Part shown: positions 1 to 64,000 of the stretch, piece after piece | Position numbering within the stretch: the stretch's first letter is position 1 | Layout of the letters: each line of letters begins with the position of its first letter | Source: Eunapius fragilis | Lineage: Eukaryota; Porifera; Demospongiae; Spongillida; Spongillidae | Reading direction: 5' to 3' | Assembly (NCBI GenBank): GCA_963681505.1 | Contig: OY811973.1 | Span: forward strand, 13,328,268-13,392,267 | DNA length: 64,000 nucleotides | The notes under the pieces: model-generated | Seen by the model: only the letters and a program-made list of their open reading frames with translations | Database searches by the model: none | Told to the model about the DNA's origin: nothing | Position numbers and translations under genes: made by a program

Positions 1-40
1 ATTTCGGGTGATGAAAAATGAAGCAAAAGATTTCACATTT

Positions 41-102
41 TGTGCTGCATGAAAAGGGAGTAAATAAGCGCATTTACTGAATGTGCTCTTTCATGCAGCA
101 CA
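41..102. repeat. short inverted repeat (hairpin)
   Basis: The arm TGTGCTGCATGAAA at 41 is matched in inverted form by TTTCATGCAGCACA ending at 102. A second small inverted pair (AGTAAAT / ATTTACT) lies between the arms. It is probably a relic of a foldback element. I see no gene in it. Confidence 0.6.
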
Positions 103-899
103 TTCCGGCAGTGAATCATTGACACTTGGCCTACGAGCTAAGACTAGGTAAAACCTCCATTTACTCTACACATTGCTAATATACATGACTACAACATACT
201 CAAAGCAAAAGTACCTGCACTGATTAGCATTTTGATGGTGCCTTCTCCAACTAGCTACTATATTCCTAGTTCAATTATCAATTCAAATATCTACAGCACG
301 ACCGGCATACATTTGTAACGGAGAATATTCTTAAAATAATATATTTATGGGATCGTGGAAGCGAAAAAAGGACCTATCGCATGTTTATTGAAATTATTTC
401 ATACAGAAAATTAGTCTGTCCATCATGGAATTACAGTGGTCTGAATTTTTAATTACGCGTACATTTTAATTGCAAGTGTCCGTTTTGATGTCCCTTTTTA
501 TAATACGCGCTAGGTTCCTTGACCCATGCATATATTAAAATCAAAATTGAACACAATTGTATTGATTTGCTGCTTGCGGCAAGTGCTATATGTAAACTCT
601 AGCGGTTGGAAGGGAAGGGGGGCCGAAACAAATATTCCGGCCCCACTTACCAGCCATGAAATAACCACCACACCACTGGCTGCTAACTTTGCGAGTTATA
701 AAATATCGGCTCTGTCACGATGCATGGAGTAGAACAAGGTGTACTATTTTTGATCCTCTTTCAGAGTGGGTTTCGAGTTTATAATGCCAGATATAGGCAC
801 TATGAGAGACATCTGAAAACTGTGAGCCGGGCATAAGCAAAGTGTGTTAACTTGGAAAAATAAAGCTCCTCTATATGGCCTGTTTGCAAAATCTAAAAT
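103..899. other. no recognisable feature
   Basis: AT-rich sequence with only short chance reading frames. I see no repeat, RNA gene or coding signal. Confidence 0.5.
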
Positions 900-1540
900 C
901 TGATCATGAACGTTGTACATGTACCATGAAAATAATAAAATAATAATAATGGCTTGGCCTGGACGTTTCCTATGGTGCTTGCTTCCCACTGTGCCCTGAG
1001 ATTGCTCAAGACCCACTTGGCCACCTGCAAAAGGGGTGGTGCATGATGTGGTTTCTCGCCACAACAAACTACGTGCATTATGTCCTTGCAGAGTCCTGTT
1101 GGCGAGCTCATTTGGGCGTCTAGGTGGATATGGGTAGCAATGTCACCCCCAATCACAACCACACTCGTCCAGCTGACCTGTTGGTTCCAAACTGGGTCTT
1201 GGGCAAGCCAGCAGTGTTAAACCTGTCCATCACATCCCCGCTTAATCCCTCAATTATTTTGGAAGCGAGTGTGACAACAGGACCAGCTGCTCAGACCAAC
1301 GAGCAAAGAAAGCACTGTTCAAATGATGCCAAATGTGATAAACTAACTGTCTTGGGTCTGTGTACCTTGGTGGTGAATCTTATGGAGCTTGGGGAAAGGA
1401 GGCATTGGAGTCTATATCTCCAAGCCAGCTTCATATTTAGCCACTTAAATTGCTCTTTAGCTTCAAAGGCAAAGTCAGTGGTTCTTACGGTAAATTATGG
1501 CTTGTGCGAGCTAATGTAATTGCCATCATTTCTCGTACAT
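900..1540 (+). pseudogene. decayed C-terminal part of a retroelement-associated protein
   Basis: The clearest frame (1124-1519) contains NHTRPADLLVPNWVLGKPAV followed by LNLSITSPLNPS. From memory, this resembles a C-terminal region found in many reverse-transcriptase-associated predicted proteins of sponges and corals (RPAD...W..G...ALD...TSPL...). Upstream, in other frames, pieces such as HCALRLLKTHLATCKRGG and VVSRHN look like the preceding part of the same protein. Downstream, around 1340-1500, several frame changes are needed (LVVN, ASKAKSVVLT). Multiple frameshifts mean it cannot make the full protein. I see no reverse transcriptase upstream, so it is a fragment. Family recognition is from memory and was not searched. 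Confidence 0.55.
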
Positions 1541-2669
1541 GTAGTATATATCCTTGTGATGTAATGTAGGTATAAGTATCATTTTGTATACTTTGTGTAC
1601 TCCTTGTAACGTTATTATTAAAATGGAATAATAATAATTAGGAGTACAAGAATACAAAAAATAAATATTTAGGAGGAGAATCAACATTCATGTTGTAGGT
1701 ATGTATGTATGTAAAAACAAATAAAATTAAATAAGTTTTTTTTTAAATAGTTGTGCCCTTGGCCATGTAATTAGTAATTGTTTTATATACGTACATGCAC
1801 ATTAGCATATAAGCTGCAGACCACTTGCTTCAGACAAATTTTTGAGTGGTGATGCAACAGTAAGGTCAAGTGCATTTGGCTTGTGTCTTAGCTGAGCTGG
1901 TGGCAGATGGAGAAAGGCTGGCAATGATTTAAATTTAAGTGCCTTGGTTAGATACACTCAAAGAGGCTATGTACACAGCTGAGAATGATGGGATAACGAA
2001 CGAACGCCTAGACCTCCCCTGCTGTGGCTTAAGTGGCCTGTAGCCATGCATGACATATCTGTGGTACATTCTGAAACATTGGCAAATGTCATCATCACAA
2101 GCCTTTAAAGCTTCTGCTACTATAAGGATGGGCTAAATAAATGACCCAGTTTACTGAAGCTGCCACAATGCCGCATGCAGGTGAAGCAAGCCCACTTGTG
2201 GGTCAACAGATCCAATTTCGACAAGATGGATAAGTACCGTACAGGCATTTCCATCCTTCTGAGCAACAATGTTAGCACAAAAATTGTTGTCCCCAATAGG
2301 GGCACCTCATTCACATTCAATATCCTTTAAACACGTATGATACAGTACCGCACGGAGCGTAATGGATATAGGTCCGCTAGAATGCATGGCTTGTTTTACG
2401 AGTATCAAAAGGACGTAAGCTTGGCCCTACATGACCGAATGGCAAAAACCTTTTTTTTTGTTGTACACTCGGGTGTACAATTGTACCTCTGGGATGACAT
2501 TCAGAACAATGTACATTAAGGCTTAAAATCCTTTTTATGCTCTTTCAAGGTGGACGGAAGCTTTGCATGCTTCTTCCATGATTGCATGGTAGTCTAAGAC
2601 TCTAAGGTGCGCACATGACGGCTTTTGTTTGTGTACCATGTGAGTTCTAGGAGGGTGGATTTCCCAACC
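1541..2669. other. no recognisable feature
   Basis: AT-rich spacer. Reading frames are short and lack domain motifs. Short AATAAT/TATGTATG runs occur near 1615-1710. Confidence 0.5.
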
Positions 2670-2796
2670 CCCTGTGTGTGTGCGCGTGTGTGTGTGTGTG
2701 CGTGTGTGTGTGTGCGTGTGTGTGTGTGCGTGTGTGTATGTGTGTGTGCGTGCGTATGTGTGTGTGTGTGCGTGCGTGGCGCGTGCGAGTGTGTGT
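2670..2796. repeat. TG/CGTG microsatellite
   Basis: Nearly pure alternating TG with regular CG interruptions. It creates long Thr/His or Val/Cys reading frames on both strands that should not be read as genes. Confidence 0.95.
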
Positions 2797-3402
2797 AGAA
2801 ATGCAGGCAAGCCAAGACATAGGAAAGGTCAACAGTATATAGGGAGAAAGCCAACAGTCTCTACAGGAAGTGTTGTACAGTTGCACACTGCCTTATTCAT
2901 TGTACCCTCAGACTTTCATCTATCCCTATCTATCAACCTGAAAGCTGCACTATAGAAAACCAACACCTGCATGGTAACCGCTAATTGTTGGTAGTGTTAT
3001 CTGATTCCCAGTAATGTTGTAGGAAGACCCTTTACCCCACTTTGAGCCCTTCCTCTGCTCCCATCCTGCCAACACAAATGTCTTCTTTCCCTGTGCTAAA
3101 TGCAATGTCTGCACTCATTATGATTAATATTTGAGCAACAACAAGCTAGGGACCCGTTTGGATTTGTGGGAGCAATGTTACCAGTTTGACTATGGCCACA
3201 TATGCTGAAGGACCTGCTTACTAGACCTGGGCCACTGTAGCGTGCCAAAGAACTAGACTAAACTACCTGTGTTATACAATCATGTGTCATTTCAGCCATG
3301 TAGCAGCCTCTGTATTTACAACACTGACGCAACTTGACCTGAAAGCATTCATGCCACTTTGGAATGTGATCAGTATAATATGATCTGTATAATATCTAAT
3401 CT
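2797..3402. other. no recognisable feature
   Basis: Unique-looking noncoding sequence. No element ends or coding motifs seen. Confidence 0.45.
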
Positions 3403-3640
3403 ATATCTGGGACAAAATCACCTTTCTGGATAGTTTTTCAAGTTTTCAAATTTTTTTTTCATTATCTCTGTCTATCAAATGGTCCTAATGCAACCTAAAT
3501 TTAACTATCCATCATATAAAGTTATTGGGCACTGAATTTATAATTAGCCATACATTTCAATGTGAGTGTTACTTTTCTTTTGCTTGTCCTGGAAAATTTG
3601 ATAAAGTATTATAAGGGTGATTTTGCTGGACACTGATGTA
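3403..3640 (+). mobile_element. MITE-like repeat (GGGAC...CACTG family)
   Basis: This copy shares a long stretch with two copies at 13943-14464: ATCACCTTTCTGG near the left end, TATCAAATGGTCCTAATGCA in the middle, and TAAGGGTGATTTTGCTGG near the right end. The two termini are inverted relative to each other. The element is about 240 bp with no coding capacity, so it is non-autonomous. Confidence 0.7.
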
Positions 3641-4978
3641 TATATCTACATGATTGGAAAAAACTCACAATACATGTTACATCGTGTTGGGTAATGGTAT
3701 ATTTAGGTTGTTCATGACGCTTCAAGAGCTGGAAAAACTGATGGACACTTGAGAGATCTACCCTAGCCCCCTTTCAAGTTTACTGTTATCGGACTTCCTT
3801 TCTAGTAATTGTAAAGTAGTAGTCTTATATTACATGTACTTGTTTTAATAAATTCCTGTGGTCATATGTGGGCACTGATTATCTGAGTTCTAAATGTGAG
3901 TGCTAGCTCTAGGTATGTGTTAGAATAATTTGTACAGTGATTAATCAGCAACATTGCATAATTTGGTGTTGTGAAAATGCAGGAACTACAGTGTGTACTA
4001 CATGGAGATGAATGAGTGCAATACATTGGCACAGTCGGGTGTCAAAGGTGGGCAAAACTGGCCATGAGTTGGTCTGTAAAGAGACATATTGAAGTCAACA
4101 TAATTAGTTCAATGTTTTGCATTCATCTGACTCAAACATGTGTATAAAACACAGCCAGACATTCAAACAATATTTAGTCATTCCGAAATGAATATTGTTT
4201 GTCCAGTTCATGCACTTTCTCCCATTCACCACTGGTCAAAGTCCTGACACTCTGTCTCAATTAATAGTTAGAAAAACCTAAAACAATGGACAGTCTCTGT
4301 TGCACTCAGTAGACAAGTTGAATCAAACAAGAGCTTGGCATATCAGCCAAACCATTCCCACTGTCCATGTTTACTATGGTATTACCAGACTTGCCAACTC
4401 CACTTCACTACAGGAACCTTTCCTCCCTACACACACAACACTGATCTCTTCCTTTCAGTCCTTGTCCTCTCTGTGCATACCTTCTGTTGCCTCTCCGTTC
4501 ACCCATTTTTATCCCCACCCTCAATTCTCTCTAAATCCTTCCCACTGCCGTTCCACACCTGCCTTGCTCTCCCACACTTGCTTCTCCATCCACCTTGCAC
4601 ATCTTCATTTCTATATGTATTAAACACATCCACTCGATCACAAATTGCCGCTAGGAATGCTATGACGATGAGAAACGCAGGTGCACTCTAATACATGTAA
4701 GAAGACTAAATACAAAATAATGTAGCAAGTAAAATTGAACTAGAATATACAAGATTCCATATTCAAAACACTAAAACACATATCACCCCTATTGCTTAAC
4801 GTACGATCGCAAGGCAATTTATTGACTTCACTTCTTCTATTGATCATATACCTCTGGACGCTTCACATGTACCCCTGGATGATCCTGCTTCATTCATGCA
4901 TACCTCCGAACAATTGTGCTTCACGTGAACTCCCCCCCCCCCTCCCAAATAAAAACTCATTTCTAAAATTCTCTGACA
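3641..4978. other. no recognisable gene
   Basis: Noncoding by appearance. A pyrimidine-rich stretch (about 4400-4620) creates Pro/Ser/Leu reading frames of low complexity without recognisable domains. Confidence 0.45.
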
Positions 4979-4983
4979 CACGC

Positions 4984-5045
<62 letters not shown>
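4979..5045. repeat. CA microsatellite
   Basis: Uninterrupted ACAC run of about 60 bp, flanked upstream by a short C run at about 4931-4941. Confidence 0.95.
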
Positions 5046-5047
<2 letters not shown>

Positions 5048-5245
5048 GCATTCTGCTAAAGGTAGCTTTTCCCTCCAGCCCCCATCGATATGTGAAGAGA
5101 GGATGTAACCCATTCCTGTGACACGACGAAGATGGAGTACTCCAAGTTTCGGTACACTTATTCTGGTAACGCCGTGAACGCGTACCACCGCGTCAGTGGC
5201 GTTGTGGCGTACTCGCCGCTGGGGGGGCAGAAATATATAAAGGCG

Positions 5246-5270
5246 CCCCCCCCCCCCCCCCCCCCCCCCC
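5246..5270. repeat. poly-C tract
   Basis: Twenty-five consecutive C, a candidate G-quadruplex on the minus strand. A TATATAAAGG sequence just upstream (about 5232-5242) resembles a TATA box but no gene follows. Confidence 0.9.
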
Positions 5271-5913
5271 TCAAACAACACAACTGTTAATTTGAATAAA
5301 TTAGTTTACTATATACGTGTTCATGTCCGTGGTGGTGAGCTATAGACCAATACTAATCATGAGGTACAGCAAAATTGTCATTTTCACGTGCAAATTCACA
5401 GAGGGGGGATAATCCATTTCTAAGAAGGATGAACGTGCAAATGAATTGATTATTGATTCCTTCGAATTCCGCGTCAGTGTTAGCTTTATACTGAAGACTC
5501 CAATCATGTTTTAAGATAACACGCTTTTCACTAGCACAGAAAATCTAAGTTCCGCAGTACAGGACTGTATGGCAGAAATAATGCCATATACATTTTACAT
5601 AACTCCACGGGAACGCATCTTTATTAAGATGATACACTTCCTTGCATAGAAGATGCAATGCCGAATGCCGTTCATCTTAGTAAAACATAAATGTCCACCG
5701 ATATCGTGCTGCTCCTTCAAATCATCATATGCATGCACTTACCTCCATGCATGGAGTCATCAACGTTTTTCATCCACTGACATCTCTTTCATCGTGATTT
5801 TGTTCGACGTCGTCTTCATCAGAATTGTCATCATTATAACAAAAGGGATCTGCTAGTCGTGAACGTAGTGCTGTAATCAATGCATGACCGGAGTACTATG
5901 CGTATACGGAGTG
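5271..5913. other. no recognisable feature
   Basis: AT-rich sequence. The 67-codon frame at 5653 lacks recognisable features. Confidence 0.45.
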
Positions 5914-6584
5914 TATATGTTACGGCCCGATTTAAAACCCGACGGCTTTAAAACCGGTCGACCGGGTTTAAATTAACTTACATGCAAAACTGATTCGCTA
6001 AAAGGCGGGTCGACCGGATTGAAAACTTCTTTTTATGTATATACTTCTATTTATATAAAGATTAAATATGTATAATCCTTAATCATGTCTATGTTAGTAC
6101 GCCTATGTGGCTGGGCCTAGTTATCATCGGGTCATTTTATTATTCACAGAGGGGGGATTTAGAAGATGAATGCTAGTAGTGCTTTTAGATATAGAATCCA
6201 GATACAAGCACTAGTACGACTTGTTCGAGGCTGCATGCTGGTTCGAGCTGGGTCTAGTTAGGCTCAGCCTTTAGGGATGGTAGGTCGATCGGCTCATCAA
6301 TTATTCCAAGCAAGTGGAGGAGGGGGGGGGAAGGAATAGAAGTAAGACAAGTACATGTACAGCCATGATGCCAAACTCCGTCTTTCGAGGTAGATTTCCA
6401 TTCCCAATCGTCGATGGCAAAGGACCCAACGGTACGCTCGCACGTAGTGTTTAATAGGTTCTTTACCATGCACGTGTCATAAATTAATAGACCGGCTCTA
6501 AAGTGGGTCAACCGGCAATGAATTAGGCCGACCGGCTTTAAAGCGGCCGGGTCAAGAGTCTTAATTCGGGTCGTAACATATATA
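5914..6584. mobile_element. non-autonomous element with inverted CCGG-rich ends
   Basis: The left end TATATGTTACGGCCCGATTT is matched by the inverted right end (CGGGTCGTAACATATA). Both ends carry related CGGCTTTAAA/CCGGTCGACC motifs repeated several times in the outer 80-100 bp. The interior has no transposase. Subterminal motif repetition and inverted ends indicate a MITE of about 670 bp. No target-site duplication could be fixed because the flanks are TA-rich. Confidence 0.55.
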
Positions 6585-6731
6585 CAACCGCGCAAATTCA
6601 TCGTTTTCTTTGTCCACAATAACAGGCATCTCTAAAGTCGGTTGCCTTTTCTATATATATGTAAACTCAAAGGACTGCTTAGCACATTTTTATGAGGTTA
6701 TTCTCATGCATGAACTCATTGTAATGCGTTC

Positions 6732-6819
6732 AATTGGATTAACGGTATCCTTCAATACTTCATGCACCATTCTTTCAATACACAAGTACTGGAGGAATAC
6801 CGTTAATCCTATTCCAATT
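6732..6819. repeat. small inverted repeat
   Basis: AATTGGATTAACGGTATCC is mirrored by GGAATACCGTTAATCC...CCAATT, giving a near 90-bp palindrome. It looks like a tiny foldback relic. Confidence 0.6.
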
Positions 6820-7038
6820 TTAAAAAGTAAATAAATGCGGGTAATCGAATAAGCTCTATTGCTTTGTACGTTCATTTACACAGCGCATTCAAAGCTTACT
6901 TGCGTCGAGACTCAGAGAATGGCCATGCATGTTTCGGGTCATTTTAGCGCCCTCTCTGCATTTTGGCGCCCCTGTTTTTAAGGCCGCTGGGGGGGCAATT
7001 GCCCCCCCTGCCCCCCCGGCCACACCGCCACTGCACCG

Positions 7039-7124
7039 CGTTCCCCATCGAATAGATCCTCGTTCCCCATCCAATGATCCTCGTTCCCCATCGAATGATC
7101 CTCGTTCCCCATCGAATGAAATTT
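7039..7124 (+). repeat. 21-bp minisatellite, four copies
   Basis: Four successive copies of CGTTCCCCATCGAATGATC with small changes. The Ser/Pro/Arg reading frame across it is a by-product. Confidence 0.85.
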
Positions 7125-7611
7125 AGCGTTATCGAATGAAAAATGCGGTATCGAATATTGAAACAAACGGCTCTCCATAGTAGAACAGCTTGGCCTTTAA
7201 TTCGATCACTTTATTTCACGGTAAAATTACTTAACCACGCATGTAATTAATTATTTATTACTTGGGGCCAAGGGGGGGGGGGGGGGGGTCTTTAGACCCC
7301 AAAGACCCCCCTCTGAATCCGCCCCCGAGTTCAGACATCTCTCTGAGTCGTTCCCTTGTGGACAAAACGTAACTGAATACATTTTCATCAGTAGTCCTAC
7401 TTAATTGTTGTTTCCCAAACTTCATTTTAAAAGATGTCCATGCAGTGGTCCTCGTACGTCCCGACCATATAAAAGCTCGAAAGGGGAAAATCCCGTTGAT
7501 GCTTGCGGTACTTCCCGATATGCAAACAGTATAGATAGGGAATTTTATTATCCCACTCTTTTCCTCCGTCTGTTCCCGTCTGTCGCAACAATTACATTGA
7601 CTTCAACGTCT
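7125..7611. other. no recognisable gene; contains poly-G
   Basis: Includes a 17-base G run at about 7272-7288 followed by its C-rich echo (AGACCCCAAAGACCCCCC). Nothing else recognisable. Confidence 0.5.
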
Positions 7612-7836
7612 CGTTAAATCGTTCAACCAGGCCGTCAGTCTGAGATGGTATGGGCTTGTGCGTATAGGGTGCACCTGTAAGAGCCTGTACAGTTCAGCAA
7701 GTAATTGCGGCGTGAAATTTGCTCCTTGATCTGTTAAGATCTCCCTGGGTACACCCACACTAGCAAATACCTTAATAAGCTCCTCCGCCACACTTTCAGC
7801 ATCAATGCTTTTGAGGGGCACCGCCTCCAGGTATTT
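7612..7836 (-). pseudogene. Ty3/Gypsy integrase core fragment
   Basis: Read on the minus strand, the frame contains EAVPLKSIDAESVAEEL, then VGVPREILTDQGANFT, then RTSPYH. This matches the retroviral-type integrase catalytic core, in which the second catalytic Asp lies in the TDQG motif. The segment is about 75 residues, starts in the middle of the core and loses the frame after RTSPYH. It abuts an oppositely oriented integrase piece at 7845, so the element is rearranged and dead. Confidence 0.85.
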
Positions 7837-7844
7837 GGAGATTG

Positions 7845-7961
7845 TGCAGCTGGTTCTACCCAAGGAGTGCAGGCAAGTTGCACTGGAGATGTCTCATGAT
7901 ATTCCCATTGCAGGACATCAAGGCAGGGATAGGACCAGGCAACGACTATTGCGCAGGTTAA
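7845..7961 (+). pseudogene. Ty3/Gypsy integrase zinc-binding fragment (inverted)
   Basis: The plus-strand frame reads LVLPKECRQVALEMSHDIP, then AGHQGRDRTRQRLLRR. This is the typical HHCC-type N-terminal zinc-binding region preceding the integrase core in Gypsy elements, with His at MSHD and GHQG. It lies next to the core fragment but on the opposite strand, showing an inversion. It ends where an inverted-repeat element begins at 7962. Confidence 0.8.
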
Positions 7962-9110
7962 CACTGCAAATAAGTTGGCTGCTATGTCAAACCAAAGTTT
8001 GGTTTGACACATGCACTACACAGTGTAAACCAAACGTGGTTTATAGGGTTTAAACCTACATGAAATTATTATGGTTTAACACTAAAACCGTATGAATGGT
8101 TTTATGTGTTAACCAAACTTCTTGGTTTACCCTGCATCGTACAGTATAGTTAAAAAAAAAAAAAACACTCAAACTGAACAGGATTCGAACTCTATGCATA
8201 TTCCTATCAGCGCACGACTTGATCAACCAGTGCTTTTTTTTTTTGCACATATGGTTGCCATGCACAAACGGGGAGAAAAAGCGCGAGACCTGCATGCCGC
8301 ATTCAAAACTGTATTCATAACCAATGTGCATTCCACTGACTTGCCTTCATAACATGAATAGATAGTAACCCCATGCAGCAGTAATGATTACTATTGTAAT
8401 AATATTGGTCAGCAAATTGTAATGGCCATGCAGGGTAGTAATGAATTTTAAGAAGAATTCACGGACAGTGCATGATACACTTTTGTTTATGCAGGTCATT
8501 CTACCTACACTATAGAACTAGAACAATATAGTTGCCTGCATTTACATCATGGATCGCACAAAAGTCACCTGACAATCACATAAGGCTAAATATTTGATAT
8601 TTAGAATGCAAATCACAGGTGGAGTCCTGTTCACTGCTCTCCCGCCCTGAGGCATGCAAAAACAGTCCACTTGCTGGTGAATTACAAGGTTACAAGTATA
8701 ATGAAATAGTTACACAACACTTCATAACTTCATTCCCTGTATAAATTCTTTTTGCATACATCTTGCTTAGCGTATTTATATATACTTCACAATGGTGCAT
8801 GCAGTCTGTTCACCTATATTCCTTTCTTGATATACCTGAGCTAGGTCTGGATGCATGAAATGGTAAGCACCTGTTTGGACTGCACAGATGGTCACCAGTC
8901 AAGGAAACAGAATGTTGATCAAATTACAATATTAAAACGTTTGGTTTAAACTGTAAACTTATCTTAATTGCATTCAAACCAAAATGATGAGTTTTAATGT
9001 TAAACCATAATATTGGTTTGACTGTTTGGTTTGATTACAAAACCATATAAAATTTAAACCACTGGTTTAAAATTCTTTGGTTTGATGTGGCAACCAATTT
9101 GTTTGCAGTG
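7962..9110. mobile_element. inverted-repeat element with AAACCA subterminal motifs
   Basis: The left end CACTGCAAATAAGTTGGCTG and the inverted right end (CACTGCAAACAAATTGGTTG) match over about 38 bp, both running into TCAAACCAAAG. The outer 100-180 bp at each end are dense in TGGTTT/AAACCA inverted motifs. About 1.15 kb, with no transposase frame. It sits inside the Gypsy relic, between integrase and Gag pieces. I could not find a target-site duplication. Confidence 0.7.
8160..8240 (-). repeat. tRNA-like sequence, probable SINE head
   Basis: On the minus strand, CACTGGTTGATCAAG resembles a tRNA D-arm (A box). About 35 bp later AGTTCGAATCC matches the B box (GGTTCGANTCC). A T run follows, as expected of a Pol III terminator. 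The acceptor-stem 5' half is replaced by an A run, so it is not a functional tRNA. Confidence 0.5.
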
Positions 9111-9345
9111 CATGTGTGTCTGCATCGTTTCCATCTGCTTTCTATTCTCCCGCTCACGAATCTGCATGTCTTTCTTCCTCAAGTCTATAGCCCGTTCTTT
9201 CGCGAATTCATCTTCTCTTCGCGCCTTCTCAGTCGCTATTTCGTCTTCTCTCGATCCTCCTACGGTCTTCTGCAAGTAATTTCAACATACCTTGCATTTC
9301 CTCCATGGTAGGTTTCTTATAGGGCTTTCCAGAACGAGTAGTCAT
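9111..9345 (-). pseudogene. Gypsy Gag N-terminal fragment
   Basis: The minus-strand start at 9345 reads MTTRSGKPYKKPTMEEMQG, then LLAEDRRRIERRRN. After one frame change it continues as ARREDEFAKERAIDLRKK and RERENRKQMETMQ, a charged coiled-coil. Start, charge pattern and position next to a primer-binding site fit the beginning of a Gypsy gag. The frame break and truncation at 9111 by the inverted-repeat element make it non-functional. Protease, reverse transcriptase and RNase H are absent, so the relic has a large internal deletion. Confidence 0.65.
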
Positions 9346-9397
9346 ACACTCGGGAAACGCAGGCGTCGGACAATGACCGTCTCGACTTAGATAATAT

Positions 9398-9413
9398 CCC
9401 ACCGCTGCCACCA
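9398..9413 (-). promoter_or_regulatory. retrotransposon primer-binding site
   Basis: The minus strand reads TGGTGGCAGCGGTGGG. It starts with the TGG complementary to a tRNA 3' CCA and lies about 50 bp before the Gag start, the normal place for an LTR-element primer-binding site. An LTR would lie at higher coordinates (about 9418-9662), but I cannot confirm its ends because no second copy is present. Confidence 0.55.
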
Positions 9414-9419
9414 AATATG

Positions 9420-10264
9420 TGACAGAGCTGACGGTAGCTATCATTCTGCACACGTCTTCTGAAATGCGCTATACAACCCCGCAATACCGTTCACGTTAGC
9501 CAGTATCTCGAAAAAGGCATCATCCCCCAATAACTCCACACGAATTACATTTATACCCAAATCTCAGCTATCAATGCGCATGCTCAAAGATTCTGCTGTG
9601 CATGTAACTTTGTTATTCAAGAGCGCATGCAGGCCCGTAGGTCTGCATGGGCTCTCACAACAGTATCCCCAAGAATAGGTACTTCAATAAATTTTTGAAA
9701 ATTTATATAACTTAAACTTTTATACATAGCCTAACAGAGCAAATTAAATGCATCAACAATATGCTTTTGCCACGGAAATCAGATTGCTACTTCAAAAGTT
9801 ATAGCATTTCAAACATTGCGTCACTGGTGACTAACAATGTACGCAATGTCAATGGACCCCGATTTTAAAAACTGTGACCGCGCTTGACTTCTCCATGCAG
9901 TTCCCGTGAAAGTATTCAAGATATTGATGCCATAATTGCATTATATATACACTTTTCAAGGTTAATAAGGTTAAGTTCACATTACATCTAAATTTAGGTC
10001 TCCCATCATATAATCAGCCAATAGCCCGTATAGTGTTAATGTGACATTATTTCCTTCTTTGCATTCATCATTCTTCCATGCAGTATGTAATAACTACTTT
10101 AGGAACTTGAGACTTCTTGGATTGCTTTACACATTTGATGTGTCCATTGTAAAAGCACATTCTGGTTATCAACGTACCACAGCTATTCAAAACATTTAAA
10201 ACAGACACAATTGTTAATATTACATTCTTTTTACATTCTGAAATATCTTGCTAAATAACTTACC
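9420..10264. other. possible LTR remnant, then no recognisable feature
   Basis: The first 240 bp are in the right place to be the 5' LTR of the minus-strand Gypsy relic, but this rests only on position. The rest is AT-rich with no visible features. Confidence 0.35.
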
Positions 10265-10391
10265 GTAGAAGGTTCAGGGAGAGCAGTAACTTTCAAACCC
10301 GCCATTTGATCTAATATCACTTCAATAACAGGGCATATGCAGGTTATGGGTACATGCATGATATTCCAGGTAGTAGTAAATGGTTTTGCGG
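10265..10391 (-). CDS. putative exon, unknown protein
   Basis: On the minus strand an acceptor-like CCTATAG is followed by an open frame (HHAAKPFTTTWNIMHVPI...LPEPST) and a good donor, CTACG|GTAAGT. I do not recognise the protein. Length and splice signals suggest an internal exon of a minus-strand gene whose upstream part could be the coiled-coil frame at 10461-10745. The link is inferred from order only. Confidence 0.3.
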
Positions 10392-10460
10392 CATGATGTA
10401 CTATAGGATTTCCCATCAGATTTAGTGTCTATGTATTTTGGCTCTGTTTGCATTAAAACG

Positions 10461-10745
10461 TCAGAATTGTACTCTGATTGCATGAAGTATATCATTATCA
10501 GTTTTAAGATTGTGCACTTGATTTCTTAAAACATTATTCTCTCTTTTCAATACTTGTACCAAATGTGTGTGAGATATCTTAAACTTCCTGAATTTAGATA
10601 CTATAACAGCCAGCAATCTTCTCAGACTTCTTACTTCGGATTGACTGCTTCCATGTTTCAATACTAGATTATCATTTTTTAACTTCCTAATGAATGTATC
10701 TTTTGCATTTATATCTCGTTCTTTGCAGCTGCTAATTTGGAACAA
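10461..10745 (-). CDS. putative coiled-coil exon
   Basis: A minus-strand open frame of 94 codons, rich in Leu, Lys and Asn with heptad-like spacing (RKLKNDNLVLK, VLKRENNVLRNQVHNLK), typical of a coiled coil. An acceptor-like AAATTAGCAG precedes CKERD. No domain beyond the coiled coil is visible, and the donor at the other end is weak. It could be a relic of a transposon-encoded protein (a THAP-type C-terminal coiled coil is one option). Confidence 0.35.
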   Translation of the reverse strand: MFQISSCKERDINAKDTFIRKLKNDNLVLKHGSSQSEVRSLRRLLAVIVSKFRKFKISHTHLVQVLKRENNVLRNQVHNLKTDNDILHAIRVQF

Positions 10746-12246
10746 ATCACAGCTTCAATCCTGCTTGGCGCTACCGTTGTGCGTTCTATCTTAACACAAA
10801 ATGGTTTATAGTAAAAGTCATTAAATTGCCTTGTCTTGATTATTTTATAAATGACAAAAAACTAGGTGAAGGCAAATAAGTCCTATTACACCCACGGTAT
10901 GATAGAGAGCTTATTTATGTCTCTGATGTTCCTTTTTACCCTTTACACGGAGGGCCAAATCGATTACAAGATTGTTTTCAATACAGGAACGGCAAACTAT
11001 AACCTCGCACCACGCGGATCACCAAATCCATAGAAAAGAACGGGACCAACCTTGCAAGGACGTTTTTGGCCTTGAAAAGTGATCGCTGACAGTTGCTGAA
11101 CTCACTCGCCTTTAGAGAACTTCTTGTCGCGTGATGTAATTGAACCAATATTGGGACGAGCGTGTGACATTTATATATTCATATTGCGGTCGAATAAGGT
11201 CTATAGAAATCAACGAGGCACACAAAATAACGCCGTATGCTAGCTAACATTTAGGCACCAATAGTGTATTGTGCAACCCCTTTTCTTCTGAAATCTAGTA
11301 ATAAAGTGTTAAATACCTTCCAAACAACTTTTCAAAGCGCGCGTCTTCATAAGCCACTCGTCGAGTAATCGACAATTTTCGACGTAATATAGATCACCTG
11401 CTTCTGCCCACGCAAACGCAATTTATTGAAGTACCTGGCAAGAACAGACCGCGATATGGTAGGCGAAGGGACAGTCCTTACGAGTATTACTTGTTCCTCT
11501 TTAATCAGACATCACAGTGGTGGTGTTTTTTCTACTTATTTGGATTTGCAGCAATGAGTGGTACGTACAACTTGTTCGTATTCCACTGACTTACTGTACA
11601 TATTGCGTAATATTAAATCGCGGGAGTACTGCAAACTTGAGGGCACAAGCCACCGGCAGACATGGTGCAGTTGGCACGGCTTTGGCGTATCAACTTTCCC
11701 AAAATATGGACGTACGTGGGTAAATGCCACGCCCCATAATTGACCCTGCATGTGCACCGGGCCAGCAGAGCTATAGACGTAGCTAGTGCAACTAATCAGT
11801 CCCAGCTAGCTTTAATTGTCATGTGATACATAGCAACAAACTTTGTGCAGCGTCGTCTGTGCACGCAGCAAGCTTCATCACACATACACACACATAGAGA
11901 ATAGAATAACTAAGCGTGGGGCATACTAGTACCTATTTCAGAAGAGGCGCGCCCACACCACCAAGGCCGCCGCAAGCCCTCTAAAAAGGTGGAAATCCAC
12001 TTTTTTTTTTGGTCCGCCAGAAAACACAACCTGCACTTGCGAGGAACATACCACACAAATTGCACCACACCAGTGACACCAACAACAGTTGTTTAAGTGC
12101 ACGGCGCTAAGAATGACAATAGTCACCTACTTATACACCCATGCACAACGTGGCTACTCCAGTTACCAGAGGGAGCTTAGTTCTGTCAAATTCACTTTGT
12201 TCAACCGACAAAAATATGTATTGGGAGCAAGGGACTTATGCAGTCC
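10746..12246. other. no recognisable gene
   Basis: Mixed sequence with short frames only. 10.9-11.5 kb is less AT-rich with scattered CpG and could include the 5' end of the putative minus-strand gene, but no defined promoter element is seen. Confidence 0.4.
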
Positions 12247-12261
12247 GCCCCCCCCGCCCCC

Positions 12262-12292
<31 letters not shown>

Positions 12293-12304
12293 ACACACAC
12301 ACAC
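12247..12304. repeat. poly-C plus AC microsatellite
   Basis: A C run interrupted once by G, followed directly by an AC run. A perfect small hairpin (GGAACTACGATAGTAGTTCC) follows at about 12333-12352. Confidence 0.9.
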
Positions 12305-12549
12305 TTCAATTCGATTTCAAATACATTACTATCAGGAACTACGATAGTAGTTCCTATATAGGAATTGACCCGGGTCGTGAAATCATTTTAAAAAACGCGA
12401 CCGGCGTATAACTCGCGTGGATAGTTTAGCTCTTTGTTCCTATCGAACCAGAAGGCAAAGACGGTCATTTTAATGTTTTGTTCCAGTCTTCAAACTGTTT
12501 ACTTAAAGAGAACAAAAAAGTTCGTGTTTTACCTAGTCCCCACGCCAAT

Positions 12550-12671
12550 TCTTCTCCGTCGCCGTCGTCGTCGTCTTCTTTTTCTTCTTCTTCTTCTAAT
12601 TCTTCTCGGATGAGTATAACTCCGGATATGAATGGTTTTAAAGAGCGCCAATTATACCAATCGCTTTAGAA
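12550..12671. repeat. left copy of a distant inverted repeat
   Basis: A (TCT/CGT)-rich tract followed by GAATGGTTTTAAAGAGCG and CAATCGCTTTAGAAT. It is homologous in inverted orientation to about 18555-18655 (ATTCTGAAGCGATTGGTA, TTCTTTAAAACCATTC, then a GAA run). The two copies bracket the repeat-protein gene and could be the ends of an old element. Confidence 0.45.
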
Positions 12672-12948
12672 TCTCCTGGAAGGACACCCTCAAGTATCAG
12701 ATGTATGCATAAAACTGACATACGTAATCATTACGTAATGCGTAGTGTTAATAGAGCGTTCCCATGGCGACATTTACGTATACAAACAAAAGAGCTAAAC
12801 AACGAGACGACAAGTTAGAATTCTCCTGCGTTCCTTACAGTGATCCCAAACAAAAGCGGGCGTCTGCTCGTGACGGTAATTGAAGCCGGGGGGGGGGGGG
12901 GGGCACTTGCCAGTAGTAATAATCGATAAGTAAATAAAAATAGAGGAA

Positions 12949-13939
12949 ACAAGTAAAGAAAAACATTCTCTAACGAGAAAGTTGGTGGATATAGGAATTG
13001 GAGGCAATGGTGGTGTAAAAAGGGCCCTTATGCAGTTTCCCCCCCCCCCCCCCCCCCCCCCCCCCCACTTTTATTAATTGAATTGAAGAAATATTGAAAA
13101 AAAAATTTAGATATTAAGCGAGATATTAAGTGTGAAATGAAAACCAGCTGTCGTTGCGATCGCCTTTTATAAATGTTCAAATCGTGTTTAAATCTATAGT
13201 GAAAACCAGCTGTCATTGCTACCGCCTTTTTTTTACTACGATGGCTACATTACCTGTTCCCGCTCTGGCTCCAAAAACCCATTGCTCTCTACTAGTTCTT
13301 TAAAAGAGGGAGGGGTCACCTCCCCTTTTAGTTTCATTTCATGGAGTGCTGGTTACTTACTACTTAGTAAAAAGAAAGTGGGGATGGTGAGGGAGGAAAA
13401 CCCCTCTCTCTTACAAAAAATAGTAGTGCACTAAATAATTACGTAAACGCAACGTAGCGGCATCACGACGGTCTACTAGCTAACAATGATGGAAAAAAGC
13501 TAAGCAGAAACATAAACAGGGATACGGGACACACAGGAAACTTTTACACATAGGGAACTTTTACACATGTATTTATGCGGAGACAAAGATTTGGATATAG
13601 CTTTCATGACTTTGTAGCACATGACGTTAGGGCTGTGTAGGTTTATTCGTATTCATGATACCGTAAATGTTATGATACCGTAAATCGAATAATTAAAGGG
13701 GGGAAACTGCATAAGTGCCGTAAAAAGGAAGGGAACAAGGTTTTTGGAATAGGAAAATGAGACAAAAATCCTATGTTTAGCACATGTACACGTAACAACC
13801 AAAAGAAGTGCTAAATATAGGATTTTTGTCTCATTTTCCTTTTCCAAAAACCTTGTTCCCTTCCTTTTTACGCCACCATTGCCTCCAATTCCTATATCCC
13901 ACCAACTTTCTCGTTAGAGAATGTTTTTCTTGTACTTGT
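12949..13939. mobile_element. foldback element carrying a nested insertion
   Basis: The left arm, starting ACAAGTAAAGAAAAACATTC and continuing TCTAACGAGAAAGTTGGTGG, is mirrored by the right arm ending near 13939. Without the 697-bp insertion (13023-13719) and one copy of its 8-bp duplication, the element is about 286 bp and nearly fully palindromic. It shares terminal sequence with the foldback at 15794-16088, so both belong to one family. Confidence 0.75.
13023..13719. mobile_element. hAT-like non-autonomous element (8-bp TSD)
   Basis: The direct repeat GTAAAAAG lies at both edges (13015-13022 and 13720-13727). Inside, the inverted ends are GGCCCTTATGCAGTTTCC and (inverted right end) GGCACTTATGCAGTTTCC. 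Eight-bp duplications are typical of hAT transposons. The interior has poly-C (about 13039-13066) and no transposase. The host palindrome is restored when the insert is ignored, which independently confirms the borders. Confidence 0.75.
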
Positions 13940-13942
13940 ATA

Positions 13943-14464
13943 ATATATGGGACAGTGTGTCCAGCAAAATCACCCTTCTGGGTAGTTTTTCAAGATTTCA
14001 AATTTTTTTATTTTCCGTAAACTCCAAAGAGCTACTATCAAATGGTCTTTACGCACCCTAAATTAGACTATCCATCATAAAGTTATTAGGCACTGAATTT
14101 ATAATTAGTCATACATTTCAATGCGAGCGTTACTTTTCTTTTACTTGTCCTGGAAAATTTGAAAAAGTACCTCTAGGGTGATTTAACTATTCCATATATA
14201 CATATATGGGACAGTGTCCAGCAGAATCACCCTTCTGGCTAGTTTATCAAGTTTTCAATTTTTTGATTTTCCTTGAACACCCATGAGCTTCTGTCAAATG
14301 GTCCTTACGCATCCTAAATCGGACTATCCATCACTAAGTTATTAGGCGCTGAATTTATAATTAGCCATACATTTCAATGCGAGAGTTACTTTTCTTTTGC
14401 TTGTTCTGGAAATTTTGAAAAAGTACCATAAGGGTGATTTAGCAGGACACTGTCCCATATATGG
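13943..14464. mobile_element. two tandem MITE copies (GGGAC...CACTG family)
   Basis: Copy one (13943-14200) and copy two (14202-14464) share TATATGGGACAGTG, TCACCCTTCTGG, TCAAATGGTC and TAAGGGTGATTTA. Copy two ends with CACTGTCCCATATATG, the inverse of its start. Each is about 260 bp without coding capacity. Confidence 0.75.
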
Positions 14465-15175
14465 CATAATAATAATTTTAAAGGATACTCTGTGCTACAA
14501 GTGTATGTCGGGATCTGACAAAGTTGTGTTTGAAGCTCGCAACACTTTTGAGCTTGGAGGGAGGGGTACCCCTCCCTCACCTCTACCCTTTTCTTCATTT
14601 CGGACTTGCCACACCTCACCATTGGCTTGCCCTCCATGTTTACCATAGGCAGTGAGGTTGAAAGCACCCAACAAATGCATGTGTGGTGTCTAAAATGAGG
14701 GAGAGGATTGAGGAAGGTACCCCTCTCTCCCTGCTAAGGTTGGACGTTTGACCCTTGCAACCTAATAGCTAGAAAATGAAGTAGCAAGCATCAATCACAA
14801 CTTTGCCTCATGCCACACACTAAGATTTTGCTTAGAGCTCAGTTAAAAACACCCTACTTTAGCTGTAACTATGACACACAAACACTTTACACTGCATGTG
14901 TGCATTAAGGTACTCTGAATGTGCATGTAGTAGCTCTTTTTGTTTGTTACAAAGAAGTGCACTGTCTCTAGGTCGTACATTTACATGTACCTAGCATGTT
15001 TCACTTTTCTTTTACTTGTAACAAAATAGTGCTCAGAGTACAAATTATCAGATCATGAAGTTGTTAATGCAATGCATGTCAATGTAATTGCAGATGGAAG
15101 ACTGTAACAGAGAATCAAAACTCAGCTGTAAACATTTATCAATTTCCACACTCCCTCCCATCCCCATCCTCTCAG
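14465..15175. other. noncoding; upstream of the plus-strand Ig exon
   Basis: No signal peptide exon for the plus-strand gene could be identified here. The pyrimidine-rich acceptor tract for the exon at 15176 occupies the last 40 bases. Confidence 0.4.
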
Positions 15176-15583
15176 TTTCCTCCCAGACCTTGCCATGTCT
15201 GCTCACAGGAGAGACCATCTGTCCCACGAAGATATGTCCTAACACTCCTGTCAACTACACGTGTACTGTTAGCGACGCTGTTGGGAACACTCTATGGTGG
15301 AATGTGCCTTCAGTGGGAGGCTGTGCAGCGAACACATACATCACACTGGCACAAGCTCCCCGAGCGCCTGGTCAGTCCTGTCTCACTGATTTTTCAAGTG
15401 GCACATGTGGACCCTTCACAGCAACCAACACACCTCCTCTTACAAATAACCTCTACTGTCTTACCTCCGCCCTCTCTGTGGTGGTCACACCAGCAATGGA
15501 TGGTCTGGTGGTCTCATGTAGCAGCTACAATACAGAAACTGAGAGAAACATCACTTTTGGGAATGCAATCATATCAGTCATTG
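15176..15583 (+). CDS. Ig-like domain exon, plus-strand copy A
   Basis: The exon is bounded by acceptor CATCCTCTCAG and donor ATTG|GTAAGC, and is 408 nt (136 codons, phase 1 at both ends). It encodes SSQTLPCLLTG, CPTKICPNTPVNYTC, LWWNVPSVGGC, CGPFTATN and VVVTPAMDGLVVSCSS. The pattern of Cys (YTC), Trp (LWW) and late GLVVSC resembles an Ig-type beta sandwich with extra cysteine pairs. N-x-S/T glycosylation sites (NIT and others) fit an extracellular location. It has one copy of the PSVGGC motif, where the minus-strand relatives carry tandem repeats. The next exon in order is the FN3 exon at 20892. Confidence 0.8.
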
Positions 15584-15793
15584 GTAAGCCATATTTTATT
15601 GTACATTGCATAATGCTTGGAGCTGTCACATCATTATCACATCATTGTCACAAATGTATATTTCAAAAACATAATAAGTCATGATCTTGTCCCAAATCCA
15701 GAGCTGGAGACAAGGTAACGATTATCTTTGCAGCCAGCTCTGCATGATAGCTTTTGCACTAAGAACCTGCGTAATACAAAACGATAGAATACA

Positions 15794-16088
15794 CAAGTAA
15801 ATAAAAACCTTCTCTAACGAGAAAGTTGGTGGGCATATAGGATTGACAATGTTGGTGTAAAAAGCACGGAAACAAGTGTGACAGAAATGTTACTGGAAAA
15901 TTGAAATAGGCCTATATTTAGCCCAGTCACATTTAGGCAGCGCACGCCTGAGAAAATGGGCTAAATATAGGCCTATTTCAATTTTCCAGTAACATTTCTG
16001 TCACACTTGTTTCCGTGCTTTTTACACCAACATTGTCAATCCTATATGCCCACCAACTTTCTCGTTAGAGAAGGTTTTTATTTACTTG
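15794..16088. mobile_element. foldback element, near-perfect palindrome
   Basis: CAAGTAAATAAAAACCTTCT at the left is the exact inverse of the right end, and the two arms pair over about 140 bp (for example GGCCTATATTTAGCCC near the centre). It lies in the first intron of plus-strand copy A. Terminal CTCTAACGAGAAAGTTGGTG is shared with the foldback at 12949-13939. Confidence 0.85.
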
Positions 16089-16339
16089 TTTCATAAGTTT
16101 TTTTTTCTCCGTGTCAACGAAGCTTCATAACTGTAATGTGATGAGGAACGATGTGCAATGGACAAATGTCTATACCTTACGAACGCTTTGTGCATTGCCC
16201 CGACCACAAGTTACTATATAACTTTAATAAATACGTATGTAAAATTAATGTTACAATAACAATAAAATTAATAGTGATAAGTGTAGTTGTTTTTGATAAA
16301 ATAAATAGTTTTGCCGCCTCCTCTTCCTCGGCCTCTTCC

Positions 16340-16650
16340 TCTTCTTCTTCTCCCCCCCCCCCCCCCCCCCCGGGGTAAGGCCATGCGGGTGGCGGGGGCA
16401 GTAAAAAAGGTGGGGGCAGCATTGGCGGGGGTAACGCTGCAGGCGGTGGCCGCGCTTCTGCTGGCGGCGGCGGAGGGTCCAGCGCTGCTGCAGGCGGTGG
16501 CGGGGCTTCTGCTGGCGGTGCCCGTGGGTCCAGCGCTGCTGCAGGCGGCGGCGGCACTTCTGCTGGCGGTGGCGGATCTTGGACATCCTCGTCAAAGAAG
16601 TCTATCCCTATCATTAAGTTGTCTTCAGCCATCTATGTGGCAGACAGATT
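16340..16650 (-). CDS. proline/alanine-rich putative exon
   Basis: After an acceptor-like CTGCCACATAG, the minus-strand frame MAEDNLMIGIDFFDEDVQD runs into repeats of PPPPAEVPPPPAAALDP type. It lies just downstream of the exon at 16682-17206 and may be its next exon, but the simple junction does not keep frame, so it may instead be a separate start or a degenerate piece. The Pro/Ala part derives from a GCTGCTGCAGGCGG-type repeat and may be an artefact. Confidence 0.3.
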
Positions 16651-16681
16651 ATTGAAACAACTCGCAAAATATAGTATTTAC

Positions 16682-17206
16682 CTTTGATGAATTTTTTCAT
16701 GAGAGAAATGTGCTGTTCTGCGGGTCATTGGTTTATACACATTTGTACATTTCCATTTCAAAGGGCGCATGGTGACCTTATCCCTGTCCTTTATCTCCTC
16801 TGCCACTACACACCTACCATTGAGGTCTACTGGAATGGCTCCATGCTGTTTTCTGTGAGTGTACGAATTATCAAAGAAGTAAGGCTCAGCCCCAGCAGTA
16901 TGAAACCTATGCCCGACTAAAATATCACTCTCTTGCAACTTCTTTGCATTAACCTTACGGATAGTTTTTAGCAGTGACCCTGCCTGTGATCTTCGTACAC
17001 TTATTGCTTTAGCAAGTAATGCATCTGCACTAATCTTACTTACTGCTGCACGGGCAGATCTTGTAACAACCTTTTGAGCTAGCAATGGATGGCTATTGCA
17101 GAAAGCATTGTTTACATCACTCAGAAGCTCACTATCCCTAAGAATTGCTTTTTCAAGACTCACTCCATACTCTGCTAGTGTGCGAGAGTTGGGCTCAAAC
17201 AGGGAG
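16682..17206 (-). CDS. exon of a repeat-protein family of unknown function
   Basis: The minus-strand frame is open for about 175 codons: LFEPNSRTLAEYGVSLEKAI, then ISADALLAKA, ILVGHRFHTAGAEPYFFDNS, and KWKCTNVYKP. From memory, the HTA..EPYF and WKCTN motifs recur in large uncharacterised sponge proteins that begin with charged KADPEKKK repeats, and such a repeat exon lies directly upstream here (17776-18361). Possible signals are acceptor CCCATATAG at about 17207 and donor CAAAG|GTAAAT at about 16681; alternatively it ends at the TAA at 16678. Function unknown; possibly transposon-derived. Confidence 0.55.
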
Positions 17207-17623
17207 TAACTATATGGGAGAAGATAGGGTTGCAGTACTTTTATTTTACCACACATTATGCCTTATCATGTATCAAAACATTTTACCAACTGCGCATAAC
17301 GTGAATTTTCATACAACTCAATTTTCTGTACACACATGTGTAGTGGACCTTTAAAACAACGTGAGAGACACAAATTACCTTTTGTACCCTTTACATGTTA
17401 CATGGGGAACTTTTACTTGTGGGAAGCCTTACTGTACATCTGATAATCAGCTGCACGCAAGGGTTGGATGCGCATGACAGACTTGTTAATTAAATTTCTG
17501 AAAATGCAATTACAGTAGTACACACATGTGTATAGTCCTGTATTGCACATCACATTTACAATGTAACAGACACAGATGCATGTACATGTACAAATAACCT
17601 TTTGTACAAACATTGACCTTTAC

Positions 17624-17659
17624 CAGGGAACATCCCGTGTAGGAAGCCATACTGTACAT
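17624..17659 (-). CDS. 36-nt candidate mini-exon (duplicated, second copy dead)
   Basis: On the minus strand, ACATTATCAG|AT precedes GTACAGTATGGCTTCC and the exon ends CCCTG|GTAAAGG. Phase 1 at both ends matches the donor phase of the exon at 17776. A near copy at about 17414-17450 has an in-frame TAA after GTACAG and is probably not used. Support is splice-signal and phase agreement only. Confidence 0.35.
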
Positions 17660-17775
17660 CTGATAATGTCATGCAGGCATACAAGAGTGTTAATGTGTGC
17701 ATGACAGGAAGCCATGAGCCACGTGCATAGCAGCCCTTAGATTTTAAATGGTACATACAGCATGCTATAACATAC

Positions 17776-18361
17776 CTTTGGGTGGTATGGTGGTAGTGGT
17801 AGTTCTACGACCCTTCCAATACCGACTCATTCTAGCTGCCTTAATGGTAGCTGAATTACCCCTGTATATCCGCCTTTTAGCAGCACGGTTCTCCTCGACG
17901 CGCTCTTGATATCGCTGCCTTTTAACAGCACGGTTCTCCTCGAGGTCCTCTCCATATCGCTGCCTTTTAGCAGCACGGTTCTCCTCGAGGTCCTCTCCAT
18001 ATCGCTGCCTTTTAGCAGCACGGTTCTCCTCGAGGTCCTCTCCATATCGCTGCCTTTTAGCAGCACGCTTAGGTTCAATATTTGCGATGTAGCTCTCGCG
18101 TACAGAGGCCTTCTTTTTTTCAGGATCGGCCTTGTAGCTCTCGCGTACAGAGGCCTTCTTTTTTTCAGGATCGGCCTTGTAGCTCTCGCGTACAGAGGCC
18201 TTCTTTTTTTCAGGATCGGCCTTGTAGCTCTCGCGTACAGAGGCCTTCTTTTTTTCAGGGTCGGCCTTGTAGCGCTCTCGGGCTTTAGCCTTGTTCTCTT
18301 CTTGCTTTTGGAGGTATTCCGCTCGTTGCTTCGTTCTCTTCTTTCGATTACGCGAAGGCAT
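17776..18361 (-). CDS. first exon of 15-residue-repeat protein
   Basis: Start MPSRNRKKRTKQRAEYLQKQ at 18361; the frame is also open upstream to 18388. About four copies of SVRESYKADPEKKKA follow, then four of KRQRYGEDLEENRAA, both 15-residue (45-bp) units, ending with donor CAAAG|GTATGT (phase 1). The sequence is extremely charged and predicted to be a long helix. Lys/Arg-rich ends hint at nuclear localisation. Similar repeats open large predicted proteins in sponges and cnidarians, sometimes next to helicase-like domains (memory, not searched). The gene is nested in an intron of plus-strand copy A, on the opposite strand. Confidence 0.65.
17884..18290 (-). repeat. 45-bp coding minisatellite
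   Basis: Two related 45-bp families in tandem inside the exon. Because 45 is divisible by three, gain or loss of copies keeps frame, and long antisense frames appear as a by-product. Confidence 0.85.
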
Positions 18362-18389
18362 TTTTAGAAAAACAACTTCACTAGCCAAA

Positions 18390-19256
18390 ATAAGTAACGA
18401 CTAAACTGACACCAAAATAAATTTTGTGCCTGTTGGAGTATTTATACTGCCTAAAATTATCCATACTCCTGTATTTAGAACAAAGTAATATACCCATACC
18501 GTATATAGTACTTTTTCGTTGTAGCTTCTTTATTACCTTAAGGGGCACCGCGCCGGTAAATTCTGAAGCGATTGGTACTATCGCCGTTCTTTAAAACCAT
18601 TCCTAGCGTGAGTTATACTTGACGGAGAAGAAGAAGAAGAAGAAGAAGACGACGACCAACAATTTTTTTGGGCATGGGCACGAGAAACAGTTTCTTAGTT
18701 GGTCTAGAAGCGCATAGTTTTATGACATGAAACTAGCACCAAAACGTAGATCTTGGTGTTGTCGTTCGATTGCTGCAAAGAGAAAAGCTATCCGTTTCTT
18801 CGTTGTCCCTCGCGACGCAACTGAAATTTTTTAATGACTTCATGACTCCTCAATCAATCCTATATTGAACCTGCTGACGCAGGTTCAGATGAAATACTTT
18901 ACCTCAGCTGTATGGTCAACTCTCATTTTTGAGAAAGAGGTCAAGTTTATATGTTCATATTTGACTTAGGATCAAGCCATAGTCCTGGAGCTGCCCTGCT
19001 AATGTCTTTGCCCACAAGGTACAAGTCTTTAAGATGTTTCCAACTGTCCATTATAACAAAAGCGCATTATGTTAATTAGTTATAAGATTATGAAGAACTA
19101 CACTTAACAAGCACTCAAGATATTTTCTTTGCTTCACTGCTGGAACTGTTTCAAGAATGATAGTGTTTTAATTGAATTCATTCATGTCAGACGGTTTTTT
19201 TTTTTCTTGTATGGTGTAATGATGTATGACTTCTGGCGATTTATCACCTACAAATC
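18390..19256. other. inverted-repeat partner, otherwise nothing recognisable
   Basis: 18555-18655 is the inverted partner of 12550-12671 and contains a GAA/GAC triplet run at about 18624-18656. The rest has no visible features. Confidence 0.4.
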
Positions 19257-19308
19257 AAATGAATATGGGTAAAATATTAGTTTACTAAAATTTTACTCAT
19301 ATTCATTT
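19257..19308. repeat. 52-bp palindrome
   Basis: AAATGAATATGGGTAAAAT is mirrored by ATTTTACTCATATTCATTT. Small foldback relic. Confidence 0.7.
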
Positions 19309-19660
19309 AAGTATCAGGCAATAACATTGGCAAAAAGTGGACCTGTGTATGCCATTAGGGTATGCCCTGTTCCTTGTTTGTATGTTTTAATAAATTTAAG
19401 CAGTTGGTACACTAAAAGAACCCCAGGTGTATAACTACATGTAATGAGGTGAATTTGTGCCACTCCTCAAGTCTGTGAGTCCTGATGGGACAAAGCCATG
19501 TGCTAAACTCATATATATGTATAAGAATGTACATGATTCATTTTGTATTTGTTGTGGGCATTTATAAGATAGTGAGAGAATGCCTTCATTGCAGTCAGTT
19601 GAGGTGATGCACAGAAAATAAGTCTTCACAAAAGTACAATTGGCAGAAACTTTCTCCCCA

Positions 19661-19810
19661 GTACAGTGGAACCCTTACATGCTGTAATAGGGACACTGGA
19701 CACACCTTGAATCACTGAAGTATCATTGACTTACATACATAATGAACTTCTGAAATAGGGACACTCCAATAATCTGTCCCTTGAGGTTGGTGTCCACATT
19801 AGACTGTATA
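19661..19810 (+). repeat. CAGTGGAACC...GTGTCCACATTAG interspersed repeat fragment
   Basis: CAGTGGAACCCTTACA, ATAGGGACACTGGACAC, AATAGGGACACTCC and GTGTCCACATTAGACTG resemble a widespread short invertebrate repeat whose ends are inverted (recalled, not checked). Only the left end is convincing here. Confidence 0.35.
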
Positions 19811-19811
19811 T

Positions 19812-19840
19812 ACCCTAACCCTAACCCTAACCTTAACGTT
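19812..19840 (+). repeat. interstitial telomere-like repeats (short)
   Basis: CCCTAACCCTAACCCTAACC in an intron, with scattered CCTAAAC variants nearby (about 19909-19930). Confidence 0.7.
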
Positions 19841-20652
19841 TGACGTTGGCTCAACTTTGGTTACTCGTTCATCTGTCTTGCTGCATTGTACTTGTTCTAA
19901 CCCCTTGCCTTGAACCTAAACCTAACCTAACTTAAGTCCGGATAGCTGCCGAATTTTAAGGATCCGTTTGGTGTTAGCTCAGCCCAGGTGCCTCAAGTCT
20001 GACTCATGTCCCCAGACCTAAGATGGAGGTGTTGTTACAGGCTCTTTGGTAACTCACCTTTTCCTGAATCTTGCAAAAAATTTCTAAGTCATGATGCACA
20101 TATCATTCTGGGTATGCCTGCATTGTTTCCCCTACATACTATAGGAGAGGGTCCTCCTCAATGACTAAAACACTGGTGCAATACTGATGAGATGGGCCAG
20201 TATAAAGATAACCATCGAAACGCGTCTATTGCTAGGCAAATTTCCAACTTCGTCCTATGCGTGCAAAGATTCCAACTTTTGCCCTAGGCAAAATCCATCT
20301 TTTGCCCTATTGCTGATGTAGCGGTGATTTTTTCAGCAATGAAGGTCCCAGGGATCAGGGATTTCGGACCCGTGTTGAGTTAGATAAAGTTTGGGTGTTG
20401 TCTGGATTGAAGTCTGGTGGTTTATTGTAGCATTGCAATGGTGGTGAGCCGTTAAGGAGATCAGTCTTTGTTTGCTTGATAGCATGATTCGTGTTCCATT
20501 GATTGTCCACTCATTGTGTTGTGTTGTTTTTGTTAGCTTGCAGTTTTCCTCTGTGTTTGTGCATGTTCCTCTGTTCCGTTGCGCGTGATTGGTAACTGCA
20601 TATGGTCGGGTGTGTAGTCCTCTCTCTGTGTTAGCTCTGGGGGATCGTTCCC

Positions 20653-20720
20653 CTATCCTAATTCTAACCTTAACCCTAACTCTAACCCTAACCCTAAACC
20701 TAACCTTAACTCTAATCAGG
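20653..20720 (+). repeat. interstitial telomere-like repeats
   Basis: A degenerate CCCTAA array (TCTAACCCTAACCCTAAACC) about 65 bp long. It sits between coding exons, so it is interstitial and does not mark a chromosome end. Confidence 0.75.
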
Positions 20721-20891
20721 ACTCTTTTGGTACCCACATTAGATTGTACATGCAAAATAGTTCATAGTTGGTAAGTTGGTTGGTGTTAAAGCTGTTAGTG
20801 TTCTGGTGAGGTGTCATACAAAAAATCTAGTTTATAGGGTAATCATGCAGTCATGTTGAAACCATCTAAATAGTCTACCTTTCACTTTCAG

Positions 20892-21140
20892 CCCCTCCCA
20901 GTGCTCCAAACATTACATCACTGACAAGCATCTATTCAGATCAGCTAGCAGTGACCTGGACATCTGTTCCCATGGCTACCAGCTACAATGTCAGTATCAA
21001 TGGCAGCACTCCTATCTCCCTACCTGCTAATGCTAACACATACAAATTCACTGGACTGACCAATAACACAGTCTACACTGTCTCAGTGGTGGCCATCAAC
21101 TGTGCTGGGACCAGCAGTGCTACCATGACAACCAGAACAA
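20892..21140 (+). CDS. FN3 domain exon, plus-strand copy A
   Basis: Acceptor TTCACTTTCAG and donor AACAA|GTAAGT bound an exon of 249 nt, phase 1 at both ends. It encodes a fibronectin type III domain: APNITSLTSIYSDQLAVTW at the start, MATSYNVSINGS with the B/C-strand Tyr, then FTGLTNNTVYTVSVVAINCA, the classic L..NT.Y.V.V.A.N..G signature. Two or more N-linked glycosylation sites are visible. It is joined to the Ig exon at 15176-15583 and probably to the stalk-like exon at 21786 or, by in-frame skipping, to the second Ig exon at 21990. Confidence 0.85.
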
Positions 21141-21184
21141 GTAAGTCAGGTGGTGGGAGTATGTGTCTTGGAGGGAGGTTGTGG

Positions 21185-21538
21185 TAGTCTCGTACCCAGA
21201 CCCAAAGTACATGATGATCATCGCTTACAGTATGACATCACGTTCAGAGGGTCTGGGGCACAAGTCGAAGTTGTTCTGACCGCCTGAATGTTGGCGGGTC
21301 CAATCAAGATCGAGAGCTTGCATGACGTCATGTTAATTACATTACAAGCTTATAGGAATGTGTAAACGTGTGCCTATAAGCTTGGAATGTAATTAACATT
21401 ATGTCACGCAAGCTCTCGATTTTGATTGGACCCGCCGACATTCTGATGGACAGAACCACTTCGACTTGTGCCCCAGACCCTCTGAACGTGATGTCATACT
21501 CTCATTGTTATGTACATTTGGGTCTGGGTACGAGACTA
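21185..21538. mobile_element. foldback element with 9-bp TSD (Mutator-like MITE)
   Basis: AGGTTGTGG occurs immediately on both sides (21176-21184 and 21539-21547). The element begins TAGTCTCGTACCCAGACCCA and ends with its inverse; the arms pair over about 150 bp. Long inverted ends with a 9-bp duplication are typical of Mutator-like MITEs. It inserted just after the FN3 exon donor. Confidence 0.85.
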
Positions 21539-21785
21539 AGGTTGTGGAGGGTGTCTGCTGGGGGAATATGGAGCTACTTTTGATTGTAGGGTTGTCTATA
21601 ATGAATGTAGTCCAGGGAGGGGGAGAGACATGTCCCCCTCTACCCCCCCCCCACCCCAGGTAGTGTGGTATGAAAGTAGCCAAGGTGGACTGTCTTTATC
21701 ATTATTGGTGGTACAGTCTAACCAAGCCCTAGCTGTCGAAAATTGCAATCATGTCGGGTACATGTTATGTCATGTGACTGCCCAG

Positions 21786-21928
21786 GTAGTGGACCAGCTG
21801 CACCCACAATGTCTACACCACCTGTGGTCCAACCATCAGCCACACCTCTACCAACATCATACCAACCACCAGTTGTTACCACGATGACATACCACAGAAA
21901 CTTATGTTTAGCACGTGTACATGTATAG
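21786..21928 (+). pseudogene. broken stalk exon, plus-strand copy A
   Basis: After acceptor GTGACTGCCCAG the frame reads SGPAAPTMSTPPVVQPSATP and LPTSYQPPVVTT, closely matching the minus-strand stalk exons. After that it diverges (TYHRNLCLARVHV) into a TAG at 21926. The family donor (TCCTCAG|GTCAGC) is missing. The divergence point probably marks where the second copy (Ig exon 21990) was joined on. If used, it would truncate the protein without an anchor. Confidence 0.6.
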
Positions 21929-21989
21929 AACCACCCCAAAACCATGTTACTAGTTTCATTTATTTACCTCCCCCTCCACACCCTCCCAG

Positions 21990-22391
21990 TTTCCTCCCAG
22001 ACCTTGCCATGTCAGCTCACAGGAGGAACCAGCTGTCCCACGAAGTTATGTCCTAACACTCCTGTCAAATATACGTGTACTGTTAGCAGCTACGATGGGA
22101 ACACACTGTGGGGTGTGCCTTCAGTGGGAGGCTGCACAGGGACTACAGTCACACTGGCACAAGCTCCCCAAGGGCCTGGTCTGTCCTGTCTCACTACTTT
22201 TTCAAGTGGCACATGTGGACCCTTCACAGCAACCAACACACCTCCTCTTACAGGCAAAAATAACTGTCTTACCTCCAACCTCTCTGTGGTGGTCACACCA
22301 GCAATGGATGGTCTGGTGGTCTCATGTTCCAGCTACGACACAGGAACTGCTACAACTGCCTCTATTGGGAATGCAACAATATCAGTCCTTG
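21990..22391 (+). CDS. Ig-like domain exon, plus-strand copy B
   Basis: Acceptor ACACCCTCCCAG and donor CTTG|GTAAGC bound 402 nt (134 codons), phase 1-1. Same fold pattern as copy A: SSQTLPCQLTG, CPTKLCPNTPVKYTC, LWGVPSVGGC, CGPFTATNTPPLTG, VVVTPAMDGLVVSC. It lies only 60 bp after the broken stalk exon, which suggests the two plus-strand copies are now one gene (Ig-FN3-Ig-FN3) or an overlapping pair. Confidence 0.8.
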
Positions 22392-22934
22392 GTAAGCCAT
22401 GGTGTGTATTTGATTATGCTTGAACCATCATTATCACAAGTGTATACATCATTGGCACAAGTGTTTATAGTCCTAATTTGCAACTCAAGGTAACCTTGTA
22501 TTCATTTCAGTGTCAAGCTATAAATCTGCATGAAGTCGTGCTGTGTGTGCCAGCTGTTAGGGTATGTCCTGATTTTAATTCTCATTTTTATTTTTAATTG
22601 ACCATCTCAACATACTATGACTCCAATACCTTGGTGAAGCAGTTGGAAACCATATACTTAACACCAGGTCCGTGAAAATCAAATACATTTTTCGCCTATT
22701 TTGTCGAACTCACATTTTTGGAAAATTAGTTGAAACGGTTTTAATTGCCACAAATATCGATTTGGCTTGAGTACAACTCCCCATACAATGTTAGGAACTA
22801 TTTCTAGCCTTGTAATCACTTCCGCTCAGAAACCAGCATTCGTTTAGGCCGACAGGGTAAGCCCAGCTACCCTCACGAAAGCACATGACCTGGGACTTCT
22901 GTTTGAAGTCAAATACAAACATAGGCTATCCATT
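22392..22934. other. intron sequence without recognisable features
   Basis: No domain, repeat or element end seen. Confidence 0.4.
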
Positions 22935-23495
22935 TCAGTAATGGCCTGCTTCATCTGGTGTAGCACATCGGCTATCTCTGTGTGGGTCCTGATCCAGCTT
23001 GGCTGTAGCCACACGCTTCAGCCTGTCATAGAACAGAAATGTTCCCTCTGCATGCACTGCATTCCATGTGCCTGCAAGCTTGGGATTCATATTTGTTCTC
23101 CTGCCGTATCCATAGAGGTTTCCATGTTGCCTGGAACCCCCACCCCCCCCTCCCCCTGAGATTACTGGTTTATTAATCATTACACATACCAGTTTAGTAT
23201 ATGTACCAGTATAAATAATTCTACTGCAAGGTTGACCGTAGCACTGTTCACACAAGAAAGGGAGTGCCAGTATTCTTGAAGTGCTACACCTTCTGTCAGA
23301 TATAGCTCGTCCACCCTGGCTTGAAAATGTGAACAAGTTGTTTCAATGATGCAATATATGCCTGGGGCACGTCATGTTCTTGTACCAATGGAGGTTTAAA
23401 CATGCATGTGTGACGCCTATTGGAAAGACTGAAAATAACGGTGCCACTACACACTCCACCAGCATATGCACTAGACAGGCGCATATCCAGGTTTT
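22935..23495 (-). pseudogene. possible decayed protein fragment, unknown family
   Basis: Minus-strand frames carry coding-like text: SSAYAGGVCSGTVIFSLSNR, FKPPLVQEHDVPQAYIASLK in one, then NPKLAGTWNAVHAEGTFLFY and DRLKRVATAKLDQD in another after a frame change. A Gly/Pro run of G/C bases lies between. I do not recognise the family; it is probably a transposon-derived fragment in the intron of the plus-strand gene. Confidence 0.3.
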
Positions 23496-23928
23496 AAAAT
23501 GTTTCAACCTGTTAATTATTTCATAACTTAGTAATTATTCATAATTATGCATAGTCGCTGCCCCAGGCTTCAGTACATTACCACACAGTTGGTTACATCA
23601 TTGTACATTTGAAATAGGCCATTCCCATCTATATTTATGACTTAATAGTGATTATAACATCAGCCACCTCACATGGGAAGCCAACAATCACTTTCCAAAC
23701 AGAGACCTTAGGTGGTGAGGTCTCATGTGTGCCCTTCATGTCTCTATGAAAGACATTATCAATTCGTTGTATCCTGGCAGCATCCAAACTCACTCTCATA
23801 CTAGTACATGATGGCAGACATCAATATGAGGGAGCCTTCACACTCTGCTTTCATACCCGTCATCACAACCCATTAGCTCCATCTTCTTCAAAATCTGTAC
23901 TTGCAGTGCAGATGCACGTTTAAAGTGA

Positions 23929-24040
23929 TCATCAGGTGTAACAGGTGTCATCAGGTGTAACAGGTGTCATCAGGTGTAACAGGTGTCATCAGGTGTAACA
24001 GGTGTCATCAGGTGTAACAGGTGTCATCAGGTGCAACAGT
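23929..24040 (+). repeat. 19-bp minisatellite
   Basis: About six tandem copies of TCATCAGGTGTAACAGGTG. Confidence 0.9.
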
Positions 24041-24579
24041 TGTCATCTCCATGGCAGAACTCAAAGATGCAACTGTATCGTGATGGATTCAGGCTTGATG
24101 TTCCTGGTGTAACTAAGCTGACATTTCAAAATCCAACGCTACACTATTCTTTCTCGTGAATAGGGTTGGCACAAGCAGCAATTTGGTTCCAGTGGTATCC
24201 AGTGGTATCCAGTGGTACACTTTTTGCATACACAGGCATCTTGTGTTTAGCCGAACTCATGAGAGGCATATCTTGGGCATAGGAACCTGTACTTTGTATG
24301 GTAATAGTCCTCAGGGGAAGCACGTGAGCATATTGTAAGCCACATTCCATGGCCATGCAGTAAGTAGGGCTGGGAACAAGGCTTAATGCAATGCAATAAA
24401 ACACATATGATGTGATATGAAACACTTCACTTAGCAACTACACTGTGTAGTACTGTAGGAGAAATAGCAATAAGGACCATTAGGCTATTGTAGTTGCCAT
24501 GGATATTGATGTAGGGTGTCATTGTGTAATTCTGATACACAACAACTTCCACTTTCATATACCCATGTCAATGCTTCAG

Positions 24580-24825
24580 CCCATCCAGGTGCTCTGAACA
24601 TTGCAATTAAAGAACTCACAACCAGCAACATAACAGTGACCTGGACATCTGTTCCCATGGCTACCAGCTACAATGTCAGTATCAATGGCAGCACTCCTAT
24701 CTCCCTACCTGCTAATGTTAACACATACACATTCACTGGACTGACCAATAACACAGACTACACTGTCTCAGTGGTGGCCATCAACTGTGCTGGGACCAGC
24801 AATGCTACCATGACAACCAGTACAA
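24580..24825 (+). CDS. FN3 domain exon, plus-strand copy B
   Basis: Acceptor CAATGCTTCAG and donor TACAA|GTACGT enclose 246 nt, phase 1-1. The first strand is diverged (HPGALNIAIKELTTSNITV) while the rest (MATSYNVSINGSTPISLPAN, FTGLTNNTDYTVSVVAINCA) is nearly identical to copy A. This patchwork suggests local gene conversion over the 3' two thirds. Extracellular FN3 domain as in the other copies. Confidence 0.85.
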
Positions 24826-25159
24826 GTACGTCAGGCATGCGTGCTGGGGGCGAAGTGTAAATTTGCAAATAAGGTTTAAAATTTTTAACTGAGTCACAAA
24901 ATAAGACCTCATTCACACTATCACGATAGAACAGACCTTTCTAGACCATTATCGTAATAGAATGAGAACTGTTCAGTGATATACTAAACAATGGTTCTGG
25001 AACTGTTCTACTGTGATACTGTGAACCTGGTATAAGTAACCACTTTCACCCCCTACAACTGTGTGCCAAAGGTAAACATGTAAACCATGACAACAGCACT
25101 CTTCCATTAGCCAACAATAGCTGAACTATAAATATAAACCTGAATAGTGCTACTGTGCC

Positions 25160-25380
25160 TGCATACTGCTGAACATTGTATTTCCACTTCTCTTTCCCTC
25201 CTTCCTCCTTCCTCCTTTTTCCCTCCTTCCCGCTTCTCCCCTTCCTTCCCTCCTAAATCCCTCCTCCCCTACTCCCTCTCTTCTTTCCCTTTCCTTCCCC
25301 TCCTCCTTCCCTTCTTCCCCTCCCTCCTCCCTCCTCTCTCCTTCCTTCCCCTCCTCCATCCCTCCCCTTCCCATTTTCCA
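25160..25380. repeat. polypyrimidine tract
   Basis: About 200 bp of CTTCC/CCTCC blocks in the plus strand. A weak minisatellite with GGTGTGATATGGTGA units follows at about 25400-25535. Confidence 0.8.
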
Positions 25381-25779
25381 CTAATACACATAATAGTGTG
25401 AGATGGTGAGGATGGGACATAGTGAGGGTATGATATGGTGAAGGTGTGATATGGTGAGGGTGTGATATGTTGAGGGTGTGACATGGTGATGGTGTGACAG
25501 GGTGAGGGTGTGATGTGGTGATGGTATAAAATGACATGGTAGGTATGATATTGTATAGTGGTTTTGTACCTTACATCACAAATCTGTTTCAATCTAGATC
25601 TGTGTGGGCATGTATTGTGCATCCTTGTGAGTGTACATCAGAACTTGTGTGTGTGTGCATGTGCGTGTGGGTGTGGTGTGATGCAACCCACATCCACATT
25701 TTTGTTAGCAAGCATTGTGTTCTATTCTCTACCATGAAACCATTAATCAGTAACCAAAATAATAGGTGGTTGAGTGTGT

Positions 25780-27293
25780 AACCATTAGTCTTTTCTAGTG
25801 TCCAATAACACTAGTTGGTTGGTCCCTTCTAATGTCCAATAGCACTAGTTGGTTGGTCCAATAGCACTAGTTGGTTGGTCCCTTCTGGTGTCCAATAGCA
25901 CTAGTTGGTTGATCCAATACTGAATAGGACTAGTTGATTGGTCCCTTCTAGTGTCCAATAGCTACTAGTTGATTGGTCCCTTGTAGTGTCCAATAGCACA
26001 GATTGATTGGTCCCATAGCACTAGTTGATTGGTCCAATAGCACTAGTTGATTGGTCCAATAGCACTAGTTGATTGGTCCTTCTAGTGTTCAATAGCACTA
26101 GTTGATTGGTCCTTTGTAGTGTCCAATAGCACTAGTTGGTTGATCCAATACTGAATAGGACTAGTTGATTGGTCCCTTCTAGTGTCCAATAGCTACTAGT
26201 TGATTGGTCCCTTCTAGTGCCCAATAGCACAGATTGATTGGTCCCATAGCACTAGTTGATTGGTCCAATAGCACTAGTTGATTGGTCCAATAGCATTAGT
26301 TGATTGGTCTCTTCTAGTGACCAATAGCACTAGTTGGTTGGTCCCTTCTCGTGTCCAATAACACTAGTTGGTTGGTCCAATAGCACTAATTGATTGGTCG
26401 CATCTAATGACCAATAGCACTAGTTGGTTGGTCCCTTCTAGTGTCCAATATCACTAGTTGGTTGGTCCCTTCTAGTGACCAATAGCACTAGTTGGTTAGT
26501 CCCTTCTAGTGTCCAATAACATTAGTTGATTGGTCCCTTCTAATGTCCAATAGCACTAGTTGGTTGGTCCCTTCTAGTGTCCAATAGCACTAGTTGGTTG
26601 ATCCAATACTGAATAGGACTAGTTGATTGGTACCTTCTAGTGTCCAATAGCAGTAGTTGATTGGTCCCTTCTAGTGTTGAATAGCACTAGTTGGTTGGTC
26701 CCTTCTAGTGTCCAATAGCACTAGTTGATTGGTCCCTTCTGGTGTCCAATAGCACTAGTTGGTTGATCCAATTCTGAATAGGACTAGTTGATTGGTCCCT
26801 TCTAGTGTCCAATAGCTACTAGTTGATTGGTCCCTTGTAGTGTCCAATAGCACAGATTGGTTGGTCCAATAGCACTAGTTGATTGGTCCAATAGCACTAG
26901 TTGATTGGTCCTTCTAGTGTTCAATAGCACTAGTTGATTGGTCCTTTGTAGTGTCCAATAGCACTAGTTGGTTGATCCAATACTGAATAGGACTAGTTGA
27001 TTGGTCCCTTCTAGTGTCCAATAGCTACTAGTTGATTGGTCCCTTCTAGTGCCCAATAGCACAGATTGGTTGGTCCAATAGCACTAGTTTATTGGTCCAA
27101 TAGCACTAGTTGATTGGTCCAATAGCACTAGTTGATTGGTCCTTCTAGTGTCCAATAGCACTAGTTGATTGGTCCCTTGTAGTGTCCAATAGCACTAGTT
27201 GATTGGTCCCTTGTAGTGTCCAACAGCACTAGTTGGTTGGTCCCTTCTAGTGACCAATAGCACTAGTTGATTGGTCATTTCTAGTGTCCAATA
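25780..27293 (+). repeat. 1.5-kb minisatellite, 34-bp and 22-bp units
   Basis: Units built from CACTAGTTGATTGGTCCC and TTCTAGTGTCCAATAG (34 bp), with a short variant lacking the middle (22 bp). A higher-order block containing TTGATCCAATACTGAATAGG recurs at about 25.9, 26.1, 26.6, 26.8 and 27.0 kb. Each unit has ATTGG and CCAAT facing each other. Intronic, no coding potential. Confidence 0.95.
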
Positions 27294-28150
27294 GATCAAA
27301 GGGATACACTGCCTTACTCGTGGTTCTCAGTGGTTATTAAAAATCAACTTTTTTTTTTACATAAATGTTCATTATAATGTACCACATGATATTATTATTT
27401 TCTGCACACAGTAATTATGAGATCTACCTTACAAACCAATACATAGTTTAACCCTTTCATTTCTCATAGAAATGCTCCACACAGTAACATTGTACTTATC
27501 AGGCCCTTTGATTTGGTGCCTTGCATGCAGCAGTTTTCATAGCGTGTACCAAGATAAAACACTACAAAGTAGAGTTTATCAGTAGACTAATCAATGTCCA
27601 GTATCTTGCCCAACCATTATAGGTCAAAACAAAAAATTCATCCCAGCCCCTCTTATATAAAGACAAACTACCATAAAAGTTTTGTACATAAAGCTACAAC
27701 ATGGTGTCCATCTCTTTGATGAGAAGGTATAGAATGGCTCTGTGGTACCACATCCTCATTCTGGGGAGGGGGGGGGACACACAACCAGAGCCCTATCTTT
27801 GCCTGTTAGCTCCTGACCTGAAGAACCTCTATCTTGTTCATCTTACCACAGTTTGGATATCACATGGTTGATGCATAGTACCTTTTATAATATAAACTAG
27901 GGGCTCATAACCATGTGTCCCACTGAGATAGGCATGCTTAGATAAACAGGTCCCAAAAGCACACCTGTTGCAGTCTGTGCATGACTTAGTACTGTCTGCG
28001 TGCCTGCTAGGAAGACAAAAGGGATGGGATGTGGATGTGGAGCTCTGTTGATGGGACTACCAGTGGCTCTGTGTGCCATTGTTACACTGTTTGTATTTGG
28101 GCCAAGTGTGTGTATGTGATACCTTTATCCTGCTCTGGCTATTGTGTAGC
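27294..28150. other. no recognisable feature
   Basis: Intron or intergenic sequence; short chance frames only, one G run at about 27766. Confidence 0.4.
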
Positions 28151-28163
28151 TGTTGTACAGTAA

Positions 28164-28217
28164 ACAGTGTGTGTTTTTGTGTGTGAGAGAGAGAGAGAGA
28201 GTGAGTGTGCGTGTGCA

Positions 28218-28252
<35 letters not shown>
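28164..28252. repeat. GA and TG microsatellites
   Basis: A GAGAGA run followed by TG runs. A pyrimidine-rich stretch with CTCTCTGCCTTTCC units follows at about 28385-28510. Confidence 0.9.
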
Positions 28253-28510
28253 ATGTGTGTAGCATATGGTGGGAATTGGAATTACGTGTGTGGCTTGCAA
28301 TTGTGGGTACATGCTTGATGTGTATATCTGAGTACACATAATCACATATCCTACACACACGCCACACCACACAGCTTTCACTCCCATGTTTTCCCCTCTC
28401 CCTCTGTGCCCTCCCCTCTCTGCCCTCCCCCCTCCTCTGTGCCCTCCCCTCTCTGCCTTTCCCTCTCTGCCTTTCCCTCTCTGCCTTTCCCTCTCTGCCT
28501 TCCCCTCTGT

Positions 28511-29057
28511 GTTGTACCCAAACATGATGACTGTATAGGACAGATCACTTAAAATACATTTAAACCAAAAGTTATGGCTGGAAGGATCCTTACTTAGATC
28601 ATCCATCTAGCCTAGGTCATCACAAAGTCATCCATCTTACCTGGTTCTGTTGGCACTACTGTTTACCATTCCAGTGCTAGGGAGGGGCAGTTCTGTGGTC
28701 TGTAAATATGCTTACTTTTGAATTTCTGAACCCTATTTTTGTAAGCTTGCATTAGCATTGTGAGTGCACACTGGTTGAGCACACCACTGTGGAAAACATA
28801 CCATTGGGGATAAACTACATTTGGCATTCTGCGCATGAGGGGGACTTGCTGTGTCTCGTTGATTGGGGAATTCATAAAAATTTTGTTTATTGTCGAGTGT
28901 ACTTGCAATGCAAGTGTGTATGGCATTAAGTTTGTCGTGCTTCAGTGTTGGTGTATGGGAATGTTCTACAGGATTTTGGTCTGTACAGATCCCATTCATA
29001 TCACTGCATCCTCTGAGCACTTTTAGCTATCACTTTGTATCTTAAAAATATGCATAA
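28511..29057. other. no recognisable feature
   Basis: No element ends, domain motifs or splice-bounded frames recognised. Confidence 0.4.
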
Positions 29058-29260
29058 GGGACAGAGTCCAGCAATATCACCATTTTCAAATTTCGGAACA
29101 AACAAAAGAGTAATGCTTGGCATTCATATTTACAGGTTATAGAAATTCAGTGCCTTTAATGGGGAGTCCAATTTTGGATGCATAATGACCATTTGATAGA
29201 GGCTCTTTGCAGTTGGAAAATTTAAATAACCTTGAAAACCTAACCAGATATATGGGACAG
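29058..29260 (-). mobile_element. degenerate copy of GGGAC...CACTG MITE
   Basis: The inverse strand contains TCTATCAAATGGTC, GGCACTGAATTT and GGTGATATTGCTGGAC in the same order as the copies at 3403 and 13943-14464. More diverged and lacking one end. Confidence 0.55.
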
Positions 29261-29514
29261 TTTCTGACAAAATGCCTCTTTGCTATATAGAACTTAAAAA
29301 GTGCTCCCTGTTTGAATAACTTCCACACGATTAACGTTACTGCCTTCCTATTTTCAGCACATCATCCTACCACCACACCATTTCTCTATGGCATATTGAT
29401 TTATAAATAGGGCAATATCCCCTAGGGGTTCAAACTTAAATATCCTTCTGCAGAAGAGTTCGAAATCAGTATATACATAATCAGAGTTGGTCACTATTGA
29501 TTTGACCTCTCCTC

Positions 29515-29890
29515 AACACACCCCATGGCACCAGGTCTCCTCCACACACCCCATGGCACCAGGTCTCCTCCACACACACCATGACACCAGGTCTCCTCCA
29601 CACACACCATGGTACCAGGTCACCTCCACACATCCCATGGCACCAGGTCTCCTCCACACACCCCATGGCACCAGGTCTCCTCCACTCACCCCTTGGCACC
29701 AGGTCTCCTCCACACACCCCATGGCACCAGGTCTCCTTGGCCTCTATCGTCTCCTTGGCCTCTATCATCTCCTTGGCCTCTATCGTCTCCTTGGCCTCTA
29801 TCATCTCCTTGGCCTCTATCATCTCCTTGGCCTCTACCATCTCCTTGGCCTCTATCGTCTCCTTGGCCTCTATCGTCTCCTCTGCCTCTC
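29515..29890 (+). repeat. 27-bp then 18-bp minisatellites
   Basis: Seven to eight copies of CACCCCATGGCACCAGGTCT-type 27-bp units (to about 29735), then about nine copies of CCTTGGCCTCTATCGTCT. Both unit lengths are multiples of three, so frames stay open on both strands. The minus frame (29481-30026; EAKEMIEAKETI repeats after MELGILVALAMLF) and the plus frame (SLASI repeats ending in SIYESMALGIA) both look protein-like, but no splice-supported gene can be assigned. Confidence 0.75.
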
Positions 29891-30291
29891 CATCCTCAGC
29901 CTCGCCATCCTTCTTCATCACCTCTGCCAGCACTGCCTCCGCCTCAAAGAGCATCGCCAACGCCACCAGGATCCCCAGTTCCATGAAGGGGAGAATCTCC
30001 CCCACTGGTGATTTCCGCTCAACCATGATGGATTCAATTTATGAGAGTATGGCTTTAGGAATTGCTTGAATAGGCTAAAGAGACTGGACTTGACCTTTAA
30101 AGTGTGCTTGTGTGCAGATCATTTAGCTAAGGGATGGACGCTTGTAAAATTACAATGTGTAGTCTAGTACCAGACCCACCACATTTAAACATGCACATCT
30201 CTATGCACTGTAGTTTGCATGTACACATTCATCTATTTTGTAAGTGATTGCTTCACATTAGTAGTTACAGTATTGTTCTCTCTGTTACTAG

Positions 30292-30321
30292 GTAACCTAC
30301 CAACACCAACATCGTCATCAG
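30292..30321 (+). CDS. 30-nt mini-exon, stalk end of plus-strand copy B
   Basis: Acceptor TCTGTTACTAG and donor TCATCAG|GTGGGT enclose 30 nt, phase 1-1, coding NLPTPTSSSG when joined to a preceding G. This matches the end of the minus-strand stalk exons (LLPTPSSG). The following tail exon was not found on the plus strand before the convergent array starts. Confidence 0.45.
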
Positions 30322-30535
30322 GTGGGTGTCCATGCTCAGGAACCTTGTGCCCTTGTGCATATGATGTGCACTTGGTGTGGTGTATATGTCTGTGGTCAAC
30401 ACTGTGTAGTCTGTGGTCAACACTGTGTAGTCTGTGGTCAACACTGTGTAGCCATAAATGCAAGTGCATGTAAATATAATGTAGATTGTTCTCAATTAGC
30501 AACCAAGTGTGTGGTAATTCAATTCTCAAAAAAGC

Positions 30536-30666
30536 AAGGGAACAAAGCTTGTGATTGAAAAGCAAAAATGAAATAGTCCTATATTAGCAGCATGTTGTCA
30601 TATTTACTGTGTGTGCTAATATAGGTCTATTTCATATTCCTTTTCAATCAGAAGTCTTGTTCCCTT
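30536..30666. mobile_element. foldback element
   Basis: AAGGGAACAAAGCTTGTGAT and AATGAAATAGTCCTATATTA are mirrored by TAATATAGGTCTATTTCAT and ...CTTGTTCCCTT. The AAGGGAACAAG and CCTATATTTAGC-like core resembles the foldbacks at 12949 and 15794, so it is a diverged relative. Confidence 0.7.
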
Positions 30667-31600
30667 ATATACCCTAAACCTTCTCATATAGAGTTATTCC
30701 TTGTGATTGTGATATTATTTATTTTCCATTTAGGGATCGTCGTCGTTCCTGGCATATTATATACAGTACTTTTTATTTTTATGCTCTGTATGTGAGCCTG
30801 TATTTTATTTTATAGCACGTATGTGTTTTATTTTGTGTATATGTTTGATATTAGAAGCAGTTCCATATGAGATTTGATGAGTGAATGGCACAAAATATAA
30901 CTCAGGGTCCCAGTGGGGGTGCCCCTCTCGCTCAAAGCACAGAAGTATGCATGGTTAATTTATAAAACTTAGTGCATGGTTTCAAATAAGTAATTATACT
31001 AACTTGATCATGAAGCGATGCATGCCCAAAAATCTAGACAATGGATCCTTTGCATCATATGCAAGAGGAAAACCACTTGCAATGATTGCCTAGTGATAAC
31101 GATTCACTGGATGAACTTGGAGTATAATACCTCCTAAAGCGAGAAGATATAGGAAATCAGATATAAGCAAAAGGTCTCTGTGCACAACAACTACAATGGA
31201 GACAGAGTGATCTGCTAAAAGGCAGCCATATCAACAGGACCTCAAGAAGATCCATGCTGCTAAAGGCAGAAGAAGTACATGGACCATTAAGGCATCTGGA
31301 ATGGAGTCAGTATTTGTAAGACCGTGATGCTATCTGATTGGCTAAGCTAGAAGCGAGCTGCTGATAGGTCGCAGTGGTCTTTGAACTACCACTCAAAGGT
31401 ATGATATGTTGCACTGGCTAAGGAATTTTTAGTATGTACATGCAATATGTCCATGTAGGGGCATGCACTAACAACAGTACTTTTTTTTCAATCAACCTTT
31501 CAGGTGGTGTAGATGTCCTTTCACGTGGTTAGTAGTGTATGTGTTGTGGTCCAGCAGAGATCATGACACCGGAGTGGTGGTGATGAAGAAATGAAGAAAA
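30667..31600. other. convergence zone, no gene recognised
   Basis: Sequence between the last plus-strand exon and the first sequence recognisable as a duplication-unit remnant (CCCTCCCAACACA near 31633). No terminal exon seen. Confidence 0.4.
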
Positions 31601-32021
31601 GGCGGAGGCTTTTGGGGTCAGCTCTCATAATCCCTCCCAACACACAGGTCCATCAGTGGCAAGCCATGATGCAGGATGGCTGCCGTCCTGCTTAAGTATT
31701 GAAATTGAAAGTCCCATGTATGTTATACGTCTGTTTTTGTTTACATTGGATGCAGAAGTAATAAGAATATCACCAAAGGACACGCCCCCTCCTCCGACAA
31801 TACATTGTGCGCACACATACACCATAGGTCTATTTTACATGTGAACAATGCCCATCGTTTTATTGTGGGTGCATACGTGTGGACTATCATATTAACATCA
31901 TGTCGGATGGATGTGTGGTAATTATAACACACTGAACATATACCTCTGACTAATGGTACTAAACCAAAAAAGGTTTTGATGGCTACACCTACATGATCTG
32001 AATTGAAACACACCAGTGTCT

Positions 32022-32083
32022 TTAGGCTAACACTGCAAGGACCACTGCCAGCACTGTGACCACACCAAAGGCTTCTCTTGTAC
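32022..32083 (-). CDS. gene 1 tail exon (GPI-signal-like)
   Basis: Acceptor TCACACAAACAG, then phase 1 TREAFGVVTVLAVVLAVLA and stop TAA, 62 nt. The protein would end directly after about 14 hydrophobic residues, with no cytoplasmic tail, as GPI-anchor signals do. This exon is intact, but upstream exons of gene 1 are broken. Confidence 0.65.
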
Positions 32084-32103
32084 CTGTTTGTGTGAAAAGA
32101 CCA

Positions 32104-32345
32104 CAGTTAATGCCATCAACCCCTCCCCCCCCCCCCCCCCCAGTTAATGCCATCAACACCCCCCCCCTCCCCCAGTTAATGCCATCAACACCCCCCCCCC
32201 CCCCAGTTAATGCCATCAACACCCCCCCCCCCCCCCCCCCCAGTTAATGCCATCAACACCCCCCCCCCCCCCCCCCAGTTAATGCCATCAACACCCCCCC
32301 CCCCCCCCAGTTAATGCCATCAACCCCCCCCCCCCCCCCCCAGTT
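32104..32345 (-). repeat. minisatellite fused to poly-C runs
   Basis: Seven copies of AGTTAATGCCATCAAC separated by C runs of 9-20 bases, just upstream of the gene 1 tail exon. Other gene copies have a single AGTTAATGCCATCAAC at this place, so the expansion is private to this copy. Confidence 0.9.
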
Positions 32346-32423
32346 ACTTGATCTTGATATGAAGGCATCATTTATTATTTACTGTTTGCACATACTTTAA
32401 ATTCAAGGGTTAAGATGGCTGAC

Positions 32424-32540
32424 CTGAGGATAGAGTGGGCAGTAGTGTTGGTTGTGGTGTGGTCGTCGTGGCAACAACTGGAGTTGTGGTTGGTGGTTTG
32501 ACCACAGGTGGTGTGGGTGACACAGGTCTCATGTGGGAGA
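32424..32540 (-). pseudogene. gene 1 stalk exon (damaged)
   Basis: The minus strand encodes PPVVKPPTTTPVVATTTTPQ and LLPTLSS before donor TCCTCAG|GTCAGC, as in the intact stalk exons. The normal acceptor GACTGCCCAG and the first codons are replaced by unrelated sequence, and the nearest AG gives the wrong phase. Confidence 0.55.
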
Positions 32541-33204
32541 ACACAACAAGCACCTGTAAGTTATCTACCCAAAGGAAGTGCCCCCTACAGTACAGCAGTA
32601 CAGTGTCTCAATGTTATTAGTGGAGGGTGGACCATGACACGGGGCCCACAAGTATATTGTCCAGTGAACTATTGTATACTATACATTACTAGGCGTAACC
32701 ACAGTTGGCAATAACTGACTGCAATGCTCCATCTCATCCAGGCAACAGCTAGGGCCTGGTTAGACTGTACCACCAAAAATGATGTACACCTTACTGCAAT
32801 ACCACAATACCCTTTTGCCATAGCACCAGTAGTGGCTTGGGGAAGAAGGGGAGGGGAGGGGGAGAGGAGGGGGAGGGTGGTGGGTTAACAGGACACCATG
32901 TGGTTAAATTACATCATCACATTCCTCCTCCTCCCTCCTTTAAGGTACCAGAGGTGCCCTGATAATGTTAGCATCTACTGCCATTGACCCTGTACTCTGT
33001 GGGGCTAATGTGTTGAGCTACACCTCATTGCACTGTATGGACATCAAAGAGCATATTACAATGGCAGGACACATACACATACACACACACATACACACTA
33101 GGATGATAGCAGATACAACCCTACACTAATGTCAAAACAAGTAGAAATAAAAAGCAGTCCCCTACACAAGCACACCCTCTGCCAAGCATCCACCAATGAC
33201 TTAC

Positions 33205-33446
33205 TTGTTCTGGTTGTCATGGCAGCATTGCTGGTCCCAGCACAGTTGATGGCCACCACTGAGACAGTGTAGACTGTGTTATTGGTCAGTCCAGTGAATG
33301 TGTATGTGTTAGCATTAGCAGGTAGGGAGATAGGAGTGCTGCCATTGATACTGACATTGTAGCTGGTAGCCATGGGAACAGATGTCTAGGTCATTGTTAG
33401 CTGGTCTGAATAGATGTTTGTCAGTGATGTAATGTTTGAAGAGGGG
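33205..33446 (-). pseudogene. gene 1 FN3 exon (broken)
   Basis: Same borders as the intact copies (acceptor TGTTTCAG, donor AACAA|GTAAGT) but only 242 nt. Seven nt are lost near the start (CCCCTCTTCAAAC in place of CCCCTCCCAGTGCTCCAAAC), which shifts the frame. In the family frame the conserved first Trp codon TGG is TAG. Downstream text (MATSYNVSINGS to VVAINCAGTSNAAM) is preserved. Gene 1 is therefore a pseudogene or expresses only a skipped form. Confidence 0.8.
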
Positions 33447-33463
33447 CTGAAACATTGAGATTC

Positions 33464-33961
33464 GTACCAAGTGTGATAGGAGGCCTATGTACCAGGTGTG
33501 ATAGGAGGCTTATGTACCAGGTGTGATAGGAGGCTTATGTACCAGGTGTGATAGGAGGCTTATGTACCAGGTGTGATAGGAGGCTTATGTACCAGGTGTG
33601 ATAGGAGGCCTATGTACCAGGTGTGATAGGAGGCCTATGTACCAGGTGTGATAGGAGGCTTATGTACCAGGTGTGATAGGAGGCTTATGTACCAGGTATG
33701 ATAGGAGGCTTATGTACCAGGTGTGATAGGAGGCTTATGTACCAGGTGTGATAGGAGGCTTATGTACCAGGTGTGATAGGAGGCTTATGTACCAGGTGTG
33801 ATAGGAGGCTTATGTACCAGGTGTGATAGGAGGCTTATGTACCAGGTGTGATAAGAGGCTTATGTACCAGGTATGATAGGAGGCCTATGTACCAGGTGTG
33901 ATAGGAGGCTTATGTACCAGGTGTGATAGGAGGCTTATGTACCAGGTGTGATAGGAGGCTT
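33464..33961 (-). repeat. 25-bp satellite array, inverted orientation
   Basis: About 20 copies reading ACCAGGTGTGATAGGAGG in the plus strand, the reverse of every other array in the window. It abuts the next array head-on. Confidence 0.95.
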
Positions 33962-33972
33962 GGTGTGATTAA

Positions 33973-34365
33973 TCCTCCTATCACACCTAGCCTCCCATCA
34001 CACCTGGTACATAAACCTCCTATCACACCTGGTACATAGGCCTCCTATCACACCTGGTACATAAGCCTCCTATCACACCTGGTACATAGGCCTCCTATCA
34101 CACCTGGTACATAGGCCTCCTATCACACCTGGTACATAAGCCTCCTATCACACCTGGTACATAGGCCTCCTATCACACCTGGTACATAAGTTTCCTATCA
34201 CACCTGGTACATAAGCCTCCTATCACACCTGGTACATAAGCCTCCTATCACACCTGGTACATAAGCCTCCTATCACACCTGGTACATAAGCCTCCTATCA
34301 TACCTGGTACATAAGCCTCCTATCACACCTGGTACATAAGCCTCCTATTACACCTGGTACATAAG
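33973..34365 (+). repeat. 25-bp satellite array
   Basis: About 16 copies of the unit with core CCTCCTATCACACCTGG. Together with 33464-33961 it forms an inverted pair with only about 10 bp between arms. Confidence 0.95.
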
Positions 34366-34464
34366 CCTAATAACATGATGTGGTAACTGGAGCATACATA
34401 ATTGCTGATCCTATGTAGACATTTGATTATGTGACAGCAGTGTTCAATGCACACCACTGCTCAC

Positions 34465-35135
34465 CAAGGATTGATATGGTTGCCTTTCCAATAGAGGTGG
34501 TTGCACCAGATCCTAAAGTGTTGCTGGAACATGAGACCACTAGACCATCCATTGCTGGTGTGACCACCACAGAGAGGGTGGAGGTAAGACAGTAAATACT
34601 CATAGGAGGTGTGTTGGTTGCTATGAAGGGTCCACATGTGCCACTAGTGAGGCAGGACAGACCAGGAGTTGGAGCAAACTGTTGCAGTGTGATTGTGCCC
34701 CCTGCACAGCCCCCCACTGTAGGCCCATGCCATACTGTGCCCCCTGCACAGCCCCCCACTGTAGGCCCATGCCATACTGTGCCCCCTGCACAGCCCCCCA
34801 CTGTAGGCCCATGCCATACTGTGCCCCCTGCACAGCCCCCCACTGTAGGCCCATGCCATACTGTGCCCCCTGCACAGCCCCCCACTGTAGGCCCATGCCA
34901 TACTGTGCCCCCTGCACAGCCCCCCACTGTAGGCCCATGCCATACTGTGCCCCCTGCAAAGCCCCCCACTGTAGGCCCATGCCATACTGTGCCCCCTGCA
35001 CAGCCCCCCACTGTAGGTCCATGCCATACTGTGTTCCCAACATAGCTGCCAACGTTACATGTGTAGGTGACAGCAGTGTTAGGACATATCTTTGTGGGGC
35101 AGCTGGTCTCTCCTGTGAACTGACATGGGGAGAAA
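34465..35135 (-). pseudogene. gene 1 Ig-like exon with eight 42-bp repeats (frame defect)
   Basis: Acceptor CACCCTCCCAG, donor CCTTG|GTGAGC. Text: CPTKICPNTAVTYTC, eight copies of GGTVWHGPTVGGCA (14 residues), CGPFIATNTPPM, VVVTPAMDGLVVSC. The body is open. However, one T is missing right after the acceptor compared with genes 2-4, giving 671 nt in place of 672, so a phase-1 upstream exon would read it out of frame. Could be a sequencing slip in a T run. With the FN3 and stalk damage, the gene as a whole is probably inactive. Confidence 0.75.
34695..35030 (-). repeat. 42-bp coding VNTR, eight copies
   Basis: Tandem units coding GGTVWHGPTVGGCA, almost identical at the DNA level (one copy has Phe for Cys). 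All three frames on both strands stay open across it. Confidence 0.95.
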
Positions 35136-35714
35136 CTGGGAGGGTGTGGTGGGAGGAGTGTATGCAATCTTTCAGGACATTTTTAAAATTTAAAATCCAC
35201 TTGAAATCAAAAATTGCTTCGACCCGTTATTTTCCCCATGTGATGGATTTTCTTCCTTTAATTATACGTTCTTACTCTTAGCGTCCGCGTGTATGCGGTA
35301 CATGTGTACAGATGCATGCATGTAGATTAATGTGTGGTAACTACAATTTGCATTCGCTCATTTAACCATGGATTAAAGACCTACGGAGAGTTCCGTAGGC
35401 ATGATTCAACATAGATCCCGTGAGGCTTCGACGTGCATAAACACATACACTAAGCGTACATTGTCAACCACTTATTTCGTTGTCTTAACTTTCTTGTGTG
35501 GTAATTACTACACGTTCGTGTTAATTGAGTTCCCATGCATACAATAAACTTAGTCGAATTGCTGTTTTTAGAACGGTTGTGGTAATCAAGTGCTAAGTAG
35601 AATCCAGGTTGTGAGCTAAATTGTTTTTACCTCCGTTTTTACCTGTGGTGGTGCATACAGCCATCGACAGTGATATAATAAACTCACGAGTGATAACACA
35701 AACGCATCACTTAC

Positions 35715-35739
35715 CGCTCAATAAGTGTCCGGATCGCAT
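35715..35739 (-). CDS. gene 1 first-exon candidate
   Basis: An ATG at 35739 gives MRSGHLLS plus one base, ending at a strong donor GAGCG|GTAAGT in phase 1, the phase the Ig exon needs. It is too short for a signal peptide; an upstream ATG gives another frame (MFLKTVTSRHLHAIRTLIER, phase 2). It may be mostly 5' untranslated. Confidence 0.35.
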
Positions 35740-35844
35740 GGAGATGGCGAGAAGTAACTGTTTTTAAAAACATTTATTTCACTACATTTCCAGTAAATCC
35801 AGTCTACAGAGATAGATTATCAATAAGTAGATAAGAGGGTCGAC

Positions 35845-35856
35845 TGCGCATGCGCA
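35845..35856. promoter_or_regulatory. NRF1-like palindrome, promoter of gene 1
   Basis: TGCGCATGCGCA matches the NRF1 consensus exactly. It lies about 110 bp upstream (minus direction) of the first-exon candidate, in a locally CpG-richer stretch conserved in all four units. Confidence 0.55.
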
Positions 35857-36578
35857 TTTTCAATCAGTGACGACAAACGTTTGCCTGCAGTTTTTCCTGG
35901 AAGGATGGGAGATATCACCGCCCGGCCTATCTGTTTCTCCGTGTCTGCAGCCGGTGTCGGAGTGTCATATTCAGTCTATCATAGATTTGATTTAAATATT
36001 TTAAAAATGTTCTGCTTTGAAGTGGTGGCTTGGAATTGACACATCTCTGCATCCTTGCTGTCCTGATCACCTGCTAGACCTCTAGGACACCATGCGGTGA
36101 TGTATAGAGGTGGAGGGGACTGCCACAACAGCTCAGCTCAGCACATGCTACACACAGCACACACGTATTTAATGGTCAGTGGTGTGACCACAGCTAATAA
36201 TCTAACACCTCAATTGGGGAGGGGGGGGTGCTAGTTGTTTTAGTGCTCCAAAGGAATAGAATATGGCACATTCACACTGTGTGCATATATTGTTCTGTGT
36301 GTGTGTGTGCATATGTCTAACCATCTATATTCTGGCTGTACACAAGGTATTTCCCTACAAGCCAATGTATGACTAAAAGGGTGTGGCCATCATTCTAATG
36401 TTGCACACCGTAATATATGTGTGCATATGTGTGCATATGGTTACAATATCTATTGTATAGAATCCTAATGTGCACAAGGTAGCTAAAACCTTCATTGGAA
36501 CTATAATATGTGATGAAGGACAGAACATAGAGTGTGTGGTGGTATATGGAAACCCCCCAGGGGTTGTAATATCACCAC

Positions 36579-36810
36579 CAGTGGACCACCCTTACCTCCT
36601 CTGGTGTTGGTATTGGAATAGGTATTGCAGCAGCAGCCATAGTGGTGCTAAGTGGTGATGGTGGTGGTGTGATGGTGGTAGTGGTGGTGTAATGATGGTG
36701 GTGGTAATATTGTGATGGTGTGATGGCAGTGGTGGTGATAGTGGAGGTGAGGCATGTGGTGTTGTGGGGTAAGCTCTCTCTCTCATCATCCTTCCCAACA
36801 CAAGGCAAAG
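36579..36810 (-). other. TGG/GAT-rich conserved tract (unit 1)
   Basis: On the minus strand this gives His/Thr/Pro-rich frames ending MAAAAIPIPIPTPEE next to a good donor (GAGGAG|GTAAGG). Lying 3' of the gene 2 tail exon, it could be 3' untranslated, an alternative end, or a start for gene 1. An AATAAA (minus strand, 36852-36857) lies beside it. Not a confident exon. Confidence 0.35.
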
Positions 36811-37268
36811 TGCTTGTACAACTAGGATAGCTGGAGATTCATTGCCGTCCTGTTTATTAACATTAAGTATTGAAGTTGAAAGTTCGGTGCATTTGACATC
36901 TGTACTTGTTTACACTGAATACAAAAATGATAACAATGTGATACCTCTGCCACCTTAGGACACGCCCCCTCCTCCCATGGTACACTGTGTGGCAGTGACC
37001 CACACAATTGAAGGACTCATCATGCTGAGGTGGGGGTTGGGAGTCCCCTTGCAAGCAGCTCTTGCTACAGGAAGCATAGGTCTCCTCTACATGTGCATAG
37101 CTAAATATTGTGGTGGGTGCATACATGTGACTATCATATTAACATCATGTCTGATGGATGTGTGGTAAAATATAACACACTGAACATATACCTCTGACTA
37201 ATGGTACTAAACCAAAAAAGGTTTTGATGGCTAAACCTATATGATCTGAATTGAACACACCAGTGTCT

Positions 37269-37330
37269 TTAGGCTAACACTGCAAGGACCACTGCCAGCA
37301 CTGTGACCACACTAAAGGCTTCTCTTGTAC
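37269..37330 (-). CDS. gene 2 tail exon (GPI-signal-like)
   Basis: Acceptor TCACACAAACAG, phase 1, TREAFSVVTVLAVVLAVLA then stop. One Gly-to-Ser change from gene 1. Ends in a bare hydrophobic run. AATAAA on the minus strand at 36852-36857 is a plausible polyadenylation signal about 410 bp on. Confidence 0.7.
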
Positions 37331-37481
37331 CTGTTTGTGTGAAAAGACCACAGTTAATGCCATCAACCAATTGTTGAACCTTTAGTTCTAAGCTGGTAGA
37401 CCATTGGTATTGGACCAATGATACCAGCAGAGAGTTATGCATACGATTGAGCAGCAACCTTGTCAGCCAACAGCCTATACC

Positions 37482-37566
37482 TACATTAATGTCTTCATAT
37501 CAGTAACATTAATGCCTTCACATCAGTAACATTAATGCCTTCATCATATCAGTAACATTAATAGCT
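37482..37566 (-). repeat. 23-bp minisatellite, about four copies
   Basis: Units of ACATTAATGCCTTCACATC plus AGTA, between stalk and tail exons of gene 2. The same site is expanded in genes 3, 4 and 5. Confidence 0.85.
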
Positions 37567-37652
37567 ACAAATAGTCCCAACACATTAAAGAATTTGTACT
37601 ATTTATTTATAAATATGCTCACTGTTTAAATTCAAGGGTTAAAATGGCTGAC

Positions 37653-37793
37653 CTGAGGATGGAGTGGGCAGTAGTGTTGGTTGTGGTGTGGTCGTCGTGG
37701 CAACAAATGGAGGTTGGTATGAGGTTGGTAGAGGCGTGGCTGATGGTTGGACCACAGGCGGTGCAGACGTTGTGGGTGCAGCTGGTCCACTAC
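37653..37793 (-). CDS. gene 2 stalk exon
   Basis: 141 nt, phase 1-1, acceptor TGACTACTCAG, donor TCCTCAG|GTCAGC. Codes SGPAAPTTSAPPVVQPSATP, LPTSYQPPFVATTTT and LLPTPSS: a Thr/Ser/Pro stretch expected to be O-glycosylated and to hold the FN3 domain off the membrane. Intact. Confidence 0.75.
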
Positions 37794-38226
37794 CTGAGTA
37801 GTCACATGACAGGTCACATAACACAACATGCACCCATTCCTTGTGTGACGGGGAGGGGGTGTGTGTACAGTCTAAACTGTGTGTACCAATCTACCCAATG
37901 TTAGACTGCCATGCTCAACCATATTTAGGGCTGGAATAGCACATCTTGGCTGGGGGGAAGGTGACATAACACCATATGGTGGACATTTAGTACTTTGCCC
38001 CCACAGATCTTCCCTCTCTCCCCAGTATCTAACAGTCTACATGCCTTAAGTCTTCTCTACTGACTCATTGTTTCAGTTCCCATGCACACGGAATACAGGC
38101 ATCCATATATGTGTGTGCAACTAGGCAGGGTACATCTCCCTCCCCCCCCATCCGCTAACAAACATGATAATAATTTCATACTGACGACCCTAAACACTGC
38201 ATGTACATGCAGCTCCAAGTCTCACC

Positions 38227-38228
<2 letters not shown>

Positions 38229-38302
<74 letters not shown>

Positions 38303-38740
38303 CCCAGCACACACACACACTGGGGGAGTGTGGTTGCTGGGGGGAGGGCTGGGTGAGTATGGTTGCTAGGGGGAAAGGCTGGGGAGTGTGGTTGCTAGGG
38401 GGAGGTTGGGGGGTGTGGTTGCTAGGGGGAGGGCTGGGGGAGTGTGGTTGCTGGTGAGTGTGGTTGCTGGGGGAGTGTGGAGTGCATGCACCCCAGCAAC
38501 ACACACACACACACTCATCCCCAGCACACACATGCCCCCAGCTACCCTCTCCACACACACCCTCCCACTCTCCCTCCAGCACACCCTCCATCTAGTACAC
38601 CTCCCTCCAGCACACTTTCCCTCTACCCTCTAGCACACCCTCCCTCCAGTACACCCTCCCTCCAACACACCCTCCCTCTAGCACACCCTCCCTCCAGCAC
38701 ACCCTCCCTCCAGCATACACACTCCCACCCCCTGACTTAC
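38229..38740. repeat. CA microsatellite and CACACCCTCC minisatellite
   Basis: A CA run at 38229-38310, GGGGAGTGTGGTTGCT units (38325-38480), and AGCACACCCTCCCTCC units (38577-38730) in the intron between FN3 and stalk exons of gene 2. Long reading frames here are artefacts. Confidence 0.9.
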
Positions 38741-38989
38741 TTGTTCTGGTTGTGATGGCAGCATTGCTGTTCCCAGCACAGTTGATGGCCACCACTGAGA
38801 CAGTGTAGACTGTGTTATTGGTCAGTCCAGTGAATGTGTATGTGTTAGCATTAGCAGGTAGGGAGATAGGAGTGCTGCCATTGATACTGACACTGTAACT
38901 GGTAGCCATGGGAACAGATGTCCAGGTCACTGTTAGCTGGTCTGAATAGATGCTTGTCAGCGATGTAATGTTTGGAACACTGGGAGGTG
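38741..38989 (-). CDS. gene 2 FN3 exon
   Basis: 249 nt, phase 1-1, acceptor CTGAAACATTGAG-side TTTCAG and donor AACAA|GTAAGT. Intact FN3: SVPNITSLTSIYSDQLTVTW, MATSYSVSINGS, FTGLTNNTVYTVSVVAINCA, GNSNAAITTRT. It can still be expressed even though the Ig exon of this gene is broken, because skipping the Ig exon keeps frame. Confidence 0.8.
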
Positions 38990-39104
38990 CTGAAACATTG
39001 AGATATGTACATGTAAGCTGTTGTGTAGAAGAATTACATATCATGGCTGTACGTTCCCATGGCAACTGATAAAAAAATTGCTCCTTATTGCTATTTCCAT
39101 GTGC

Positions 39105-41713
39105 CTGGTACATTGGTACATAGGCCTCCTATCACACCTGGTACATAGGCCTCCTATCACACCTGGTACATAGGCCTCCTATCACACCTGGTACATAAGC
39201 CTCCTATTACACCTGGTACATAGGCCTCCCATCACACCTGATACATAAGCCTCCTATTACACCTGGTACATAAGCCTCCTATTACACCTGGTACATAGGC
39301 CTCCCATCACACCTGATACATAAGCCTCCTATTACACCTGGTACATAGGCCTCCTATCACACCTGGTACATAGGCCTCCTATCACACCTGGTACATAAGC
39401 CTCCTATCACACCTGGTACATAGGCCTCCTTTCACACCTGGTACATAAGCCTCCTATCACACCTGGTACATAGGCCTCCTATCACACCTGGTACATTAGC
39501 CTCCTATCACACCTGGTACATAGGCCTCCTATCACACCTGGTACATAAGCCTCCTATCACACCTGGTACATAAGCCTCCTATCACACCTGGTACATAAGC
39601 CTCCTATCACACCTGGTACATAAGCCTCCTATCACACCTAGTACATAGGCCTCCTATCACACCTGGTACATAAACCTCCTATCACACCTGGTACATAAGC
39701 CTCCTATCACACCTGGTACATAAGCCTCCTATCACACCTGGTACATAAGCCTCCTATCACACCTGGTACATAAGCCTCCTATCACACCTGGTACATAAGC
39801 CTCCTATCACACCTGGTACATAAGCCTCCTATCACACCTGGTACATAAGCCTCCTATCACACCTGGTACATAGGCCTCCTATCACACCTGGTACATAAGC
39901 CTCCTATCACACCTGGTACATAGGCCCCCTATCACACCTGGTACATAAGCCTCCTATCACACCTGGTACATAAGCCTCCTATCACACCTGGTACATAGGC
40001 CTCCTATTACACCTGGTACATTAGCCTCCTATCACACCTGGTACATAGGCCTCCTATCACACCTGGTACATAGGCCTCCTATCACACCTGGTACATTAGC
40101 CTCCTATCACACCTGGTACATAGGCCTCCTATCACACCTGGTACATAAGCCTCCTATCACACCTGGTACATAAGCCTCCTATCACACCTGGTACATAGGC
40201 CTCCTATCACACCTGGTACATTAGCCTCCTATCACACCTGGTACATAGGCCTCCTTTCACACCTGGTACATAAGCCTCCTATCACACCTGGTACATAAGC
40301 CTCCTATCACACCTGGTACATAGGCCTCCTTTCACACCTGGTACATAAGCCTCCTATCACACCTGGTACATAAGCCTCCTATCACACCTGGTACATAAGC
40401 CTCCTATCACACCTGGTACATAGGCCTCCTATCACACCTGGTACATAAGCCTCCTATCACACCTGGTACATAAGCCTCCTATCACACCTGGTACATAAGC
40501 CTCCTATCACACCTGGTACATAAGCCTCCTATCACACCTGGTACATAAGCCTCCTATCACACCTGGTACATAAGCCTCCTATCACACCTGGTACATAAGC
40601 CTCCTATCACACCTGGTACATAAGCCTCCTATCACACCTGGTACATAGGCCTCCTATCACACCTGGTACATAAGCCTCCTATCACACCTGGTACATAAGC
40701 CTCCTATCACACCTGGTACATAAGCCTCCTATCACACCTGGTACATAGGCCTCCTATCACACCTGGTACATAAGCCTCCTATCACACCTGGTACATAAGC
40801 CTCCTATCACACCTGGTACATAGGCCTCCTATCACATCTGGTACATAGGCCTCCTATCACACCTGGTACATAAGCCTCCTATCACACCTGGTACATAAGC
40901 CTCCTATCACACCTGGTACATTAGCCTTCTATCACACCTGGTACATAGGCCTCCTATCACACCTGGTACATAAGCCCTGGTACATAAGCCTCCTATCACA
41001 CCTGGTACATAAGCCTCCTATCACACCTGGTACATAGGCCTCCTATCACACCTGGTACATAAGCCTTCTATCACACCTGGTACATAAGCCTCCTATCACA
41101 CCTGGTACATAGGCCTCCTATCACACCTGGTACATAGGCCTCCTATCACACCTGGTACATAAGCCTCCTATCACACCTGGTACATAGGCCTCCTATTACA
41201 CCTAGTACATAAGCCTCCTATCACACCTGGTACATAGGCCTCCTATCACACCTGGTACATAAGCCTCCTATCACACCTGGTACATAGGCCTCCTATTACA
41301 CCTGGTACATAGGCCTCCTATCACACCTGGTACATAAGCCTCCTATCACACCTGGTACATAAGCCTCCTATCACACCTAGTACATAAGCCTCCTATCACA
41401 CCTGGTACATAGGCCTCCTATCACACCTGGTACATAAGCCTCCTATCACACCTGGTACATAGGCCTCCTATTACACCTGGTACATAGGCCTCCTATCACA
41501 CCTGGTACATAAGCCTCCTATCACACCTGGTACATAAGCCTCCTATCACACCTGGTACATAGGCCTCCTATCACACCTGGTACATAAGCCTCCTATCACA
41601 CCTGGTACATAAGCCTCCTATCACACCTGGTACATAGGCCTCCTATCACACCTGGTACATAAGCCTCCTATCACACCTGGTACATAAGCCTCCTATCACA
41701 CCTGGTACATAAG
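39105..41713 (+). repeat. 25-bp satellite array, about 104 copies
   Basis: Head-to-tail units with core CCTCCTATCACACCTGG followed by TACATAAG or TACATAGG. It fills the intron between the Ig and FN3 exons of gene 2. Confidence 0.97.
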
Positions 41714-41812
41714 CCTAATAACATGATGTGGTAACTGGAGCATACATAATTGCTGATCCTATGTAGACATTTGATTATGTGACAGTAGTGTTCAATACAC
41801 ACCATGGATCAC

Positions 41813-42254
41813 CAAGGATTGATATGGTTGCCTTTCCAATAGAGGTGGTTGCACCAGATCCTAAAGTGTAGCTGGAACATGAGACCACCAGACCATCTAT
41901 TGCTGGTGTGAGAGAGTGGAGGTAAGACAGTAAATATTCATAGAAGGTGTGTTGGTTGCTATGAAGGGTCCACATGTGCCACAAGTGAGGCAGGACAGAC
42001 CAGGAGTTGTTTCAGTGTGATTGTACCCCCTGTATAGCCCCCCACTGTAGGCCCATGCCATACTGTGCCTCCTGCACTACCCCCCACGGTAGGCCCATAC
42101 TATACTGTACCCCCTGCACAGCCCCCCACTGTAGGTCCATGCCATACTGTGCTTCCAACAAAGCTGCTAACGTTACATGTGTAGTTGACAGCAGTGTTAG
42201 GACATATCTTCATGGGACAGCTGGTCCCTCCTGTGAGCTGACATGGGGAGAAAA
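41813..42254 (-). pseudogene. gene 2 Ig-like exon (broken)
   Basis: 442 nt with family borders (acceptor CTCCCAG, donor CCTTG|GTGATC). Two defects: a TAG stop inside the second of three diverged 42-bp repeats (after GGTV), and a 10-nt deletion before the donor side (GGTGTGAGAGAGTGG in the plus strand, where intact copies have an extra CCACCACAGA). A further loss near the CGPF segment shortens it. The same 10-nt deletion is found in gene 3. Confidence 0.8.
42023..42148 (-). repeat. 42-bp coding VNTR, three diverged copies
   Basis: The most degenerate copy of the VNTR, with several substitutions per unit, consistent with loss of selection. Confidence 0.85.
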
Positions 42255-42840
42255 CTGGGAGGGTGTGGGGGGAGGGGTGTATGCGATCTTTCAGGACATT
42301 TTTTTTAAATCCTCTTGAAATCAAAAATTGATTCGACCCGTTTTTTTCCCCATGTGATGGATTTTCTTCCTTTAATTATAAGTTCTTACTCTTAGCGTCC
42401 GCGTGTATGCGGTACATGTGTACAGATGCATGCATGTAGAAAGACCTGAATTAATGTGTGGTAACTACAATTTGCATTCGCTCATTCAACCATGGATTAA
42501 AGACCTACGGAGCGTTCCGTAGGCATGATTCAACATAGACCCCGTGAGACTTCGACGTGTATAAACACATACACTAAGCGTACATTTGTCAACCACTTAT
42601 TTCGTTGTCGTAACTTTCTGTGTGGTAATTACTACACGTTCTTGTTAATTGAGTTCCCATGCATACAATAAAATTAGTCGAGTTGCTGTTTTTCGAACGG
42701 TTGTGGTAATCAAGTGCTAAGTAGAATCCTGGTTGTGAGCCAAATTTTTTTTACCTCCTGTGGTCCAGTGAGTGTGGTGCATACAGCCATCGACAGTGAT
42801 ATAATAAACTCACGAGTGATAACACAAACGCATCACTTAC

Positions 42841-42865
42841 CGCTCAATAAGTGTCCGGATCGCAT
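42841..42865 (-). CDS. gene 2 first-exon candidate
   Basis: Same layout as gene 1: MRSGHLLS, phase 1 donor GAGCG|GTAAGT. Confidence 0.3.
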
Positions 42866-42970
42866 GGAGATGGCGAGAAGTAACTGTTTTTAAAAACATT
42901 TATTTCCCTACATTTCCAGTAAATCCAGTCTACAGAGATAGATTATCAATAAGTAGATAAGAGGGTCGAG

Positions 42971-42982
42971 TGCGCATGCGCA
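42971..42982. promoter_or_regulatory. NRF1-like palindrome, promoter of gene 2
   Basis: TGCGCATGCGCA, same position relative to the first-exon candidate as in the other units. Confidence 0.5.
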
Positions 42983-43679
42983 TTTTCAATCAGTGACGAC
43001 AAACGTTTGCCTGCAGTTTTTCCTGGAAGGATGGGAGATATCACCGCCCGGCCTATCGGCTTCTCCGTGTCTGCAGCCGGTGCCGGAGTGTCATATTCAG
43101 TTTAGATTTTTTTTTTTTAATATAAAAAAATAGTTCTGCTCTGAAGTGGTGGCTTTGAATTGACACATCTCTGCATCCTTGCTGTCTTGATCCCCAGCTA
43201 GACCTCTAGGACACCATGCAGTGATGTATAGAGGTGGAGGGGACGTCACAACAGCTCAGCACATGCTACACACAGCACACATGTATTTAATGGTCAGTGG
43301 TGTGACCACAGCTAATAATCTAACACCTCAATTGGGGGGGGGGGGGTGGTGCCAGTTGTTTTAGTGCTCCAAAGGAATAGAATATGGCACATTCACACTG
43401 TGTGTGTATATTGTTCTGTGTGTGTGTGCATGTGTCTAACCATCTATATTCTGGCTGTACACAAGGTATTTCCCTACAAGCCAATGTATGACTAAAAGGG
43501 TGTGGCCATCATTCTAATATTGCACACCATACTATATGTGCATATGTGTGCATATGGTTACAATATGCACAAGGTAGCTAACACCTTCATTGGAACCATA
43601 ATATGTGATGAAGGACAGAACATAGAGTGTGTGGTGGTATATGGAAAAAAAACCCAGGGGTTGTAATATCACCACCAGT

Positions 43680-43900
43680 GGACCTCCCTTACCTCCTCTG
43701 GTGTTGGTATTGGAATAGGTATTGCAGCAGCAGCCATAGTGGTGCAAAGTGGTGATGGTGGTGGTGTGATGATGGTAGTGGTGGTGTAATGGTGGTGGTG
43801 GTAATATTGTGATGGTGTGATGGCAGTGGTGGTGATAGTGGAGGTGAGGCATGTGGTGTTGTGGGGTAAGCTCTCTCATCATCCTTCCCAACACAAGGCA
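43680..43900 (-). other. TGG/GAT-rich conserved tract (unit 2)
   Basis: Counterpart of 36579-36810, with different triplet numbers that change frame relationships between copies. Confidence 0.35.
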
Positions 43901-44358
43901 AAGTGCTTGTCCAACTAGGATAGCTGGAGATTTATTGCCGTCCTGTTTATTAACATTAAGTATTGAAGTTGAAAATTCTGTGCATTTTACATCTGTACTT
44001 GTTTACACTGAATACAAAAATGAATGTGATACCTCTGCCACCTTAGGACACGCCCCCTCCTCCCAAGGTACACTGTGTGGCAGTGACCCACACAATTGAA
44101 GGACTCATCAATGCTGAAGTGTGGCTGCATGGGAGTCCCCTTGCAAGCAGCTCTTGCTACAGGAAGCATAGGTCTCCTCTACATGTGCATAGCTAAATAT
44201 TGTGGTGGATGCATACATGGGACTATCATATTAACATCATGTTGGATGGATGTGTGGTAAATATAACACACTGAACATATACCTCTGACTAATGGTACTA
44301 AACCAAAAAGGTTTTGATGGCTACACCTACATGATCTGAATTGAACACACCAGTGTCT

Positions 44359-44420
44359 TTAGGCTAACACTGCAAAGACCATTGCCAACACTGTGACCAC
44401 ACCAAAGGCTTCTCTTGTAC
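44359..44420 (-). CDS. gene 3 tail exon (GPI-signal-like)
   Basis: 62 nt, phase 1. The hydrophobic run differs by small changes (LAMVFAVLA in place of LAVVLAVLA) but stays hydrophobic and ends at the same TAA. Conservation of hydrophobicity despite substitutions suggests function. Confidence 0.7.
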
Positions 44421-44565
44421 CTGTTTGTGTGAAAAGACCACAGTTAATGCCATCAACCCAATTGTTGAACCTTTAGTTCTAAGCTGGTAGACCACTGGTA
44501 TTGGACCAATGATACCAGCAGAGATACGATTGAGCAGTAACCTTGTCAGCCAACAGCCTATACCT

Positions 44566-44793
44566 ACATTAATGCCTTCATTAATGCCTTCACATCAGTA
44601 ACAGTAATGCCTTCACATCAGTAACAGTAATGCCTTCACATCAGTAACATTAATGCCTTCACATCAGTAACAGTAATGCCTTCACATCAGTAACAGTAAT
44701 GCCTTCACATCAGTAACATTAATGCCTTCACATCAGTAACAGTAATGCCTTCACATCAGTAACAGTAATGCCTTCATATCAGCAACATTAATA
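44566..44793 (-). repeat. 23-bp minisatellite, about ten copies
   Basis: Same unit as at 37482, with AACAGTAATG and AACATTAATG variants. Confidence 0.9.
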
Positions 44794-44881
44794 GCTACAA
44801 CAGTCCCAACACAATAAGAATTCATACAATTTATTTGTACTGTTTACACATACTTTAAATTCAAGGGTTAAAATGGCTGAC

Positions 44882-45022
44882 CTGAGGATGGAGTGGGCAG
44901 TAGTGTTGGTTGTGGTGTGGTCATCGTGGCAACAACTGGTGGTTGATATGATGTTGGGAGAGGTGTGGCTGATGGTTGGACCACAGGTGGTGTAGACGTT
45001 GTGGGTGCGGCTGGTCCACTAC
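44882..45022 (-). CDS. gene 3 stalk exon
   Basis: 141 nt, phase 1-1, acceptor GTGACTGCCCAG, donor TCCTCAG|GTCAGC. SGPAAPTTSTPPVVQPSATP, LPTSYQPPVVATMTT, LLPTPSS. Intact Thr/Pro stalk. Confidence 0.75.
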
Positions 45023-45429
45023 CTGGGCAGTCACATGACAGGTCACATGACATAACATGCACCCATCCCTTTTTTGGGGGTTGGGGGGGGGGGGGGGGGG
45101 TGTACAGTCTAAACTTATGCACCAATCTATCCAATGTTAGACTTGAAATGCTCAACCATGTCTAGGGCTGGAATAGCACATCTTGGTAATTGTCAGGGGG
45201 TAGAGGGGAAGGAGAAGGTGACATAACACCATATGGTAGGCTTTTAGTATTTTGCCCCACACATCTTCCCTCTCTCCCCAGTAGCTACCAGTCTAAATGC
45301 CTTAAGCCTTCTCTACTGACTCATTGTTTTAGTCCCATGCGCATGGAATACAGGCATCCATATATGCGTGTGTATCTAGGCAGGGCCCCTCCTCCCCCAC
45401 CACATGTACATGCAGCCCCTAATCTCACC

Positions 45430-45815
45430 CAGCACACACACACCCTCCAGCACACACACTGAGGAGTGTGGGGGTATGTGCTGGGTGAGTGTGGAGTGCG
45501 TGCACCCCAGCAACACACACACTCATCCCACACTTGCCCCAGCATACACATGCCCCCAGCTACCATTCCTAACACACATCCTCCAGTACACATCCTCCCA
45601 TCAGCACACCCCCCAGCACAACCTCCCCAGCATACCCTCCCCAGTACACATCTTCTCATCAGCACACCCCCAGCACACCTCCAGCACACCCTCAGCACAC
45701 CCTCCCCAGCACACCCCAGCACACACCCCAGCACACCCTCCCCAGCACACCCCCAGCACACCCTCAGCACACTCTCCCCAGCACACACATATCCTCCAGT
45801 ACACATATTCGCACT
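45430..45815. repeat. CACACCCYCCAG low-complexity intron (gene 3)
   Basis: Irregular CAGCACACCC / CCTCCCCAGCAC units. Long Cys/Gly or His/Pro frames on both strands are by-products. Confidence 0.85.
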
Positions 45816-45826
45816 CAATGACTTAC

Positions 45827-46075
45827 GTGTTCTGGTTGCCATAGCAGCACTGCTGTTCCCAGCACAGTTGATGACCACCACTGAGACAGTGTAGACTGTG
45901 TTATTGGTCAGTCCAGTGAATGTGTATGTGATAGCATTAGCAGGTAGGGAGATAGGAGTGCTGCCATTGATACTGACATTGTAGCTGGTAGCCATGGGAA
46001 CAGATGCCCAGGTCACTGTTAGCTGGTCTGAATAGATGCTTGTCAGTGATGTAATGTTTGGAGCACTGGGAGGGG
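45827..46075 (-). CDS. gene 3 FN3 exon
   Basis: 249 nt, phase 1-1, acceptor TGTTTCAG, donor AACAC|GTAAGT. Intact FN3 with SAPNITSLTSIYSDQLTVTW, ASVPMATSYNVSINGS and VYTVSVVVINCAGNSSAAMA. Like gene 2, it remains usable if the broken Ig exon is skipped. Confidence 0.8.
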
Positions 46076-46190
46076 CTGAAACATTGAGATATGTACATGT
46101 AAGCTGTTGTGTAGAAGAATTACATATCATGGCTGTACGTTCCCATGGCAACTGATAACAAATTGCACCTTATTGCTATTTCCATGTGCC

Positions 46191-49100
46191 AATCACACCT
46201 GGTACATAAGCCTCCTATCACACCTGGTGCATAAGCCTCCTATCACACCTGGTACATAAGCCTCCTATCATACCTGGTACATAAGCCTCCTATCACACCT
46301 GGTACATAAGCCTCCTATCATACCTGGTACATAAGCCTCCTATCACACCTGGTACATAAGCCTCCTATCACACCTGGTACATAAACCTCCTATCACACCT
46401 GGTACATAGGCCTCCTATCACACCTGGTACATAGGCCTCCTATCACACCTGGTACATAGGCCTCCTATCACACCTGGTACATAAGCCTCCTATCACACCT
46501 GGTACATAAGCCTCCTATCACACCTGGTACATAGGCCTCCTATCACACCTGGTACATAGGCCTCCTATCACACCTGGTACATAAGCCTCCTATCACACCT
46601 GGTACATAAGCCTCCTATCACACCTGGTACATAAGCCTCCTATCATACCTGGTACATAAGCCTCCTATCACACCTGGTACATAGGCCTCCTATCACACCT
46701 GGTACATAAGCCTCCTATCACACCTGGTACATAAGCCTCCTATCACACCTGGTACATAGGCCTCCTATCACACCTGGTACATAAGCCTCCTATCACACCT
46801 GGTACATAAGCCTCCTATCACACCTGGTACATAAGCCTCCTATCACACCTGGTACATAAGCCTCCTATCACACCTGGTACATAAGCCTCCTATCACACCT
46901 GGTACATAGGCCTCCTATCACACCTGGTACATAAGCCTCCTATCACACCTGGTACATAAGCCTCCTATCACACCTGGTACATAAGCCTCCTATCACACCT
47001 GGTACATAAGCCTCCTATCACACCTGGTACATAAGCCTCCTATCACACCTGGTACATAGGCCTTCTATCACACCTGGTACATAAGCCTCCTATCACTCCT
47101 GGTACATAGGCCTCCTATCACACCAGGTACATAGGCCTCCTATCACACCTGGTACATAGGCCTCCTATCATACCTGGTACATAGGCCTCCTATCATACCT
47201 GGTACATAAGCCTCCTATCACACCTGGTACATAGGCCTCCTATCACACCTGGTACATAAGCCTCCTATCACACCTGGTACATAGGCCTCCTATCACACCT
47301 GGTACATAGGCCTCCTATCACACCTGGTACATAAGCCTCCTATCACACCTGGTACATAAGCCTCCTATCACACCTGGTACATAAGCCTCCTATCACACCT
47401 GGTACATAAGCCTCCTATCACACCTGGTACATAAGCCTCCTATCACACCTGGTACATAAGCCTCCTATCACACCTGGTACATAAGCCTCCTATCACACCT
47501 GGTACATAAGCCTCCTATCACACCTGGTACATAGGCCTTCTATCACACCTGGTACATAAGCCTCCTATCACTCCTGGTACATAGGCCTCCTATCACACCT
47601 GGTACATAGGCCTCCTATCATACCTGGTACATAAGCCTCCTATCACACCTGGTACATAAGCCTCCTATCACACCTGGTACATAAGCCTCCTATCACACCT
47701 GGTACATAAGCCTCCTATCACACCTGGTACATAGGCCTCCTATCACACCTGGTACATAAGCCTCCTATCACACCTGGTACATAGGCCTTCTATCACACCT
47801 GGTACATAAGCCTCCTATCACACCTGGTACATAAGCCTTCTATCACACCTGGTACATAGGCCTCCTATCATACCTGGTACATAAGCCTCCTATCACACCT
47901 GGTACATAGGCCTCCTATCACACCTGGTACATAAGCCTCCTATCACACCTGGTACATAAGCCTCCTATCACACCTGGTACATAAGCCTCCTATCACACCT
48001 GGTACATAAGCCTCCTATCACACCTGGTACATAAGCCTCCCATCACACCTGGTACATAAGCCTCCTATCACACCTGGTACATAGGCCTTCTATCACACCT
48101 GGTACATAAGCCTCCTATCACTCCTGGTACATAGGCCTCCTATCACACCAGGTACATAAGCCTCCTATCACACCTGGTACATAAGCCTCCTATCACACCT
48201 GGTACATAGGCCTCCTATCACACCTGGTACATAGGCCTCCTATCACACCTGGTACATAAACCTCCTATCACACCAGGTACATAAGCCTCCTATCACACCT
48301 GGTACATAAGCCTCCTATCACACCTGGTACATAAGCCTCCTATCACACCTGGTACATAAGCCTCCTATCACACCTGGTACATAGGCCTCCTATCACACCT
48401 GGTACATAAGCCTCCTATCACACCTGGTACATAAGCCTCCTATCACACCTGGTACATAAGCCTCCTATCACAACTGGTACATAAACCTCCTATCACACCT
48501 GGTACATAAGCCTCCTATCACACCTGATACATAGGCCTCCTATCACACCTGGTACATAAACCTCCTATCACACCTGGTACATAGGCCTCCTATCACACCT
48601 GGTACATAGGCCTCCTATCACACCTGGTACATAAGCCTCCTATCACACCTGGTACATAGGCCTCCTATCACACCTGATACATAGGCCTCCTATCACACCT
48701 GGTACATAGGCCTCCTATCACACCTGGTACATAAGCCTCCTATCACACCTGGTACATAAGCCTCCTATCACACCTGGTACATAAGCCTCCTATTACGGCT
48801 GGTACATAGGCCTCCTATCACACCTGGTACATAAGCCTCCTATCACACCTGATACATAAGCCTCCTATCACACCTGGTACATAAGCCTCCTATCACACCT
48901 GGTACATAAGCCTCCTATCACACCTGATACATAGGCCTCCTATCACACCTGATACATAGGCCTCCTATCACACCTGGTACATAAACCTCCTATCACACCT
49001 GGTACATAGGCCTCCTATCACACCTGGTACATAGGCCTCCTATCACACCTGGTACATAAGCCTCCTATCACACCTGGTACATAGGCCTCCTATCACACCT

Positions 49101-49610
49101 GATACATAGGCCTCCTATCACACCTGGTACATAGGCCTCCTATCACACCTGGTACATAAGCCTCCTATCACACCTGGTACATAAGCCTCCTATCACACCT
49201 GGTACATAAGCCTCCTATTACGGCTGGTACATAGGCCTCCTATCACACCTGGTACATAAGCCTCCTATCACACCTGATACATAAGCCTCCTATCACACCT
49301 GGTACATAAGCCTCCTATCACACCTGGTACATAAGCCTCCTATCACACCTGATACATAGGCCTCCTATCACACCTGATACATAGGCCTCCTATCACACCT
49401 GGTACATAAGCCTCCTATCACACCTGATACATAAGCCTCCTATCACACCTGGTACATAAGCCTCCTATCACACCTGGTACATAAGCCTCCTATCACACCT
49501 GGTACATAAGCCTCCTATCACACCTAGTACATAAGCCTCCTATCACACCTGGTACATAAGCCTCCTATCATACCTGGTACATAAGCCTCCTATCACACCT
49601 GGTACATAAG
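46191..49610 (+). repeat. 25-bp satellite array, about 137 copies
   Basis: Longest array, 3.4 kb. Diverged units (TATTACGGCTGG, TATCACTCCTGG, CCTGATACAT) recur at regular distances, for example near 48793 and 49217, which shows block-wise amplification of about 425 bp. Confidence 0.97.
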
Positions 49611-49709
49611 CCTAATAACATGATGTGGTAACTGGAGCATACATAACTGCTGATCCTATGTAGACATTTGATTATGTGACAGTAGTGTTCAATACACACC
49701 ATGGATTAC

Positions 49710-50248
49710 CAAGGATTGATATGGTTGCCTTTCCAATATAGGTGGTTGCACCAGATCCTAAAGTGTAGCTGGAACATGAGACCACCAGACCATCCTTTGC
49801 TGGTGTGAGAGAGTGGAGGTAAGACAGTAAATATTCATAGAAGGTGTGTTGGTTGCTATGAAGGGTCCACATGTGCCACTAGTGAGGCAGGACAGACCAG
49901 GAGTTGGAGCAAACTGTTGCTGTGCGATTGTGCCCCCTGCACAGCCCCCCACTGTAGGCCCATGCCATACTGTGCCCCCTGCACAGCCCCCCACTGTAGG
50001 CCCATGCCATACTGTGCCCCCTGCACAGCCCCCCACTGTAGGCCCATGCCATACTGTGCCCCCTGCACAGCCCCCCACTGTAGGCCCATGCCATACTACT
50101 GTGCCCCCTGCACAGCCCCCCACTGTAGGCTCATGCCATACTGTGTTCCCAACAAAGCTGCTAACGTTACATGTGTAGTTGACAGCAGTGTTAGGACATA
50201 TCTTCGTGGGACAGCTGGTCCCTCCTGTGAGCTGACATGGGGAGAAAA
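49710..50248 (-). pseudogene. gene 3 Ig-like exon (broken)
   Basis: 539 nt, not a multiple of three. Five 42-bp repeats (one with an extra codon, GTVVWHGP) and CGPFIATNTPSM are open. The 10-nt deletion shared with gene 2 shifts the frame (LSHQQRMVWWSHVPATL then stop) before GLVVSC. The donor is CCTTG|GTAATC. Probably non-functional as an Ig domain. Confidence 0.8.
49930..50142 (-). repeat. 42-bp coding VNTR, five copies
   Basis: Five units, one with a 3-nt insertion; otherwise nearly identical units. Confidence 0.9.
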
Positions 50249-50573
50249 CTGGGAGGGTGTGGGGGGAGGGGTGTATGCGATCATTCAGGACATTTTTTTA
50301 AAATCCTCTTGAAATCAAAAATTGATTCGACCCGTTTTTTTCCCCATGTGATGGATTTTCTTCCTTTAATTATAAGTTCTTACTCTTAGCGTCCGCGTGT
50401 ATGCGGTACATGTGTACAGATGCATGCATGTAGAAAGACCTGAATTAATGTGTGGTAACTACAATTTGCATTCGCTCATTCAACCATGGATTAAAGACCT
50501 ACGGAGAGTTCCGTAGGCATGATTCAACATAGACCCCGTGAGACTTCGACGTGTATAAACACATACACTAAGC

Positions 50574-52371
50574 TAGGTACTGGGGAATCTATGATTTTAG
50601 ACCGTAAAATCCTAGACGTGAAATGAAAAAATTTCTGTTCGCAAATTTAAACTTTTCTGTTGACACCATTTGGTAAAAACGATCTGGTAGCTTCATTCAA
50701 CTTGATTATGGCTTATCATGCATTCAGAACGACTGCTGAGTGCGTCAGCAATAGGCCAGACTAGTTTTTAAGCTTTAAAACACGCATCGTATTTCGTAAG
50801 TGTTGCTCAAATCGAATACAATTTTCTACCCACGATTTTCGACTCTTAAACGCTGTGTCCCCTCCATGGTAAGCATTCTCCCCTCTAGATACTTCATCCA
50901 TCTATCCTTTTACGAAATTTTGTATAGATGAGTCCTAGCGCCGCGGTCCTTGTACGATGCGCCAGTTACTGAACATCATTGAACCAATACATCAAATGGT
51001 ACTTTACACTAGGATCTTAAAAAACATCATGGTTAATATCTTAAACCATACCTTTTGAGTTATCATCACTAAAAACATCAGAATTCCAATTTGAGACAGA
51101 ACTTTCAGGGTCAAAACATTAATGCATCATCAGGATTAGGTTTTTGGCTTACAACTCAACAAATAGTTCGACTTAAGAGCTCATTTTTTGATGCATAGAT
51201 AACTCATTGTAAGAGCTATATATATGGAATGCTTGAACTCTTAAGTCCAGTTCATTGTGAAGATAGGCTTGTTTTTATAAGGATTTTGATATGACCGCTG
51301 CTTAGCATCACTATGGCCGATTTAATTCGACTTAAGAGATGAAAATTATGTCACACTACTCAGAGGTCCCTAAAGTAGCCATATAATTTTTTATAATTTA
51401 TTGGACACTTGCTAACAGTGATACAAATTGCAACGAAAGCAGAAAAGTGAAAAAAAATTTAAGAATTGTACTCAATGTTTGGATTCTTCAGTAAATGTAT
51501 ACGATACACGCGTGACGTCAGTGGTGGTGTGCGTGCTAGAGATAGCTATGTACGGCGAGTTTTTCGTTTCGAACGCCACGGGTTCTTTTCAGAACCATTG
51601 CAGCGTGGCATCCCAAATGAACCCTTTCGCTGATGAACCAAGTTCTAGTGGAACAGGAGCCAAGAGACCGATCCGCAAGCGCGATATGACGGCTTTATTA
51701 GCGGAATTTGCTTTGCCATCGCCAATGAACTCGAGATCTGAAATTCTCTGCTAGGTATATACTTAAATCGCAGGTGGCATGAGAATTTCACCAATGCATT
51801 ATACAATGGGCATGTTGTAAAAATAAGCCATAAAGCAAAGGTACCAAAACTAACAATTACATACTGGACTATAGATGAATCAGGAGAAGAAGGAATTGAT
51901 AACACAATTACAGTTATTGAAATGCTCGTGGACTATTTAAATGGTGATTTAGTGTTTGTTGAGGATGGAAATGATGTACCTCAATATTGAATAATAACAT
52001 TATTGTGCTTGATTTTGTGCGTGTTTCATTGTTTGTCAATTTTTATGTTAACAATTTGAAAAGATAAAAGTGAGGAAACTAAATGATGAGACTTTAAAAA
52101 GTCTTCCCTGTATCAGAATCACTTATGTGCAATGCTTGAAATTAAAATCTCCAGGTTACGCCTCGTTATAACACAACCGTCACAGTTTTTATTGCGATTA
52201 CGCATTAACCGCTGTGCTAAAAAAGTTGTCACTTTGAGGATATGTATCTCTGGTATCGAATATGCTATGGTGACGCAAGAAGTACTGTTAAACCCACCTT
52301 GTTTTGCTCTTTCTAATGATGGTAATATTATTATCCTCTGAGCATTTTTTTTTTAAATTCCCCAGTACCTA
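50574..52371. mobile_element. 1.8-kb DNA transposon insertion, 7-bp TSD
   Basis: Ends TAGGTACTGGGGAAT and its exact inverse ATTCCCCAGTACCTA, flanked by the direct repeat ACTAAGC (50567-50573 and 52372-52378). Units 1, 2 and 4 have the uninterrupted site (ACACTAAGCGTAC), so the borders are certain. Inside, a frame (51428-51754; MNPFADEPSSSGTGAKRPIR, then KRDMTALLAEFALPSPMN) and a shifted one ending at 51990 (KVPKLTITYWTIDESGEEG, DLVFVEDGNDVPQY) look like coding text, but I do not recognise a transposase. TSD length and ends do not identify a superfamily. Confidence 0.9.
51428..51990 (+). CDS. unknown protein segments inside the transposon
   Basis: Two frames follow each other with a one-base offset around 51735-51754. 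The first has an acidic/Ser-rich piece then a basic KRPIRKRDM stretch; the second carries RWHENFTNALYNGHVVKISH and an acidic end with a TGA stop at 51988. The offset may be a frameshift or a short intron (GTATATACTTAAATCGCAG lies exactly there, but 19 nt is too short for normal splicing). Could be a remnant of the element's own gene or a captured host fragment. Confidence 0.35.
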
Positions 52372-52634
52372 ACTAAGCGTACATTGTCAACCACTTATTT
52401 CGTTGTCGTAACTTTCTGTGTGGTAATTACTACACGTTCGTGAGTTCCCATGCATACAATAAAATTAGTCAAGTTGCTGTTTTTCGAACGGTTGTGGTAA
52501 TCAAGTGCTAAGTAGAATCCTGGTTGTGAGCTAAATTTTTTTTACCTCCTGTGGTCCAGTGAGTGTGGTGCATACAGCCATCGACAGTAGTGATATAATA
52601 AACTCACGAGTGATAACACAAACGCATCACTTAC

Positions 52635-52659
52635 CGCTCAATAAGTGTGCGGATCGCAT
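52635..52659 (-). CDS. gene 3 first-exon candidate
   Basis: Same layout as the others with one change (MRSAHLLS), phase 1 donor GAGCG|GTAAGT. Confidence 0.3.
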
Positions 52660-52764
52660 GGAGATGGCGAGAAGTAACTGTTTTTAAAAACATTTATTTC
52701 ACTACATTACCAGTAAATCCAGTCTACAGAGATAGATTATCAGTATGTAGATAAGAGGGTCGAG

Positions 52765-52776
52765 TGCGCATGCGCA
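52765..52776. promoter_or_regulatory. NRF1-like palindrome, promoter of gene 3
   Basis: TGCGCATGCGCA at the conserved distance. The transposon lies on the other side of the first exon, within the first intron. Confidence 0.5.
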
Positions 52777-53499
52777 TTTTCAATCAGTGACGACAAACGT
52801 TTGCCTGCAGTTTTTCCTGGAAGGATGGGAGATATCACCGCCCGGCCTATCAGTTTCTCCGTGTCTGCAGCCGGTGTCGGAGTGTCATATTCAGTTTATC
52901 ATAGATTAGATTTTTTTTTTAATATAAAAAAATAGTTCTGCTATGAAGTGGTGGCTTTGAATTGACACATCTCTGCATCCTTGCTGTCCTGATCACCAGC
53001 TAGACCTCTAGGACACCATGCAGTGATGTATAGAGGTGGAGGGGACGTCACAACAGCTCAGCTCAGCACATGCTACACACAGCACACATGTATTTAATGG
53101 TCAGTGGTGTGACCACAGCTAATAATCTAACACCTCAATTGGGGAGGGGGGGGGGTGCCAGTTGTTTTAGTGCTCCAAAAGAATAGAATATGGCACATTC
53201 ACACTGTGTGTGTATATTGTTCTGTGTGTGTGTGTGTGCATGTGTCTAACCATCTATATTCTGGCTGTACACAAGGTATTTCCCTACAAGCCAATGAATG
53301 ACTAAAATGGTGTGGCCATCATTCTAATGTTGCACACTATATGTGTATATGTATGCATATGGTTACAATATGCACAAGGTAGCTAACACCTTCATTGGAA
53401 CTATAATATGGGATGAAGGACAGAACATAGAGTGTGTGGTGGTATATGGAAAACCCCCAGGGGTTGTAATATCTCACCACAGGAAGTCACCACCAGTGG

Positions 53500-53727
53500 A
53501 CCACCCTTACCTCCTCTGGTGTTGGTATTGGAATAGGTATTGCAGCAGCAGCCATAGTGGTGCTAAGTGGTGATGGTGGTGGTGGTGGTGGTGATGGTGG
53601 TAGTGGTGGTATAATGGTGGTGGTGGTAATATTGTGATGGTGTGATGGCAGTGGTGGTGATAGTGGAGGTGAGGCATGTGGTGTTGTGGGGTAAGCTCTC
53701 TCATCACCCTTCCCAACACAAGGCAAA
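53500..53727 (-). other. TGG/GAT-rich conserved tract (unit 3)
   Basis: Counterpart of 36579-36810. Here one minus frame is open across the whole tract into MAAAAIPIPIPTPEE. Identical to the unit 4 copy. Confidence 0.35.
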
Positions 53728-54184
53728 GTGCTTGTCCAACAAGGATAGTTGGAGATTTATTGCCGACCTGTTTATTAACATTAAGTATTGAAGTTGAAAA
53801 TTCTGTGCATTTTACATCTGTACTTGTTTACACTGAATACAAAAATGATAACAATGTGATACTTCTGCCACCTTAGGACACACCCCCTCCTCCCACGGTA
53901 CACTGTGTGGCGGTGACCCACACAATCGAAGGACTCATCCATGCTGAAGTGTGGCTGCATGGGAGTCCCCTTGCAAGCTTGCTACAGGAAGCATAGGTCT
54001 CCTCTACATGTGCATAGCTAAATATTGTGGTGGATGCATACATGGGACTATCATATAAGCATCATGTCGGATGGATGTGTGGTAAATATAACACACTGAA
54101 CATATACCTCTGACTAATGGTACTAAACCAAAAAAGGTTTTGATGGCTACACCTACATGATCTGAATTGAACACACCAGTGTCT

Positions 54185-54246
54185 TTAGGCTAACACTGCA
54201 AGGACCACTGCCAGCACTGTGACCACACCAAAGGCTTCTCTTGTAC
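54185..54246 (-). CDS. gene 4 tail exon (GPI-signal-like)
   Basis: 62 nt, phase 1, TREAFGVVTVLAVVLAVLA then TAA. The residues joined from the stalk (PSSG followed by T) provide small residues suitable as an anchor attachment site. No basic stop-transfer residues follow the hydrophobic run, which argues against an ordinary transmembrane protein. Confidence 0.75.
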
Positions 54247-54391
54247 CTGTTTGTGTGAAAAGACCACAGTTAATGCCATCAACCCAATTGTTGAACCTTT
54301 AGTTCTAAGCTGGTAGACCACTGGTATTGGACCAATGATACCAGCAGAGATACGATTGAGCAGTAACCTTGTCAGCCAACAGCCTATACCT

Positions 54392-54808
54392 ACATTAATG
54401 CCTTCATTAATGCCTTCACATCAGTAACAGTAATGCCTTCACATCAGTAACATTAATGCCTTCACATCAGTAACATTAATGCCTTCCAATCTGTAACATT
54501 AATGCATTCACATCAGTAACATTAATGCCTTCACATCAGTAACATTAATGCATTCACATCAGTAACATTATTGCCTTCACATCAGTAACATTAATGCCTT
54601 CACATCAGTAACATTAATGCCTTCCAATCTGTAACATTAATGCATTCACATCAGTAACATTAATGCCTTCACATCAGTAACATTAATGCCTTCACATCAG
54701 TAACATTAATGCCTTCACATCAGTAACAGTAATGCCTTCACATCAGTAACATTAATGCCTTCACATCAGTAACAGTGCAGTAATGCCTTCATATCAGCAA
54801 CATTAATA
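54392..54808 (-). repeat. 23-bp minisatellite, about eighteen copies
   Basis: Same unit as in genes 2 and 3, with a CCAATCTGTAACATTAATGC variant that recurs in blocks. Confidence 0.92.
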
Positions 54809-54895
54809 GCTACAACAGTCCCAACACAATAAGAATTCATACAATTTTTTGTACTGTTTACACATACTTTAAATTCAAGGGTTAAAATGGCTGAC

Positions 54896-55036
54896 CTGAG
54901 GATGGAGTGGGCAGTAGTGTTGGTTGTGGTGTGGTCGTCGTGGCAACAACTGGTGGTTGATATGATGTTGGGAGAGGTGTGGCTGATGGTTGGACCACAG
55001 GTGGTGTAGACGTTGTGGGTGCGGCTGGTCCGCTAC
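54896..55036 (-). CDS. gene 4 stalk exon
   Basis: 141 nt, phase 1-1. SGPAAPTTSTPPVVQPSATP, LPTSYQPPVVATTTT, LLPTPSS; acceptor GTGACTGCCCAG, donor TCCTCAG|GTCAGC. Intact. Confidence 0.78.
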
Positions 55037-55444
55037 CTGGGCAGTCACATGACAGGTCACATGACATAACATGCACCCATCCCTTTTTTGGGGGTTGGGG
55101 GGGGGGGGGTGTGTACAGTCTAAACTTATGCACCAATCTATCCAATGTTAGACTTGAAATGCTCAACCATATCTAGGGCTGGAATAGCACATCTTGGTTA
55201 TTGTCAGGGGGTAGAGGGGAAGGAGAAGGTGACATAACACCATATGGTAGGCTTTTAGTATTTTGCCCCACGCACATCTTCCCTCTCTCCCCAGTAGCTA
55301 CCAGTCTGCATACCTTAAACCTTCTCTACTGACTCATTGTTTTAGTCCCATGCGCAAGGAATACAGGCATCCATATATGCGTGTGTATCTAGGCGCAGGG
55401 CCCCTCCTCCCCCACCACATGTACATGCAGCCCCTAATCTCACC

Positions 55445-55855
55445 CAGCACACACACACCCTCCAGCACACACACTGGGGAGTGTGGGGGTATGTGCTGGG
55501 TGAGTGTGGAGTGCATGCACCCCAGCAACACACATACACATCCCACACTTGCCCCAGCATACACATGCCCCCAGCATACACATGCCCCCAGCATACACAA
55601 GCCCCCAGCTACCATTCCCAACACACATCCTCCAGTACACATCCTCCTTTCAGCACACCCTCCCCAACACAACCTCCCCAGCATACCCTCCCCAGTACAC
55701 ATCTTCTCATCAGCACACACCCAGCACACCCCCCAGCACATCCTCCCAGCACACACCCAGCACACCTCCAGCACACCCTCCCCAGCACACCCCCAGCACA
55801 CCCTCAGCACATCCTCCCAGCACACACACATCCTCCAGTACACATACTCGCACTC
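55445..55855. repeat. CACACCCYCCAG low-complexity intron (gene 4)
   Basis: CAGCATACACATGCCCC units then CAGCACACCC units; nearly identical to the gene 5 copy at 61959-62369. Confidence 0.85.
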
Positions 55856-55865
55856 AATGACTTAC

Positions 55866-56114
55866 TTGTTCTGGTTGCCATAGCAGCACTGCTGGTCCCA
55901 GCACAGTTGATGGCCACCACTGAGACAGTGTAGACTGTGTTATTGGTCAGTCCAGTGAATGTGTATGTGTTATCATTGGCAGGTAGGGAGATAGGAGTGC
56001 TGCCATTGATACTGACATTGTAGCTGGTAGCCGTGGGAACAGATATCCAGGTCACTGATAGCTGGTCTGAATAGATGATTGTCACTGATGTAATGTTTGG
56101 AGCACTGGGAGGAA
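55866..56114 (-). CDS. gene 4 FN3 exon
   Basis: 249 nt, phase 1-1, acceptor ATGTTTCAG, donor AACAA|GTAAGT. SAPNITSVTIIYSDQLSVTW, TATSYNVSINGS, FTGLTNNTVYTVSVVAINCA. Intact. With its Ig, stalk and tail exons also open, gene 4 is the best candidate for an active gene in the window. Confidence 0.82.
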
Positions 56115-56229
56115 CTGAAACATTGAGATATGTACATGTAAACTGTTGTGTAGTAGAATTACATATCATGGCTGTACGTTCCCATGGCAACTGATCACAA
56201 ATTGCACCTTATTGCTATTTCCATGTGCC

Positions 56230-57574
56230 AATCACACCTGGTACATAAGCCTCCTATCACACCAGGTACATAAGCCTCCTATCACACCTGGTACATAAGC
56301 CTCCTATCACACCTGGTACATCAGCCTCCTATCACACCTGGTACATAAGCCTCCTATCACACCTGGTACATAAGCCTCCTATCACACCTGGTACATACGC
56401 CTCCTATCACACCTGGTACATAAGCCTCCTATCATGCCCGGTACAAAGGCCTCCTATCACACCTGGTACATAAGCCTCCTATCACACCTGCTACATATGC
56501 CTCCTATCATACCTGGTACATAAGCCTCTTATCACACCTGGTACATAGGCCTCCTATCACACCTGGTACATAAGCCTCCTATCACACCTGGTACATAGGC
56601 CTCCTATCACACCTGGTACATAAGCCTCCTATCACACCTGGTACATAAGCCTCCTATCACACCTGGCACATAAGCCTCCTATCACACCTGGTACATAAGC
56701 CTCCTATCACACCTGGTACATAAGCCTCCTATCACACCTGGTACATAAGCCTCCTATCACACCTGGTACATAAGCCTCCTATCACACCTGGTACATAAGC
56801 CTCCTATCACACCTGGTACATAAGCCTCCTATCACACCTGGTACATAAGCCTCCTATCACACCTGGTACATAAGCCTCCTATCACACCTGGTACATAAGC
56901 CTCCTATCACACCTGGTACATAGGCCTCCTATCACACCTGGTACATAAGCCTCCTATCACACCTGGTACATAAGCCTCCTATCACACCTGGTACATAAAC
57001 CTCCTATCACACCTGGTACATAAGCCTCCTGTCACACCTGGTACATAGGCCTCCTATCACACCTGGTACATAAGCCTCCTATCACACCTGGTACATACGC
57101 CTCCTATCACACCTGGTACATAAGCCTCCTATCATGCCCGGTACAAAGGCCTCCTATCACACCTGGTACATAAGCCTCCTATCACACCTGCTACATATGC
57201 CTCCTATCACACCTGGTACATAAGCCTCTTATCACACCTGGTACATAGGCCTCCTATCACACCTGGTACATAAGCCTTCTATCACACCTGGTACATAGGC
57301 CTCCTATCACACCTGGTACATAAGCCTCCTATCACACCTAGTACATAGGCCTCCTATCACACCTGGTACATAAGCCTCCTATCACACCTGGTACATAAGC
57401 CTCCTATCACACCTGGTACATAGGCCTCCTATCACACCTGGTACATAAGCCTCCTATCACAACTGGTACATAGGCCTCCTATCACACCTGGTACATACGC
57501 CTCCTATCACACCTGGTACATACGCCTCCTATCACACCTGATACATAGGCCTCCTATCACACCTGGTACATAAG
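56230..57574 (+). repeat. 25-bp satellite array, about 54 copies
   Basis: Same unit; contains duplicated sub-blocks marked by TATCATGCCCGGTACAAAGG (about 56431 and 57131) and CCTGCTACATATG. Confidence 0.97.
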
Positions 57575-57673
57575 CCTAATAACATGATGTGGTAACTGGA
57601 GTATATATAACAGCTGATCCTATGTAGACATTTGATTATGTGACAGTAGTGTTCAATACACACCACTGCTCAC

Positions 57674-58261
57674 CAAGGATTGATATGGTTGCCTTTTCAA
57701 TAGAAGTGGTTGCACCAGATCCTAAAGTGTTGCTGGAACATGAGACCACCAGACCATCCATTGCTGGTGTGACCACCACAGAGAGGTTGGAGGTAAGACA
57801 GTAAATATTCATAGGAGGTGTGTTGGTTGCTATGAAGGGTCCACATGTGCCACTAGTGAGGCAGGACAGACCAGGAGTTGGAGCAAACTGTTGCTGTGTG
57901 ATTGTGCCCCCTGCACAGCCCCCCACTGTAGGCCCATGCCATACTGTACCCCCTGCACAGCCCCCCACTGTAGGTCCATGCCATACTGTGCCCCCTGCAC
58001 AGCCCCCCACTGTAGGCCCATCCCATACTGTGCCCCCTGCACAGCCCCCCACTGTAGGCCCATGCCATACTGTGCCCCCTGCACAGCCCCCCACTGTAGG
58101 CCCATGCCATACTGTACCCCCTGCACAGCCCCCCACTATAGGCCCATGCCATACTGTGTTCCCAACATAGCTGCCAACGTTACACATGTAGTTGACAGCA
58201 GTGTTAGGACATATCTTCGTGGGACAGCTGGTCTCTCCTGTGAGCTGACATGGGGAGAAAA
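57674..58261 (-). CDS. gene 4 Ig-like exon with six 42-bp repeats
   Basis: 588 nt (196 codons), phase 1-1, acceptor CCACACCCTCCCAG, donor CCTTG|GTGAGC. Reads FSPCQLTGETSCPTKICPNT, AVNYMCNVGSYVGN, six copies of GGTVWHGPTVGGCA (one with Asp for His), CGPFIATNTPPM, LSVVVTPAMDGLVVSC. Open throughout and lacking the 10-nt deletion. The tandem repeat is inserted where the plus-strand Ig copies have a single VPSVGGC, so it lengthens one surface loop of the Ig-like fold by 14 residues per copy. Confidence 0.82.
57904..58155 (-). repeat. 42-bp coding VNTR, six copies
   Basis: Six units in frame; nonsynonymous differences (His/Asp, Thr/Ile) between units. Confidence 0.95.
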
Positions 58262-58855
58262 CTGGGAGGGTGTGGGGGGAGGGGTGTGTGCGATCTTTCA
58301 GGACATTTTTTAAAAATCCTCTTGATATCAAAAATTGATTCGACCCGTTTTTTTCCCCATGTGATGGATTTTCTTCCTTTAATTATAAGTTCTTACTCTT
58401 AGCGTCCGCGTGTATGCGGTACATGTGTACAGATGCATGCATGTAGAAAGACCTGAATTAATGTGTGGTAACTACAATTTGCATTCGCTCATTCAACCAT
58501 GGATTAAAGACCTACGGAGAGTTCCGTAGGCATGATTCAACATAGACCCCGTGAGACTTCGACGTGTATAAACACATACACTAAGCGTACATTGTCAACC
58601 ACTTATTTCGTTGTTGTAACTTTCTTTTTTTTGTATGGTAATTACTACACGTTCGTGAGTTCCCATGCATACAATAAACTTAGTCGAGTTGCTGTTTTTA
58701 GAACGGTTGTGGTAATCAAGTGCTAAGACTTTTAGGCTAAGTAGAATCCAGGTTGTGAGCTAAATTGTTTTTACCTCTGTTTTTACCTGTGGTGCATACA
58801 GCCATCGACAGTGATATAATAAACTCACGAGTGATAACACAAACGCATCACTTAC

Positions 58856-58880
58856 CGCTCAATAAGTGTCCGGATCGCAT
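58856..58880 (-). CDS. gene 4 first-exon candidate
   Basis: MRSGHLLS, phase 1, donor GAGCG|GTAAGT. The alternative upstream ATG gives MFLKTVASRHLHAIRTLIER in phase 2. Neither is a normal secretion signal. Confidence 0.35.
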
Positions 58881-58985
58881 GGAGATGGCGAGAAGCAACT
58901 GTTTTTAAAAACATTTATTTCCCTACATTTCCAGTAAATCCAGTCTACAGAGATAGATTATCAATATGTAGATAAGAGAGTCGAG

Positions 58986-58997
58986 TGCGCATGCGCA
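58986..58997. promoter_or_regulatory. NRF1-like palindrome, promoter of gene 4
   Basis: TGCGCATGCGCA at the conserved distance upstream of the first-exon candidate. The adjoining 100 bp (GATGGGAGATATCACCGCCC and on) are strongly conserved in all four units. Confidence 0.55.
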
Positions 58998-59714
58998 TTT
59001 TCAATCAGTGACGACAAACGTTTGCCTGCAGTTTTTCCTGGAAGGATGGGAGATATCACCGCCCGGCCTATCGGTTTCTCCGTGTCTGCAGCCGGTGCCG
59101 GAGTGTCATATTCAGTCTATCATAGATTTGATTTTTTTTTTTAAATATAAAATTGTTCTGCTTTGAAGTGGTGGCTTGGAATTGAAACATCTCTGCATCC
59201 TTGCCGTCCTGATCACCTGCTAGACCTCTAGGACACCATGCAGTGATGTATAGAGGTGGAGGGGACGTCACAACAGCTCAGCACATGCTACACACAGCAC
59301 ACATGTATTTAATGGTCAGTGGTGTGACCACAGCTAATAATCTAACACCTCAATTGGGGAGGGGGGGGGGTGCCAGTTGTTTTAGTGCTCCAAAAGAATA
59401 GAATATGGCACATTCACACTGTGTGTGTATATTGTTCTGTGTGTGTGTGTGTGCATGTGTCTAACCATCTATATTCTGGCTGTACACAAGGTATTTCCCT
59501 ACAAGCCAATGAATGACTAAAATGGTGTGGCCATCATTCTAATGTTGCACACTATATGTGTATATGTATGCATATGGTTACAATATGCACAAGGTAGCTA
59601 ACACCTTCATTGGAACTATAATATGGGATGAAGGACAGAACATAGAGTGTGTGGTGGTATATGGAAAACCCCCAGGGGTTGTAATATCTCACCACAGGAA
59701 GTCACCACCAGTGG

Positions 59715-59942
59715 ACCACCCTTACCTCCTCTGGTGTTGGTATTGGAATAGGTATTGCAGCAGCAGCCATAGTGGTGCTAAGTGGTGATGGTGGTGGTGG
59801 TGGTGGTGATGGTGGTAGTGGTGGTATAATGGTGGTGGTGGTAATATTGTGATGGTGTGATGGCAGTGGTGGTGATAGTGGAGGTGAGGCATGTGGTGTT
59901 GTGGGGTAAGCTCTCTCATCACCCTTCCCAACACAAGGCAAA
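59715..59942 (-). other. TGG/GAT-rich conserved tract (unit 4)
   Basis: Identical by eye to the unit 3 copy at 53500-53727, a sign of very recent duplication. Confidence 0.35.
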
Positions 59943-60399
59943 GTGCTTGTCCAACAAGGATAGTTGGAGATTTATTGCCGACCTGTTTATTAACATTAAG
60001 TATTGAAGTTGAAAATTCTGTGCATTTTACATCTGTACTTGTTTACACTGAATACAAAAATGATAACAATGTGATACTTCTGCCACCTTAGGACACACCC
60101 CCTCCTCCCACGGTACACTGTGTGGCGGTGACCCACACAATCGAAGGACTCATCCATGCTGAAGTGTGGCTGCATGGGAGTCCCCTTGCAAGCTTGCTAC
60201 AGGAAGCATAGGTCTCCTCTACATGTGCATAGCTAAATATTGTGGTGGATGCATACATGGGACTATCATATTAGCATCATGTCGGATGGATGTGTGGTAA
60301 ATATAACACACTGAACATATACCTCTGACTAATGGTACTAAACCAAAAAAGGTTTTGATGGCTACACCTACATGATCTGAATTGAACACACCAGTGTCT

Positions 60400-60461
60400 T
60401 TAGGCTAACACTGCAAGAACCACTGCCAGCACTGTGACCACACCAAAGGCTTCTCTTGTAC
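60400..60461 (-). CDS. gene 5 tail exon (GPI-signal-like)
   Basis: 62 nt, phase 1, same protein as gene 4 with one silent change in the hydrophobic run. Confidence 0.72.
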
Positions 60462-60606
60462 CTGTTTGTGTGAAAAGACCACAGTTAATGCCATCAACCC
60501 AATTGTTGAACCTTTAGTTCTAAGCTGGTAGACCACTGGTATTGGACCAATGATACCAGCAGAGATACGATTGAGCAGTAACCTTGTCAGCCAACAGCCT
60601 ATACCT

Positions 60607-61321
60607 ACATTAATGCCTTCATTAATGCCTTCACATCAGTAACAGTAATGCCTTCACATCAGTAACATTAATGCCTTCACATCAGTAACATTAATGCCTT
60701 CCAATCTGTAACATTAATGCATTCACATCAGTAACATTAATGCCTTCACATCAGTAACATTAATGCATTCACATCAGTAACATTATTGCCTTCACATCAG
60801 TAACATTAATGCCTTCACATCAGTAACATTAATGCCTTCCAATCTGTAACATTAATGCATTCACATCAGTAACATTAATGCCTTCACATCAGTAACATTA
60901 ATGCCTTCACATCAGTAACAGTAATGCCTTCACATCAGTAACATTAATGCCTTCACATCAGTAACATTAATGCCTTCCAATCTGTAACATTAATGCATTC
61001 ACATCAGTAACATTAATGCCTTCACATCAGTAACATTAATGCATTCACATCAGTAACATTATTGCCTTCACATCAGTAACATTAATGCCTTCACATCAGT
61101 AACATTAATGCCTTCCAATCTGTAACATTAATGCCTTCACATCAGTAACATTAATGCCTTCACATCAGTAACATTAATGCCTTCACATCAGTAACAGTAA
61201 TGCCTTCACATCAGTAACATTAATGCCTTCACATCAGTAACAGTAATGCCTTCACATCAGTAACATTAATGCCTTCACATCAGTAACAGTGCAGTAACGC
61301 CTTCATATCAGCAACATTAAT
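60607..61321 (-). repeat. 23-bp minisatellite, about thirty-one copies
   Basis: Longest version of this array. The block with CCAATCTGTAACATTAATGC is repeated more often than in gene 4, so the increase came from block duplication. Confidence 0.93.
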
Positions 61322-61410
61322 AGCTACAACAGTCCCAACACAATAAGAATTCATACTATTTATTTGTACTGTTTACACATACTTTAAATTCAAGGGTTAA
61401 AATGGCTGAC

Positions 61411-61551
61411 CTGAGGATGGAGTGGGCAGTAGTGTTGGTTGTGGTGTGGTCGTCGTGGCAACAACTGGTGGTTGATATGATGTTGGGAGAGGTGTGGCTG
61501 ATGGTTGGACCACAGGTGGTGTAGACGTTGTGGGTGCGGCTGGTCCGCTAC
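61411..61551 (-). CDS. gene 5 stalk exon
   Basis: 141 nt, phase 1-1, intact and the same as gene 4. Confidence 0.76.
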
Positions 61552-61958
61552 CTGGGCAGTCACATGACAGGTCACATGACATAACATGCACCCATCCCTT
61601 TTTTGGGGGTTGGGGGGGGGGGGTGTGTACAGTCTAAACTTATGCACCAATCTATCCAATGTTAGACTTGAAATGCTCAACCATATCTAGGGCTGGAATA
61701 GCACATCTTGGTTATTGTCAGGGGGTAGAGGGGAAGGAGAAGGTGACATAACACCATATGGTAGGCTTTTAGTACTTTGCCCCACGCACATCTTCCCTCT
61801 CTCTCCAGTAGCTACCAGTCTGCATACCTTAAACCTTCTCTACTGACTCATTGTTTTAGTCCCATGCGCAAGGAATACAGGCATCCATATATGCGTGTGT
61901 ATCTAGGCGCAGGGCCCCTCCTCCCCCACCACATGTACATGCAGCCCCTAATCTCACC

Positions 61959-62369
61959 CAGCACACACACACCCTCCAGCACACACACTGGGGAGTGTGG
62001 GGGTATGTGCTGGGTGAGTGTGGAGTGCATGCACCCCAGCAACACACATACACATCCCACACTTGCCCCAGCATACACATGCCCCCAGCATACACATGCC
62101 CCCAGCATACACAAGCCCCCAGCTACCATTCCCAACACACATCCTCCAGTACACATCCTCCTTTCAGCACACCCTCCCCAACACAACCTCCCCAGCATAC
62201 CCTCCCCAGTACACATCTTCTCATCAGCACACACCCAGCACACCCCCCAGCACATCCTCCCAGCACACACCCAGCACACCTCCAGCACACCCTCCCCAGC
62301 ACACCCCCAGCACACCCTCAGCACATCCTCCCAGCACACACACATCCTCCAGTACACATACTCGCACTC
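61959..62369. repeat. CACACCCYCCAG low-complexity intron (gene 5)
   Basis: Copy of 55445-55855. Confidence 0.85.
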
Positions 62370-62379
62370 AATGACTTAC

Positions 62380-62628
62380 TTGTTCTGGTTGCCATAGCAG
62401 CACTGCTGGTCCCAGCACAGTTGATGGCCACCACTGAGACAGTGTAGACTGTGTTATTGGTCAGTCCAGTGAATGTGTATGTGTTATCATTGGCAGGTAG
62501 GGAGATAGGAGTGCTGCCATTGATACTGACATTGTAGCTGGTAGCCGTGGGAACAGATATCCAGGTCACTGATTGCTGGTCTGAATAGATGATTGTCACT
62601 GATGTAATGTTTGGAGCACTGGGAGGAA
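62380..62628 (-). CDS. gene 5 FN3 exon
   Basis: 249 nt, phase 1-1. Differs visibly from gene 4 by one base (Leu to Gln: IYSDQQSVTW). Its Ig exon and promoter lie beyond the right edge of the window. Confidence 0.8.
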
Positions 62629-62742
62629 CTGAAACATTGAGATATGTACATGTAAACTGTTGTGTAGTAGAATTACATATCATGGCTGTACGTTCCCATG
62701 GCAACTGATCACAAATTGCACCTTATTGCTATTTCCATGTGC

Positions 62743-64000
62743 CAATCACACCTGGTACATAAGCCTCCTATCACACCAGGTACATAAGCCTCCTATCACA
62801 CCTGGTACATAAGCCTCCTATCACACCTGGTACATCAGCCTCCTATCACACCTGGTACATAAGCCTCCTATCACACCAGGTACATAAGCCTCCTATCACA
62901 CCTGGTACATAAGCCTCCTATCACACCTGGTACATACGCCTCCTATCACACCTGGTACATAAGCCTCCTATCATGCCCGGTACAAAGGCCTCCTATCACA
63001 CCTGGTACATAAGCCTCCTATCACACCTGCTACATATGCCTCCTATCATACCTGGTACATAAGCCTCTTATCACACCTGGTACATAGGCCTCCTATCACA
63101 CCTGGTACATAAGCCTCCTATCACACCTGGTACATAGGCCTCCTATCACACCTGGTACATAAGCCTCCTATCACACCTGGTACATAAGCCTCCTATCACA
63201 CCTGGCACATAAGCCTCCTATCATACCTGGTACATAAGCCTCCTATCACACCTGGTACATAAGCCTCCTATCACACCTGGTACATAAGCCTCCTATCACA
63301 CCTGGTACATAGGCCTCCTATCACACCTGGTACATAAGCCTCCTATCACACCTGGTACATAAGCCTCCTATCACACCTGGTACATAAGCCTCCTATCACA
63401 CCTGGTACATAGGCCTCCTATCACACCTGGCACATAGGCCTCCTATCACACCTGGTACATAAGCCTCCTATCACACCTGCTACATATGCCTCCTATCATA
63501 CCTGGTACATAAGCCTCTTATCACACCTGGTACATAGGCCTCCTATCACACCTGGTACATAAGCCTCCTATCACACCTGGTACATAAGCCTCCTATCACA
63601 CCTGGTACATAGGCCTCCTATCACACCTGGTACATACGCCTCCTATCACACCTGGTACATAAGCCTCCTATCACACCTGGTACATAGGCCTCCTATCACA
63701 CCTGGTACATAAGCCTCCTGTCACACCTGGTACATAGGCCTCCTATCACACCTGGTACATAAGCCTCCTATCACACCTGGTACATACGCCTCCTATCACA
63801 CCTGGTACATAAGCCTCCTATCATGCCCGGTACAAAGGCCTCCTATCACACCTGGTACATAAGCCTCCTATCACACCTGCTACATATGCCTCCTATCATA
63901 CCTGGTACATAAGCCTCCTATCACACCTGGTACATAAGCCTCTTATCACACCTGGTACATAAGCCTCTTATCACACCTGGTACATAAGCCTCCTATCGCA
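62743..64000 (+). repeat. 25-bp satellite array, at least 50 copies
   Basis: Starts identically to the array at 56230 (AATCACACCTGG, then a CACCAGG variant) and runs off the window. Confidence 0.97.

What the first reader, a model, noticed from the sequence alone, without database searches (positions are those of the whole stretch)
32022..64000. Tandem array of small Ig-FN3 surface-protein genes, apparently undescribed
Five minus-strand gene copies share one design: Ig-like exon, FN3 exon, Thr/Pro stalk exon, hydrophobic tail exon. The FN3, stalk and tail junctions are phase 1 in every copy. Seen directly: splice borders, exon lengths (249, 141, 62 nt constant; Ig exon variable) and duplication unit starts at 34366, 41714, 49611, 57575. 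Known: phase 1-1 Ig/FN3 exons are the classic shuffling modules of extracellular proteins. Inferred: a young, fast-changing family of outer-surface recognition or adhesion proteins, possibly for self/non-self recognition or microbe binding.
Basis: partly seen in the sequence, partly recalled or inferred. Interest (0 to 1): 0.85.

Follow-up and report, generated by a model that had tools for sequence, protein, structure and literature searches.

The report
Mostly broken sponge cell-surface recognition genes
A freshwater sponge carries a run of duplicated genes for a small membrane-anchored protein with an antibody-like tip; most of the copies seen here are broken, but they belong to a very large, apparently undescribed receptor family that could help sponges tell self from non-self or sense microbes.

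Summary
The exon design is real: on the minus strand, Ig-like, FN3, Thr/Pro stalk and short hydrophobic tail exons with phase-1 junctions. The claim of five working genes is not. Copies 1, 2, 3 and 5 carry frameshifts or stops in the Ig or FN3 exon. Copy 4 is open from Ig to tail, but no convincing start was found. The one complete model is a sixth copy just right of the window: 305 aa, signal peptide-Ig-FN3-stalk-GPI-like tail.

Ig-exon length varies mainly through an in-frame 42-bp minisatellite (14 aa per unit) inside the domain. Pfam does not see the Ig domain; the low-confidence predicted fold of copy 4 is closest to T-cell-receptor V domains.

The array is one GPI-like branch of a large V-set-like/FN3 family. 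Own-genome searches gave 118 TM-plus-tyrosine-tail matches. Two Ig types occur with three tail types, mostly in Ephydatia muelleri.

Best reading: a birth-and-death array of cell-surface recognition proteins, organised like the Hydractinia Alr complex and built like CEACAM-type paired receptors. Ligand and role are inferred. Ten literature searches listed no description.

The parts
32022..32083 (-). copy 1 tail exon (GTREAFGVVTVLAVVLAVLA*)
32425..32526 (-). copy 1 shortened stalk, 5' end different
33205..33446 (-). copy 1 FN3 exon, broken: 7-nt deletion and in-frame TAG
33464..34368 (.). 25-bp minisatellite in Ig-FN3 intron of copy 1, two halves in opposite orientation
34465..35135 (-). copy 1 Ig exon, 671 nt (one base out of frame), 8 units of the 42-bp repeat
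35715..35757 (-). copy 1 signal-like exon, donor GTAAGT
37269..37330 (-). copy 2 tail exon
37653..37793 (-). copy 2 stalk exon
38741..38989 (-). copy 2 FN3 exon, open
39114..41716 (.). 25-bp minisatellite, intron of copy 2
41813..42254 (-). copy 2 Ig exon, broken: TAG and two 10-nt deletions (one shared with copies 3 and 5); 3 repeat units
42841..42883 (-). copy 2 signal-like exon
44359..44420 (-). copy 3 tail exon
44882..45022 (-). copy 3 stalk exon
45827..46075 (-). copy 3 FN3 exon, open
46192..49613 (.). 25-bp minisatellite, intron of copy 3
49710..50248 (-). copy 3 Ig exon, broken by the shared 10-nt deletion; 5 repeat units
52635..52677 (-). copy 3 signal-like exon
54185..54246 (-). copy 4 tail exon, 62 nt, ends in stop (GPI-like)
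54896..55036 (-). copy 4 Thr/Pro stalk exon, 141 nt
55866..56114 (-). copy 4 FN3 exon, 249 nt
   Evidence: a composite query holding this exon is over the Pfam cut-off for PF00041
56231..57577 (.). 25-bp minisatellite, intron of copy 4
57674..58261 (-). copy 4 V-set-like Ig exon, 588 nt, open, 6 repeat units
57903..58158 (-). 42-bp in-frame minisatellite inside the Ig exon (TVWHGPTVGGCAGG)
   Evidence: pLDDT under 50 in the model
58856..58898 (-). copy 4 signal-like exon with GTAAGT donor; no convincing ATG exon found
60400..60461 (-). copy 5 tail exon
61411..61551 (-). copy 5 stalk exon
62380..62628 (-). copy 5 FN3 exon, open (its broken Ig exon lies outside the window)
62745..64000 (.). 25-bp minisatellite, intron of copy 5, reaches the window's end
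   Evidence: to 63997; intron continues outside
15175..15582 (+). further family Ig exon, + strand, no repeat
20894..21139 (+). further family FN3 exon, + strand
21788..21889 (+). partial stalk match, + strand
21989..22390 (+). further family Ig exon, + strand, no repeat
24585..24824 (+). further family FN3 exon, + strand

Best explanation
This is a birth-and-death array of one gene type from a large freshwater-sponge receptor family. The working product would be a small GPI-anchored surface protein: a signal peptide, a membrane-distal V-set-like Ig domain that does the binding, an FN3 spacer, a glycosylatable Thr/Pro stalk and a C-terminal hydrophobic signal replaced by a lipid anchor. Minisatellites in the introns and inside the Ig exon favour unequal exchange, which duplicates units, lengthens the Ig domain in 14-residue steps and leaves many dead copies. 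Paralogues carry instead a transmembrane segment with tyrosine motifs, so the family as a whole would couple surface recognition (of other sponge cells or of microbes) to signalling, with GPI forms as co-receptors, adhesion partners or decoys. Shown: exons, lesions, repeats, clustering and different Ig-tail combinations. Supported by prediction: the folds. Inferred: GPI anchoring, expression, exchange mechanism, ligand and function.
Against: No RNA evidence for any copy. Start exon of copies 1-5 unresolved. The two-codon first exon of copy 6 could be chance (120 of 2000 base shuffles also offered one within 200 nt), and a second signal-like candidate, MKRSLLSVLVFITFCVRDKPH, lies 5.8 kb upstream of copy 6. 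No dedicated GPI predictor was run. The copy-4 Ig model has low confidence (mean pLDDT 56) and no Foldseek match under E 0.001; VIA rows for the better two-domain model were mainly FN3 tandems. dN/dS is below 1 on average in both domains (Ig 0.72, FN3 0.86 without L018; 0.59 and 0.75 with it), so diversifying selection is not shown. The E. muelleri models are automatic, some visibly fused or intron-retaining, 10 of 21 tail-typed proteins had no assignable Ig type, and each two-ITIM combination rests on one model.
Confidence: 0.68

Rival explanations
1. All five copies work; the lesions are assembly errors or segregating alleles in a repeat-rich stretch.
For: The region is rich in minisatellites, where consensus errors are likeliest; the two 1-nt deletions in the copy-5 repeat could be such errors.
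Against: Copies 2, 3 and 5 share a 10-nt deletion outside the repeats, and copy 1 has a 7-nt deletion plus TAG in FN3: inherited lesions, not random errors.
Confidence: 0.08
2. One large gene with alternative Ig-FN3 cassettes spliced to a shared start, like Dscam or protocadherins.
For: No convincing start exon was found for copies 1-5; phase-1 symmetric exons could be spliced in any order.
Against: Every unit has its own stop-bearing tail exon and its own signal-like exon with donor, so the units look like separate genes.
Confidence: 0.05
3. The family is ordinary structural cell adhesion, with no role in self/non-self or microbe recognition.
For: Ig-FN3 tandems are typical of adhesion molecules (NCAM tops the fold search); expansion may reflect the general tandem duplication reported for E. 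muelleri (PMC7385117, passages); dN/dS is not above 1.
Against: Very large copy number, ITIM-type tyrosine motifs in five E. muelleri members, different Ig types on one framework and the V-set-like tip fit recognition receptors better.
Confidence: 0.3
4. Microbe-binding innate receptors, with GPI copies as decoys, rather than allorecognition.
For: Ig-domain genes changed expression on microbial challenge in two marine sponges, and FN3-containing genes in one (PMC6208332, passages); GPI next to ITIM forms resembles CEACAM paired receptors (recalled).
Against: No ligand or expression data here; the marine genes are not shown to be of this family.
Confidence: 0.3

Closest known systems
Hydractinia Alr genes / allorecognition complex (ARC)
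   Same: Clustered Ig-superfamily surface proteins of a non-bilaterian animal with many broken genes (19 further full-length genes and 44 gene models taken as pseudogenes, PMC11067881, passages); [quoted passage not shown]
   Different: No sequence relation tested; Alr1/Alr2 are single-pass transmembrane, the array here is GPI-like; polymorphism and a fusion phenotype are shown for Alr1/Alr2 and untested here.
CEACAM and other vertebrate paired receptors (recalled, no call)
   Same: V-set tip, tandem gene family, GPI-tailed forms beside ITIM-tailed forms.
   Different: No homology shown; one Ig plus one FN3 here rather than strings of Ig domains.
Ephydatia muelleri Em0025g136a and the Em0005/Em0025/Em0006 genes
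   Same: True homologues: similar signal peptide, FN3, stalk and GPI-like tail in Em0025g136a; same Ig type in other members.
   Different: Em0025g136a has the other Ig type (30% identity); no 42-bp repeat in the sequences read; listed only as hypothetical proteins or locus tags.
Geodia cydonium sponge adhesion molecule with Ig-like domains
   Same: Ig-like domain in a sponge surface molecule tied to adhesion (PMC11999971, passages).
   Different: Not compared here; recalled as two Ig domains without this FN3-stalk-GPI design.
NCAM Ig5-FN1 tandem
   Same: Closest Foldseek match to the E. muelleri Ig-FN3 pair (3mtr_A, E 3.7e-8).
   Different: 17% identity; neural adhesion molecule with many domains (recalled).

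Membership tests
Fibronectin type III domain (PF00041) | score over the Pfam cut-off | tested here: met
   36.1 bits against cut-off 25 for copy 6; 32.2 for the composite with the copy-4 FN3 exon
Immunoglobulin superfamily, V-set | match to a Pfam Ig family by sequence | tested here: not met
   no Ig family for the first domain
Immunoglobulin superfamily, V-set | V-type Ig sandwich | tested here: inconclusive
Immunoglobulin superfamily, V-set | conserved B- and F-strand Cys and C-strand Trp | tested here: met
   C25, W106 and C173 of copy 4 invariant in A3, 36 sequences; strand names are my assignment
GPI-anchored proteins | N-terminal signal peptide and C-terminal hydrophobic tail without cytoplasmic part | tested here: inconclusive
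   copy-6 model has both by inspection, no predictor run; for copies 1-5 no start found
GPI-anchored proteins | release by phospholipase or labelled anchor | not testable with these tools
   needs protein
Hydractinia Alr family | sequence homology to Alr1/Alr2 | not tested
   no Alr sequence was fetched
Hydractinia Alr-like system (works like) | genomic complex of many Ig-type genes and pseudogenes | tested here: met
   lesions
Hydractinia Alr-like system (works like) | allelic polymorphism and fusion/rejection phenotype | not testable with these tools
   one assembly only
ITIM receptors | [SIVL]xYxx[IVL] in the cytoplasmic tail | tested here: inconclusive
   for the E. muelleri relatives: two such motifs in 4 proteins and one in a fifth, of 27 with a hydrophobic segment after FN3; the window array has no cytoplasmic tail, and the two-motif tail was not found in the window's genome, where only the TM part matched (3 hits)

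The most novel reading that the evidence does not exclude
The C3 cluster and its relatives are a sponge histocompatibility complex: a V-set/FN3 receptor family that sets self/non-self recognition through mixed GPI, ITIM-type and YDEV tails, with the 42-bp repeat adding length variation inside the recognition domain, so that V-set recognition receptors of the Alr/CEACAM style reach back to sponges.
Probability: 0.18. Interest if true: 0.92.

Novelty: new variant of a known kind. Interest (0 to 1): 0.62.

Why it matters
Sponges reject foreign tissue, yet the receptors are not settled (recalled). A large clustered family with a V-set-like tip, exchangeable tails and immunoreceptor-type tyrosine motifs in freshwater sponges gives named genes for a direct test, and bears on how early V-set recognition receptors arose. 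It also warns that counts of such families are inflated by dead copies: here four of five.

Tried and rejected
Dscam-like single gene: disfavoured because each unit has its own stop-bearing tail and signal-like exon. Start exons upstream of the units: hydrophobicity and donor scans gave nothing convincing for copies 1-5; for copy 6 they listed MKRSLLSVLVFITFCVRDKPH, 5.8 kb upstream, set aside because the nearer exon has homology to an E. muelleri signal peptide. Blocks shared upstream of two genes proved to be inverted-repeat elements, not exons. A candidate MAAAAIPIPIPTPEE|GTAAGG occurs in copies 1-5 but is not signal-like. Variant haplotypes of the repeat-bearing Ig exon: of 34 proteins listed, none but the window's own P0058 covered more than 65% of the query. 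The short tail query found only 3 places, all in the array, a weak test. The two-ITIM tail of E. muelleri was not found in the window's genome. Positive selection: not shown (pairwise NG86, 45 Ig pairs, 65 of 66 FN3 pairs; 8 Ig and 25 FN3 pairs had dN above dS). The exons were picked by hand: L017 and all Ig exons of copies 1-5 were left out, as were FN3 of copies 1 and 5, while FN3 of the broken copies 2 and 3 was kept and may raise the FN3 ratio. Foldseek on the copy-4 Ig model had no match under E 0.001. Huene et al. 2022 is not held; its content is known only through passages in PMC11067881 and PMC11999971. Not done: dedicated signal-peptide or GPI prediction, gene trees, species naming. 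A freshwater sponge other than E. muelleri is inferred from 69-73% identity of the six best named E. muelleri hits and 219 Mb against 326 Mb for E. muelleri (PMC7385117, start of abstract). My first count of the shared deletion was 8 nt (notebook); recounted as 10 nt. Signal-like exon borders were likewise corrected there.
Full report
What was given. The window is C3:13328268-13392267 of a 219 Mb, 24-contig genome. In one search, 120 of 130 matches were listed; 54 of these 120 carry a name and all 54 are Ephydatia muelleri, the rest being unnamed ENA entries (63) or the window's own (3). The named rows (120 of 158 listed) are E. muelleri too. So the host is a freshwater sponge; no call named the species.

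The array. Searching exon peptides against 184 kb around the window places tail, stalk and FN3 exons of five minus-strand units inside the window. Ig exons of copies 1-4 are inside it, the Ig exon of copy 5 lies just right of it, and a sixth unit follows. Copy 4 reads: Ig 58261-57674, FN3 56114-55866 (249 nt), stalk 55036-54896 (141 nt), tail 54246-54185 (62 nt), joined in phase 1 by canonical sites. The tail GTREAFGVVTVLAVVLAVLA followed by a stop has the form of a GPI signal (inference; no predictor was run).

Broken copies. Copy 1 has an Ig exon one base short (671 nt), a 7-nt deletion and TAG in FN3, and an altered stalk. Copy 2 has a TAG and two 10-nt deletions in Ig. Copy 3 has one 10-nt deletion in Ig, in the same place as in copies 2 and 5. 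Copy 5 also has two 1-nt deletions and stops in Ig, and a TAA in its signal-like exon. Copy 4 is open from Ig to tail. So of five units in the window, four are disabled and one is undecided.

The start. The signal peptide of E. muelleri Em0025g136a (P0059) found a stretch 1.9 kb upstream of the copy-6 Ig exon (E 0.011). It ends in a donor context GGACACTT(A/G)TTGAGCG|GTAAGT, which occurs six times in the genome at up to 3 mismatches, once in each of the six units, with no hit for the reversed pattern. With a 6-nt first exon ATGTTG|GTAAGC and a 54-nt intron, copy 6 gives a 305-aa protein beginning MLFLRFTVFAICLCGHLLS (in L001 its exons run from 8385 down to 3108). The tiny first exon is only moderately secure: 120 of 2000 base shuffles offer one within 200 nt, and another signal-like candidate lies 5.8 kb upstream. 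In copies 1-5 the counterpart exon reads LLLAISM(R/Q)S(G/A)HLLS, with a stop in copy 5, and no convincing ATG exon was found.

Repeats. A 42-bp unit (TVWHGPTVGGCAGG) lies inside the Ig exon, between strands C and C' by my reading of the models, with 8, 3, 5, 6 and 10 units in copies 1-5; copy 6 and the other Ig exons aligned have none. It has pLDDT under 50 in the copy-4 model (residues 42-100). The Ig-FN3 introns carry a 25-bp minisatellite in all six copies, up to 3.4 kb long.

The family. Own-genome searches gave 150 scored matches for FN3 (the cap; 265 candidates), 118 for the Ig exon and 118 for a transmembrane-plus-tail exon. The tool says such counts are lower bounds for large families; fragments and broken copies are included. 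C3 and C8 hold most of the last two lists. L014 and L015 show Ig, FN3 and an exon with TM and tail (VYEEVG or VYNEVG, then AYGSHSS), while L017 has stops. Of 125 proteins held by then, 27, all E. muelleri, have a hydrophobic segment after FN3; 22 have a tail behind it, four of these with two ITIM-type motifs and a fifth with one; five end at the hydrophobic segment, one of which (P0003) looks like a model artefact. Of 21 proteins typed by tail, 11 could be typed by Ig as well: A with YDEV-type 3, A with two ITIMs 1, B with GPI-like 2, B with two ITIMs 1, B with YDEV-type 4; copy 6 supplies A with GPI. Several are single automatic models. Copy 6 and Em0025g136a agree in signal peptide 10/19, FN3 56/77, stalk 21/39 and tail 8/20, but Ig only 36/120, as expected from exon swapping at phase-1 borders, though faster divergence of Ig alone is not excluded.

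Evolution. Pairwise NG86 among hand-picked exons gives dN/dS 0.72 for Ig (0.59 with L018) and 0.86 for FN3 (0.75 with L018). The Ig stretch with the highest dN (codons 121-135, dN 0.361) covers the F-G loop by my assignment, but dS is higher there (0.474). No positive selection is claimed.

How it probably works. The signal peptide and GPI-like tail put the protein on the outer membrane; the V-set-like tip binds; FN3 and a Thr/Pro stalk hold it away from the membrane. TM-tailed relatives could signal through tyrosine motifs. Unequal exchange at minisatellites makes and breaks copies. Binding partner and role are inferred: cell-cell (self/non-self) or microbial recognition.

Comparison. The organisation resembles the Hydractinia allorecognition complex, where 19 further full-length genes and 44 gene models taken as pseudogenes were counted (PMC11067881, passages), and whose proteins carry V-set and I-set domains (PMC11999971, passages). 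Homology to Alr was not tested. The E. muelleri genome paper reports widespread tandem duplication, but its main text contains neither 'immunoglobulin' nor 'fibronectin' (PMC7385117, term search and passages). PMC4772301 (passages) reports FN3 and Ig domains beside SRCR-like domains in marine sponges, a different design. Ten library searches, of which one search was on Hydractinia and on the E. muelleri genome, listed no paper that by title or start of abstract describes this family; most listed papers were not opened, and the library holds open-licence papers only.

Verdict. Observation partly confirmed; interpretation partly supported; a new variant of a known kind (clustered Ig-type recognition receptors), with the interest in the larger family more than in these mostly dead copies.

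Noticed in passing
window 50573-52372: 1.8-kb insertion in the upstream region of copy 3 with 15-bp terminal inverted repeats (TAGGTACTGGGGAAT) and a 7-bp target-site duplication (ACTAAGC), absent from copy 4: a DNA transposon.
   Followed up: partly
window 33464-34368: The 25-bp minisatellite of copy 1 is an inverted pair: its two halves run in opposite directions.
   Followed up: no
G000 C8 (0.07-7.1 Mb): Dozens of more distant FN3, Ig and TM-tail matches, probably a second large branch of the family.
   Followed up: no
window 25800-27294: Complex minisatellite with nested periods of 22, 34, 56 and 231 bp (GTCCAATAGCACTAGTTG...).
   Followed up: no
window 17872-18273: Two neighbouring 45-bp tandem arrays, unit divisible by three and so possibly coding.
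   Followed up: no
window 58970-59030 (copy 4): A GCGCATGCGC palindrome, like an NRF-1 site (recalled), lies upstream of the signal-like exon: possible promoter.
   Followed up: no
L012:1850-2550 and window 12946-16106: Inverted-repeat elements (arms of about 75-120 bp, MITE-like) scattered near family genes.
   Followed up: partly
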